A DNA stretch of 47,611 nt from Nitrospira sp. CG24C (GTDB lineage: Bacteria; Nitrospirota; Nitrospiria; Nitrospirales; Nitrospiraceae), in contig NEWR02000010.1 of the NCBI GenBank assembly GCA_002869885.2, positions 303,429 to 351,039 of the forward strand, written 5' to 3'. The notes below the pieces were generated by a model. It was not told the origin of the DNA. It searched no databases and saw only the letters and a list, made by a program, of their open reading frames with translations. The first letter of the stretch is position 1. Every line of letters starts with the position of its first letter. Positions 1 to 47,611 of the stretch are shown in pieces. The translations under genes and the position numbers were made by a program.

Positions 1-980
1 ATGGGACATTCACGCAACAGGCAGGGAGCGCAATCGACCGGCTGCCGCACAATGGCATGGGCACTGCCAAAAGGCGATGTGGTGCGCCAATCGGTCGGCC
101 CGAAGATCGCGACGAGCGGCACCTGGAACGCAGAGGCGATGTGCATGGGGCCGGTATCGTTTGTCAGGAGCATGGCGCAGCGTTTTAACGCCGCCATCAA
201 TTCACGGATCGTCGTCGCCCCGGACAAAACCAGGGATGGAGACGACAAACGCGCGGCGATTTCACGGCCCAACCGCTCCTCCCCCTTTGCCCCGAAAATC
301 ACCACGCCGACTTGTTGATTCCGAGACTCGCGAAGCGTGCGGCACAGTCGTTCAGTCGCTTCGGCATACCGTTCAGGCAGCCAACGCTTCGCCCCGCCGT
401 AGGTCGAACCAGGGTTGATCCCGACGACGACATCATTGGCAGTCAATCCACCCTGAGCCAATCGCCCCGCCATCGCCTGTTCCTCCTCAGGAGAGACGAC
501 GAGTTCCGGGGCAGGGGGATCGCCCGTGAGGCCCAGCGGCTTCAACAGATCCCAATAATAACGGACTTGATGGTTCAGCGCACGGCGATCCGGCACAGCG
601 ACTGGATTGGACAGCAACAGACTTCGTCCATCCGTGGCATACCCATAGCGCCGGGGCACACCGGCCAAAAACGTCAGGAAGGCCGCCTCGAACGCATTCT
701 GAAACAACAGTGCCAGATCGAAGCTCTGCCGCCGCAACTGCTCTGCCAACGCCCACTTACCGAAGAGTCCTGCATGACACCCCTTGCTGTCGTAGGTCAA
801 CACGCGCGTCAACGCCGGATGCCCCGTGAACAAATCGGCCACAGCCGGCTTGACCAACAATGCGATCTGCGCATCGGGAAATAGCCTCCGCAATCCACGG
901 AGGGCAGGCTCGCACATCACCGCATCGCCAAGCCAGTTGGGTCCACGCACAAGAATTCTTTTGATGGCTTCTTTATCCAC
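1..980 (-). CDS. waaF: Lipopolysaccharide heptosyltransferase II, 3' end beyond window
   Basis: A GT9-family glycosyltransferase that would add the second L-glycero-D-manno-heptose to the inner LPS core from ADP-heptose on the cytoplasmic side of the inner membrane. The reverse strand is open from the GTG at 980 to base 1, about 326 codons. The N-terminus has the family signature ILVRGPNWLGDAV. Near the cut end are AIFGPTDWRTTSPFG and CAPCLLRECP, both typical of WaaF. WaaF is usually about 350 residues, so only a short C-terminal piece is missing. The start is a GTG with GGAGG only 3 nt upstream; an in-frame GTG four codons earlier is an alternative. It is the last visible gene of the lipid A/core cluster. 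Confidence 0.9.
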   Translation of the reverse strand, partial: MDKEAIKRILVRGPNWLGDAVMCEPALRGLRRLFPDAQIALLVKPAVADLFTGHPALTRVLTYDSKGCHAGLFGKWALAEQLRRQSFDLALLFQNAFEAAFLTFLAGVPRRYGYATDGRSLLLSNPVAVPDRRALNHQVRYYWDLLKPLGLTGDPPAPELVVSPEEEQAMAGRLAQGGLTANDVVVGINPGSTYGGAKRWLPERYAEATERLCRTLRESRNQQVGVVIFGAKGEERLGREIAARLSSPSLVLSGATTIRELMAALKRCAMLLTNDTGPMHIASAFQVPLVAIFGPTDWRTTSPFGSAHAIVRQPVDCAPCLLRECP

Positions 981-1000
981 AAACCTCCGCACCCAAGAAG

Positions 1001-1108
1001 GTTCATCCGGTTTATCTCGTTTGTTTAGTTTGTTTGGTGTCTTCGAACGAAACAAACCAAATGAACTAAATGAACTAAATAAACCAGACCAACCAGATCA
1101 ACTAGTCA
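1001..1108. repeat. Inverted pair of degenerate 9-nt tandem repeats (TTTGGTTTG type)
   Basis: The left arm (about 1004-1039) iterates TTTGGTnnn-like units. The right arm (about 1048-1105) iterates the complementary AACCAAAnn units. They meet around a TCTTCGAAC centre and can fold into a long imperfect hairpin. It fills the gap between the waaF start and the lpxK stop. Confidence 0.8.
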
Positions 1109-1110
1109 TC

Positions 1111-1153
1111 TGCCCTTCAGCCTTCAGCCTTCCGACTCCGCCTTCAGCCTATT
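1111..1153. repeat. 7-nt tandem repeat (CCTTCAG) over the lpxK 3' end
   Basis: CCTTCAG heptads occur in tandem with one degenerate interruption. On the minus strand the word AGGCTGA supplies the TGA stop of lpxK at 1124-1126, so the array encodes the last residues of the protein. Confidence 0.65.
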
Positions 1154-2203
1154 TCCCATCCCCAGCACCAACCGCTTCAATCGATCTTCCCCCACGGTCA
1201 CGGACGTGCTCAGTCGGACTGCCCACCAGCTATCGGTGGGTTCAAGTAACGATACCAACTTGCAGGCGTCTTTCTCGGTCGTCACGACCAGCTCGGCCCG
1301 GAGTTCAGCCGCTCTGGCGCTCAGGCTCTCGACATCCTGTCTCGTATAGGCATGGTGATCGACATAGGCCACTTCATCCAGAACCCTAATCCCGATTCGC
1401 TCAACGAGTGAGCGAAACGATCCGGCATGTCCCACACCGCTACAGAGCAACGCGGTCTTTCCTTTGGACCAAGAAAGCGGTTGGGATGCTCCTGTCACCA
1501 CCGACACCAGACTCTCCGGGCGAAAGACTGCCTGGATCGGATCCGGTATAAAGCCAAGCCTTGCCTTCAGCTTGCGACAGACCTCTGTGACCTGAGCCGG
1601 CGCGTCCGCTCTTGTGATGACGATCGCCGTCGCGCGCGCCGCCGCCCGCAGCGGCTCTCGGAGCCGTCCCGCTGGAACAAGGGCCGCGAGTCCCTCTATA
1701 TCCGTGGCATCGACCAGCAAGAGGTTCACATCTCGATAGAGTCCCTGGTGCTGAAATCCATCGTCGAGCACCAGACAATCGACCGGAAATCGTTCCAAGA
1801 CCCAATCCCCAAGCTCATAGCGATCGGCGCCCACCGCAACGATCGCCTTGGGACAACGCTGCGCCATCAAGAATGGCTCATCGCCTGCCTCGTTCGGGCC
1901 AACCAGCAGGCGCTCGCCATTCGACACGAGCAGATATCGATCTGTACTTGTCCGTCGATAACCCCGGCTGAGGATCGCCACCCGTTTCCCCTGTGCCAGA
2001 AGCCACTCGACAAGCAGAATGACCACCGGAGTTTTTCCCGTCCCGCCCAGCGTAAGATTCCCAACACTCAGCACCGGGACCGGCAGTTTTCGCTGATCAA
2101 ACCAGCCCCAGTCGTAGAGAATCGCGCGCAACCGCGCAACCACTCCATAGGGGATTGCGGCCCACATCAGCCACCATCTGACCTTTGTACCAGGCTTCAA
2201 CAC
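1124..2203 (-). CDS. lpxK: Tetraacyldisaccharide 4'-kinase LpxK
   Basis: It phosphorylates the 4' position of the tetraacyl-disaccharide 1-phosphate to give lipid IVA at the inner face of the cytoplasmic membrane. The protein has 359 residues. A short hydrophobic N-terminal segment is followed by the P-loop NLTLGGTGKTPVV near residues 49-61, then SRGYRR and LVLDDGFQHQ, which are LpxK hallmarks. The start is GTG at 2203 without a clear Shine-Dalgarno; an in-frame ATG twelve codons later would cut into the membrane segment. The C-terminal tail and stop lie inside a heptad repeat. It sits between waaA and waaF, as in many lipid A clusters. Confidence 0.95.
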   Translation of the reverse strand: MLKPGTKVRWWLMWAAIPYGVVARLRAILYDWGWFDQRKLPVPVLSVGNLTLGGTGKTPVVILLVEWLLAQGKRVAILSRGYRRTSTDRYLLVSNGERLLVGPNEAGDEPFLMAQRCPKAIVAVGADRYELGDWVLERFPVDCLVLDDGFQHQGLYRDVNLLLVDATDIEGLAALVPAGRLREPLRAAARATAIVITRADAPAQVTEVCRKLKARLGFIPDPIQAVFRPESLVSVVTGASQPLSWSKGKTALLCSGVGHAGSFRSLVERIGIRVLDEVAYVDHHAYTRQDVESLSARAAELRAELVVTTEKDACKLVSLLEPTDSWWAVRLSTSVTVGEDRLKRLVLGMGNRLKAESEG

Positions 2204-2224
2204 GGTTCGTAACTGCCCAGGTAG

Positions 2225-2351
2225 ATAGGCTGAAGGCTGATCTTGTTCATCTGGTCTGTCTGGTCATCTGGTTGGTCTGGTTTATCCGGTTAGTCTGGGG
2301 CAACAAGTACACGAGACAGACCTGCCTCCCCCCTAACAGCCTTCAGCCTAT
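2225..2351. repeat. 15-bp inverted heptad repeat enclosing a 9-nt tandem array
   Basis: A 15-base sequence built of AGGCTGA words at 2225-2239 is exactly complementary to 2337-2351. Between them, about 2243-2298 iterates a 9-nt TCTGGTTnn unit. The right arm contains the TAG stop of waaA (2348-2350). Two word classes are therefore nested in one gap between lpxK and waaA. Confidence 0.75.
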
Positions 2352-3772
2352 CGACCTGAGCAGGTACCGCTTTTCTCGGCCATGAGGGGAAGCGACCGGT
2401 TCGCGAGAGGAAACCCACTGGCGCCTTGCTGCGCGGTCAGCAGCCTGTCGATAGCCTCCACGGTCTGCTGCAAGGCTCCCTGATTCTGTTCGACCACCTG
2501 GCGAGCCGACCGGCCCATTCGCTCCCGTTCTTCGTCATCAGCAAAGAGGGCCTTGACTTGTTTCGTGAGATCTTCCGTCTGGAGCACCCGACGGCCCCCT
2601 CCCGCCTGAATCAGGAGGTCTGCAACCTCCGCACAGTGGTCGGTGTAGGGACCGAACAATACCGGCTTCGCCCACTGAGCCGGCTCCAGCAAATTATGTC
2701 CGCCGACCGGAACGAGTGTGCCCCCGACGAACGCCACCACCGCTTCCCGGTAGATCGCGGCCAATTCGCCCCGCGAATCGAGCAGCACCACGCGGGGACC
2801 AGTAGCCCCAATTTCACCGGCCTGCCCGATGGCACTGCGCCGCTGCACGGTAATCCCACGCGCCCGAATCATTGACTCCACCGATTCCGCTCGTTCGATG
2901 TGCCGAGGAGCCAGCAGCAAGACTGCCGAGGAACACTGTGTCGCGAGCGACTGATAACATTCCACGAGGGCTTCTTCTTCACCGGGATGAGTACTGCCTG
3001 CCACAAATAGCTGTTCCGTTTCCTGAAGCCCAAGACGATCCCTGATCCTCCCGGTCTGCGTGACGGCCGGTATCGGCTGGTCGAACTTGATGTTTCCTGT
3101 TCGCCTGACTCGCGAAGCTTCTGCTCCCAGCGCAACGATACGGTCGACATCCCGATCCGACTGCATCAGGCAGAGGCTGAGCGTCTGCAACATCGTCCGG
3201 TAGAACGATCGCACCGGCGCCCACTGCTGACGCTCAAAAGACCTGGTTGAAAGCCGGCCATTCACGAGAACGGTCGGCACTCCGCGCCGACGCAGATGCC
3301 ACAAGAGATTCGGCCAAAGTTCGGTCTCGACAAATAGATAGAGGCAGGGTTGCAGTCGATCGATAAACCGGGAGACGACCCAGGGGAAATCGAGCGGCGC
3401 ATAACAGTGGTCTGCCACACCAGCCAACCGCTGCTCTACAGCTTCCCGTCCAGTCTCGGTCACCGTCGAGACTACCAAACGATATTCAGGATGACGGCGA
3501 TGCAGCTCGTTGACAAGCGGTGTCACCCCCACGACTTCGCCGAGAGAGACGGCGTGAATCCAGATCACTGGTTGATTTGGTTTGTTTGGTTGGTCTGGTT
3601 TATTTGGTTTCTTTTGTTCGAAAGCACCAAACAAACGAAACAAACCAAACGAACCTTCTTCTAAACCCAGCCGCTGCGGCAAGCCGGGACGGCACCGTGG
3701 CTTGGCCAACAGCACCGCCACGATGACCGGCGAGACGACCAGCAACAGTATATTGTAAATGAGACGCCACAT
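2348..3772 (-). CDS. waaA: 3-deoxy-D-manno-octulosonic acid (Kdo) transferase with repeat-encoded insertion
   Basis: A GT30 enzyme that transfers Kdo from CMP-Kdo to lipid IVA. It has an N-terminal membrane anchor (residues about 4-22), then WIHAVSLGEV, FVETELWPNLL, VNGRLSTRSF, GSTHPGEEE and VPVGGHNLLEPA, which is the WaaA motif order. Residues about 40-67 are low complexity, with PNK, PDQ, PNK, PNQ tripeptides, and have no counterpart in E. coli WaaA. They are encoded by a 9-nt-word palindrome and lie exactly between the anchor region and the first catalytic-domain motif. I chose the ATG at 3772, which begins MWRLIYN like family N-termini. A start at 3838 is also open, but neither has a good ribosome-binding site. 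Confidence 0.93.
   Translation of the reverse strand: MWRLIYNILLLVVSPVIVAVLLAKPRCRPGLPQRLGLEEGSFGLFRLFGAFEQKKPNKPDQPNKPNQPVIWIHAVSLGEVVGVTPLVNELHRRHPEYRLVVSTVTETGREAVEQRLAGVADHCYAPLDFPWVVSRFIDRLQPCLYLFVETELWPNLLWHLRRRGVPTVLVNGRLSTRSFERQQWAPVRSFYRTMLQTLSLCLMQSDRDVDRIVALGAEASRVRRTGNIKFDQPIPAVTQTGRIRDRLGLQETEQLFVAGSTHPGEEEALVECYQSLATQCSSAVLLLAPRHIERAESVESMIRARGITVQRRSAIGQAGEIGATGPRVVLLDSRGELAAIYREAVVAFVGGTLVPVGGHNLLEPAQWAKPVLFGPYTDHCAEVADLLIQAGGGRRVLQTEDLTKQVKALFADDEERERMGRSARQVVEQNQGALQQTVEAIDRLLTAQQGASGFPLANRSLPLMAEKSGTCSGR
3566..3657. repeat. 9-nt-word palindrome inserted inside waaA
   Basis: The left arm iterates TTTGGTTnn on the plus strand, the centre is TTTTGTTCGAAAGCACC, and the right arm is the complement. 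The 53 bases 3597-3649 are identical to 21764-21816, an intergenic copy. Because the unit is 9 nt the waaA frame stays open through it. Confidence 0.85.
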
Positions 3773-3845
3773 ATGATGAGCTGTCAGCCACAGTAATGGA
3801 CTGTGGCGCGTGAAACGCGAGACATGCGAGAAAGGCATGACTCAT

Positions 3846-3900
3846 AGTTCGAAGTTCCGGGTTCGAAGTTCAGAAAACCTCGAACTTCGGACCTCGAACT
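3846..3900. repeat. Inverted pair of 7-nt tandem repeats (AGTTCGA type)
   Basis: The left arm reads AGTTCGA, AGTTCCG, GGTTCGA, AGTTC. After a short AGAAAAC loop the right arm reads CTCGAAC, TTCGGAC, CTCGAAC. It lies between waaA and the conserved-frame stop of the LpxJ-like gene, with which it overlaps at 3899-3900. Confidence 0.8.
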
Positions 3901-4572
3901 ATCCCCCGTCTCGCTTGGCTACGGCCCCCTCCGCCTGTTCCGTCAGTCGATTCAGGACCGTCTCAAGCTCCAGGCATGCCGCCGCCAACGCCTGTTCATC
4001 GGAATCCCGCGAAACCCAGATGGGAGCGCCCCACAGATAGAGACCTCGGGACCATGGGTACGGGACCATGAACCGATCCCAGCTCGCAAAGAGTTTTTTT
4101 TTGAGCAGCTAAAGGCCAGCGGTACAATCGGAAGCCCGGTCGCCTTCGCCAGCTGCACCACTCCGAGTTTCGCAACCTGGCGAGGCCCCTTGGGTCCATC
4201 GGGGGTCACCACAAGATCGGCGCCGGATCGCCCAAGACGGATCAGCTCCCGTAAGGCAAGCGCCCCACCCCTGGTACTCGATCCACGAACCGCCCGATGC
4301 CCGAATCGAGAGATGATACGCGCGATGATCTCGCCATCCTGATGCCGGCTGATCAACACGTTGGCTCCTGGCCCACGATAGCCAGTCGGAATCATCAGTT
4401 GCTGCGCATGCCAAAACGCGAGGATGATATGCCGTCCCTGACGATACAACGCATCCACCTGCTCGTGCCCCTGTGAATCCATCCGCATCGATCGCCCCAG
4501 CCCTCGAATCACCGCAGCCCCGATCGGAGGAAGCACGGAGAGTTTCAGCCAATTCCCGATTTGCTTCTTCAC
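3899..4572 (-). CDS. DUF374 lysophospholipid acyltransferase-like protein (LpxJ-like) with a frameshift
   Basis: A candidate late lipid A acyltransferase. DUF374 proteins include LpxJ, which replaces LpxL/LpxM in some bacteria, and none of those is seen here. The GTG start at 4572 has GGAG five bases upstream. The frame runs through FWHAQQL, VRGSSTRGG, TPDGPKGPR and GVVQLAKATGLPIVPLAF. At an A9 run (4094-4102) the zero frame leaves family-like sequence and stops at 3952. The -1 frame continues with LFASWDRFMVPYPWSRGLY and a normal family C-terminus to the TAG at 3899-3901. The run contains A-AAA-AAC in phase, so programmed -1 frameshifting or transcriptional slippage could make the full protein. 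A sequencing error or a recent pseudogene are alternatives. It sits between msbA and waaA. Confidence 0.8.
4094..4102 (-). other. A9 homopolymer / A-AAA-AAC slippery site in the LpxJ-like gene
   Basis: On the coding strand the codons are TCA AAA AAA AAC TCT. A one-base backward slip, or one extra A in the mRNA, gives AAA AAA CTC TTT and restores the conserved C-terminal frame. A small CATGG/CCATG stem lies about 27 bases downstream. Confidence 0.7.
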
Positions 4573-4585
4573 GCGTTCTCCAGTT

Positions 4586-4618
4586 CATCACTCATCACCG
4601 ATCACACATCACAGTCAT
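4586..4618. repeat. Single-arm 7-nt tandem repeat (TCATCAC)
   Basis: Tandem TCATCAC, TCATCAC, CGATCAC, ACATCAC heptads fill the short gap between the msbA stop and the ribosome-binding site of the LpxJ-like gene. No facing arm is seen. Confidence 0.65.
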
Positions 4619-4619
4619 C

Positions 4620-6365
4620 TTATGCATCCGGCACATCCTGGAACTGCATGGCGTGAAGCCGCTGATATTGTCCGCCGCGGCGAAGCAGCTCGTCGTGCGT
4701 CCCCACTTCGACGATCGACCCTCGGGCCAACACCATGATTCGATCGGCCTGTTGAATCGTAGACAACCGATGGGCAATCACAACGGTCGTTCGGTTTTTC
4801 ATCAAGTTGGCGAGGGCCAGCTGAACAACCCGCTCGGACTCTGTGTCCAACGCCGATGTCGCTTCATCGAGGATGAGCAGGGGAGGATCGCGTAAAATCG
4901 CGCGGGCGATGGCCAAGCGCTGCCGTTCCCCGCCGGAGAGCTTCACCCCTTTCTCACCCACGATTGTCTGATACCCCTGCGGAAAACGCTCGACAAAATC
5001 ATGGGCATAGGCCAATCGCGCCGCCTGGATAATATCGTCGTCGGTCGCATCCTCCCGTCCAAAGGCAATGTTGTTGCGAATACTGTCGTCGAACAAGACG
5101 ACATCTTGCGACACCATGCCGATCTGCGATCGGAGCGAGCGGAGGGTGTAGGACTGAATATCGACTCCATCGATGAGAATGCGGCCGGTTGTCGGTTCGT
5201 AAAAACGCGGGATCAGATTGACGAGCGTCGTCTTTCCACTGCCGCTGCTGCCCACCAGAGCCACCATTTCCCCGGCGCGAATCGTCAGACTGATGTCGTT
5301 GAGAGCCGGCAGGGTCTGGCTTTCATAATAAAACGTCACGTCGTCGAACGTCACGGATTGCGCAACCCGCGGCAACTCCAATTGGCCCTTCTCCGCATCC
5401 TGCTCGGTCTTGAGGTCCAAGACATCGAAGACCCGTTCCGCCGCAGCTAACGCCTGTTGAACCTGATTGTTGGAGTTGGCTAGTTTGCGAATCGGGGTAT
5501 AGGCCATGAACATTGCGGCTAGAAACGAGAAAAACGCCCCCGGCGTCATTGAGCCGTTGATCACGAGAAACCCACCATACCAAATAATGGCCGCAACCCC
5601 CACGACACCGATCACTTCCATATGCGACGACCCGAGGGAGAAGACTTGAGTCGCCTTCATCGTCGTACGGAGAAAAGAGCGATTGCTCTGTTGAAATCGC
5701 GCGGCCTCCGACTCTTCGCGTCCATAGGCCTTGACCGTGCGAATGCACGATAACGTTTCCTGGAGTGTGGAGGCCATATCCCCCATCCGCTCCTGACCGC
5801 TTACCGCCAACGCCCGCAACCGCTTCCCCATCCGCAGCGTCGTGAGCACAGCCAAGGGAATGACGATCACCGAGAGGGTAGCCAGCCGCCATTCCTGATA
5901 GAAGATCACGCCCATCATCGCCAGAAACGTGAGTCCCTGCAACACTACATCTTTCAGGACTCCCGACACCGCGTTGGCCATCAACGTGACGTCGTTCACC
6001 ACACGGGACACCAACCGTCCCGACGTATTCACATCGTGATAGGGAACGGGCAAACGAATGAGTTTCCCGAATAGCTCCTGTCGAACGTCGGTGATCACCC
6101 GATTTCCGACATAACTCATGAGATAGTTTTGCCCGTAGCTAAAGACGCTCTTGAGCACTGACACGGCAAAAAGCGCGAGCGGGAGCACCAGCAAGAGGCT
6201 TTCATTCTTATTGATGAAGATCTCGTCGAGGACCGGCTTGACGAGCCAGGCGTAGGCGGCGGAGGAGGCCGCTACCAGCCCCGAGCACACGAAGGCTGAA
6301 CCCAACCGCACTCGATAAGGTTTCACGTAGCGAAGCAACCGTATGATGCGATCTAGAGTCGACAT
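4620..6365 (-). CDS. msbA: Lipid A export ABC transporter MsbA
   Basis: A half-size ABC exporter that flips core-lipid A from the inner to the outer leaflet of the inner membrane as a homodimer. The 581 residues comprise a six-helix transmembrane domain (about 20-310) and a nucleotide-binding domain. The latter has Walker A GSSGSGKTT, signature LSGGERQRLAIARA, Walker B PLLILDEATSALD and the switch His in IAHRLST. The length matches MsbA (about 580). Its start overlaps the end of lpxB by 13 bases, so the two are probably translationally coupled. The setting among lpx genes favours MsbA over a drug exporter. Confidence 0.93.
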   Translation of the reverse strand: MSTLDRIIRLLRYVKPYRVRLGSAFVCSGLVAASSAAYAWLVKPVLDEIFINKNESLLLVLPLALFAVSVLKSVFSYGQNYLMSYVGNRVITDVRQELFGKLIRLPVPYHDVNTSGRLVSRVVNDVTLMANAVSGVLKDVVLQGLTFLAMMGVIFYQEWRLATLSVIVIPLAVLTTLRMGKRLRALAVSGQERMGDMASTLQETLSCIRTVKAYGREESEAARFQQSNRSFLRTTMKATQVFSLGSSHMEVIGVVGVAAIIWYGGFLVINGSMTPGAFFSFLAAMFMAYTPIRKLANSNNQVQQALAAAERVFDVLDLKTEQDAEKGQLELPRVAQSVTFDDVTFYYESQTLPALNDISLTIRAGEMVALVGSSGSGKTTLVNLIPRFYEPTTGRILIDGVDIQSYTLRSLRSQIGMVSQDVVLFDDSIRNNIAFGREDATDDDIIQAARLAYAHDFVERFPQGYQTIVGEKGVKLSGGERQRLAIARAILRDPPLLILDEATSALDTESERVVQLALANLMKNRTTVVIAHRLSTIQQADRIMVLARGSIVEVGTHDELLRRGGQYQRLHAMQFQDVPDA

Positions 6366-7480
6366 TCAGACAATGCCACCAGCGCCGCTCTGTGAGAGGC
6401 GCCCGGTTCTCCCAATGATTGCCGAACCTGCCTCAGCCCTTCTTTCATCTCATTATACGCCGACGGATCGCGCAAGAGGCGCAGGACTTCCTGGCACAAG
6501 CGCTCGGCCGTCGCCTCATCCTGAATCAATTCCGGCACGATCGATCGGCCGGCCACCAAATTCACGAGCCCGATCCATTTGACATTGATCAGCCACCGCG
6601 CCAGCCGATACGTCACCGGCGTCGTCTTGTACAGCAACACCATGGGAGTCCCCACCACCGCCGCCTGCAATGTCGCGGTTCCCGATGCAATGAACAACAC
6701 ATCGGACAGGGCCATCACCTCACTGGCTTGGTCATGCGCCACGCGGACCGGCACAGGACTGTGCTGCAACAGGGCCTGGATCAGATTATCGTCAATTGAG
6801 GAGGCCTGCGCCAGGATAAACTGCGTTCCCGGTTCAGCCGCAACCAGTTGAGCCGCCGCGCTGAGGAGCACCGGCAAGAGCATTTCGACTTCGCTCTTTC
6901 GACTTCCCGGCAACAATCCGACGACACGGGCGGACTCGCTCAAGCCGAATTCCGCGCGAAGTTTCCCACGATCGTAATGCGGCGCCACCGAATCGAGCAA
7001 CGGGTGGCCGACGAACGTGCACCGCACTCCCGCCCGTCGATAGAGCTCCGGCTCGAATGGGAGAATGACGACGACATGATCGACTCGCCGCTGAATCCAC
7101 TTCATCCGCCCAGGCCGCCATGCCCACACTTGTGGAGCAATGTAATAGAGCACGCGGCGACCGGCAGCTTTAGCCACCCGGGCGAAATGAAAGTTCAACC
7201 CGGGATTATCGATCAGCACGACAAGATCCCAGGCCTCTGCCTTCAGTACCCGCCTGATGGCGCGCACGCGCTGGATCATGACTCGGATCGCGGACAGCCC
7301 GATCACCCCCATGATGTCCAGCTGCGGGACATCCGGCACTAGGCTGACGCCTGCGGCGCGCATCGAAGCCCCGCCAATGCCGACCAGCTGAGCCTTCGGG
7401 TCGAGCGCCATGATCGCCTTAGCTAAATGCGCCCCGTGCAGATCACCCGAGGCTTCTCCTGTCACTATTAAAATTCGCAT
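6353..7480 (-). CDS. lpxB: Lipid-A-disaccharide synthase LpxB
   Basis: A GT19 enzyme that condenses UDP-2,3-diacylglucosamine with lipid X to form the tetraacyl disaccharide 1-phosphate. The 375 residues match the usual length. The N-terminus RILIVTGEASGDLHGA is diagnostic. Further family motifs are GIGGASMRAAG, YYIAPQVWAWRPGR, FEPELYRRAGV, FVGHPLLD, LLPGSRKSEV and ASGTATLQAAVVGTPMVLLYK. It follows the Gfo/Idh gene after a 197-base gap that holds the GGGGTA palindrome, and overlaps msbA downstream. Confidence 0.97.
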   Translation of the reverse strand: MRILIVTGEASGDLHGAHLAKAIMALDPKAQLVGIGGASMRAAGVSLVPDVPQLDIMGVIGLSAIRVMIQRVRAIRRVLKAEAWDLVVLIDNPGLNFHFARVAKAAGRRVLYYIAPQVWAWRPGRMKWIQRRVDHVVVILPFEPELYRRAGVRCTFVGHPLLDSVAPHYDRGKLRAEFGLSESARVVGLLPGSRKSEVEMLLPVLLSAAAQLVAAEPGTQFILAQASSIDDNLIQALLQHSPVPVRVAHDQASEVMALSDVLFIASGTATLQAAVVGTPMVLLYKTTPVTYRLARWLINVKWIGLVNLVAGRSIVPELIQDEATAERLCQEVLRLLRDPSAYNEMKEGLRQVRQSLGEPGASHRAALVALSECRL

Positions 7481-7486
7481 AGCCTC

Positions 7487-7706
7487 TGGGGAGGGGGTAG
7501 AGGGATAACGGGGTAAGGGGGTATTGGGGACGGGACAGGGGGACAGCGGGGTAACGAGGCAGAAGAGTAAAAGTCTACCTGTTTATTATCCCTACCCCGT
7601 TTACCCCCTTACCCCCTTTATCCCTTTTTTATCTCCTTACCCCGCTACCCCACTATCCCGTTACCCCGATTATCCCTTTATCCCATTGCCCCTTCCCATG
7701 CCCCGC
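7487..7706. repeat. Large inverted pair of degenerate 8-nt tandem repeats (GGGGTAAn type)
   Basis: The left arm (about 7487-7556) iterates GGGATAAC, GGGGTAAG, GGGGTATT and GGGGACGG. The right arm (about 7590-7706) iterates TACCCCGT, TTACCCCC, TATCCCGT and TTATCCCT. It lies between the Gfo/Idh gene and lpxB, and encodes the last dozen Gly-rich residues and the TAA stop of the Gfo/Idh protein. Confidence 0.8.
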
Positions 7707-8661
7707 TACCCCCTTCTTCAATGCGGGATGCAAAGGCCGCTATGGCTTGCAATACTTGATGTGCCACAGCCACTGCAGCCGCCCCATCCTCACCCGATAC
7801 CACCGGCCTCGTACCAGTGTCGACGGCATGAAGAAACGATTCGAGCTGGAGCTTCAAGGGTTCTTCATCTCCGCCCTGCAAATGCGTCACGTCGACAGTC
7901 GGCCGCTCCCCTGCCTCGGCGCTGCGCCGGCAAATCATGCCTTGCCTGGTCTGAAAATCGATCGACAGATAATTGTCTCGTTGGAAGATGCGCAGCCGGC
8001 GCATCTTATTCGTCGACACGCGGCTGGAGCTCAGGTTGGCGACAGCGCCGCTCCGGAACTGAATACGGGCATGCGCAATATCGATCGAGGAGGATAACAC
8101 CGCCACCCCCGCAGCACGCACCTCTTCAACGGGGCCGGGATTCAACGACAGCACGAGATCCAGATCGTGAATCATCAGGTCCAGCACCACATCCACGTCC
8201 GTCCCCCGCTCACTGAAACTGCTGAGGCGGTGACATTCGATGAATACAGGCTTTGTGATATGGGGACGCATTACGGCCATGACCGGATTGAACCGTTCGC
8301 TGTGGCCGACCTGTAAACGACAGCCCCGCTGCTTGGCCAGCTCTACCAACTCCTGCGCTTCACCAGGCATCACGGCGATCGGCTTTTCGACCAACAGATG
8401 CTTGCCCGCCTGCAGACAAGATTTTGCGACGGCATAGTGGCCTGAGGTGGGCACTGCTACACTGACAACATCGACCTGCGACAACAACTCATCAACCGTA
8501 CGAAAGACGCGTGCCCCATGCCGATCTGCGACCACCTGCGCACGCTCGACCGACTGATCGAGCACGCCGACGAGTTGCGCTCCAGGCAAGGAGGCATAGA
8601 GGCGCGCATGGTGCTGCCCAAGGTGTCCGACGCCAATGACTCCTGCCCGAAACGGCTTCAT
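7678..8661 (-). CDS. Gfo/Idh/MocA-family NAD(P)-dependent dehydrogenase in the lipid A cluster
   Basis: A 327-residue oxidoreductase. The N-terminal Rossmann fold has GVIGVGHLGQHHARLY, the family Lys lies in LLVEKPIAV (about residues 93-101), and DLMIHDLDLVL is typical of the C-terminal domain. The family oxidises sugar or nucleotide-sugar hydroxyls. Its position between lpxI and lpxB suggests a UDP-sugar substrate in lipid A or core synthesis. One precedent is GnnA, which oxidises UDP-GlcNAc at C3 for amide-linked lipid A, but no GnnB-like aminotransferase is in the window, so the substrate remains open. The last dozen Gly-rich residues come from the GGGGTA repeat. Confidence 0.85.
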   Translation of the reverse strand: MKPFRAGVIGVGHLGQHHARLYASLPGAQLVGVLDQSVERAQVVADRHGARVFRTVDELLSQVDVVSVAVPTSGHYAVAKSCLQAGKHLLVEKPIAVMPGEAQELVELAKQRGCRLQVGHSERFNPVMAVMRPHITKPVFIECHRLSSFSERGTDVDVVLDLMIHDLDLVLSLNPGPVEEVRAAGVAVLSSSIDIAHARIQFRSGAVANLSSSRVSTNKMRRLRIFQRDNYLSIDFQTRQGMICRRSAEAGERPTVDVTHLQGGDEEPLKLQLESFLHAVDTGTRPVVSGEDGAAAVAVAHQVLQAIAAFASRIEEGGSGAWEGAMG

Positions 8662-8675
8662 ATAAGATCTTGATC

Positions 8676-8782
8676 GTGATGAGTGAGGGGTGATGGGTGA
8701 TGAGACGACGGGAAGAGAACAGGCACACCGGCTCGTTTCTTTGTCTGGGACTCATCACATATCACAGATCACCCATCACTCC
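8676..8782. repeat. Inverted pair of 7-nt tandem repeats (GTGATGA type)
   Basis: The left arm (8676-8705) reads GTGATGA, GTGAGGG, GTGATGG, GTGATGA. The right arm (8750-8781) reads CTCATCAC, ATATCAC, AGATCAC, CCATCAC. The TGA stop of lpxI (8776-8778) is part of the right arm. Confidence 0.8.
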
Positions 8783-9612
8783 GGCTTGATCCCGACAATG
8801 GCAATACGGGCAGACTTGGCCTTCTCCAGCACGATCTCGCGATCCAACAGGATGGTTCGTCCTGCCTCGATCGCCAAGACGGAGGCCTTGACCGACGCCA
8901 TCACCTCGATGGTCCGAGGCCCCACGGCCGGAAGATCGAACCGCATGTCCTGCTGCGGCTTCGATCGTTTGACCACCACCGCGCCCTCCTTGGCCAAATC
9001 ACCGCCGCGCTTGATGGCTCCGTCGGTGCCCTCGACCGCCTCGACGGCCACGACCACACGATCTTTGATCACCACACATTGCCCGATATCGAGACGTCCG
9101 ATCTCACGCACCACATCCCATCCGTAGCGGATGTCCTCCCACTCTTTCTCCGACGGAGCCCGCGTGGTCAACGTCCCTTCTTCTGCAAGGATCCCCTCAA
9201 GCCCAAAGGTCGATTCACAGATGGCAATCCCTTCTCCCTCAAGCTCCTTTGCGAATTCGCGCAGAATATCGTCGTCCTTCCAGAGCGCCAACCGCGTCGC
9301 CATCGCCAAGGTGCGAAAATCCGGACGGATCGTCGTAAAGACATGCGTCTTCTTGATCCCGCCCAACATCACGGCCTGGTGGACCCCGTCTTCCTTGAAT
9401 GCCTTGATCAGCTTGTTCATCTGGCCGATCTTGATCCAATGGATACGATCGACATGACCGGCTAATTCCGGTTCCGTCTCACCTTCATGCGCCACAGCCG
9501 ACACATGATAGCCGAGCTTTCTGGCATTGTCCGCAAAGATGATCGGGAACCGGCCATTACCGGCAATGAGCCCAATCCGCTCGCCATCGGTGACCTGGGG
9601 TCGAAATGCCAC
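8776..9612 (-). CDS. lpxI: UDP-2,3-diacylglucosamine diphosphatase LpxI
   Basis: It hydrolyses UDP-2,3-diacylglucosamine to lipid X and UMP. It is the non-homologous substitute for LpxH found in alphaproteobacteria and other lineages, and no lpxH is visible here. The N-terminus has RIGLIAGNGRFPIIFA. The C-terminal domain has DLPAVGPRTIEVM and VLAIEAGRTILLDRE, which are LpxI signatures. The preferred start is the GTG at 9612, with GAGGAG eight bases upstream inside the end of lpxA; longer in-frame starts at 9627 and 9663 would overlap lpxA without a usable ribosome site. About 278 residues, normal for the family. Confidence 0.93.
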   Translation of the reverse strand: MAFRPQVTDGERIGLIAGNGRFPIIFADNARKLGYHVSAVAHEGETEPELAGHVDRIHWIKIGQMNKLIKAFKEDGVHQAVMLGGIKKTHVFTTIRPDFRTLAMATRLALWKDDDILREFAKELEGEGIAICESTFGLEGILAEEGTLTTRAPSEKEWEDIRYGWDVVREIGRLDIGQCVVIKDRVVVAVEAVEGTDGAIKRGGDLAKEGAVVVKRSKPQQDMRFDLPAVGPRTIEVMASVKASVLAIEAGRTILLDREIVLEKAKSARIAIVGIKPE

Positions 9613-9616
9613 GCGC

Positions 9617-10423
9617 TTACTCCTCATCCTCTTGATCTTTACCGACAGACCGGCAGATCCCACGCTTCGTCCCTTCGAGAAACCCCAGGATCGTCATGAC
9701 ATCTGGTTGGTCTCCGAACTCGGCCTTGGCAAGCCTGGTCGCTTCAGCGACTCGGTGGCCCGAGCGGAAGAGCATGTCGTAGGCCCGTTTCAGTACCGAG
9801 ATCCGATCGGGAGAAAACCCATGACGGCGCAACCCTACCGAGTTAAGGCCATACATCCGCGCGCGATAGCCACCCGCAGCCCGCATGTACGGCGGGAGAT
9901 CCTGCGTGATGGCGCAACAACCGCCAACCATGGAGTACGACCCAATCCGCACAAACTGATGGATACCTGTCAGACCCCCGATAATGGCATGATCACCGAT
10001 TGTAATATGCCCGGCTAAACTCGCCGCGTTGGCCATGATGAGATGGCTGCCCAGACGGCAGTCATGCGCCACATGAACATAGGCCATCAGAAAATTATGT
10101 GACCCGAGCACTGTCGCCCCTCCGCCTGATACCGTTGCGCGATTGACCGTGACATACTCCCGAAAAATGTTGTCATGGCCGATGACGACCTTCGTCGGCT
10201 CCCCTTTATATCCGAGGTGCTGAGGCGGTCCGCCGATCGAGGCAAAGGGATGCAACTCGTTCCGCTCGCCAATCTCCGTCCATCCGTCGACCGTCACATG
10301 CGACAACAGTCTGGTCCCCTTCCCGATCGTGACATGCTCACCGATCAGGCAAAACGGTCCGACCTCCACATCATCGGCGAGACTCGCCTTGGGATGAACA
10401 ATCGCTGTTGAATGAATCTGCAC
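9617..10423 (-). CDS. lpxA: UDP-N-acetylglucosamine acyltransferase LpxA
   Basis: First step of lipid A synthesis: 3-O- (or 3-N-) acylation of UDP-GlcNAc by acyl-ACP. About 268 residues with a left-handed beta-helix of hexapeptide repeats (IHSTAIVHPKASLADDVEVG onward) and the catalytic-His region AYVHVAHDCRLGSH. The helical C-terminal domain begins near GLRRHGFS. The start is GTG at 10423, six bases after GGAGG; a TTG at 10453 is open but adds unrelated residues from the neighbouring repeat. It is immediately followed by lpxI, whose ribosome-binding site lies in the lpxA 3' end. Confidence 0.97.
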   Translation of the reverse strand: MQIHSTAIVHPKASLADDVEVGPFCLIGEHVTIGKGTRLLSHVTVDGWTEIGERNELHPFASIGGPPQHLGYKGEPTKVVIGHDNIFREYVTVNRATVSGGGATVLGSHNFLMAYVHVAHDCRLGSHLIMANAASLAGHITIGDHAIIGGLTGIHQFVRIGSYSMVGGCCAITQDLPPYMRAAGGYRARMYGLNSVGLRRHGFSPDRISVLKRAYDMLFRSGHRVAEATRLAKAEFGDQPDVMTILGFLEGTKRGICRSVGKDQEDEE

Positions 10424-10436
10424 TCTGAACCTCCGG

Positions 10437-10519
10437 TTCACGTTAATCGTCAATCGTTATTTGTGAATCGCCAAGCGTCCTATCCCCATCCTCCACGATT
10501 CACGTATAACGGTTCACGT
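10437..10519. repeat. Inverted pair of 7-nt tandem repeats (CGTTAAT/CGATTCA type)
   Basis: The left arm reads CGTTAAT, CGTCAAT, CGTTATT, TGTGAAT. The right arm reads CGATTCA, CGTATAA, CGGTTCA, CG. They are imperfectly complementary over about 22 bases. It lies between the lpxA ribosome-binding site and the 3' end of fabZ. Confidence 0.7.
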
Positions 10520-10963
10520 CGCGGCTTTCTCCTCGGTCACCATTGCGGTCACTTCGGCTTCACAGACGAGTTCGTCCTCGACAAACGCTTTACCTTGCAT
10601 CTTCCAAAATGGCGCCCGTTTCTTGACCACATCGATCTCAAATCGCAATCGATCACCGGGCACGACCGGTTTTCGAAACTTCGCCCCATCGATACCGGTC
10701 AGATACACCAACGGACGTGCCACGTTCCCTAGCGATTTAAACGCCAGAATCGCACCGACTTGAGACATGGCTTCAAGAATCAACACGCCAGGCATGACCG
10801 GGCGCCCAGGGAAATGCCCTTGAAAGAAGGGTTCATTGATCGTCACATTCTTGAACCCAACGATCCGCCGGTCTGGCTCCAACTCCTGCACCCGATCGAC
10901 CAGGAGAAACGGATATCGATGAGGCAAAAGGGATTGAATCTCAGCTTGTTCCATGATGGACAT
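10514..10963 (-). CDS. fabZ: 3-hydroxyacyl-ACP dehydratase FabZ
   Basis: It dehydrates beta-hydroxyacyl-ACP in type II fatty acid synthesis and so competes with LpxA for hydroxyacyl-ACP. The 149 residues have a hot-dog fold with LLPHRYPFLLVDRV, the catalytic His in GHFPGRPVMPGV (His50) and the catalytic Glu in LILEAMSQVG (Glu64). The ATG at 10963 has GGAGG eight bases upstream. It lies directly before lpxA, as in most lipid A clusters, but lpxD is not in its usual place upstream. Confidence 0.97.
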   Translation of the reverse strand: MSIMEQAEIQSLLPHRYPFLLVDRVQELEPDRRIVGFKNVTINEPFFQGHFPGRPVMPGVLILEAMSQVGAILAFKSLGNVARPLVYLTGIDGAKFRKPVVPGDRLRFEIDVVKKRAPFWKMQGKAFVEDELVCEAEVTAMVTEEKAAT

Positions 10964-11020
10964 CGTCTAGACCTCCTACTTCGAAGCTTCAGCCACTGGA
11001 AAGCAGTATATTCTCAAAGG

Positions 11021-11140
11021 AGGATACTCAAAATGGCTGTTCAGCAAGGCCGCAGCGAGCGAAGAGGCGAGGCGTACGCTTCGGTACGTTGAGCCTCTAA
11101 GCGATGCGAGAACGAAGCTGACGGACATTTTCAGCATCCT
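11021..11140. repeat. ~120-bp inverted repeat, class I, copy 1
   Basis: It runs from AGGATACTCAAAATGG to ATTTTCAGCATCCT with self-complementary arms around ACGCTTCGGTACGT. Related copies lie at 33745-33912, 36905-37025 and 44881-45004. It fills the fabZ-skp gap where lpxD is often found. The A/T-rich stem ends could act as a two-way terminator. Confidence 0.85.
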
Positions 11141-11676
11141 CACTTATTCTGTCGATCGAACTCCTTGACCACCTGATCGGTCACATCCAGCGCGGGCTGA
11201 TGATAAAGCACGATCTTAATCGCCGCCTCGCTCCCCTTATCGATCACCGCGCTGAACCCGCTCTTCTCTCCCACAGCTTGCGCGGCCGCTTGCACTTTCT
11301 TCGAGTATTCCGCCACCATTTCACGTTGCTTCTGCTGAATCTCCCGATTGAAGTCAGCCATGCGACGTTGATACGCGTCCAACTTAGCCTGGAACTGACC
11401 TTGCTTCTCTTGCTTCGCGCTGTCGGATAATTTCCCGTCTTGAATCGCCAGTTGCAATTCCTTCAGTTCTTGATCGTCGGCATTGATGATCTTTTGCCTG
11501 GTCATGGAGTACGCCTTAAGCTCTTCCAAGGCCCGCTTGCCGGCCTTCGACTGCTCAATCACCAATTGTTGATTCATCACCGCGACCTTGAAGGTTTCAT
11601 CCGACAGCGCCGGCGACAGCATCACCAGCCACAGCCCGATAGCACTGAGAGCGCACGCGACTTTCGTTCGTTGCAT
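11140..11676 (-). CDS. Periplasmic OmpH/Skp-family chaperone
   Basis: A Skp-like holdase that would bind unfolded outer-membrane proteins in the periplasm before BamA. A signal peptide (residues about 1-25) precedes the mature chain. The latter contains a long Lys/Glu/Gln-rich coiled coil, as in Skp tentacles, and a C-terminal ALDVTDQVVKEFDRQNK. The start is ATG at 11676, with GGGAGG six bases upstream. The frame is open further to 11772, but that extension is only the translated 9-nt repeat (NETNKTNQK). About 178 residues. It is the second of two adjacent paralogues. Confidence 0.88.
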   Translation of the reverse strand: MQRTKVACALSAIGLWLVMLSPALSDETFKVAVMNQQLVIEQSKAGKRALEELKAYSMTRQKIINADDQELKELQLAIQDGKLSDSAKQEKQGQFQAKLDAYQRRMADFNREIQQKQREMVAEYSKKVQAAAQAVGEKSGFSAVIDKGSEAAIKIVLYHQPALDVTDQVVKEFDRQNK

Positions 11677-11688
11677 CGAATCCTCCCA

Positions 11689-11781
11689 CTGGTTTTGCTG
11701 GTCTTTTTGGTTTGTTTTGTTTGTTTCGTTGATCAGCCCAACCAAAGAAACCAAACAAACTAAACGAACCAAATCAACCGT
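11689..11781. repeat. Inverted pair of 9-nt tandem repeats between the two skp genes
   Basis: The left arm iterates TGGTTTTGC, TGGTCTTTT, TGGTTTGTT; the right arm has ACCAAAGAAACCAAACAAAC. The centre (CGTTGATCAGCCC) differs from the waaA copy, so this is a diverged member. Confidence 0.75.
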
Positions 11782-11786
11782 CTCGC

Positions 11787-12341
11787 CTACGGATACTCCC
11801 GATTAAACTCTTCGATGACCTGACCCGTAATATCCAGTCCCTCATCGCTATATAACGTGGGGCCGCCTTTCCCCTTATCCATAATGATCTGCAATCCGAG
11901 ACGCTTCGATATTTTCCCCACGACGAGTCCCACTTTCTCACGGAACCCTTCAAGCACGTCTTTTTGCTTTTCCTGAACCTCCCGGTTCAATTCGCCAGCT
12001 TTCTGCTGATACTCCGCCACCCGACGCCGAAACTGATCTTCGCGCTCCTTTTTCGCAGTCGGGCTCAACACGCTGGCCTGCCTCCCGAAATCTTCCTCCA
12101 TGCGACGAAGTTCTTTCTCATCCATCTCGATCAGTACCTGGCGATTCTTCGAGAATGCGCCCAAGGACTCCTTGGCCTTCTTACCGGCGTTCGTCTCGCT
12201 GAGGACACGGGACGGATCGACAACCCCTATTTTCCCCTCGACTTTGGCCCCGCCAGCAGCGCAGCCGGAGACAGTGAGGAGCGCCATCAGCAAACCTCCT
12301 GTGCAAAACACCTTCCGCAAGACACCGCCATTCTGGATCAC
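11787..12341 (-). CDS. OmpH/Skp-family lipoprotein
   Basis: A second Skp-like coiled-coil protein. Its N-terminal hydrophobic segment ends in a lipobox, LLTVSGC, predicting lipidation on Cys and membrane anchoring. The mature part shares GKIGVVDPSRVL, the coiled coil and the ending GLDITGQVIEEFNREYP with its downstream paralogue. The GTG at 12341 has GGAGG seven bases upstream; an ATG at 12356 is also open. It follows bamA directly, so both chaperones are probably made with the insertase. Whether it binds clients like Skp or has a tethered role cannot be told from sequence. Confidence 0.82.
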   Translation of the reverse strand: MIQNGGVLRKVFCTGGLLMALLTVSGCAAGGAKVEGKIGVVDPSRVLSETNAGKKAKESLGAFSKNRQVLIEMDEKELRRMEEDFGRQASVLSPTAKKEREDQFRRRVAEYQQKAGELNREVQEKQKDVLEGFREKVGLVVGKISKRLGLQIIMDKGKGGPTLYSDEGLDITGQVIEEFNREYP

Positions 12342-12381
12342 ACCGCTACCTCCCATTTCTTAGCCTAAAAAACTACTCCGT

Positions 12382-14718
12382 TTAGAACAGAGAGCCGATA
12401 GTAAACTCGAAGACCCCTCTGCGTTCTCCTGGGTTGGGGTCCAGATTAATTCCATACGCAGCACGGAGAGGACCAAAGGGTGAAATCCATCGCCCTTCAA
12501 ATCCGACCGTTTGCCGCAACTTGGTCGAAAGCGGTTCATCGTTGTCGAAACCTTTCCCATAGTCGAAAAAGATCACACCGTTCAATTTGGCTTCAGCGGA
12601 AATGGTAAAGATAAAATCGTTATTAAAAATCAACTGCTTGGATGCGCCGAGCAGGGAGTTGCTGGCGGTCACCGGTCCCGCACGTCCGAAGACGAACCCG
12701 CGCATCGTATTGATGCCGCCGACAAAAAATCGTTCAGTCAATGGGATGTGGTTCCCCTCGATGCCGACAGTTTCGCCATAACGAGCGCGGATCGCAACAC
12801 GCGTATCGAAAGGCAACGGCGTATATTTAATCACATCCAGATAATACTTATAGAAGTTATTGCTCCCGCCCAGGTAGGGCGTCCCGTAGTCGAAACCCAC
12901 AGTGGCTCGCCAACCGGTGCGAGGATCCATAAAATAGTCTCTCGTATCGCGAGAGAACGACGTCCGGAACCCGGTCGTCGATTGATTCCCCAATTGACTA
13001 CACACAAGAGGAAATTTAATCGGAACAGTATCGCAAACACCTGCCGCCGGGTTTTTGAAATTCAACTCTTCCGCGAACAGACTGATGCTCCCGGAGGTAT
13101 ACTCAGAAAGATAGCGGCCTAACGTCACGCTGGCGCCAGTTTTCGTCTCGAAATAGGTGATGTAATTCGTCGCCGTGCGGTAGACATCCAGCTGCATCGA
13201 GGTCAAGGAATCGTTCACATAGGGGTTGCGAAACGTAATCATCCCGATGGTCCGCTGCTGGCCTAACTGACCGCGAACTCGTCCCATCCAGCCGTTCCCA
13301 CCGAGATTGCCTTCCGTAATATCGGCAATCGCGACCATCCTGTCCAACGTGCTGAACCCGCCGCCGATGCTGAACTGGCCGGTCGGTTTTTCCTTCACGC
13401 GGACGTTCAGATCGACCTTATCCGTCGCCACCTGCGCCGGCAGGATTTCCACCGTCTCGAAAAAATTCAAATTATTGAGACGCTGAAAGCTCCGTTTCAA
13501 CGCGGGGGTATCGATGACATCCTGCTCGTCGACACGGATTTCACGCCGAATCACATTGTCCTTGGTCTTCTCGTTCCCATGGATGTTGATCTGGCGGACC
13601 CGCATCATCTCCCCTTCCTTAATGGTGAGAAGGACGGTGGCGGTCCGCTCCTCCGTGTTCGGAGTCACATTAGGCGAGACATCGGCGAACGAATAGCCCC
13701 TGCTCCCATAGAGATCGTTCAATCGCGTCACTTCGTCACGAAGTTTCTGGCGCTGAAAAATTTCCCCCTCCTTCATCTTGAGCCCCTGGCGAAGCTCCGG
13801 GTCTTCGAACACCGTATTCCCGCGGAATCCGATTTCACCGATGGTGAACGGCTCCCCTTCCATGACCGTGTATGTCACGACGAACCATTTCTTCTCGTCG
13901 TCGAGTTCCGCAGTCGGCAACCCGACCCGGACGTTTAAATAGCCTTTGTTGAGCAAGATCTCTTTGATCCGCTCGACGTCGTTGTTCATTTCTTCCCGCT
14001 TCAAGACGCCGGCATCCGAGACCATCGACGGCAACTTCAGTTGGGAGATCAACCCATACCAGGGAATCCATTCCCTGGTCGCCATCACCTTGAACATTTC
14101 GTCTTTTGTCGCCGCGTGCAGACCCTCAAAGTTGACCGTTTTGACGCGCGCCTTCTCCCCTTCTTTAATAAGGAACGTCAGACGCTTCCTATCCCCGTCC
14201 AAAGTCTGCACGATGGGAATCACCCGGCAATTGAAATAGCCGTCCCCCTGATAGGCCAAACGAATCTTCTCCGTACTCTCTTTGGCCTGTAACTGATCGA
14301 GAAACGCCTGGCTCTTGATCGTAACCTTCTCCTTGAGCTTGTCGTCGCTGAGCGCTTTATTCCCATCGAATACGATCTCGGTGATAAACGGTTTCTCACG
14401 AACCAAAAAAGCCAAAGCCACCCCGCCCGTTCCCGACTGCGTCTCCACCTGCACATCTTCAAAATACCCGGTTTCGTAGATAATCTTGATCTGCCCACGG
14501 ACATTTTCAGGGGTGTAGGGGTCGCCGGGTTTCAAAGTCAATCGTCCGGCAATCGCCGGCGACTCGATCCGCTTGTTTCCTCGAATCTCAATCGCCGTCA
14601 CTTTGACTTCGGCTTGCTCTGCCGCGGCCGCCAGCACTAGCGGCATATCACAGGTCAAGGTGGCGAGCACCATGACAAAAAGCCAACGAAGCCCGGCTGA
14701 GCAACAAACTCTCCTCAC
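12382..14718 (-). CDS. bamA: Outer membrane protein assembly factor BamA
   Basis: Central Omp85 subunit of the beta-barrel assembly machine in the outer membrane. It has 778 residues. A signal peptide (about 1-30) is followed by five POTRA domains (from VTAIEIRGNKRIESPAI to about residue 420) and a 16-strand barrel. The barrel carries the lid-loop motif FVGGINTMRGFVFG (VRGF/Y type) and ends IGSLF, with a C-terminal Phe as expected. The start is GTG at 14718; longer starts are not supported. It is the first gene of the envelope cluster, followed by two Skp-like chaperones. Confidence 0.97.
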   Translation of the reverse strand: MRRVCCSAGLRWLFVMVLATLTCDMPLVLAAAAEQAEVKVTAIEIRGNKRIESPAIAGRLTLKPGDPYTPENVRGQIKIIYETGYFEDVQVETQSGTGGVALAFLVREKPFITEIVFDGNKALSDDKLKEKVTIKSQAFLDQLQAKESTEKIRLAYQGDGYFNCRVIPIVQTLDGDRKRLTFLIKEGEKARVKTVNFEGLHAATKDEMFKVMATREWIPWYGLISQLKLPSMVSDAGVLKREEMNNDVERIKEILLNKGYLNVRVGLPTAELDDEKKWFVVTYTVMEGEPFTIGEIGFRGNTVFEDPELRQGLKMKEGEIFQRQKLRDEVTRLNDLYGSRGYSFADVSPNVTPNTEERTATVLLTIKEGEMMRVRQINIHGNEKTKDNVIRREIRVDEQDVIDTPALKRSFQRLNNLNFFETVEILPAQVATDKVDLNVRVKEKPTGQFSIGGGFSTLDRMVAIADITEGNLGGNGWMGRVRGQLGQQRTIGMITFRNPYVNDSLTSMQLDVYRTATNYITYFETKTGASVTLGRYLSEYTSGSISLFAEELNFKNPAAGVCDTVPIKFPLVCSQLGNQSTTGFRTSFSRDTRDYFMDPRTGWRATVGFDYGTPYLGGSNNFYKYYLDVIKYTPLPFDTRVAIRARYGETVGIEGNHIPLTERFFVGGINTMRGFVFGRAGPVTASNSLLGASKQLIFNNDFIFTISAEAKLNGVIFFDYGKGFDNDEPLSTKLRQTVGFEGRWISPFGPLRAAYGINLDPNPGERRGVFEFTIGSLF

Positions 14719-15137
14719 CGGATCTGTGTTCCATGAAAAAAATAGGAAGATAATACCGGCGACATGGATAATCCTAACTTTGACTTCGACCGTAGACCCT
14801 GCGCCTCTGCCTCAAACTCACACACAACGGATCCGGGGCGCGTGCCATGATCGCGGCTGCGGAAGTTCCCGACGTGAGAGGTTCACACAGTCGGGGCACA
14901 CGTATCCCTCGGGGAACATGCATGCAAAACTCTCGGATTATATTGGGCACGTATTTGAATGTAAAGCTGAGGGCGCACATTATTCGCGCAAGGCGCGAAG
15001 AGCGGGATTCGCGAGACAAGGACGGTTCGAGGTCCGAAGTTCGAGGTTTCTAAAACTTCGAACCCAGAACTTCGAACATCGAACTGTAGTCCGTTTCGTC
15101 CCCCCACCCGTCCGCTAAACATCTGCTCGTGCATTCC
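14719..15137. other. Gene-free spacer between divergent bamA and galU
   Basis: About 420 bases without a convincing gene. It holds the heptad palindrome at 15024-15086 and presumably the bamA promoter, which I could not place with confidence. A 33-codon minus-strand frame near 14930 containing CPDC is too short to call. Confidence 0.6.
15024..15086. repeat. Inverted pair of 7-nt tandem repeats (GGTTCGA type)
   Basis: The left arm reads GGTTCGA, GGTCCGA, AGTTCGA. The right arm reads ACTTCGA, ACCCAGA, ACTTCGA, ACATCGA. It is the same word family as the element at 3846-3900. Confidence 0.8.
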
Positions 15138-15166
15138 TTGACATCGACTACCCCATCACATAGTAT
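15138..15166 (+). promoter_or_regulatory. Sigma-70-type promoter of galU (leaderless)
   Basis: TTGACA at 15138-15143, a 17-base spacer and TAGTAT at 15161-15166. Only seven bases separate the -10 box from the galU ATG at 15174, so transcription should start at or next to the A of the start codon. No Shine-Dalgarno sequence precedes the ATG. Confidence 0.75.
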
Positions 15167-15173
15167 CCAAATC

Positions 15174-16085
15174 ATGTCACGCTTCGAGGTGCGCAAAGCC
15201 GTGATCCCCGCTGCAGGCCTGGGTACTCGCTTCCTCCCGGCGACGAAAGCCTCTCCCAAAGAAATGCTGCCGCTCGTCGACAAGCCGCTGATTCAATATG
15301 CCGTGGAAGAAGCGGTCGCTTCGGGAATCGAAGACATTATCATCGTCACCGGGCGAGGGAAGCGCGCGATCGAGGACCATTTCGACCGCTCCGTCGAGCT
15401 GGAAGAAAACCTCAAGGGCAGCGGCAAGGCGCAGCTCCTGAACCAGATGCGGCACATCTCAACTCTGGCGAATTTCTGCTATGTCCGTCAGTCGGAAGCC
15501 CTCGGACTCGGCCATGCGGTCCTCTGCGCCCAGCGGCTGATCGGTGACGAACCTTTTGCGGTCATTCTTGGCGACGAAATCATCGATGCCCCGGTCCCTG
15601 GCCTCGCACAACTTATTCACGCCTATAAAAAACAACACGGCGCTGTCCTCGGCGTGCAGGAAGTGCCCCCCCATGAAGTCAACCGCTATGGGATCGTGGC
15701 GCCCCGAACCATTGCAAAGGGATTGCACCGAGTCGAGGGCCTTATCGAGAAACCGGCGCCGGCCGAAGCCCCGTCCAACCTGGCAGTCATCGGCCGCTAC
15801 GTCCTGCCGCCGGAAATTTTCTCCATCCTGCGAAAGACCAAGCCCGGCAAAAACGGCGAGATCCAATTGACCGACGCCCTATTGGAATTAGCGAAGAAAT
15901 CCCCGATGTTTGCGCTGGAGATCCAGGGGCAACGGTACGATGCCGGGGACAAGCTAGGCTTTCTCATTGCGACCGTTGAATTCGCACTTAAAAACCCCTC
16001 CTTGGGACCTGACTTTGCCGAGTATCTTCAGAATCGAATGCGGCCTTCCGGCGAGCGCCGCGCGGCACGTTCACGAAAAGCCTGA
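15174..16085 (+). CDS. galU: UTP-glucose-1-phosphate uridylyltransferase GalU
   Basis: It makes UDP-glucose from UTP and glucose 1-phosphate, a precursor for LPS core, glycogen and trehalose. About 303 residues with the nucleotidyltransferase motif AAGLGTRFLPATKASPKEML, then DKPLIQYAVEEA, GLGHAVLCA, FAVILGDEI and GKNGEIQLTDAL. The ATG at 15174 fits GalU N-termini (RKAVIPAAG). A GTG at 15129 is open but would place the promoter inside the coding region. It is divergent from bamA. Confidence 0.96.
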   Translation: MSRFEVRKAVIPAAGLGTRFLPATKASPKEMLPLVDKPLIQYAVEEAVASGIEDIIIVTGRGKRAIEDHFDRSVELEENLKGSGKAQLLNQMRHISTLANFCYVRQSEALGLGHAVLCAQRLIGDEPFAVILGDEIIDAPVPGLAQLIHAYKKQHGAVLGVQEVPPHEVNRYGIVAPRTIAKGLHRVEGLIEKPAPAEAPSNLAVIGRYVLPPEIFSILRKTKPGKNGEIQLTDALLELAKKSPMFALEIQGQRYDAGDKLGFLIATVEFALKNPSLGPDFAEYLQNRMRPSGERRAARSRKA

Positions 16086-16088
16086 CAG

Positions 16089-16217
16089 GCCCTGTTTGTT
16101 TGGTTGATGCGGTTTGTTTCGTTCATTTGGTTGGTCCAGTCAATTAAAGAGCCAAGGGTCATCTGATTGTTTTATTCATCCCATTCCTCAACCAAATAAA
16201 CCAAAGAAACAAGGACA
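16089..16217. repeat. 9-nt-word quasi-palindrome between galU and lon
   Basis: The left part (16089-16136) iterates TTTGGTTGATG, CGGTTTGTTT, CGTTCATTTGG. The right part (16191-16215) has AACCAAATAAACCAAAGAAAC. The arms are separated by about 55 unrelated bases, so this copy is looser than the others. Confidence 0.65.
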
Positions 16218-16225
16218 CCATTCCC

Positions 16226-18730
16226 ATGAACGACCCGATCGAACAAGACTTGCAGCCGCCCCAAAACATCGACATCCCCGATCAGCTTCCATTGTTGCCG
16301 GTTCGGGACATCGTCGTCTTCCCCTATATGGTCCTCCCCTTATTTGTCGGGCGAGAGATGTCGATCAAAGCGATTGAAGCCGCCTTAGCCGGCAATCGCA
16401 TGATCTTCCTGTCGACGCAAAAGGCCTTGGACGTCGAGAATCCCTCACCGGAAGATATCCATACCGTCGGCACCGTCGGCATCATCATGCGGATGCTGAA
16501 GCTGCCCGATGAACGCATCAAAATCCTGGTGCAAGGACTCTCAAAAGCCAAAATCACCGGTTATATTCAGACTGAGCCCTATTATTCCGTGCGCATCGAC
16601 AAATTGACCGAACACAAGCCGGCAAGCGCCGCTCTTGAAACCGAAGCTGCCATGCGGACGGTCAAAGAACAGATCGAACGAATCGTGAGTCTCGGAAAAA
16701 TCTTGATCCCGGACGTGATGATCGTCATCGAGAATCTCGAAGACCCCGGACGTCTTGCCGACATGGTGGCGTCTAATCTTGGCCTCAAGGTCGAAGTGAC
16801 CCAGGCAGTTCTAGAGGTCATCGATCCGATCAAGCGCCTCCTGCACGTCAGCGAGATTCTCGGCAAGGAAATCGAAGTCCTCTCCATGCAACAGAAGATT
16901 CAAGCGCAAGCCAAGGGGGAGATGGACAAGACCCAACGTGAATATTTCCTGCGCGAGCAACTCAAAGCGATCCAAAAAGAGCTGGGCGAGCTCGACGAAC
17001 GCGCGGAAGAAATCACTGAGTTTCGCAAACGGATCGTCGAGCTGAAGATGCCGGAAAAGGTGTTGAAGGAAACCGAAAAGCAGCTCAAACGCCTTGAGAA
17101 AATGCACCCGGATACCGCCGAGTCCGCAACCGTCAGAACCTATCTCGAATGGATCGTGGAATTACCCTGGTCCAAGAAGTCCACGGATAACCTCGACCTC
17201 AAGGCCGCTGCCAAAGTCCTCAACGAGGACCACTACGACCTGGAAAAGGTGAAGGAACGAATCCTCGAGTATCTCGCCGTGTGCAAACTCAAAGAAAAAA
17301 TGAAGGGTCCGATTCTCTGCTTCGTCGGACCGCCAGGGGTCGGGAAGACTTCGCTGGGGAAGTCGATTGCCCGCGCCCTCGGCCGCGAATTTGTCCGCAT
17401 CAGTCTTGGCGGCGTCCGTGACGAAGCCGAAATCCGCGGTCATCGGCGCACCTACGTCGGCGCGCTCCCAGGCCGCATCATTCAAGGCATGAAACAAGCC
17501 GGCACCAACAACCCAGTCTTCATGCTGGATGAAGTCGACAAGGTCGGGATGGATTTTCGCGGCGACCCCTCCGCGGCCCTGCTCGAAGTGCTCGACCCGG
17601 AACAGAACAACTCGTTCACGGACCACTACCTGGGCGTGCCCTTCGACCTGACCGGCGTGATGTTCATCGCAACGGCGAATCTGATCGACCCCATTTTGCC
17701 CGCCTTGCGCGACCGAATGGAAGTGATCGGGATCCCCGGCTATACCGAAGAAGAAAAGTTGGGCATCGCCCAGAAATATCTGATCCCCCGGCAACTCACC
17801 GAACATGGCATTACCGAAAAACATGTCCGCATCGCCGAACCGGCGGTGCGTCAAATCATCGCCAACTATACGCGTGAAGCCGGTGTCAGGAACCTCGAAC
17901 GCGAGATTGCCAACGTCATGCGCAAGGTGGCAAAGAAAGTGGCGGGAGGCAAAGGCGTGGGCTTCCCCGTCGATCCCGCCAACCTGCACAAATATCTCGG
18001 CGTCCAGAAGTTCGTGCCCGAAGAAGAATTGAAGATCGACGAGATCGGCGTGGCGACGGGATTAGCCTGGACAGAGTCCGGCGGCGATGTGCTCTACATC
18101 GAAGCCACCGCAATGAAGGGCAAGGGGCAATTGACCCTCACCGGCCAACTGGGCGACGTCATGAAAGAATCTGCGCAAGCAGCCTTGAGTTACGTCCGTT
18201 CGCGCGAGCACACCCTCGGCATCAATCCCGATGTGTTCACCACTCAGGATCTCCATATCCATGTGCCGGCTGGAGCGATTCCGAAGGACGGGCCGTCGGC
18301 GGGCATTACTATGGCCATCGCCATTGCCTCGACTCTGTCGCAAATCCCGGTGCGCCGAGACCTGGCGATGACAGGTGAGATCACCCTCCGAGGCCGAATT
18401 CTCCCCATCGGTGGATTGAAGGAAAAGATTTTGGCGGCTAAACGGGCTAAACTCACGACCGTGATTCTTCCGAAACGGAACAAAAAAGATCTCGACGAAA
18501 TTCCCAAGCATATTTTGAAGGGCATCCATCTCGTCTTTGCCGACACGATGGATGACGTGATGAAGGTAGCCCTCCGGCGCGATTCAAAACCTACACGTCC
18601 AGCAGGCAAACCCCCTCAGCCGCAACCGCATGCGAAAAAACAGGCTATGCGCACGAAGACAGGGCGAGCCGCTCGCTCGCTACCGATACATGCTGCCAGC
18701 GCGGAAACGCTTCCCATACAACTCCGCTAG
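16226..18730 (+). CDS. lon: ATP-dependent protease La (Lon)
   Basis: A hexameric AAA+ protease that degrades misfolded and regulatory proteins in the cytoplasm. The 834 residues start with a LAN domain ([22 protein letters not shown]). A coiled linker and an AAA+ module follow, with Walker [14 protein letters not shown] near residues 367-379 and [13 protein letters not shown]. The protease domain has the catalytic Ser691 in KDGPSAG and Lys734 in [14 protein letters not shown], with the usual 43-residue spacing. The Pro/Lys/Arg-rich tail after about residue 785 is longer than in most Lon proteins. AAGGA lies about ten bases before the ATG. Confidence 0.97.
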
Positions 18731-18731
18731 C

Positions 18732-19787
18732 ATGGCCCCCACGGTCCGCACGAAGGCCCGTCCCACGATTCACGAGTTCGAGCTCATCCACGCGCTCCAC
18801 CGACGGCACAGCCGCCGTACACCATCGGTGATTCGAGGGATCGGCGACGACGCCGCCGTCATCGCGTCACAAGCCGGCCAATGGACGGTGCTGACGACCG
18901 ACCTGTTGACAGAAGGGATCCACTTCGACCTGCGAACCGCCACGATGGCCGATATCGGATTCCGCGCCGCAGCAGCGAACCTCAGCGACATCGCGGCAAT
19001 GGGAGCCACCCCTCAATATCTGCTCGTGTCCCTGGCAATCCCTCGTAGAGATGTCGCCGCCCAGGTTCACCAACTATACCGAGGGATGATGGCCGCCTGC
19101 CGGCCACACCATGTGAGCCTTATCGGCGGAGATACATCGGCCTCAGACGGCGGATGGTTTCTCAGCCTGACATTGACCGGAACGGTTCCTCCCAGAAAAG
19201 CTCTTTTTCGGAGCGGCGCGCGAGTGGGCGATGGCCTCTATGTGACCGGCACAATCGGCGATTCACTGGCCGGACTGAGAATTTTGAACGAACCACCGCG
19301 CCGTGCAAGCCGCCGACCACGCGCTGCATCCTTCTCAACGAAGCACCGGAAATTTCTGATCGGACGGCACCTGCGTCCAACCGCGCGCATTGAAGAAGGC
19401 CAGTGGCTCAGCGCCCATCGTTTCGCGACCTCCGCGATCGATATTTCTGACGGCCTTTCAGGCGATCTCCGCCACATCTGTGAAGAAAGCCATGTCGGGG
19501 TGGAGTTGGACCTTGGCGCACTCCCGTTATCTCCGGCCTGCCGCGCCTATGCAGCCGCTCGGAAGCTCGACCCGGTGGAACTCGCGCTGACCGGAGGCGA
19601 GGATTATGAATTGCTCTTTACCGCTTCGCCACGGCAGCGCCTGCGACTCGAACAATCAGCCGGCGAGCGAGGATTCTCCCTGACCTGCATTGGGAAAATT
19701 CACCCCCATCGCTTCGGGATACAGACCCTGTCTCCTCAAGGCAGGCATCACCGGTTGGCGAACCGCAGCTACGAACACTTTAGGTAA
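18732..19787 (+). CDS. thiL: Thiamine-monophosphate kinase ThiL
   Basis: It phosphorylates thiamine monophosphate to thiamine diphosphate, the last step of coenzyme synthesis. About 351 residues of the PurM/ThiL fold, with RGIGDDAAVI (nucleotide/Mg site), TTDLLTEGIHFDL, AANLSDIAAMGA, LIGGDTSAS, SAIDISDGLSGDL and LTGGEDYELLFT. The ATG at 18732 lies one base after the lon stop codon; earlier in-frame starts inside lon lack family similarity. There is no clear Shine-Dalgarno, so translation may depend on lon. The other thiamine genes of the window (thiS, thiG, thiE) are about 14 kb away. Confidence 0.95.
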   Translation: MAPTVRTKARPTIHEFELIHALHRRHSRRTPSVIRGIGDDAAVIASQAGQWTVLTTDLLTEGIHFDLRTATMADIGFRAAAANLSDIAAMGATPQYLLVSLAIPRRDVAAQVHQLYRGMMAACRPHHVSLIGGDTSASDGGWFLSLTLTGTVPPRKALFRSGARVGDGLYVTGTIGDSLAGLRILNEPPRRASRRPRAASFSTKHRKFLIGRHLRPTARIEEGQWLSAHRFATSAIDISDGLSGDLRHICEESHVGVELDLGALPLSPACRAYAAARKLDPVELALTGGEDYELLFTASPRQRLRLEQSAGERGFSLTCIGKIHPHRFGIQTLSPQGRHHRLANRSYEHFR

Positions 19788-19808
19788 CCGACTTCATCCA
19801 CGACTGCT

Positions 19809-20297
19809 ATGGCCAAGATCCCTTCATTTCGATCGCTGCTGAAACAGGTTCTTCATTTGCAGGAATCGCCGCAGCGAACGGCGCTGGCCTTCGCTATCGG
19901 AGTTTTCATTTGTTTTTCTCCGGCCTACGGACTACACACCGTCCTGGTGTTCTTCTTCGCCTGGGCATTGGGCCTCAATTTTCTCGCGCTCATGGCAGGC
20001 GCCTTTCTCAACAACCCTTGGACCGTAGTCCCCATCCTCGGCGCCACCTACTGGGTCGGCGCACTCTTGCTCGGACGATCGGACAGCCCCTCCTTCGACT
20101 GGCAGGATGTGAGTTTCGGCGCGATCTACGCACAGGTCATGCCCTATGCCATGCCCTTCGTTCTTGGCGGTTTGGTCTTGAGCCTCCTCGGAGCGGCACT
20201 GGCCTATCCACTCGCCTACTACTTCGTGGCCAGATATCGGCAAGCCCACCCACTGGAGCAGGGAGGACCATTGCCGCCCCCGCAAGATGTAGGCTAA
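19809..20297 (+). CDS. DUF2062 membrane protein
   Basis: A 162-residue protein of the DUF2062 family, whose function is not established. After a short basic N-terminus come the family-typical SPQRTALAFAIGVFICFSPAYGLHT, summarised here by FAIGVFICFSP, and AGAFLNNPWTVVP. At least three hydrophobic segments (about 27-45, 50-65 and 115-140) point to the inner membrane. It follows thiL by 21 bases and precedes the HD gene by 14, so the three are likely co-transcribed. Confidence 0.82.
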   Translation: MAKIPSFRSLLKQVLHLQESPQRTALAFAIGVFICFSPAYGLHTVLVFFFAWALGLNFLALMAGAFLNNPWTVVPILGATYWVGALLLGRSDSPSFDWQDVSFGAIYAQVMPYAMPFVLGGLVLSLLGAALAYPLAYYFVARYRQAHPLEQGGPLPPPQDVG

Positions 20298-20311
20298 GAT
20301 GCTCGCTCGCC

Positions 20312-21733
20312 ATGTCTCACTTCAGCCATCAATCCAATGCTCCCTATGATGGGTCGGCGCTGATCGCCGATCCGATCCACCAATATGTCTCCTTCACCGT
20401 GCCCTTCTCCGTTGCAGACCCACAAGAACGGACGGAAAAGGATCTGATCGACTCCCCCTGGGTCCAGCGCCTCAGGTACATCTATCAACTCCAAAGCGCC
20501 CGATGGGTCTACCCTTCAGCGGAACACACCCGCTTCGTCCACTCGATCGGCACCATGCATGTGGCAGGCCGATTTGCGCGGCATCTCTATCCGTTTCTCA
20601 AAAAGTCGGTCAAAGAGATTCCGTCTGCGAACTATGTCGAAGAATTTCTTCGCGTGACGGCGCTCGCGCACGACATCGGCCACGGCCCCTTTTGTCATTT
20701 CTTCGACGACAACTACTTGCATGCCTTCGGCGCCAGTCACGAAAAACTTGGACAGATCATCATCCGCGACCATCTCGGCCCGATCATCCGCAAGATCCGG
20801 CGCAGCCCGTCCGGCCCCTTCGCCAAAGGCGAGGAACTCAACCCCGATCAGATCGCGCATGTGATTCTCAAGGAAAAGGGCAAAGACAACTCGCGTATTC
20901 CTCGATGGCTCAACATGCTCCAGCCGGTCATCTCCGGCAGCTATACCGCGGACAACCTCGACTATGTCCTGCGCGATTCCTACATGTGCGGCGTGGCAGT
21001 CGGCCCGGTCGATCTCTCCAGACTTATTCACTACACGATCATCACGGACAAGGGATTCACGATTCATAAGACGGGCCTTCCCGCCCTGCAGATGTTCCTC
21101 AATACCCGCATGTATCTCTACTCCAACGTCTACTATCACCGGACCACGCGCGCGATCGACATCCACCTCCGCGACATCTTCGGCGACAGCATGAAGCTCC
21201 TGTTTCCCCACGATCCCCGCAAGAAGATGGACGACTACTTGACGCTGACCGACTGGTCCCTGCTTGAACAGGTACGGGGCTGGAAAACTTCACGCCATGC
21301 CGCCGAGCGGCGCCTGGGTGCAGAATGGCAGCGGATTCTCGGACGCGACGTGAAGTGGAAGATGGCTTACAGCGCCGTGCTCAAAGAAAAGGGCCAGGAA
21401 CGAGGCATGGACTTTCCCAGCCACGAACATTTCGAAGAACAGATCAAAAAAGCATTGCCGGCGCGGCTCCAGAAAGTCGAGTTCCGTGTCGACATGGCGC
21501 CGCTCGACCCACGTCCGGATCCGAAAGACCGGCGCGGCAACCCCCTCTATGTCTACGACCCAAGCACGAAAGCCATCTCGACCGAGCCGTTAGAAGAATT
21601 CCTCGACCTACTGCCGACCCGCTTAGTCCAATTCCGCGTCTATACTCTCGACCATGCACACGACGAAGCCCTCTCACGCGCCACCGCGACAGTACTCAAC
21701 AAGACTCCCGCCAGTATTGAATCACACGAGTAG
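20312..21733 (+). CDS. HD-superfamily phosphohydrolase (COG1078-like)
   Basis: A 473-residue metal-dependent phosphohydrolase. The metal-site residues are visible in EHTRFVHSIGTMHVAG and in the HD motif ALAHDIGHGPFCH, with a further SHEKLG. The preceding SPWVQRLRYIYQL is typical of dGTPase-like COG1078 proteins, some of which are (d)NTP triphosphohydrolases. The substrate here is not predictable. The ATG at 20312 was chosen because the longer frame back to 19910 lies inside the DUF2062 gene. There is no obvious ribosome-binding site. Confidence 0.87.
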   Translation: MSHFSHQSNAPYDGSALIADPIHQYVSFTVPFSVADPQERTEKDLIDSPWVQRLRYIYQLQSARWVYPSAEHTRFVHSIGTMHVAGRFARHLYPFLKKSVKEIPSANYVEEFLRVTALAHDIGHGPFCHFFDDNYLHAFGASHEKLGQIIIRDHLGPIIRKIRRSPSGPFAKGEELNPDQIAHVILKEKGKDNSRIPRWLNMLQPVISGSYTADNLDYVLRDSYMCGVAVGPVDLSRLIHYTIITDKGFTIHKTGLPALQMFLNTRMYLYSNVYYHRTTRAIDIHLRDIFGDSMKLLFPHDPRKKMDDYLTLTDWSLLEQVRGWKTSRHAAERRLGAEWQRILGRDVKWKMAYSAVLKEKGQERGMDFPSHEHFEEQIKKALPARLQKVEFRVDMAPLDPRPDPKDRRGNPLYVYDPSTKAISTEPLEEFLDLLPTRLVQFRVYTLDHAHDEALSRATATVLNKTPASIESHE

Positions 21734-21832
21734 ACTGGTTTATCTGGTTTGTTTTGTTGATTTGGTTTATTTGGTTTCTTTTGTTCGAAAGCACCAAACA
21801 AACGAAACAAACCAAATAGACCAAACAAACAA
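21733..21832. repeat. Inverted pair of 9-nt tandem repeats after the HD gene
   Basis: It starts at the HD stop codon and iterates TTTGGTTnn, then TTTTGTTCGAAAGCACC, then the complementary arm. Bases 21764-21816 are identical to the copy inside waaA (3597-3649). It may serve as a hairpin terminator. Confidence 0.85.
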
Positions 21833-21913
21833 GATTGCTGACAGCCAGCCGCTCTACTGCAATACTACTGATACCACGTCAATAGCGCAGCACCATCTGC
21901 ACGGAGGACAACC

Positions 21914-22282
21914 ATGCGGACACTTGTCACACAGGTTTTCCTAGGGCTCTGCCTAGTATTCAACAGCACTGCCCAGGCACAAATGCCAATCGACGGGCAG
22001 AGCCAGGCCGAGATCCTGAAACTTCTGGGCGAACTGCCACCTGAGACGATGAAGAAGGTTGAAGCCCTGGGGAAGATCCTGCAGCAGGATTTGAAGGAGG
22101 GCAAGTTGACCGACACTCAGCTGCGCGAAGAATTAAAGTCGGGGACTCTCGATCAGAAGCTGCGCGGACTCAACCCCGAAGCCGGTCCACTTCTCGACGA
22201 CATCGGCAAAGCGATGAATAACCATCCAGATGCAGACAACCTGCCCAATCTGCTAAATGGATTGGCGGGAGGAGGCCGGTAG
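21914..22282 (+). CDS. Small secreted protein of unknown function
   Basis: 122 residues. A signal peptide ends around STAQAQ, with probable cleavage after residue 22 or 23. The mature part is helical and charged (QSQAEILKLLGELPPETMKK, GKLTDTQLREELKSG) and ends in a Gly-rich tail. The ATG has GGAGG six bases upstream, and the codon use looks like that of neighbouring genes. No family is recognised. It is the last plus-strand gene before the accessory patch, and a hairpin repeat begins at its stop codon. Confidence 0.75.
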   Translation: MRTLVTQVFLGLCLVFNSTAQAQMPIDGQSQAEILKLLGELPPETMKKVEALGKILQQDLKEGKLTDTQLREELKSGTLDQKLRGLNPEAGPLLDDIGKAMNNHPDADNLPNLLNGLAGGGR

Positions 22283-22476
22283 GAGAGTGACGGGCTGTGC
22301 CTGAGGCTTCGCTTCCGTGCCTCTCGGAGCGGCCCTACCGGGCCCGGCCGAGCGGAACCCTTCTGGAATTCCTTCAGCTGCGATCTGATGATCGCAGGGC
22401 TTCAGTCAGTTCCAGCTTTCCTTCCCAGCCAAGCCTCGGTGGGCACCCCGCTCCTTCGGCAACGTGCACTCAGCCG
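22281..22476 (+). repeat. Hairpin-bearing repeat, class II, copy A
   Basis: About 195 bases sharing blocks with 23738-23941 in opposite orientation: CTTCTGGAATTCCTTC, CAGTCAGTTCCAGCTTTCC and CCCGCTCCTTC. Between the conserved blocks is a perfect 8-bp hairpin, CTGCGATC-TGAT-GATCGCAG. The rest of the gap to 22686 shows nothing recognisable. Confidence 0.75.
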
Positions 22477-22686
22477 CCGACAATGCCCTGGTGGATAGGG
22501 AGAGCTCAGTAAATGCATTAACGCAAGACCTGGCGTTTAATTCTGCGCACGAGTCGCCAAGCGAGACGAGATCTCGTGGCAGCGTGGTGGGATCAGCAAA
22601 TCAATTCCTATCCCGCTGCTTCCTTCATCTGCTCGAAGTGTCAGTCAAGCAACGTCCCCGTCTCGCGACGTCCTGCAATCACTGCC

Positions 22687-23373
22687 TCACGGACGAATGA
22701 GTCCGATCACGATGGCATTGGCGAGAAACCGTCCGTATTTCACATCTCGACAACTCTCCCAATCCGTTTCGACCCAATAATTCTTCTTAGACACCCGCTT
22801 CAGAAAACGTTGTGTGGAGAACGGGGTCTTACCGTTTTCCAGCAAGGCATCAAAGTAACTGTTGTAGCCGATCGGTAAGCTGACCATGATGGTTCCCGAT
22901 GGAGCGAGGCATGTCTCCCTTAGATGGTCGATGGCCTGCAGGAGTTTGGCGGGTTCCTGCGGCTGTTCATCCCATCCGACATGTTCAAGCGTCGAGATGC
23001 TGACAATGAGATCGTATTTCCGGGGCGGCACAAACTCGACGATGTCTTGATTGATGACCCCCGGGGCGACCTCATATTTGTCGACGACATCGTGATGAAT
23101 CGGAAAGTAATGAGCCAGCACGTTCCCAACTTCAAGAATCCGCTTGCCTTGATGACGCAGGAGAAGTTCGCGGAAAATCGGGATCTCGATGCCACGTTCG
23201 TTTTTCCAGGTTTTGTTATAGAAGTGATAGAGATAGCGGTACTGCCGCCCATCAAAGACAAACGTCTTGCTTCTTACGCATCGGGTCAGCGTCATCTTGA
23301 CGAATCGCCAGTAGCGTCTGGCGGCGCTTTCGTGGCTGGCAGTGGCTCCGGTGTAATCGTATGTGTATAACAC
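22687..23373 (-). CDS. Class I SAM-dependent methyltransferase-like protein (DUF268-like)
   Basis: 228 residues. The glycine-rich motif I is atypical (KRILEVGNVLAHY rather than a GxGxG loop). It is followed by an acidic residue in DIVEF, then KYDLIVSISTLEHVGWDEQ, which resembles the motif II/III region of Rossmann methyltransferases. Comparable proteins often occur in surface-polysaccharide loci, so a sugar or glycolipid target is possible but unproved. It lies alone on the minus strand between inverted copies of a hairpin repeat, which suggests acquisition. Confidence 0.7.
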   Translation of the reverse strand: MLYTYDYTGATASHESAARRYWRFVKMTLTRCVRSKTFVFDGRQYRYLYHFYNKTWKNERGIEIPIFRELLLRHQGKRILEVGNVLAHYFPIHHDVVDKYEVAPGVINQDIVEFVPPRKYDLIVSISTLEHVGWDEQPQEPAKLLQAIDHLRETCLAPSGTIMVSLPIGYNSYFDALLENGKTPFSTQRFLKRVSKKNYWVETDWESCRDVKYGRFLANAIVIGLIRP

Positions 23374-23737
23374 GGGGGATGCCCTTTCCGATCAACGCAG
23401 GGACAAAATACAGGGGACAGCAACTGTCTTGACTGTCAAGCACGCAGAGGCGCCCCTGCGTACTCAGAGGCACGCATGCCACAACTGATGGACTAAAAAT
23501 TCTGGCTTCCCAATTCTGTGTCCCAGCCTTGCGATGCGGGCTTGATGGCCCACGCAACCGTTCGGGCTTGTTCAGAATGTAGACGTGACGACCCGCGCTG
23601 TCCCACGGTCTTTGAAGACCTCGGCTACTTCGGTCTGTCACGTCTGGGTTGCCTGAAGACATATCGTGAACGAACACCGAAGTAAGATACAAGGCTACTT
23701 GTTCGTATGAGCAGAGTCAAATTCCATCCGGCTGGTG
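23374..23737. other. Gene-free accessory spacer
   Basis: No gene is supported. Open frames here lack family motifs and ribosome sites. The stretch separates the methyltransferase gene from repeat copy B and may hold its promoter. I see no further structure I can name. Confidence 0.5.
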
Positions 23738-23941
23738 TGCCACAGCTCAGAGCGAACGTTGCCGGAAGGAGCGGGGACCCAGCGAGACGCGGCGGGGAAG
23801 GAAAGCTGGAACTGACTGAGGTACCACGGTCGAAGACCGTGGTAGAAGGAATTCCAGAAGGATTCCGCCCCGCCGCGTCCGCAAGGGTCGCGCCGGTAGG
23901 CACGTGAGCGGTTGCGCCCTGGCACACCTGCTCTCCTGGAC
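23738..23941 (-). repeat. Hairpin-bearing repeat, class II, copy B
   Basis: Minus-strand relative of copy A. The centre is a perfect 10-bp hairpin, TACCACGGTC-TTC-GACCGTGGTA. It is enclosed by a second, outer stem of GACGCGGCGGGG with CCCCGCCGCGTC. The hairpin sequence differs completely from copy A while the flanks are conserved, suggesting that structure is kept. Confidence 0.8.
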
Positions 23942-24036
23942 TATTCTTGGACTGGTACAGCTTTCTGAGCTGACGTGAGTTCAGGAGTCGGAGTGGCAAC
24001 CGTAGCTAATGGCGCTGCACCATTTTTGACAAAACA
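23941..24036 (-). pseudogene. Remnant of the 3' end of the M23 peptidase gene
   Basis: On the minus strand this reads KNGAAPLATVATPTPELTS and a short tail to a TAG. It closely matches the end of the intact peptidase at 25573 (KNGTTPTATVATPTPETTP). The DNA similarity continues past the stop into repeat copy B, just as the intact gene runs into copy C. Upstream of KNG the similarity ends, so only about the last 30 codons survive. Confidence 0.75.
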
Positions 24037-24187
24037 AAGGTGCCGGAAGTCTTTTTTAAGAGTGACAGGCCCTTCATGCGTGACGTATATGTTGTCCACA
24101 CAACCAAACATCAGCATGGCCTGCGCCTGATCACACCCACGGGGCCTGATCCCAAGACCCTGGGAAACCGACGGAGAGAGGGGACGA

Positions 24188-24667
24188 ATGATTGAAATCT
24201 ATACTGATGGCGCCTGCAGCGGCAATCCAGGACCTGGCGGATGGGGCGCTTTGCTGCGCGTGAGCCAGATCGAAACGGAGCTGTGCGGCGGGGAGCCGGC
24301 GACGACGAACAATCGCATGGAGTTGCTCGCCGTCATTGAGGCCCTGCAGTCGTTCACAGTGCCGGTGGAAGCGCTGGTCTACACCGATTCGCAGTATGTG
24401 CAAAAGGGCATCAGCGTATGGATACATAGCTGGAAGCAACGCGGCTGGAAAACAGCAAGCAAAGCGCCCGTGAAGAATGAAGATTTGTGGCGGCGCCTGG
24501 ACGCGTTGGCTGCCGGTCATACCATCGAATGGCGCTGGGTCAAGGGACACGCGGGTCACCCGCACAACGAACGCGTAGACGCGCTGGCTCGCGCAGGCCT
24601 GGAACAGGTGCGCCGCGCAGCGAAGGCCATCAGCGTTGATAACAACGGAGTCGAAAGTCTTTTCTGA
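24188..24667 (+). CDS. rnhA: Ribonuclease HI
   Basis: It degrades the RNA strand of RNA-DNA hybrids such as R-loops and lagging-strand primers. The 159 residues carry the full active site: Asp7 ([11 protein letters not shown]), Glu45 (NNRMELLAV), Asp67 (VYTDSQYV) and Asp131 (NERVDALA), with the His124 loop in [11 protein letters not shown] purine-rich GGAGAGAGGGGACG precedes the ATG. It complements RnhB at 40437. It is located between duplicated segments, together with a toxin-antitoxin pair. Confidence 0.96.
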
Positions 24668-24733
24668 TTGCTCGGCATGATGCAATCCAGGCTGGCCCCG
24701 CTTCGCGGCGCACGTGGCGCTTTCTTCTGTTGG

Positions 24734-24763
24734 TTGACGGTCTCCTGTCCGAGGAGGTATTCT
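24734..24763 (+). promoter_or_regulatory. Promoter of the toxin-antitoxin pair
   Basis: TTGACG at 24734-24739, an 18-base spacer, then TATTCT at 24758-24763, immediately upstream of the palindromic operator. Confidence 0.5.
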
Positions 24764-24764
24764 G

Positions 24765-24784
24765 ATGACCAGAATTGTGGTCAT
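24765..24784. promoter_or_regulatory. Palindromic operator of the toxin-antitoxin pair
   Basis: ATGACCA-GAATTG-TGGTCAT is a perfect 7-bp inverted repeat with a 6-base spacer. It begins two bases after the -10 box and 20 bases before the antitoxin start. This fits autorepression by the antitoxin or its complex, as in Phd/YefM systems. Confidence 0.65.
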
Positions 24785-24804
24785 AATTAATTTTGAGGTG
24801 GGAT

Positions 24805-25101
24805 ATGGCAAAAACATTGTCTCTATCAGAGGTGAAGACGCGGTTGCCCGAACTGGTGGCGGGCGTGCAGGAGCGCGAAGAGGAGGTTGTGGTCACGAAA
24901 AACGGTCGTCCAGCTGCGATCTTGATCAACGTCGATGAATATGCTCGCTTGAAAGAGACCCTGAACGTGTTGAGCGATCCGCTCTTGATGAAACAGATCG
25001 GCAAGAGTCAGGCATTCTATAAGGCTGGGAAGAAGGGCCTCTCCTTTGAGGATGTGTTCGGCGAGCCATTCACCCCCGCCAAAAAGCGTCGCACTGCGTG
25101 A
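24805..25101 (+). CDS. Phd/YefM-family antitoxin
   Basis: 98 residues. The N-terminal DNA-binding part, MAKTLSLSEVKTRLPELV, and VVVTKNGRPAAILINVDEY are diagnostic of Phd/YefM. The C-terminal part (GLSFEDVFGEPFTPAKK) would wrap the toxin. The ATG at 24805 has AGGTGGGAT just upstream; a TTG four codons earlier is unlikely. It overlaps the toxin start by four bases (GTGA), which implies coupled translation. Confidence 0.92.
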   Translation: MAKTLSLSEVKTRLPELVAGVQEREEEVVVTKNGRPAAILINVDEYARLKETLNVLSDPLLMKQIGKSQAFYKAGKKGLSFEDVFGEPFTPAKKRRTA

Positions 25102-25385
25102 ATCCCTTCCGTCCCGATATCCCCCCGCATGTGGCTGAGGTAATCCGGTCTCTCCATCCTGACCTGAAACGGTCCATCAAGGCGGCTATTCGTGGCATTG
25201 CAACCGATCCGGAGTGTGGAGAGCCGCTCATGCGCGAACTCGACGGCTTGTGGAAGTATCGCGTCCGCCGCTTTCGAATTGTCTACGCGATCGACCGCAA
25301 GGCGCGGGTCATTCGCCTCATTGCCGTCGGCCATCGACAATCTATCTATGAGAACCTCACCGCCAAGCTTCGCACAAAGAGCTAA
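25098..25385 (+). CDS. RelE/ParE-family toxin
   Basis: 95 residues with HPDLKRSIKAAIRGI, GEPLMRELDGLWKYRVRRFR and IVYAIDRKARVIRLIAVGHR, the order seen in RelE-type mRNA interferases and in ParE. The conserved basic residues in YRVRRFRIVY and the C-terminal GHRQSIYENL favour RelE over ParE, but activity cannot be assigned from sequence. The GTG start overlaps the antitoxin stop. Confidence 0.88.
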   Translation: MNPFRPDIPPHVAEVIRSLHPDLKRSIKAAIRGIATDPECGEPLMRELDGLWKYRVRRFRIVYAIDRKARVIRLIAVGHRQSIYENLTAKLRTKS

Positions 25386-25485
25386 CCCGCCTACCTGATA
25401 ATCGACTCGCAGCGCGCGGCAGCCTAATCTAAGCATCCAAGTGAGTTTCTGGCTCAAGCTCCAAGATAATATTGATTCGTCCCGT

Positions 25486-25556
25486 CGCGTCCGCAAGGGT
25501 CGCTCCAGTAGGTACGTGAGCGGTTGAGCCTTGGCACACCTGTCTCTCAGGCTATT
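25486..25556 (-). repeat. Hairpin-bearing repeat, class II, copy C (truncated)
   Basis: It matches the outer part of copy B (GGTGTGCCAAGGCTCAACCG and CGACCCTTGCGGACGCGACG, minus strand) but stops before the central hairpin. It lies just downstream of the intact M23 gene, as copy B lies next to the gene remnant. Confidence 0.75.
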
Positions 25557-25572
25557 CTTTGACGAGTACGGC

Positions 25573-26562
25573 TTATGGGGCTGGTGTGGTTTCAGGAGTT
25601 GGCGTGGCAACCGTGGCCGTTGGTGTCGTACCGTTCTTGAACGGCAGGTCAAGCAGCGCATAGGGGTTCACGCGGGCGCCGTTGAGTTTGACGCCCCAAT
25701 GGAGATGCGGGCCGGTGGCGCGGCCAGTCGCGCCGACTTTGCCGATGATTTGCCCCGCTGTGACCAAGTCCCCGTTTCTGACCAGAATCTCCGACAGGTG
25801 GAAATACATCGTATAGAACCCCAGGCCGTGATCGACGAAGACGCCTTTGCCGGAGAAAATATGATCGACCGTGATGCGGACAATCCCGTCATTCGTCGCC
25901 GCGACATCGGCCCCCATCGGCGCGCCGATATCTTCTCCGTTATGAGGATTGCGCGCCTGGCCGTTCATGATCCGCACGCTGCCGAAAATGCCGGTGCGCT
26001 TGCCGCTCACCGGCTCCACGAAGTTGCTGCGCCATAACTTCAGACGCGAGTTCTCTGCGAGCGCCTCCCGTACTAATTGTTGCTCAGCTTTCCAACGTGC
26101 TGTGCTCTTCTCGTCCAGATCGACCTTGTCTTTCGGCAGCTTCAGATGCTCGACGGTAAATTTCTCTTTAGCCACCTGAACATTGAAGCTCAACTGCTTC
26201 GCCTGTTCGCCCTGCTTCACTTCGACGGAGAGTTCATAGGTTCCAGGTTCGTCCTGCATGTCGATCCCAAGCAAACCGATATAGCCGGCCGGCTCTCCTG
26301 GCCTGAACTCCCGAAAAAATGGAATCGTCCGGCTTAGAAACGTCCCCTTCACCTCCGTCGCCTGCTCTTCGCCTTTCACCTTGACCACCAGCACCTGCCC
26401 CTGCTTGCCGCTGTATTCCCCATCGTGACCCATCGGCGCTGGAGGTGTGCTGGAAAACAACTCGACGGGAAAGATGCTGGACAGCAACAAGACCGCCGTG
26501 ATCAGCGTTCGATCCAGCCGAGAAATCCGCACACGCGTCGATTTGAGCGACGTCATCATCAT
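25573..26562 (-). CDS. M23-family metallopeptidase (LytM-like)
   Basis: 329 residues. An N-terminal signal or anchor segment (about 18-36) and a beta-rich middle domain are followed by a C-terminal M23 domain. This has the zinc ligands in HNGEDIGAP (HxxxD type) and GPHLHWGV (HxH), so it should be catalytically competent. It would cleave peptidoglycan peptide cross-links in the periplasm. It ends in a Thr/Pro-rich tail. Its ATG overlaps the pafA stop by four bases, so it is the last gene of the proteasome operon, although its role lies outside the cytoplasm. Its 3' end is duplicated at 23941-24036. Confidence 0.9.
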   Translation of the reverse strand: MMMTSLKSTRVRISRLDRTLITAVLLLSSIFPVELFSSTPPAPMGHDGEYSGKQGQVLVVKVKGEEQATEVKGTFLSRTIPFFREFRPGEPAGYIGLLGIDMQDEPGTYELSVEVKQGEQAKQLSFNVQVAKEKFTVEHLKLPKDKVDLDEKSTARWKAEQQLVREALAENSRLKLWRSNFVEPVSGKRTGIFGSVRIMNGQARNPHNGEDIGAPMGADVAATNDGIVRITVDHIFSGKGVFVDHGLGFYTMYFHLSEILVRNGDLVTAGQIIGKVGATGRATGPHLHWGVKLNGARVNPYALLDLPFKNGTTPTATVATPTPETTPAP

Positions 26563-27953
26563 CGGTAGAACCGTAGCCCCGCGACCTGTGAGAGTAGCTC
26601 ATCCACGCGCCGATTCACAGCGCTAAAGGGGTCCATACAGAGAATCGTTTCTTCCCAGTAGCCATTCAGTTTCAGATAGGTCCAGTCGACCGTATAGGAC
26701 CGATTCTTCGCGCGGGCAAACCGGATGAAATCGCCTCGCACTTTCGCCCTCGTGGTCTGCGGCGGAGTCGACATGGCCCGTTGCACCGCTTCCTCCTCCA
26801 CCACCCGTTCGATCATCCCCCGGGACTCCATCAGATAGTACAACCCGCGAGTCCGTTTCACATCATGAAATTGGAGGTCGAGCAGGAACACCCGTGGATC
26901 GTCCCAGCCGCATCCCTTCTTGTCGATATAGGACTGGATCAGATGGCGTTTGGTCACCCAATCGATTTCACGCACGAGCTGCATCGGATCCTCTTCGAGC
27001 TTATCCAGCACCATGGCCCATCGTTGCCACACATCGTCGAGAACCGGATCGTGTTCTTGTTGGGCCAAGTATTCCTGCGCTCGATCCAGATAGACCCGCT
27101 GCACTTCGATCGCCGTCAGCTGACGACCATCATCCAGCTTAATCTTCCGCTTCAAGGTGGGATCGCGCGATACCTCACGAATGGCCTTGACCGGGTCTTC
27201 GAACTCCATCCCTTGGACTGCATACCCTTCCTCGATCATGGACAGGACCAACGTCGCCGTGCCGACCTTCAAATAGGTCACGAACTCCGACATGTTGGAA
27301 TCCCCGACGATGATATGGAGCCGCCGGTAACGTTCCGCATCGGAATGCGGTTCGTCTCTGGTATTGATGATGCTGCGCGAGGAGGTGGTCGAGGAGGAGG
27401 TCTTCTCGTGAATGTGTTGGGCCCGTTGCGAGATGAAATACTGAGGTTTGCCGGATACTTTCAGCACCTTCCCCGCTCCGCTATAGACCTGCCGCGTGAC
27501 GAAGAAGGGAATGAGTTGCTCCGTGACCTTCCAAAAATCGACGTCGCGGCGCATGAGGAAGTTTTCATGGCACCCGTAGGTATTGCCGAGCGAATCCGTA
27601 TTGTTCTTGAAAATGTAGATTTCCCCGGACAGCCCCTCTTCCCGCAAGCGCTCTTCAGCCGCAGGCAAACAGGCTTCGAGCAGCCGCTCACCGGCTTTAT
27701 CGTGGATGACGAGATCGAGAATGTTGTCGCACTCGGGGGTGGAATACTCAGGATGGCAGCCTGTGTCTTGGTAAAACCTGGCGCCGTTTACCAGAAACGC
27801 GTTGGAGGGCCAGCTGTTCGGAATGAGACCTTCAAAAATATACCCCAGCACCTTCTCCATCGGCAGATAGACCCGTCCGTTCGGAGAAAAAATGAGACCG
27901 TACTCATTCTCCAAACCGAAGATCCGTCTTTTCAGGGGGCTGGGTTGCAACAT
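26559..27953 (-). CDS. pafA: Pup/UBact-protein ligase PafA
   Basis: It would join the C-terminal Glu of a Pup-like modifier to substrate lysines, using ATP. The 464 residues belong to the carboxylate-amine ligase-like PafA/Dop family, with RRIFGLENEYGL, NGARFYQDTGCHPEYSTPEC (the region of the catalytic Asp), IFKNNTDSLGNTYGCHENF, NTRDEPHSDAERYRRLH and DWTYLKLNGYWEETIL. It lacks the extra Dop loop, which identifies it as the ligase. It is preceded by a 156-base gap with a 9-nt-word palindrome and coupled downstream to the M23 gene. Confidence 0.95.
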   Translation of the reverse strand: MLQPSPLKRRIFGLENEYGLIFSPNGRVYLPMEKVLGYIFEGLIPNSWPSNAFLVNGARFYQDTGCHPEYSTPECDNILDLVIHDKAGERLLEACLPAAEERLREEGLSGEIYIFKNNTDSLGNTYGCHENFLMRRDVDFWKVTEQLIPFFVTRQVYSGAGKVLKVSGKPQYFISQRAQHIHEKTSSSTTSSRSIINTRDEPHSDAERYRRLHIIVGDSNMSEFVTYLKVGTATLVLSMIEEGYAVQGMEFEDPVKAIREVSRDPTLKRKIKLDDGRQLTAIEVQRVYLDRAQEYLAQQEHDPVLDDVWQRWAMVLDKLEEDPMQLVREIDWVTKRHLIQSYIDKKGCGWDDPRVFLLDLQFHDVKRTRGLYYLMESRGMIERVVEEEAVQRAMSTPPQTTRAKVRGDFIRFARAKNRSYTVDWTYLKLNGYWEETILCMDPFSAVNRRVDELLSQVAGLRFYR

Positions 27954-28014
27954 GCGTGTGGCACAGAATACCAGCCGGCCTTGCCTTCTTCAACAGAAGG
28001 ACAAGATCCGCTTG

Positions 28015-28114
28015 ACTGGTTTGTTTGGTTGATTTGGTTATCTGGTTGGTTTGGTCGACTTAGTTTGGTCTGGTTCAACAAAACAGACCAAACAAACCAA
28101 ATGAACCAATTAGG
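28015..28114. repeat. Inverted pair of 9-nt tandem repeats between prcA and pafA
   Basis: The left arm iterates TTTGGTTGA, TTTGGTTAT and CTGGTTGG units. The right arm carries ACCAAACAAACCAAATGAACC and reaches the prcA stop codon (28110-28112). It separates pafA from the other proteasome genes. Confidence 0.8.
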
Positions 28115-28796
28115 TTGCGAGGAGCTGTTTGGTATCGGCGGGCGTAAGACGGCGGAACCTTCTGCCGTCGCGGGTGCGATCCAGGACTGCCACCTCCAGG
28201 CTCTCCAGCGAGAGTTTCTGGCTCCCGATCTGTTCGAGGGCGGTGATACAGAGACTGAGTGCAGCCTGGAGTTCCGGAGGCTGCGTCAACCCTTTCTCCT
28301 TGAGCAGAGCCTGCACGGCCTCGGACTTGCCTCCGATCACCGCAAAGGTCCGTTCGTCGATGATGCTGCCGTCGAAGGAGATGCGATACATCTCGTTGGG
28401 CTGGCCGTTGTGTCCGACCTGCACCACCAGGATTTCCACCTCCAGCGGCTTCAGCTCCTGGCTGAAAATAGTGCCGAGGCTTTGAGAGTAGCCGTTCGCA
28501 AGAGAGCGGGCCGTCACATCTTCCCGGCTATACATGAAGCCTTTGAGATCCGCGTGCCTGATGCCGGCCTTCCTAAGATTTTCAAACTCGCTGTATTTGC
28601 CTGCCCCCGCGAAAGCGATACTGTCGTAGATCTCGGAAATTTTATAGAGCGAGGCGCTGGGGTTTTCCGCGACGAGCAGTATCCCGTTCACATATTCGAT
28701 GGCGATGATGGAGCGGCCTTTGGCGATGCCTTTCTTGGCATACTCCGCCTTGTCCTGCATCATCTGCTCGGGCGAGACGTAATAGGGCATCGGCAT
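28110..28796 (-). CDS. prcA: Proteasome alpha subunit
   Basis: Outer-ring subunit of the 20S proteasome, which gates the entry pore and docks the ATPase. The 228 residues begin MPMPYYVSPEQMMQDKAEYA, closely like mycobacterial PrcA. GIAKGRSIIAIEYVNGILLVAENPS, YDSIAFAGAGKYSEFENLR and SLESLEVAVLDRTRDGRRFRR follow. There is no catalytic Thr, as expected for alpha. It starts two bases after the prcB stop. The C-terminus is short compared with actinobacterial PrcA. Confidence 0.96.
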   Translation of the reverse strand: MPMPYYVSPEQMMQDKAEYAKKGIAKGRSIIAIEYVNGILLVAENPSASLYKISEIYDSIAFAGAGKYSEFENLRKAGIRHADLKGFMYSREDVTARSLANGYSQSLGTIFSQELKPLEVEILVVQVGHNGQPNEMYRISFDGSIIDERTFAVIGGKSEAVQALLKEKGLTQPPELQAALSLCITALEQIGSQKLSLESLEVAVLDRTRDGRRFRRLTPADTKQLLAT

Positions 28797-28798
28797 GC

Positions 28799-29626
28799 TT
28801 AGTTCTCCTTCGAGCGGCGAGTGGCAATCAACCCGTCATAGATACCGCGGATCTGTTGGTCTGAGACATCGGTAATGCCGGTCGCATTGACGATCTTCGC
28901 GGTGGGATAAATCCCCCGCACGAGATCCGGCCCCCCGGTCCCGACGTCATCATCGGCTGCATTGTACAGAGCCAGCAGGGCTAACTTCAGCGCATCCGGT
29001 TCAGCCAGGCCTTTGAGGAAATGCTCCCGCATCGTATTGCGCGCGTCTTTGCCGCCCGACCCGATAGCATGGTAATCCGACTCTTCGTACCGGCCCCCGG
29101 CGAGATCGTATTTGAAGATGCGGCCTTCTGCACGCTTCAGGTCGTACCCGACGTAGAGCGGCATGACGACCAGCCCTTGAAAGACCATCGGCAGATTGGC
29201 CTTGACCATCTGTCCGAGCTTGTTGGCCTTCCCCTCACAAGACAGTTGCACACCCTCTAACTTTTCGTAATGTTCCAGTTCGACCTGAAACAGCTTGGCC
29301 ATTTCAATGCAGGGACCGGCGGCGCCGGCGATCGCCATCGCGGAATACTCGTCGATCTTGAAGACTTTCTCGATCCGGCGCTCGGCGATTTGAAACCCTT
29401 CCGTCGCTCGACGATCTCCGGCAATCACCACGCCCTGTTGATACTTGATTGCCAGCACCGTCGTGGCCTGGGGAACCGTCATCGCTCCGGCCCCTCGCAT
29501 CGGCTCGGCCGTGGCCTGAGCCTGCAAAAATCCACTGCGGCCGGTCGGAGTCAGCGCGGGATGGTGCTGGGTCAAAAAGTCGAAGAAACTCGGGTCGTCA
29601 TGGTTAGGAAGAAATGGTAATTTCAT
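28799..29626 (-). CDS. prcB: Proteasome beta subunit
   Basis: Catalytic inner-ring subunit. A propeptide of about 54 residues (PSFFDFLTQHHPALTP resembles the mycobacterial one) precedes the processing site in VPQA-TTVLAIKYQQGVVIAGDRRAT. Thr55 should become the N-terminal nucleophile. The later residues of the active-site set lie in GDRRAT and GSGGKDA. The length of 275 is normal. The ATG at 29626 follows dop by 27 bases. No ribosome-binding site is apparent, and the pup gene that usually lies here is absent. Confidence 0.96.
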   Translation of the reverse strand: MKLPFLPNHDDPSFFDFLTQHHPALTPTGRSGFLQAQATAEPMRGAGAMTVPQATTVLAIKYQQGVVIAGDRRATEGFQIAERRIEKVFKIDEYSAMAIAGAAGPCIEMAKLFQVELEHYEKLEGVQLSCEGKANKLGQMVKANLPMVFQGLVVMPLYVGYDLKRAEGRIFKYDLAGGRYEESDYHAIGSGGKDARNTMREHFLKGLAEPDALKLALLALYNAADDDVGTGGPDLVRGIYPTAKIVNATGITDVSDQQIRGIYDGLIATRRSKEN

Positions 29627-29653
29627 AATATCAATCGCGAGGAGGATGGTTTA

Positions 29654-31153
29654 TCAGGCCTTGAGCTTCTCCAGCAATGCGTCGACGGTCTCAACCTGAT
29701 CGAGGAGGTCGCTCGTCAGAGCGGCTGTGCCTCGGAGCGGATCCATCAAAGGCACTCGTTTCACCTGATTGTTGCCGACGTCGAAGAGGACCGAGGTCCA
29801 GCTGACCCCATAGAGCGACTTCGCAAACTTGCTGACACATCGTCCGCGAAAATAGGCGCGCGTCCCAGATGGTGGGGTGAACTCCGCCCGCTCGATCTCC
29901 ACTTCCTGCACGATTCGTTCGATCAGGTGGCTGCGTTCGAGGGTAAAGTAGAGGCCCTTATCCGGGCGGACGTCGTGATACTGCAGGTCCATGAGCCGTA
30001 CACGAGAGTCGTCCCACCCACAGCCCTTTCGCTCCATATAGGATTCCATCATCTGACGCTTCGCCACCCAATCCAATTCACGCGCCAAAAGCCGAGGGTC
30101 TTGCTCTAACTTATCCAGTACGTCTTCCCAGCGGACGAGAATATCTTTCGTCACTTGTGAAATTTCGTGGCAGGCATAGTATCCCATGGCAGCCTTCAAA
30201 TAGGCTCGCTGAATCGCCACCGCCGTCGTCGAACGCCCGCCCGCCAATTTGAGCGTCTCCTTCATGCCCAGATCGCGAGACACCTGCTTGATGCCTCGGA
30301 CCGGATCGTCCAATTCGAACTGCGGCAGATCTGCTCCTGCGTCGAGCAGATCCAGAACAATGGCCAATGTGCCGACCTTGAGGTAGGTCGACAGTTCCGC
30401 CATATTGGCATCTCCGACAATCACGTGCAGCCGGCGATACTTGCCGTACTCTGCATGCGGCTCATCGCGTGAATTGACGATGGGGCGCCGGACCATCGTA
30501 TTGAGATCGACAAGGCACTCGAAGAAATCCGCGCGCTGCGAGATCTGATACTCCGTTGGACTGGTCTGATTCTCTGCGCCGACCTTACCTGCCCCTGCAA
30601 AAATCGGCCTCGTCACAAAAAACGGCGCCAAGACCTTCACAATACGCTCGAAAGGAATCGCGCGAGACATGAGATAGCTCTCGTGATAGCCGTAGCTGTT
30701 CCCCTTGCCATCGGAATTGTTTTTGTACAGCAGGCAATGATCCCGCCCGGTGGCGCGCGCCATCTGCTCAAGACACTGGGCAAGGATTCGCTCGCCGGCC
30801 CGTTCGAAGGCTACTATTTCACGCGGGTTGGTGCACTCGGGCGTAGAATATTCCGGATGGGCGCCGTCGACGTAGAGACGCCCTCCATTGGCGAGCACCT
30901 TATTCAGCTGACGATTATACTCGGGATTGGGCCGCTCCCGCTCTCCCTCGACCTCGAACCCCCGCGCATCGAGCAGCGGGTTCTCGTTTTCATAGTCCCA
31001 AATGGCCAAGGGAGCCGGCAAGCCCGGGTAGTGTCCAATGACGGCAATAGAGTTGGAGACGGGGTCTGAGGCGGCAGGATCGCGCGACGCGATGCCGAAT
31101 TCTGTTTCTGTTCCCAGGACGCGGGGGATCGGCGGCGAGGTAGGTTCCTGCAT
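29654..31153 (-). CDS. dop: Deamidase/depupylase Dop
   Basis: PafA paralogue that deamidates a Pup C-terminal Gln where needed and removes the modifier from substrates. The 499 residues include RVLGTETEFGIASRD. The Dop-specific loop (DYENENPLLDARGFEVEG) and RLYVDGAHPEYSTPEC, LLYKNNSDGKGNSYGYHESY and NSRDEPHAEYGKYRRLH are also present. The loop and closer similarity to actinobacterial Dop separate it from PafA at 26559. It begins 12 bases after mpa. Confidence 0.95.
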   Translation of the reverse strand: MQEPTSPPIPRVLGTETEFGIASRDPAASDPVSNSIAVIGHYPGLPAPLAIWDYENENPLLDARGFEVEGERERPNPEYNRQLNKVLANGGRLYVDGAHPEYSTPECTNPREIVAFERAGERILAQCLEQMARATGRDHCLLYKNNSDGKGNSYGYHESYLMSRAIPFERIVKVLAPFFVTRPIFAGAGKVGAENQTSPTEYQISQRADFFECLVDLNTMVRRPIVNSRDEPHAEYGKYRRLHVIVGDANMAELSTYLKVGTLAIVLDLLDAGADLPQFELDDPVRGIKQVSRDLGMKETLKLAGGRSTTAVAIQRAYLKAAMGYYACHEISQVTKDILVRWEDVLDKLEQDPRLLARELDWVAKRQMMESYMERKGCGWDDSRVRLMDLQYHDVRPDKGLYFTLERSHLIERIVQEVEIERAEFTPPSGTRAYFRGRCVSKFAKSLYGVSWTSVLFDVGNNQVKRVPLMDPLRGTAALTSDLLDQVETVDALLEKLKA

Positions 31154-31165
31154 AGCTATGACATC

Positions 31166-32935
31166 TTAGAGATAGTGCCCGGTCGTAACCGTTTCGATCT
31201 GACGTGAGTCGCCTGGGCCCCCGCTGATGGTCCGAAGATGTACGATCTTCTCGCCTTTCTTCCCGGAGATCTTCGCCCAGTCGTCAGGATTGGTCGTATT
31301 GGGCAGGTCTTCGTGCTCCTTAAACTCCTCCCGAATGGCGCGGATCAAATCCTCGGACCGAAGGCCACGGCCTTCCTTCGCGATTGCCCGCTTGACGGCA
31401 AACTTTTTCGCGCGCGAGACGATGCCTTCGATCAGAGCGCCACTCGCAAAGTCCTTGAAGTAGAGCACTTCTTTTTCACCGTTCGCATAGGTGACCTCGA
31501 TGAACTTATTCTCCTCCGAGGAGGCATACATCGCCTCAACCGTGAGATCGGTCATCTGCGCGACTAAGGCCTTTGTGTCTCCGCCATGGCGTTGCAAATC
31601 TTCCTCGGCAAACGGCAGGTCGATGCTCAGATACTTCGAGAAAATATCCTTGGCCGCCACCATATCGGGACGACCCACCTTGACCTTCACATCCAACCGC
31701 CCGGCGCGGAGCACTGCCGGGTCGATGAGATCCTGACGATTGCTGGCTCCGATCACAATCACATTACGGAGCCGTTCCATGCCGTCGATTTCGGAAAGAA
31801 ACTGCGGGACGATCGTCGATTCGATATCGGAAGAGATCCCGGTGCCGCGCGTCCTGAACAGCGCATCCATCTCATCGAAGAACACGATGACAGGATTCCC
31901 GTCCGCCGCCCGCTCCTTCGCTTTCTTGAAGACTTCGCGGACCTGGCGTTCGGACTCACCGACATACTTATTGAGCAACTCCGGACCCTTCACATGCAAG
32001 AAGTAACTCCGCACTTCTTTTCCTGTGAGGTGCCCGAGCTTCTTCGCGATCGAGTTCGCGACAGCCTTGGCAATCAGGGTTTTCCCGCAGCCCGGCGGTC
32101 CATAGAGCAAGACCCCCTTGGGCGCGCTCAACTTGTATTCTAAAAATAGAGTTGGATGAAGAAACGGCAACTCCACCGCATCGCGGACCTGCTCCAACTC
32201 ATGCTGCAGCCCGCCGATGTGCTCATAATCGACATCGGGCACTTCTTCCAAGACCAATTCTTCCGCCTCGGACCTCGGCAATTTTTCGACGACATAGCCG
32301 GAGCGAGGGTCGTAGAGCAGATGGTCCCCGACGCTCAACCGTTCTGCCAATAGCGGGTCGCCGAGCTCTGCAACCTTTTCTTCGTCGAAATGCAGCGTCA
32401 CCAGGGCGCGATTGCCGTCCAGCACGTCTTTAAGACGCACGACTTCGCCCTGAATATCGAACCCCTTGACCTCAATGACGTTCAAGGCCTCGTTCAGGAC
32501 CACTTCCTGCCCCTTACGCATCGCCTTTCCATTGATCGACGGATGCACACTGACTTTCATCTTCCGTCCTGACACATAGACATTGCCGGTTCCGTCATCA
32601 TTGAGGCTGGAAAAAATGGCGTAGGCTGAGGGAGGCGCGGTCAGTTTCTCAACTTCGGCGCGCAACGCTTCAATCTGCGCCTTCGCTTCCTGGAGCGTGG
32701 AGACGAGCTTTTCGTTCTGTTTGGTAGCTTGGTCGAGCTGGTAGCGGGATTGGTACAGCCGGCGGACTTCTTCTTCCATCGACTGAATTTGCACACGAAG
32801 CTTTTCAACTTCGCGAACATGTTCATCGTTGCGTTGGGCCATGTCCGCTTCTCCTTCAGTCAACCGCTTCGTGATGTGCGTGACGGAATCTCGGAGAGAC
32901 CGGAATCGACTCGGACTTTCTTTCTTGCCGTCCAT
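31166..32935 (-). CDS. mpa: Proteasomal AAA ATPase Mpa/ARC
   Basis: Hexameric unfoldase that recognises pupylated substrates through N-terminal coiled coils and feeds them to the 20S core. It has a coiled coil (VREVEKLRVQIQSMEEEVRR onward) and OB domains from about APPSAYAIF. The AAA domain has Walker A YGPPGCGKTLIAKA and Walker B VIVFFDEMDALFRTRG. The last residues are GHYL, corresponding to the GQYL docking tail of Mpa, with the penultimate Tyr kept. The TTG at 33022 is rejected as start because it is the -35 box. The ATG at 32935 gives 589 residues, close to ARC. An ATG at 32842 has a better ribosome site (AAGGAG) and is a real alternative. Confidence 0.94.
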   Translation of the reverse strand: MDGKKESPSRFRSLRDSVTHITKRLTEGEADMAQRNDEHVREVEKLRVQIQSMEEEVRRLYQSRYQLDQATKQNEKLVSTLQEAKAQIEALRAEVEKLTAPPSAYAIFSSLNDDGTGNVYVSGRKMKVSVHPSINGKAMRKGQEVVLNEALNVIEVKGFDIQGEVVRLKDVLDGNRALVTLHFDEEKVAELGDPLLAERLSVGDHLLYDPRSGYVVEKLPRSEAEELVLEEVPDVDYEHIGGLQHELEQVRDAVELPFLHPTLFLEYKLSAPKGVLLYGPPGCGKTLIAKAVANSIAKKLGHLTGKEVRSYFLHVKGPELLNKYVGESERQVREVFKKAKERAADGNPVIVFFDEMDALFRTRGTGISSDIESTIVPQFLSEIDGMERLRNVIVIGASNRQDLIDPAVLRAGRLDVKVKVGRPDMVAAKDIFSKYLSIDLPFAEEDLQRHGGDTKALVAQMTDLTVEAMYASSEENKFIEVTYANGEKEVLYFKDFASGALIEGIVSRAKKFAVKRAIAKEGRGLRSEDLIRAIREEFKEHEDLPNTTNPDDWAKISGKKGEKIVHLRTISGGPGDSRQIETVTTGHYL

Positions 32936-32993
32936 GGCGCTACCCGAAGAATGCGAAACACCTTGCTGAATCGAGAAGTCCTTGTCTGCGCGG

Positions 32994-33022
32994 ATTCTAT
33001 CATCCGTTCCCAGGGTGGTCAA
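32994..33022 (-). promoter_or_regulatory. Promoter of the proteasome operon
   Basis: On the minus strand: TTGACC (33022-33017), a 17-base spacer and TAGAAT (32999-32994). Transcription would begin near 32987, about 50 bases before the chosen mpa start and just after thiE ends. Confidence 0.65.
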
Positions 33023-33067
33023 CCGGACGACGAGATGTTACAGCGTGACGATCGTGCGTTTCGCACA

Positions 33068-33700
33068 TTATGGTACAGCCGTCACGGCATCGAGTAACTC
33101 GCGCGTCGCCGATTCTACATCATCCGCACCGAGAATCGCCGTGATCACCGCCGCGCCGAACGCTCCGGCACGCCGCATCTCACGCGCGCGCGATGCTGTC
33201 ACGCCGCCAATTCCGATAATCGGGATGCGGACCAGACTGCATGCCTTCTCAAGAATATGAATGCCGAGCGGTGGACCGAACATTTGTTTGGACGGCGTCT
33301 CGTAGATCGGGCCAAGGACGATGTAGTCTGCGCCCTGCGACTCCGCCTGCATCGCCTCTGCTACTCCATGCACAGAAACGCCCAGCAGACGCCCTGCTCC
33401 CAACAGCTGTCGTGCAACGGGAACCGGCAGACTATTGCTGCGTAAATGGACGCCGACTCCTTCCAACGCCAATGCGACATCGATTCGGTCGTTGATGAGG
33501 AGTTGGGATCCGGGAGAGGCCGTGACCGCTTGCACCTCCCGCGCAAGCGCAACCAGTTCTCCTGCTGAAAGATCGCGTTCACGAAGTTGAATCGCAGGCG
33601 CCGCAACTGCGAGCACCCGCTGCAGAAGGGAAACCAACGGACGCCCGTTTGTCTGATGGCGATCCGTGACGACAAGAAGACGGCTGGAGAGTGTCAGCAT
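33068..33700 (-). CDS. thiE: Thiamine-phosphate synthase ThiE
   Basis: It couples HMP-pyrophosphate with the carboxythiazole phosphate to give thiamine monophosphate. A 210-residue TIM barrel with LLVVTDRHQT, AIQLRERDLSAGEL, LLINDRIDVALALEGVGVHL, GADYIVLGPIYETPSK and PIIGIGGVTASRAREM, the phosphate-binding loop. The normal ThiE motif order argues against the non-catalytic TenI paralogue. It is separated from thiG by 213 bases that hold a heptad array and a class I inverted repeat. Confidence 0.92.
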   Translation of the reverse strand: MLTLSSRLLVVTDRHQTNGRPLVSLLQRVLAVAAPAIQLRERDLSAGELVALAREVQAVTASPGSQLLINDRIDVALALEGVGVHLRSNSLPVPVARQLLGAGRLLGVSVHGVAEAMQAESQGADYIVLGPIYETPSKQMFGPPLGIHILEKACSLVRIPIIGIGGVTASRAREMRRAGAFGAAVITAILGADDVESATRELLDAVTAVP

Positions 33701-33701
33701 C

Positions 33702-33742
33702 GGGGAAGTGCTGAGCCCAAAGTGCTGAGTGCTGAGGCCTGA
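33702..33742. repeat. Single-arm 7-nt tandem repeat (GTGCTGA)
   Basis: GTGCTGA, GCCCAAA, GTGCTGA, GTGCTGA, GGCCTGA directly upstream of the thiE start. Confidence 0.6.
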
Positions 33743-33744
33743 GC

Positions 33745-33912
33745 AGAATGCTCAAAACGTTCAGACTTCTCACCCGCCCAACCCTGGCGCGCCGAGACGC
33801 GCCTTTTCCCAAGCAAGGCCGCAGGCGAATCGAAACCGGAGGCGTACCCTCGGGGGTACGTTGAGGATTTCGATGAGCTGAGAACGAAGCTAGCGGACGT
33901 TTTCAGCATCCC
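33745..33912. repeat. Class I inverted repeat, copy 2 (enlarged)
   Basis: It shares CAAGGCCGCAGGCGAATCG, the GGCGTACCCTCGGGGGTACGTTGAGGA centre region and the end TTTTCAGCATCC with the other class I copies. It carries an extra ~45 bases near its left end. It lies between thiG and thiE. Confidence 0.75.
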
Positions 33913-33913
33913 G

Positions 33914-34687
33914 TTAGAGCATCCCTTCGATGGGGCTACTCGCCGTCGCATACAGTTTTCGCGGGATTCGTCCGGCCTTGTAGGCCAACCGGCCTGCAAG
34001 CACCGCATATTTCATTGCCTCCGCCATGGCAATGGGATCTTTGGCTCCGGCAATGGCCGTGTTCATGAGTACCGCATCCGCCCCCAACTCCATCGCCAGG
34101 GCGGCATCGGATGCGGTCCCGACGCCGGCATCGACGACGATCGGCACCTTGACCATTTCCATGATGATTTTTAAATTATACGGATTACGGATGCCGAGTC
34201 CCGACCCGATCGGCGCAGCCAAGGGCATGACGCATGGGCACCCGATGTCCACGAGCTTCTGCGCCACAATGGGATCGTCGTTCGTATAGGGCAAGACGAT
34301 AAAACCTTCTTTGACCAGAATCTTCGCCGCTTCGAGTAATCCAACCGTATCGGGAAAGAGGGTTCTCTCGTCGCCAAGCACTTCCAGCTTGATCAAATCA
34401 GACACGCCGGCAGCTCTGGCCAGGCGGGCATAACGCAGAGCATCTTCCACGTTGTAACAGCCGGCGGTGTTGGGAAGAATGGTGTACTTCTTCGGATCTA
34501 TATAATCGAGGAGATTCTCCTTGGAGCGATCGGTAATATTGACCCGCCGCACCGCCACCGTCACCACATCGGCGCCTGACGCTTCAATAGCCTTCTTGGT
34601 TTCGGCAAAGTCCTTGTACTTCCCGGTCCCTACGAAGAGCCGGGATTTGAACTCATATCCCCCGATAATCAGCCGATCGCCCGTCAT
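33914..34687 (-). CDS. thiG: Thiazole synthase ThiG
   Basis: It forms the thiazole phosphate carboxylate from DXP, dehydroglycine or iminoglycine, and sulfur carried by ThiS thiocarboxylate. The 257 residues include [13 protein letters not shown], the Schiff-base Lys region [45 protein letters not shown] and [19 protein letters not shown]. The ATG overlaps the thiS stop (ATGA). The gene ends at the edge of a class I repeat. Confidence 0.96.
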
Positions 34688-34929
34688 GATACCCTCACAG
34701 AATAATCAGTCGATGAACCACCGCCGATAAAGCTCAAGATCTCCACTCGATCCCCCTGCTTTAGTCCACGCTGGTCGAACTCCTTACGGTCGAGGATTTC
34801 CAAGTTCAGCTCCACCGCTACACGCTCCGTCTTAATGGCAAGTTCACGCAGTAAATCTCCAACGGTGGCATCAGCCCGACAACCACGCGGTTCGCCGTTT
34901 ACCTGGATCTGAATCGCCTCCGTCATCAT
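34684..34929 (-). CDS. thiS: Sulfur carrier protein ThiS with C-terminal tail
   Basis: Ubiquitin-fold sulfur donor for Thi[25 protein letters not shown] and [13 protein letters not shown] are typical. ThiS normally ends at the Gly-Gly that is adenylated and thiocarboxylated; here ten residues ([10 protein letters not shown]) follow it, up to a stop that overlaps thiG. Either the tail is removed by a protease, as reported for some ThiS-like carriers, or the annotated 3' end hides an error. The start is the first of two adjacent ATGs, placed by the promoter, whose predicted start point falls on them. Confidence 0.9.
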
Positions 34930-34934
34930 CACTC

Positions 34935-34964
34935 ATCCTAGGGGAGCAGAAATCTGGTTGTCAA
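34935..34964 (-). promoter_or_regulatory. Promoter of thiSG(E), probably leaderless
   Basis: On the minus strand: TTGACA (34964-34959), an 18-base spacer and TAGGAT (34940-34935). The expected start point (34929-34926) coincides with the thiS start codons. No TPP riboswitch elements are seen between the promoter and the gene. Confidence 0.65.
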
Positions 34965-35028
34965 CAAGCCCTGTGCATCCCCTTGCCCCCACATCCCCGA
35001 TCACGTCAGAATACCGCCAGCACGACCT

Positions 35029-35529
35029 ATGACTTCCCCCCATCAACATAACCAGCAAGTCGCTACCATCTTTCGGTCGATGGCGGAACGATTGGCCGCC
35101 CAGCGGGCGAACCCCTATCGGGTCAGAGCCTATCGGAAGGCAGCGGATACCATCGAGGCTTTGGAGGAAGACATTGCAGACGTTGTCGCACGGAAAGCGC
35201 TGGAAGATATTGAGGGGGTCGGCAGAGACCTGGCTGACAAAATTGAGGAATTTCTCAAAACTGGAACGATTCAAGCCTATGAAGTGTTACGAACGCCGCT
35301 CCCGGATGCGGTGAAGGCCTGGACTCAGCTCCCGGGACTGTCCGAATCGCTCGTTGCGTACCTCTATACCCGCCTGCACATCACCACCTTGAACGATCTG
35401 GAACGGCTGGTACGATCGCACATGCTACGCACCGTACCAGGGTTTTCCGGATCGGAAGAACGGCTGCTGGAGGCGATTCTCGCCTCACAACAGCAATCCT
35501 ATGTTAGGAAGGCCGAGGAAGCTCCTTAA
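35029..35529 (+). CDS. Helix-hairpin-helix protein related to the N-terminal part of PolX
   Basis: 166 residues. The N-terminal part (ATIFRSMAERLAAQRANPYRVRAYR, summarised by NPYRVRAYRKAADTIEAL) resembles the DNA polymerase beta/PolX 8-kDa domain. The HhH hairpin IEGVGRDLADKIEEFLKTG and a second, LPGLSESLVAYLY, are typical DNA-backbone binders. The polymerase and PHP domains of PolX are missing, so it is a stand-alone DNA-binding protein. Its end overlaps the convergent protease gene by 26 bases. Confidence 0.82.
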   Translation: MTSPHQHNQQVATIFRSMAERLAAQRANPYRVRAYRKAADTIEALEEDIADVVARKALEDIEGVGRDLADKIEEFLKTGTIQAYEVLRTPLPDAVKAWTQLPGLSESLVAYLYTRLHITTLNDLERLVRSHMLRTVPGFSGSEERLLEAILASQQQSYVRKAEEAP

Positions 35530-36874
35530 AGATCTTCCAGGTCTTCAGCATCTCGACCGCTTTTTGAAGCTGCACATCCTGCTCAAGCGAAGGATCGCCG
35601 GAGACCTCAGGGAGAGGGGCGGGAGGCGGCGTGCCGTTCTTCGGAGCGCCCTCTTCCGGTGCTTTGCCACTCTGAGCCGGTTGATCTTTTCCCGGTACGA
35701 CCGCAGGCTTGGGCTGCTTCGGATCCCCTTCCTTTTCACCGGCTTTCGTCTCGCCTGCCTTGGCGACAATAGTCGGTGGTTGGGCCTTCACGACAATATC
35801 AGGCGTAATACCGGTCGTCTGGATCGAACGCCCCTTCGGGGTGTAGTACTTTGCCGTCGTAAGACGAAGCCCGGACCCATCCCCCAGCGGGAGAATCGTT
35901 TGCACTGATCCCTTGCCGAACGAGGTCGTGCCGACAATCACCGCCCGCCCGTAGTCTTGTAATGCACCGGCCACGATCTCAGACGCACTGGCCGATCCTT
36001 CATTGATCAGAATAATCATGGGCGAATCGTCCATCTGATCTTTCCCCTTGGCGATCCACTCGTCCTTCTTACTTTCACGCCCTTTGGTATAGACCACTAG
36101 CTTGCCGCCTGGGAGAAACTGCTCGGAAACCTCAACGGACGCGGTCAGCAGTCCGCCGGGATTGTTACGGAGGTCGAGGATCGTCGATTGGAGCTTTTGG
36201 TCTTTGAACTGCTTGAGCACTTTGCCCAGATCTCGCCCCGTCGATTCCTGAAATTGCGTCAGCCGAACGTACCCGATATTGTCCAATACCTTCGACTTCA
36301 CGCTTTCAATCTTGATGGTATCGCGGATCAGCGTAAATTGGAGCGGATCGGGAGTTCCCTCCCGCTGAATCGTCAAGTTGATCTTCGAGCCCTTGGGGCC
36401 ACGCATCTTCTGAACCGCATCCATCAACGTGAGGTCTTTGGTCGGCTCGTCGTTCACCTTGATAATGAAATCGCCGGGCTTGATGCCCGCTCGATAGGCC
36501 GGCGTACCCTCGATGGGCGCGATCACCGCCAAGCGGTTCTCCTTTACCCCAATCTGGATGCCGACACCCCCAAACTCACCCTTCGTTTCAACCTGCATTT
36601 CCTTGAACATCTCCGGCGTCATGTAGGCCGAATGCGGATCGAGGGTTGAGAGCATCCCCCGAATGGCCCCCTGAACGAGATCCTTCACTTTCGTTTCATC
36701 GACGTAACTCTTCTGAACCTGGGTCAATACCTCGGAGAACGTCTTCAGTTCTTCATAGGTTTCCGTGGCATGTCCGGTCCGTTCCCACCCCTTACCGAGG
36801 AGTACGCCCACGACCAACGCCACCACGACCATCGGGCCTAACATCCAGAATCGTCGTTGAGGATTCTGATCCAT
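35504..36874 (-). CDS. S41-family C-terminal processing peptidase
   Basis: A periplasmic protease of the CtpA/Prc group. A signal anchor (about residues 9-27) is followed by a PDZ domain (GGVGIQIGVKENRLAVIAPI, with PAYRAGIKPGDFIIKVND). The S41 catalytic core has DLRNNPGGLL, the nucleophile Ser in NEGSASASEIVAGAL and the Lys in GTTSFGKGSVQ. A Pro/Lys-rich tail of about 90 residues follows. In many bacteria this family lies next to envC and ftsEX, as here, and trims peptidoglycan-active proteins. AAGGA precedes the ATG by nine bases. Confidence 0.93.
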   Translation of the reverse strand: MDQNPQRRFWMLGPMVVVALVVGVLLGKGWERTGHATETYEELKTFSEVLTQVQKSYVDETKVKDLVQGAIRGMLSTLDPHSAYMTPEMFKEMQVETKGEFGGVGIQIGVKENRLAVIAPIEGTPAYRAGIKPGDFIIKVNDEPTKDLTLMDAVQKMRGPKGSKINLTIQREGTPDPLQFTLIRDTIKIESVKSKVLDNIGYVRLTQFQESTGRDLGKVLKQFKDQKLQSTILDLRNNPGGLLTASVEVSEQFLPGGKLVVYTKGRESKKDEWIAKGKDQMDDSPMIILINEGSASASEIVAGALQDYGRAVIVGTTSFGKGSVQTILPLGDGSGLRLTTAKYYTPKGRSIQTTGITPDIVVKAQPPTIVAKAGETKAGEKEGDPKQPKPAVVPGKDQPAQSGKAPEEGAPKNGTPPPAPLPEVSGDPSLEQDVQLQKAVEMLKTWKIFKELPRPS

Positions 36875-36904
36875 AATATACTGTCCTTTCCCGTTCCCTA
36901 TCCA

Positions 36905-37025
36905 GGATGCTGAAAAAGTCCGCCAGCGGCGTTCTCGCTTCGCTCAGAGGCTCAACGTACCGAAGCGTACGCCTCGCCTCTTCGCTCGCTGCGGCCTTGC
37001 TGGACAGCCTTTTTGAGCATCCTGA
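36905..37025. repeat. Class I inverted repeat, copy 3
   Basis: It runs from GGATGCTGAAAAAGTCCGCC to CAGCCTTTTTGAGCATCCTG with self-complementary arms around CGTACCGAAGCGTACG. It is nearly the reverse complement of copy 1. It lies between the EnvC-like gene and the protease. Confidence 0.88.
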
Positions 37026-37099
37026 GTTTTTGTGGCATCAGCGCCACTTTGTGATATCTCAATGATGTTGTATGTATAAACCAGTTTTCCTGCAACGTG

Positions 37100-38287
37100 C
37101 TATCGCCTCGCCAACCATTGGAGAGGATCAACCGGTTCTGCCCCATGGCGCAACTCAAAGTATAAAGTATTTTCACCCGTCATGCCTGTGTCGCCTGTTT
37201 CACCGATCGCTTGCCCGGCATCCACCTGCGTCCCCACTGTTGCCAGTATCCTCGACGCATGAGCATACAACGAAAAGAACCCATTCGCGTGATCAAGGAT
37301 TATAACGAGTCCATATCCTTTCAACCAGTCTGCATAAACAACGGACCCCGGCATCACCGCATGGATGGCGCTCCCCTCAGCCGTCTTTATTTCGATCCCT
37401 CTACGCTGCACGAAGGTGTTGAAGGTCGGATGTTTCTGACGACCAAAGAGGGAGACAACGTTCCCTTCAGCCGGCCACGGCAGTCCGCCCTTCCCCGCGT
37501 GAGGAACGATCCCCCCGGTCGGGGGCCGAACCGCGACCGCGCGGCGGCGCTGTTCCATTTCTCGCAACAGACTGTCGATGCGCGATGCAGACCGTTCTAA
37601 TTCTTGGAGGGCATGTTCGTAGGACTCTTTTGCCTGAGTGATCTTGGCAAGATAGACCTTCTTTTCTCTCTTGACCGCTTTCATCTCGGCCAACTGCTTC
37701 TCGGTGCTTTGCTTGTAGGACACCATCCCGATGCGCGCCTCTTCCCGCTGCCGCTCCGCCTGCTCCATATGGGTCATATCGGCTCGGAATGTGCCCATCA
37801 GGGCATAATCCCGTTCAGATACGGATGAGAGATACTGGAGACGGCGTTGGAAATCGCTATAGGAGTCCGAGGCAAGCAAGGTTTTCCAATATCCAAAACG
37901 GCCCTCCATGTACTGCACCCGCAGCCGAGCCAGAATGGCGTCCTGACGTTCTCGCACACTAGCACGCAAACCAGCGAGTTGTGTATTGATTTCCTCTATC
38001 TCTTGGTCTTTCTTCCGCAACTTTCGGCTGATCTCCTGATGCGTTTGCCGGTAGTGCACCACGCGCTCATCGAGCGTCTGAATCCCCTGCAAGAGAGACT
38101 CTCGCTTTTTCCCCGCTTCATCGGCCTGCTTACGTGTCTCCTCAATCTGCCCTTTGAGTTGGTCGAGGGCCTTGCGCTCTTTCTCAATCTTATCGGTGAT
38201 TGGATCGGCGCCCGCAACTGTCGGCCAGGGGAAACCCAGCAGCCCCAAGATCATGACTCCGATCCTGAGCCCCCTCCAACACCTCAC
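37100..38287 (-). CDS. EnvC-like murein hydrolase activator
   Basis: 395 residues. A signal peptide (to about residue 28) precedes a long coiled coil (about 30-250) and a degenerate LytM/M23 domain (GIEIKTAEGSAIHAVMPGSVVYADWLKGYG and later). The canonical zinc ligands are not complete: GIEIKT replaces the HxGxD region and YFELRHG the HxH region. That is the pattern of EnvC-type activators of amidases rather than of active peptidases. Its GTG/ATG overlaps ftsX by four bases. The operon order ftsE-ftsX-envC supports control by FtsEX during septal wall splitting. Confidence 0.9.
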   Translation of the reverse strand: MRCWRGLRIGVMILGLLGFPWPTVAGADPITDKIEKERKALDQLKGQIEETRKQADEAGKKRESLLQGIQTLDERVVHYRQTHQEISRKLRKKDQEIEEINTQLAGLRASVRERQDAILARLRVQYMEGRFGYWKTLLASDSYSDFQRRLQYLSSVSERDYALMGTFRADMTHMEQAERQREEARIGMVSYKQSTEKQLAEMKAVKREKKVYLAKITQAKESYEHALQELERSASRIDSLLREMEQRRRAVAVRPPTGGIVPHAGKGGLPWPAEGNVVSLFGRQKHPTFNTFVQRRGIEIKTAEGSAIHAVMPGSVVYADWLKGYGLVIILDHANGFFSLYAHASRILATVGTQVDAGQAIGETGDTGMTGENTLYFELRHGAEPVDPLQWLARR

Positions 38288-39183
38288 GCCTTGACCTCGC
38301 CGAAACGCCGTATCGATACGAAACTGCCGGCAAACCCAAGCCCCATCCCCACCGCAACCAGGGCAAGACAGACTGATGGGGGGAAAAATGCCATGAAGTT
38401 CTCAATCCCTGAAAATCGTCCCGTCGTTCGCATTTGCTGCCGAAACAATTCGTACATGACCTTGAGCATGACGAGCGAAAGCGTGCTACCCAAGGCGCCA
38501 AGCACGGCACCCTCTAATAGATAGGGGATACGGATAAAGCTGGTCGTCGCCCCGATGAGACGCAAAATGGCAATCTCGTCCCGCCGGGCGAACAATGTGA
38601 GACGAATCGTATTGGCGATAATGGTGACCGCCGCCGCGGAGAGAATGACACCGATGCCGATGGCGACCAATTCAATCGATCGAATCACCGTCGCGAGGGC
38701 GTCGATCCAATCCTGATTATAGTCGACCTTGGAAACGCCGGAGACCTGCCTGACCCGTTCCGCCCATCGCTTGACTGCGTCCGGCGAACGGAAGAACGGA
38801 CTGAGCGCGACTACAAAGGAGGCGGGCAAGGGATTCTGGCCCAACCCCTCAAGCAGATGCGACTCTGAAGGGAATTGCGCCTTGAACTCTCCCAACGCCT
38901 GCTCTTTCGAGATGAACAGCAATGAGGCAACGGCGCGATCGCCCCGCAACTGCCGCTCTACCTCAGCGACCGAATCGGAGGCGAGCCGCTCATCGAGATA
39001 CACCATGATCTTGATATCGTCTTGAAGCCAACCCGCCGCCGCCCGCAGATTGACGTAAAGCAGCAAGAAGACGCCGACACAGGCCAAGGTAAAGGTGGTG
39101 GTCAAGATGGCGACCATCGTCGTCGTCCGGTTGGTCCACATATTGACCCAAGATTCTCTGAGGAGATACGAAAACGTCCTCAC
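38284..39183 (-). CDS. ftsX: Cell division protein FtsX
   Basis: Permease-like subunit of the FtsEX complex. The 299 residues have four membrane segments (about 22-45, 170-195, 222-245 and 270-292), an extracytoplasmic loop that would bind EnvC, and typical KIMVYLDERLA and NTIRLTLFARRDEIAILRLIGAT motifs. It overlaps ftsE upstream and the EnvC-like gene downstream, each by four bases. Confidence 0.95.
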   Translation of the reverse strand: MRTFSYLLRESWVNMWTNRTTTMVAILTTTFTLACVGVFLLLYVNLRAAAGWLQDDIKIMVYLDERLASDSVAEVERQLRGDRAVASLLFISKEQALGEFKAQFPSESHLLEGLGQNPLPASFVVALSPFFRSPDAVKRWAERVRQVSGVSKVDYNQDWIDALATVIRSIELVAIGIGVILSAAAVTIIANTIRLTLFARRDEIAILRLIGATTSFIRIPYLLEGAVLGALGSTLSLVMLKVMYELFRQQMRTTGRFSGIENFMAFFPPSVCLALVAVGMGLGFAGSFVSIRRFGEVKA

Positions 39184-39848
39184 CCCAACACCCGCTCTTC
39201 CGGCAACAACCGCCCCTGCGACAAGGTGAGCACCCTTCGATTCACGAGAGCCATGACCTGAGGATCATGCGTCGCCACCACGACGGTGGTGCCACGCGCA
39301 TTAATGAGTTTAAAGAGCTCAATGATCTCGGACGTCAGGGCGGGGTCTAAATTTCCGGTCGGTTCATCCGCCAACAGGACAACCGGGCCATTGACAATCG
39401 CGCGCGCGATGCACACCCGCTGCTGCTCCCCTGTCGAGAGGCCCGCAGGTAGCTGATCCCGCTTGTGCTCGACACCGACCGCTCGTAATGCCTCAGTAAC
39501 TTTCCGGCGAATGTCGGCAGAAGACGCTCCTTGCACCAGCAAGGGCAGCGCCACATTGTCGAAAACAGACTTCTTCGGCAACAGCCGAAAGTCTTGAAAC
39601 ACCGTTCCCACCTTGCGGCGCAGATATGGAACCTCGGACCTCTTGAGCATCGTCACGTTTTTCTGATGGACAAAGATCTCTCCCTCATCGGGCCGTTCGG
39701 CCCCGATGAGCATGCGCAATAGCGTCGACTTGCCCGCTCCACTGGGCCCCATGAGAAGGACAAACTCTCCCTTGCCGATCTCAAGGGTGACGTCCGAGAG
39801 CGCCGGGCGCTGATCGTACTGTTTCGAAACGTGGCTTAATCGAATCAT
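39180..39848 (-). CDS. ftsE: Cell division ATP-binding protein FtsE
   Basis: Cytoplasmic ATPase that drives FtsX. The 222 residues have Walker A MGPSGAGKSTLLRM, Q-loop region GTVFQDFRLLPKKSVFDN, signature LSTGEQQRVCIARAIV and Walker B VVLLADEPTGNLDP. The MITE-like element at 39853-40035 ends only five bases before the ATG and must supply or replace the promoter and ribosome-binding region. Confidence 0.96.
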   Translation of the reverse strand: MIRLSHVSKQYDQRPALSDVTLEIGKGEFVLLMGPSGAGKSTLLRMLIGAERPDEGEIFVHQKNVTMLKRSEVPYLRRKVGTVFQDFRLLPKKSVFDNVALPLLVQGASSADIRRKVTEALRAVGVEHKRDQLPAGLSTGEQQRVCIARAIVNGPVVLLADEPTGNLDPALTSEIIELFKLINARGTTVVVATHDPQVMALVNRRVLTLSQGRLLPEERVLG

Positions 39849-39852
39849 TTTA

Positions 39853-40035
39853 GGAGCCTGTCAGAGTAATGCCATTCTACTGCGGCGAACGATCTACTGA
39901 CATCTGCGTCGTTCTCGGCACGAAAAAATCCTCAACGTATTCCAGCGAATACGCCTCCGGTTTTTTCGAGCCTGCGGCCTCGCATCTGCCCGCATCTCCT
40001 TCGCCTCGCCACGAAGGATTACTCGGACAGGCTCC
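39853..40035. mobile_element. MITE-like element with 18-bp terminal inverted repeats
   Basis: The ends GGAGCCTGTCAGAGTAAT (39853-39870) and ATTACTCGGACAGGCTCC (40018-40035) are complementary except for one base. The 183-base interior has further inverted segments (CAACGTATTCCAGCGAATACG) and no gene. It lies between yraN and ftsE. Confidence 0.75.
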
Positions 40036-40039
40036 CGCC

Positions 40040-40432
40040 CTACCAACGGAGATCGTCTCCGGACACTTCGAAGGCGTTCTGAATATGCTCGATCTGCGAA
40101 CCGGCGACATCCGTGCCTTGCAGCAAGACGACATCGAATCTGCAGAGCCGGTCCTTGATGTGGTGACGAGCCAAATACTGCGCCGCGAGGCGGATCACCT
40201 TCTCCTGCTTCCGTTGATGGACCGCATGGATGGCTCCACCGAATGCGTCGGTTCGACGCGCCTTGACCTCGACAAAGACCAGTACCTGACCGTCTTCAGC
40301 CACTACGTCCAGCTCCCCCACCGACGAACGCAGATTGCGGGCCACGATCCGATACCCCTTATCCCGCAGATACGCCTCTGCAGCCGACTCCCCCTCTTGA
40401 CCTAGCCGTCTTCGGGGATCGAGGGTGCTCAC
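40040..40432 (-). CDS. YraN/UPF0102 family protein
   Basis: 130 residues of the UPF0102 family, which has an endonuclease-like fold and no settled role. It has RLGQEGESAAEAYLRDKGY, NLRSSVGELDVVAEDGQVLVFVEVK (seen as GELDVVA and FVEVKAR, the nuclease-like core) and CRFDVVLLQG. The GTG at 40432 starts five bases after the rnhB stop; the longer frame to 40627 lies inside rnhB. YraN commonly follows rnhB. Confidence 0.88.
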   Translation of the reverse strand: MSTLDPRRRLGQEGESAAEAYLRDKGYRIVARNLRSSVGELDVVAEDGQVLVFVEVKARRTDAFGGAIHAVHQRKQEKVIRLAAQYLARHHIKDRLCRFDVVLLQGTDVAGSQIEHIQNAFEVSGDDLRW

Positions 40433-40436
40433 CGGC

Positions 40437-41102
40437 TCATCCGTGGAGATTCGCCAAAGGCGGCATGCGAGAGGGACCGCCTGCGTCGCTACTGCCGCGC
40501 AAGATCTGTGCAACTGGAGCAAACGTGCGCCGATGAATCGCGCAGGGGCCATGTTGCGCGAGCCGCTGCAAATGCTCTTCCGTCCCATACCCTTTATGGG
40601 AAAGAAAATTATAGTCTGGATAGGCATGATGGTACCGCACCATCATGCGATCGCGCGTGACTTTGGCCACAATCGACGCGGCAGCAATCGAGATCGACAG
40701 CATATCACCCTTAATGATAGAGCGTGAAGGAATGGCGAGTTGCGACAACGTGACCGCATCGATTAACAGGTAGTCCGCCGGGAGAGTCAATGATGCCAGC
40801 GCACGGCGCATGGCCAGGCGAGTCGCTTCTAAAATATTGACGCGGTCGATCTCCTGCTCTGTGGCAACCCCGACAGCAACCGCGCGAGCCCGCCGGACAA
40901 TCACCTCATAGAGCCGCGCACGTTCAGACTCAGAGATTTGTTTGGAATCGTCGATACCGGCCAAGCGGCAACGAGTGGGCAAGATCACCGCCGCCGCGAC
41001 GACAGGGCCAGCCAGAGGACCCCGTCCGGCTTCATCCAGACCGGCGATACGGCGATAGCCGCGCCGCCGGCCTTCCAATTCGAACTCGTCGGTAGGTCCC
41101 AC
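40437..41102 (-). CDS. rnhB: Ribonuclease HII
   Basis: It removes ribonucleotides embedded in DNA. The 221 residues have IAGLDEAGRGPLAGPVVAAA (the DEAGRG metal site), GIDDSKQISESER, LLIDAV and ISIAAASIVAKVTRDRMM. The last 25 or so residues lack family similarity. GTG start. It sits between rplS and yraN, a common arrangement. A second RNase H is at 24188. Confidence 0.95.
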   Translation of the reverse strand: MGPTDEFELEGRRRGYRRIAGLDEAGRGPLAGPVVAAAVILPTRCRLAGIDDSKQISESERARLYEVIVRRARAVAVGVATEQEIDRVNILEATRLAMRRALASLTLPADYLLIDAVTLSQLAIPSRSIIKGDMLSISIAAASIVAKVTRDRMMVRYHHAYPDYNFLSHKGYGTEEHLQRLAQHGPCAIHRRTFAPVAQILRGSSDAGGPSRMPPLANLHG

Positions 41103-41159
41103 GGTGTGGCCCCACGATACTCCAGTTGAAAGGGTACCAAGCAGTCGTGGTTGAGGGAA

Positions 41160-41582
41160 CTAGGCCTTCGAAGCTGCGGTGGCTCCAGCCGGTTCTTCGG
41201 CCTTACGGGCGACCCCGGGCTGCCCCTTCACGCTCGCGACAAACTCTCGATCTTCGACCTTGGCAAACTTGCCCTTCTTCCCTCGGAGATAATACAGCTT
41301 GGCCCGGCGCACCTTACCTTGCCGCATGACCTCGACGCGCGTGACGATCGGCGAGTGGAGCGGGAAAATTCGTTCCACACCGACGCCGTAGGAGACTTTG
41401 CGCACCGTAAAGGTCTCTGTGTTCAGCAACCCTTTACGCGCGATTACCGCGCCTTCAAACACCTGAATGCGCTCTTTTTCCCCTTCCACCACTTTCACAT
41501 GCACGCGGACGGTGTCCCCAATTTCAAAACTGGGCGCCGACTTCTTCGTAAAAGATTGCTGAATGCGTTCTAAGCGATTCAT
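41160..41582 (-). CDS. rplS: Ribosomal protein bL19
   Basis: Large-subunit protein at the 30S-50S interface. From ATG 41582 (AAGGGG upstream) the 140 residues include [44 protein letters not shown] and [18 protein letters not shown]. The C-terminal Ala/Lys tail is longer than usual. The start overlaps the trmD stop. Confidence 0.97.
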
Positions 41583-42133
41583 GAGACTACCCCTTCCTCC
41601 CCACATCGAACAGGCGTGCCATCCACGCCTTCACGAGTAAGTTCGTCTAGCAATTGTTGATCTTCGAGACTCAAGACCCGATCTTGCAAAAGATCCGGCC
41701 GTCTCTGATAGGTACTTCGCAGGGCTTCCTTCCGACGCCACAGACGAATGGCCTCGTGATGTCCTGAAAGCAACACTTCCGGTACTGGTACTCCTCGAAC
41801 TTCCGCCGGTCTCGTATAGTGCGGATATTCAAGCAGCCCCTCCGCGAACGACTCTTCCACGATCGACTCAGGATCGCCCAACACGCCGGGAACCAAACGG
41901 GCTGCGGCATCGATGAGCAGCAGCGCCGGCAACTCGCCTCCGGTCAATACATAATCCCCGACGGAAATTTCTTCCGGATGCAAGGCCAATCGCACCCGTT
42001 CATCGACTCCCTCATAATGGCCGCAAAGGATGACGAGTCGACGTGGGTCGGCTGCCAGATTTTTCGCATAGGCCTGCGTGAACGGGCGACCGTGCGGGGT
42101 GTCGGGAAACAGGGTCAGAATGTCACAGCGCAT
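41579..42133 (-). CDS. trmD: tRNA (guanine37-N1)-methyltransferase TrmD, internally shortened
   Basis: TrmD methylates G37 of tRNAs to prevent frameshifting. The C-terminal two thirds are normal: [62 protein letters not shown] and [16 protein letters not shown] cover the trefoil-knot SAM site and the linker. But [11 protein letters not shown] is followed directly by TPHGRPF. The approximately 75 residues normally between LFPE and SPQGR, including the DDRPYGGGPGM segment, are absent. The protein is about 184 residues against about 230-255. The ATG at 42133 (GAGGA upstream) overlaps rimM by 11 bases. This could be a true deletion or an assembly collapse. Confidence 0.88.
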
Positions 42134-42659
42134 GGCGATCCTCAACCAGGTCATCGATCCCGCAAACCATCATCCGACGGCGCTGGAGATCCACCGAGGT
42201 CACAAAGTTCTTCGCGGCCGGAATGAGAACTTCCTCCGCCCCCTTGCGAACGACGAAGACGCGATTGTCCGGTATCTCCAAAATCGTCTCCAGCACTCCG
42301 ACCTCGTCGCCCCGCTCGTTCTCGACCGTCATCCCGATGAGGTCGCACTCAAAATACACGTCCGCATCCAACACCGCCGCTGAAGAACGCGGCGCTTGGA
42401 TCAATCCCCCGCGCAACGCCCCGGCTTCCTCCGGCGTCGTCACGCCAACAAGACCCATGATATAGGTCGAACCGGCGCGCCGAACATGCGTCACCGTCTT
42501 TTCGACCATCTGCCCCGCTGGATCCAAGACATGCACCTGCTTCAGATGTTCCAACCGGCCAGGCACATCGCTCAACGATCGCACTTTGAATTCGCCCCGC
42601 ACACCAAAATGGCGCTCGATCTTGCCGATCGTGACAAGATCTTCCTGAGCCGTGGCCAC
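42123..42659 (-). CDS. rimM: 16S rRNA processing protein RimM
   Basis: Assembly factor for the 30S head that binds uS19. The 178 residues have the N-terminal [20 protein letters not shown] and the PRC-barrel C-terminal part ([21 protein letters not shown], then [19 protein letters not shown]). It lies four bases after rpsP and overlaps trmD, the usual order. Confidence 0.95.
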
Positions 42660-42662
42660 AGA

Positions 42663-42947
42663 CTAGGCGACCTTCTTCTTCGCTGCCTTCTCTGCCTCAA
42701 ACGCCTTCCAGACGCCACAACGGCGGAGCAGGGTCTTGACCGTGACGGTCGGCTGAGCGCCCTGGCGTAACCAGCTCAACACTCGCTCCTGCTTCAACTC
42801 CGGCAGACCCGCCTCTTTCAAGGGATCGAAGATCCCAAGAATTTCCAGGAACCGCCCGTCGCGCGGCTTCCGGGAATCCGCTGCCACGACGCGATAGAGC
42901 GGTCGCTTGTGTCGTCCTGTCCTCGTCAATCTCAAATGAACAGCCAC
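42663..42947 (-). CDS. rpsP: Ribosomal protein bS16
   Basis: Small-subunit protein. 94 residues from a GTG with AGGAGG upstream: VHLRLTRTGRHKRPLYRVVA, SRKPRDGRFLEILGIFDP and RVLSWLRQGAQPT. It is second in the ffh operon. Confidence 0.97.
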   Translation of the reverse strand: MAVHLRLTRTGRHKRPLYRVVAADSRKPRDGRFLEILGIFDPLKEAGLPELKQERVLSWLRQGAQPTVTVKTLLRRCGVWKAFEAEKAAKKKVA

Positions 42948-42993
42948 TAGAATCCTCCTCCTGTACGAAACATCCGTATGATGGTATCGACCC

Positions 42994-44340
42994 TTACCTG
43001 GAGCGCATCATCTGCGCAAGCTGCCTGCGCCCTCCAGACCCTGCCATAACCTTGGCGATTTTTCTCGCCGAGAGAAACTGTTTAATCAATCGATTCACCT
43101 CTTCCACCTTCGTACCGCTTCCACGGGCAATCCGCTTTTTTCTGCTTCCATTGATGACCGTATGATCCCGCCGCTCGCGTACCGTCATCGAGTCGATCAT
43201 CGCCGTGACTCGTTTCATCTCTCGCTCCGGTACCTGCCCATCCATCGCGCCCTTAAGCTTCTGCCCGCCCGGCAGCATCCCTAAAATCTGGTCCATCGAA
43301 CCCAGACGGCTGACTTGCTTCAGCTGGGCACTGAAATCCTCCAGCGTAAGTGTGTTGCTGGTCAGCCGTTTCTGCGTCTCCTCTGCCTGCTCACGCGAAA
43401 AGGTCTCTTGCGCCTTTTCAATCAGCGAGAGGACGTCGCCCATTCCAAGGATGCGCGAGGCCATCCGATCGGGATGAAACAACTCCAACGCATCGAGCTT
43501 CTCGCCCACACCCAAAAACTTGATCGGCTTGCCGGTCACCGCCCGGATAGACAGCACCGCCCCGCCACGGGCATCGCCTTCAACCTTGGTCAGAATGACG
43601 CCGGTCAGTCCGATACGTTGATCGAATTGACTTGCCATCGTGACCGCATCTTGGCCCGTCATCGCATCGGCCACCAAGAGTACTTCCTGCGGTTTCACGG
43701 CGGCTCTCACAGCCACCAATTCCCCCATCAACTCATCGTCAATGTGGAGACGCCCGCCAGTGTCCAGTACGACGAGATCGCACCCCTGGTCCCGCCCCCG
43801 TTCCACACCAGCCTGGCAGATGCGGACGACATCGGATTGGACAGCCTGTGCCTGATCTGCACGATATACATCGATGCCAAGATCTCGTCCTAGACTCGCT
43901 AATTGGTCACCGGCTGCCGGACGACGAGGATCTGCCGCAACCAGGAGAACCCGTTTCCCTTGAGCCTTAAAGTACCGTCCAAGCTTGCCGCACGTCGTCG
44001 TCTTTCCAGCGCCTTGGAGCCCCACCATCATGACGACAGTCGGGGGATTCGAGGCCAGAGCCAGGCCGGCTCGCTCGCTGCCCATCATCTCCCGCAGCTC
44101 TTCCCACACGACCTTGACGACCTGGTGCCCAGGCGTCAAACTCTTGAGGACTTCCTGCCCAACGGCCTTCACGCGAACCCGCTCGATGAAGTCCTTGACG
44201 ATCTTGAAATTGACGTCGGCTTCGAGCAGCGCGAGACGAACTTCTTTCAACGCTTCCGCAATGTTCTGTTCAGTGAGCACTCCAGAACCGCGAAGCTTCT
44301 TGAAAATATTTTCGAATTTTTCGCTGAGAGCGTCCAGCAT
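42994..44340 (-). CDS. ffh: Signal recognition particle protein Ffh
   Basis: GTPase that with 4.5S RNA targets nascent membrane proteins to FtsY. The 448 residues comprise an N domain, a G domain (GLQGAGKTTTCGKLGRYF, DPRRPAAGDQL, VVLDTGGRLHID, TKVEGDARGG) and a Met-rich M domain (MDQILGMLPGGQKLKG, then GSRKKRIARGSG). Two positions differ from the common sequences: DTGGR for DTAGR and TKVEGDA for TKLDGDA. It is the first gene of the operon. No 4.5S RNA gene was recognised nearby. Confidence 0.97.
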   Translation of the reverse strand: MLDALSEKFENIFKKLRGSGVLTEQNIAEALKEVRLALLEADVNFKIVKDFIERVRVKAVGQEVLKSLTPGHQVVKVVWEELREMMGSERAGLALASNPPTVVMMVGLQGAGKTTTCGKLGRYFKAQGKRVLLVAADPRRPAAGDQLASLGRDLGIDVYRADQAQAVQSDVVRICQAGVERGRDQGCDLVVLDTGGRLHIDDELMGELVAVRAAVKPQEVLLVADAMTGQDAVTMASQFDQRIGLTGVILTKVEGDARGGAVLSIRAVTGKPIKFLGVGEKLDALELFHPDRMASRILGMGDVLSLIEKAQETFSREQAEETQKRLTSNTLTLEDFSAQLKQVSRLGSMDQILGMLPGGQKLKGAMDGQVPEREMKRVTAMIDSMTVRERRDHTVINGSRKKRIARGSGTKVEEVNRLIKQFLSARKIAKVMAGSGGRRQLAQMMRSR

Positions 44341-44423
44341 AGCGCCACAAAGAAAAAGGCAATCGAAGCCTTAATCCCACATCTCCGATCGCCTAGAAAA
44401 CTCTAGCAAAAGAGCATCGGGGA

Positions 44424-44452
44424 GTCTAAAGGACGAGGCAGGTTGAAGTCAA
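44424..44452 (-). promoter_or_regulatory. Promoter of the ffh-rpsP-rimM-trmD-rplS-rnhB-yraN operon
   Basis: On the minus strand: TTGACT (44452-44447), a 17-base spacer and TTAGAC (44429-44424). The start point near 44417 leaves a leader of about 77 bases before ffh. Confidence 0.5.
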
Positions 44453-44541
44453 GAGAACGTACTCCAAGATAATGGATCACGGTTCGCCACAAAACTGCGG
44501 CGCTTACTAAGTACTGCGGGCCAAACAAAGCGTACATTTTA

Positions 44542-44570
44542 TTGACATGTCGCAGACCTTTCGCTAAGGT
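44542..44570 (+). promoter_or_regulatory. Promoter of the DUF4321 gene
   Basis: TTGACA (44542-44547), a 17-base spacer and TAAGGT (44565-44570). The -35 is perfect and the -10 weak. The start point would be about 40 bases before the GTG. Confidence 0.45.
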
Positions 44571-44618
44571 CCGACGATACCTCCGTAAGACTACGCAGAG
44601 AGCTATAAGGCGGATGCC

Positions 44619-44879
44619 GTGAAAAAATCACCTCTGATTCTAATCGTTTTCATACTCATCGGGGGGCTATTGGGTGGAGTATTGGGAGAAATTCTCAGGG
44701 TCATGGCCCCGCACGGCACAATTCAATCGATCTTCGCCACCAGCTATGCCCTCGGTATCACCGAGCCACTGACCATCGATCTGGTCCTCATTAAGTTCAC
44801 TATTGGCTTCCTCACCAAGATCAACCTCCTCAGTCTCATCGGGATGTTTCTGGGCATCTATCTATACAAAAACGTATAG
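44619..44879 (+). CDS. DUF4321 small membrane protein
   Basis: 86 residues with two hydrophobic segments (about 5-27 and 58-84) and PLTIDLVLIKFTIGFLTKIN between them, matching the DUF4321 pattern. The family has no known function. GTG start with AAGG about nine bases upstream. It stands alone between the divergent ffh operon and a class I repeat. Confidence 0.8.
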   Translation: MKKSPLILIVFILIGGLLGGVLGEILRVMAPHGTIQSIFATSYALGITEPLTIDLVLIKFTIGFLTKINLLSLIGMFLGIYLYKNV

Positions 44880-44880
44880 C

Positions 44881-45004
44881 AAGATGCTGAAAAAGCCCGC
44901 CAGCTTCGTTCTCGCATCGTTCAGATCCTCAACGTACCCCTGAGGGTACGCCTCGGATCTTCACTCGCTGCGGCCTTGCTGAACGGACTTTTTGAGCATC
45001 TTGC
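44881..45004. repeat. Class I inverted repeat, copy 4
   Basis: It runs from AGATGCTGAAAAAGCCCGCC to GGACTTTTTGAGCATCTTGC, with the central GTACCCCTGAGGGTAC hairpin. It lies between the convergent ends of the DUF4321 gene and uvrB. The A5/T5 ends on either strand suit a bidirectional terminator. Confidence 0.88.
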
Positions 45005-45010
45005 AACCTG

Positions 45011-47014
45011 CTAGATTTCCGGGTTCAATTCTAACTCTTTCAGCTTCAATGCTCGAATCCGGTTTCGGAGGGCTGCGGCCCGTTCAAATTCCAACTCCTT
45101 GGCGGCGGCTTTCATTTCCATTTCCAGCCGTTTGATGATCTGTTCGGTCGCTTCCTCTGCTCCATAGATCGCCGGCGACTCTGCAGCCAAATCCAGTTGC
45201 ATATCGTTCACTTCCGCCGTGGCATATTCGAGCGACAGGACGTCCTTCTTAATGCTCGTGGGTACGATACCGTGCCTGATATTATAGTCGGCCTGAATCG
45301 TACGCCGACGCTCGGTCTCGGCGAGCGCCATGCGCATAGAGTCGGTAATGGCATCACCGTACAAAATCACGTGGCCCCGCACATTCCTCGCTGCCCGCCC
45401 AGCCGTCTGGATCAACGACCGATAGGACCGAAGATAGCCTTCCTTATCCGCATCGAGAATCGCCACCAAGGTGACCTCGGGGAGATCCAACCCTTCACGC
45501 AGAAGATTGATCCCCACCAGCACATCGAACACCCCGCGCCGTAGATCCTGGATGATTTCAGCCCGCTCCAATGTCTTGATGTCAGAGTGCAGATACCGCA
45601 CTTTGATGCCAAGATCGTGGTAATACTCGCTCAAATCCTCTGCCATACGCTTGGTCAAGGTGGTGATCAGCACACGTCCGCCCTGCGCCGTTTCAGTCCG
45701 CACTTCGCCGAGAAGGTGATCCACCTGCCCTTTGGCCGGTCGCACCTCGATAACCGGATCCATCAGACCGGTCGGGCGAAGGATCTGTTCGACAATTTCT
45801 CCAGCCGCATGCCCCAACTCATAGGAGCCTGGCGTTGCCGAGACATACACCGCCTGCTTGAGACAACGCTCGAACTCGGCGAATTTGAGCGGCCGGTTAT
45901 CGATCGCCGAGGGCAACCGGAATCCGTACTCAACCAATGTGCGCTTCCGAGAATAGTCGCCCTCGTACATCCCGCCTACTTGGGGAATCGTCGCATGGGA
46001 TTCGTCGACGATCAGCAGAAAGTCTTTGGGGAAATAGTCGATGAGTGTCGGAGGCTGCTCACCGGGCGCACGGCCACTGAGATGCCGCGAGTAATTCTCG
46101 ATGCCATGGCAGTATCCCATCGCCCGAATCATTTCAAGATCGAACTTGGTGCGCTGCGCGATCCGCTGGGCCTCCACGAGCTGATTCTGTTTCTTGAAAA
46201 AGGCGACACGCTCGTCCAATTCTTCCTCAATGCCTGTAATCGCCTTCTCATACCGATCCGGGGCAATGAGATAATGCGTATTCGGGTAGACCGCGACTTT
46301 TGGAAGCTTCCTGAGCGACTTCCCCGTGAGCGGATCGATTTCGTGAATCGCGTCGACGACATCGCCGAACAACTCGATCCGCACGGATACCGCGTCATTC
46401 GAAGCAGGAAAGATCTCGATGACGTCGCCGCGGGCGCGAAAGGTGCCTCGATGAAAATCCATGTCATTGCGGGCATATTGGATTTCGACCAGCTTAGCCA
46501 GGATCTTCTCCCGCCTGATCTCCATCCCCTCTTCGAGGAATATCACCATCTCGTGATACACATCAGGCGACCCCAGGCCGTAAATACAGGAGACCGACGA
46601 GACGATCAGCACGTCGTTCCGTTGAAGCAACGCGGATGTCGCCGCATGCCGCATCTGATCGATCGCATCGTTGACCGACGCGTCCTTGGCAATGTACGTG
46701 TTGCTTTGGGGAATATAGGCTTCCGGCTGGTAGTAGTCGTAGTAGCTGACGAAATACTCTACCGCATTGTGGGGGAAAAACTGTTTGAACTCTTGATAGA
46801 GCTGACCGGCCAGCGTTTTGTTATGGACCAGCACCAACGTGGGCTTCTGCACCTGCGCGACCACATTGGCCATGGTAAAGGTCTTGCCGGATCCAGTCAC
46901 ACCGAGCAGCGCTTGATGCTTCCGTCCGGTCGCAATCCCAGCCACCAACTTATCGATGGCCTGGACTTGATCTCCGCAGGGCTTGAATGGGGCTTCGAGT
47001 TGAAACGGCGGCAT
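45011..47014 (-). CDS. uvrB: UvrABC system protein B
   Basis: DNA-damage verification helicase of nucleotide excision repair. The 667 residues have Walker [17 protein letters not shown] (about 36-51) and the beta-hairpin [16 protein letters not shown]-type Walker B is seen in [14 protein letters not shown], followed by [31 protein letters not shown] and a C-terminal UVR motif ([17 protein letters not shown]) that contacts UvrC. Complete. The ATG at 47014 has no ribosome-binding site but a -10-like TAAGAT eight bases upstream. Confidence 0.98.
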
Positions 47015-47022
47015 GGGAAGTT

Positions 47023-47053
47023 ATCTTACCATCGGAAGCAGCACGGCGTGCAA
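47023..47053 (-). promoter_or_regulatory. Possible promoter of uvrB
   Basis: On the minus strand: TTGCAC (47053-47048), a 19-base spacer and TAAGAT (47028-47023). The -35 match is poor and the spacer long, but the -10 lies eight bases before the ATG. Confidence 0.3.
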
Positions 47054-47060
47054 TACGTGC

Positions 47061-47131
47061 AGGCTGAAGCTGAGAAGGCTGAAGGCTGAAGTGTTCAGAG
47101 CTTCGAACTCCGACCTTCGGCCTTCAGCCTA
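47061..47131. repeat. Inverted pair of 7-nt tandem repeats (AGGCTGA type)
   Basis: The left arm iterates AGGCTGA heptads (47061-47091). The right arm (CGACCTTCGGCCTTCAGCCTAT) is complementary. It uses the same word as the elements at 1111 and 2225. It lies between the helicase stop and uvrB. Confidence 0.75.
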
Positions 47132-47170
47132 TCTCACCTAATCCTGCGTTTCTCGTATCAATTTCGCAGA

Positions 47171-47611
<441 letters not shown>

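Follow-up and report, generated by a model that had tools for sequence, protein, structure and literature searches.

The two-armed tandem-word hairpins of Nitrospira probably represent one module of a set of modular, partly nested, dispersed palindromic repeats in this genus and its family, generated by copying between loci combined with slippage within arms. We analyzed a 47,611-nucleotide stretch of DNA from Nitrospira sp. CG24C (genome G000), referred to as the window, in which a sequence-only reading had listed 16 sites of tandem-word elements located between genes or at gene edges. The coordinates of all 16 sites were read: 13 are two-armed (1001, 2225, 3566, 3846, 7487, 8676, 10437, 11689, 15024, 16089, 21733, 28015, and 47061) and 3 are single-armed arrays (1111, 4586, and 33702). 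The described location does not apply to 3566, which lies inside the waaA coding sequence (CDS), and the elements at 7487 and 8676 extend into the 3' ends of genes. The sites and associated features are as follows.

1001..1105: two-armed 9-mer (TTTGGTTNN) hairpin; RNA fold z of -6.6, with 0 of 200 shuffles as good
1114..1150: CCTTCAG array, 3'-type arm only; no fold alone
2209..2367: AGGCTGA outer arms (2209-2239 and 2337-2367, 90% complementary), the loop holding a 9-mer hairpin (2247-2322)
2348..3772: CDS of waaA (minus strand; Kdo transferase; Pfam PF04413; start at 3772; PDB relative 2xci), holding a 9-mer element
3569..3655: two-armed 9-mer element; 3572-3655 are 28 in-frame waaA codons, mostly predicted to be disordered
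3844..3902: two-armed AGTTCGA heptad hairpin; also present as a copy at another location (85% over 85 nt)
4586..4613: single-armed CATCACA heptad array
7493..7715: two-armed GGGGTAA octad element overlapping the 3' end of a mocA-like gene; the 7525-7670 fold beats 200 of 200 shuffles
8674..8795: two-armed GTGATGA heptad element overlapping the lpxI 3' end; 3 of 200 shuffles fold as well
10441..10520: two-armed CGTTAAT/CGTGAAT heptad element; the word in this gap varies between species
11693..11777: two-armed 9-mer hairpin flanked by two OmpH-like genes
15024..15085: two-armed GGTTCGA heptad hairpin; fold z of -5.6; copy elsewhere (81% over 79 nt)
16091..16210: 9-mer arms, 86% complementary, with a 55-nt loop; 34 of 200 shuffles as good as the whole-element fold
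21736..21835: two-armed 9-mer hairpin; 54 identical nt in common with the waaA element
28015..28109: two-armed 9-mer hairpin flanked by pafA and proteasome-alpha genes
33702..33736: single-armed GTGCTGA heptad array of the 5' type; folds weakly (7 of 200 shuffles)
36903..37024: outer palindrome, MITE-like (CAGGATGCTGAAAAAG ... CTTTTTGAGCATCCTG); palindromes of this type bear tandem-word hairpins elsewhere
44879..45004: second copy of the MITE-like CAGGATGCTGAAAAAG ... CTTTTTGAGCATCCTG palindrome
47061..47130: two-armed AGGCTGA heptad hairpin upstream of uvrB

Ten of the 13 two-armed sites fold better as RNA than all 200 dinucleotide shuffles; for two of the 13, a segment was folded (2205-2330, which lacks the outer 3' arm, and 7525-7670). 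The exceptions are 8670 (3/200) and two sites that are not distinct from shuffles, 16088 (34/200) and 2205-2330 (71/200). An Rfam search of the window returned no family at gathering scores. Among the neighboring genes, 11140-11676 is OmpH-like and not lpxD, g1 is lpxK, and g3 encodes a DUF374 protein.

The arrays are far more numerous than chance would produce. In 162.6 kb between our own gene calls, drawn from 831 kb of the genome (28%, a non-random sample), TRF detected 140 arrays, compared with 1, 4, 1, 3, and 6 in the five dinucleotide-shuffled controls; shuffled intergenic DNA, a comparison on which the sequence-only reading had staked its proposal, thus does not match the count. The called CDSs of the same genome (668 kb) contained 37 arrays, and the intergenic excess lies mainly at periods 7/14, 8, and 9/18. 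An inverted partner within 110 nt accompanies 101 of the 123 intergenic arrays with 7/8/9-type periods (controls, 2 direct and 1 reversed only), which agrees with the facing complementary arms of many different words proposed earlier. By period, a facing partner array accompanies 20 of 32 (period 7/14), 6 of 10 (period-8 type), and 75 of 81 (period-9 type) arrays. The G-rich strand comes first (i.e., G exceeds C in the 5' arm) in 57 of 57 9-mer, 16 of 17 7-mer, and 2 of 4 8-mer elements, although family copies are not independent, and 109 of 122 strands fold at a z below -3.

The 9-mer elements form a dispersed family. A partner with at least 90% identity over at least 60 nt was found for 27 of the 61 9-mer elements, compared with 0 in 20 word-randomized simulations, and the window elements 3566 and 21733 are identical over 54 nt. 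Among the heptad and octad elements, 9 of 25 have another copy (at least 80% over at least 45 nt), and dispersal is therefore not general. The exact pattern TTTGGTTTRTTTGGTT was discarded as an element census because it gives a count of zero in species that use the TCTGGTCTG dialect (e.g., G003 and G011), even though they carry 9-mer elements.

Some tandem-word hairpins form the apex of larger palindromes that are themselves dispersed. The 2225 site consists of a 9-mer hairpin nested within an AGGCTGA hairpin, and equal nesting occurs in another genome (G005). Terminal inverted repeats are clear in the outer CAGGATGCTGAAAAAG shell; 38 of the 61 9-mer elements lack every end or hinge motif that was examined. 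Since the outer shell motif occurs within 60 nt of just 17 of the 61 (random, 11.5%), a MITE shell was rejected as the general vehicle and provides a partial explanation only. Of 32 genomes of the genus, 19 gave Y1_Tnp matches (18 above the cut-off), and among the 18 Y1 transposase loci that were fetched, 1 has a 9-mer pair at a distance of 1.5 kb or less and 2 have a shell end nearby; a RAYT was consequently rejected as the mobilizer.

A broader and more tentative reading is that these hairpins belong to an element class that inherits architecture and not sequence. Facing G-rich-first hairpins, in which a wide choice of 7- to 9-nt words can serve, nested and distributed over several phyla, might be kept because what matters is a factor that reads structure or the RNA hairpin as such. 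The whole-element copies among the 9-mers, the apical location within a second palindrome, and the copy within a CDS make it unlikely that the elements are plain slippage-born heptad and nonamer microsatellites of no common origin, with selection keeping any hairpin at a gene end, although such an account would fit the enrichment past stop codons, the several heptad elements without another copy, and the similar two-armed heptads present in distant phyla.

The element in waaA, the one case among the 61 9-mer elements that lies within a CDS, is an in-frame linker that is predicted to be disordered (pLDDT of <50 at residues 40 to 63). The insert occupies one site and is present in some family members and absent in others. 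The length between landmarks is divisible by 3 in 17 of 18 species, the value in the 18th (121) being ascribed to a shifted landmark. The repeat survives in this conserved enzyme gene because its word length is a multiple of three, and waaA thus offers a clean case of such persistence.

Comparison with close relatives (i.e., Nitrospira species) revealed that the words change at orthologous gaps. The lpxA-fabZ gap underwent at least 4 word changes on a tree of 19 species, and the waaA-DUF374 gap at least 7 changes of word or element type in 17 species (5 on 15 when heptad words only are counted). These counts, based on labels assigned by eye, are identical after branches with support of <0.8 are collapsed, and the waaA-DUF374 labels track the tree little better than shuffled labels do (101 of 1,000 as low). 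The arms at a locus are coupled across species at lpxA-fabZ (z of 5.1), lpxB-mocA (z of 3.4), and the waaA insert (z of 4.5). Word replacement with a fitting partner arm, as anticipated from the sequence, is thus seen at orthologous gaps. No coupling was found for the mocA-lpxI arms (z of -2.0; 8 species), and 44 of the 113 orthologous gaps tested do not beat all 40 shuffles, indicating that pairing is often absent or lost. At mocA-lpxI in G013, one arm has become three GTGCTGA units, and the loop and the other arm are still close to those of G000, in support of the slippage that had been suggested.

The same suggestion included template switching within hairpins, in which an arm is copied from its partner during replication and the element corrects itself to a perfect palindrome. 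The cross-species coupling at the three loci named above would fit this process, but arm-swap comparisons leave it a rather poor prospect, less likely than independent microsatellites. In the genome studied here, 9-mer arms score 19.6 within elements and 20.6 between elements (4,944 of 5,000 permutations equal or higher; z of -2.3). In a genus sample of 36 nonindependent elements from 16 genomes, the 29 elements that have a second element in their genome have arms that match better with same-genome than with other-genome arms (p = 0.0007), and pairing within an element does not exceed pairing between different elements of one genome (p = 0.44). These results argue against arm-to-arm switching and for copying between loci; a genome dialect can therefore explain the coupling in waaA. 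In addition, one arm in G013 switched its word and its partner did not. Template switching is thus not supported for the 9-mer class, and it may still act at 7-mer loci, given the coupling at lpxA-fabZ.

Under the favored explanation of modular dispersed palindromes, copying of whole hairpins between loci spreads two families (the 9-mer and the TTCGAA heptad), giving each genome its own 9-mer dialect, and some hairpins end up in the loops of other palindromes. Replication slippage within an arm multiplies and homogenizes a variant word, so that the word at a locus drifts while the opposite arm carries an identical or almost identical word. The data show the facing tandem arms and their polarity, the copies at different loci, the dialects, the nesting, the homogenization of one arm, the word switches along the tree, and the in-frame persistence in waaA; an agent that moves the copies is inferred. 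Selection on an RNA hairpin close to the 3' ends of genes, and not a mutational process alone, may preserve the pairing of 7-mer arms; such a hairpin could serve as an intercistronic stabilizer or processing barrier.

The gene context bears on the role as a terminator or 3' stabilizer envisaged in the sequence-only reading. The 9-mer elements are nearer a stop in 29 of 40 cases (p = 0.006), and divergent gaps hold 7 of 60 elements against 24% of the gap length (p = 0.02); convergent gaps hold 14 of 60, an enrichment that is not significant (p = 0.11). Canonical terminators are unlikely because a run of four T follows the hairpin in 8 of 61 elements, and an RNA role at the 3' end or between cistrons is consistent with the position of the elements only. 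Bidirectional transcription terminators, which the stable hairpins on both strands and the elements in convergent gaps would suit, are highly improbable in view of the scarce T runs, the 39 of 61 elements between codirectional genes (some within the lpx cluster), and the one inside a gene.

Intergenic tandem heptads are known in cyanobacteria as STRR. STRR and TAACTGA repeats are arrays of one orientation without an inverted partner, whereas 101 of 123 Nitrospira arrays have one. TAACTGA repeats, likewise intergenic tandem heptads, are described in passages of PMC4679880 for Beggiatoaceae and cyanobacteria as 169 direct sets and one inverted set, the majority just upstream of start codons, with heptamers differing by one base rarely repeated. 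REPINs, as presented in parts of PMC3116915, are dispersed hairpins that consist of two inverted halves and occur in many copies (an alignment covers 101 from one group), with conserved ends and RAYT genes beside clusters; the Nitrospira elements have tandem-word arms, and such linkage was not found among the 18 Y1 loci, 1 of which has a 9-mer pair nearby. The Rickettsia palindromic elements, for which sections of a review (PMC2229807) count 19 reading frames hit, resemble the 9-mer elements as dispersed palindromes that are intergenic and also in frame in a conserved gene whose protein tolerates them, but in Nitrospira 1 of 61 elements is in a gene and the 9-nt word itself preserves the frame. 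Nematomorph mitochondrial palindromes are also inverted repeats in CDSs; according to portions of PMC6649704, both of their arms encode conserved protein, unlike the waaA insert, which is a variable linker predicted to be disordered. A REP survey includes N. moscoviensis (excerpts of PMC12306157). Among the best-ranked matches in open-license papers, none described such repeats in Nitrospira, and a search by word strings gave an unrelated match only.

The closest counterpart corrects the earlier belief that facing arms were undescribed: passages of PMC4692102 report 70 facing GGGAATC pairs in Xcc and 75 in Xac (Xanthomonas). The architecture is therefore not new. In those passages, Xanthomonas GGGAATC and Nostoc GGGGA(C/T)T (one word per genus) are studied as G-quadruplex formers; the heptamers lie no more than 50 bp from the stop with the G-rich strand leading on the sense strand, are underrepresented between divergent genes, and vary in length between close species, and a role was not found. 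Facing tandem arms, the G-rich-first order, proximity to stops, and rarity between divergent genes are thus common to both systems. Relative to these passages, Nitrospira differs in its variety of words (7, 8, or 9 nt long, the majority lacking a GGG run) and in word switching, nesting, and the coding insert. The commonest words (TTTGGTTTG, TCTGGTTTG, and similar) are not G-quadruplex capable (three or more G), whereas the GGGGTAA class of the window has such runs; because most Nitrospira words lack them, G-quadruplexes cannot be the common reason for the architecture. The one-word Xanthomonas pattern is thereby extended to a wider, many-word architecture, and since about 20 syntenic species offer changing words and scorable pairing, it is possible to distinguish among selection, copying, and slippage.

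The window (G000:C2:303429-351039) of the 2.99-Mb genome of Nitrospira sp. CG24C (G000) includes lpxK, waaA, msbA, lpxB, a mocA-like gene, lpxI, lpxA, a FabA-like gene (here called fabZ), two OmpH-like genes, bamA, and lon, as well as a Pup-proteasome cluster. A sequence-only reading had listed 16 sites as members of a class of hairpins with tandem-word arms; on inspection of each site, 13 proved to be two-armed, and 3 (i.e., 1111, 4586, and 33702) were single arrays with no facing arm. In 831 kb of G000 (the first 400 kb of contig C22 and most of C2; genes called with a simple hexamer model), TRF detected 140 arrays within the 162.6 kb lying between genes, as opposed to between 1 and 6 in each of five dinucleotide shuffles, which favors the reading over chance, and 37 arrays in 668 kb of coding DNA. 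An inverted partner array lay within 110 nt of 101 of the 123 arrays with a 7/8/9-type period; the same arrays had two direct and one reversed control partners. The paired architecture was also expected to persist in orthologous gaps: across nine gaps (159 gap-species pairs with both genes, 113 of them testable, i.e., 60 to 420 nt without NN), self-complementarity exceeded all 40 shuffles in 69 of 113 cases and did not in the other 44.

The word itself changes between species: the lpxA-fabZ gap carries GTGATGA, CGTGAAT, or GGTCATT, with a fitting partner arm. On a tree of seven proteins from 20 species, with word labels assigned by eye, this gap requires at least four changes (19 labeled species), and the waaA-DUF374 gap requires at least seven changes of word or element type (17 species on the tree; an 18th labeled species, G024, is absent from it), with the three heptad words alone giving five in 15 species. 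Collapsing branches with support of <0.8 affected neither count; shuffled labels did equally well or better in 1 of 1,000 trials for lpxA-fabZ and 101 of 1,000 for waaA-DUF374. By eye, the gap before lon (16086-16225) is nearly identical in G000 and its relative G005 and differs in G007, G027, and G028, despite the latter three being closer to G000 on the tree, and G028 nearly matches G000 at the OmpH-OmpH gap (11677-11786), where G007 and G027 differ. These sequence patterns could reflect an exchange of intergenic stretches.

Swapping arms between species reduced pairing at lpxA-fabZ (z 5.1; 19 species), at lpxB-mocA (z 3.4; 15 species), and in the waaA insert (z 4.5; 18 species); it did not at mocA-lpxI (z -2.0; 8 species with 90- to 140-nt gaps). 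Of the two generating processes suggested earlier, slippage is exemplified by mocA-lpxI of G013, in which one arm consists of three GTGCTGA units and the loop and other arm are still near those of G000; judged from the sequence, this change is slippage inside a single arm. Arm-to-arm copying within the hairpin is not supported for the 9-mers, since own-genome arms pair no better within elements than between them. Among 36 9-mer elements from 16 genomes, within-element pairing was no different from pairing with same-genome elements (p 0.44), and same-genome pairing exceeded other-genome pairing (p 0.0007; 29 mutually non-independent elements). Concerted change thus looks to act on the genome rather than the hairpin as its unit.

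Of 61 two-armed 9-mer elements gathered, 27 had a partner at least 90% identical over at least 60 nt, a match never obtained in 20 word-randomized simulations, and window elements 3566 and 21733 have 54 identical nt in common. A second copy (at least 80% over at least 45 nt) was found for 9 of 25 heptad/octad elements (one of the 25 being actually a 9-mer piece at 2247), six of the nine belonging to the TTCGAA class. Several others, including 8676 and 10437, had no such copy, and so local growth also occurs. No tried word lay within 1.5 kb of the sole Y1 (RAYT-like) transposase match in G000 (C20:7882-8205).

Elements are also nested. An AGGCTGA hairpin carries a 9-mer hairpin in its loop, and a MITE-like shell with CAGGATGCT ends encloses 9-mer and TTCGAA hairpins, with CGTGAAN hairpins adjoining one shell end. 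Copies of a MITE-like palindrome occur in the window as follows.

36903-37024: MITE-like palindrome, CAGGATGCTGAAAAAGTCCGCCAGC ... CTTTTTGAGCATCCTG
44879-45004: same palindrome
about 11020-11141: same palindrome

This palindrome, mostly 122 to 126 nt and up to some 270 nt, recurs at scattered sites across the genome, and its interior takes several alternative forms. A second abundant palindrome, GCGCGTCCAACGAG[about 14 nt]CGCGCGTTGCGCGAGCA, occupies many sites on C2 and C22 and the fabZ-OmpH gap of relatives; its apex is variable and self-complementary (GGGCCTTCTGAGGC, GCACATTCTTATCG). A pattern search gave 101 sites, many by chance. A closed form lacking any 9-mer hairpin was seen at 43 of them, 35 of which have a 14-nt apex, and at 8 sites (3 in G000 and 5 in relatives) a 9-mer hairpin of 84 to 125 nt replaces the apex. 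Most of these eight interiors are mutually alike and may stem from a single event.

The 5' arm is richer in G than in C in 57 of 57 9-mer, 16 of 17 7-mer, and 2 of 4 8-mer two-armed elements; because hairpin polarity is identical on either strand, the bias belongs to the element and not to gene direction. The 61 9-mer elements lie in co-directional (39), convergent (14), and divergent (7) gaps and in one coding sequence. They are closer to the stop codon in 29 of 40 co-directional gaps (p 0.006) and fewer than expected in divergent gaps (p 0.02), and their excess in convergent gaps was not significant (p 0.11). The predicted RNA fold had z < -3 relative to shuffles on 109 of 122 strands. The suggested terminator role is unlikely in its canonical form, as a T4 tract follows 8 of 61 9-mer elements.

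One element lies within a gene.

3569-3655: 9-mer element in waaA, between the RLGL and PVIWIHAVSLGE motifs (site 3566)

An insert follows the WaaA N terminus in all 19 genus genomes inspected and in G019; it lacks the word pattern in G007, G027, and G028, and by eye the remainder show PNK/PDQ-type repeats after GLF/GLS-type ones. The distance between fixed landmarks is 51 to 121 nt, divisible by 3 in 17 of 18 species, the exceptional 121-nt value being put down to a shifted landmark. Structure prediction from 31 sequences (solved relative, 2xci) gave pLDDT of <50 at residues 40 to 63, which the model would place as a loose linker from the N-terminal helix to the first strand. Elsewhere in the family, outside the genus, the insert is present in 7 of 19 genomes, possibly present in a short form in 1, and absent from 11, and genus g2 holds both types. 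Of the best 80 matches of a WaaA scan of named genomes, 54 were inspected by eye and record title: Nitrospirae records show the same mosaic, and 0 of 15 loci from other phyla have the insert. In G030 (L016), waaA has an early in-frame stop just past the insert, indicating a pseudogene or an assembly error.

Two-armed arrays per 100 kb numbered 12.8 in G000, 21.8 in other species of the genus, 7.8 in other genera of the family, 0.0 in other Nitrospirota (12 loci), and 3.1 in other phyla (10 of 41 loci, some being GC-rich coding stretches); the named loci were 53 of the best 80 (27 near relatives excluded), and since lpx loci were picked for synteny, these densities are not whole-genome values. 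By eye, heptad hairpins built from different words are clear in records of two Desulfobacterales, one deltaproteobacterium (several words), one acidobacterium, and one member of the Lysobacteraceae; the records with facing heptads (Desulfobacterota, Acidobacteria, and Lysobacteraceae) are L142, L124, L123, L159, and L161, and the hairpin at 4009-4110 of L142 has the opposite polarity. In G072, from another family, AGGCTGAAGGCTGA matches 23 times forward versus 2 reverse, a strong strand or array bias.

Facing arms had been thought undescribed, but PMC4692102 reports facing heptads in Xanthomonas, and the architecture is therefore already known for one word. The Xanthomonas heptads share polarity and position with the Nitrospira elements, and that study found no role for them. 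Beyond what its consulted passages describe, the Nitrospira elements add a many-word vocabulary, word switches, genome-specific dialects of the 9-mer word, nesting, and a coding insert.
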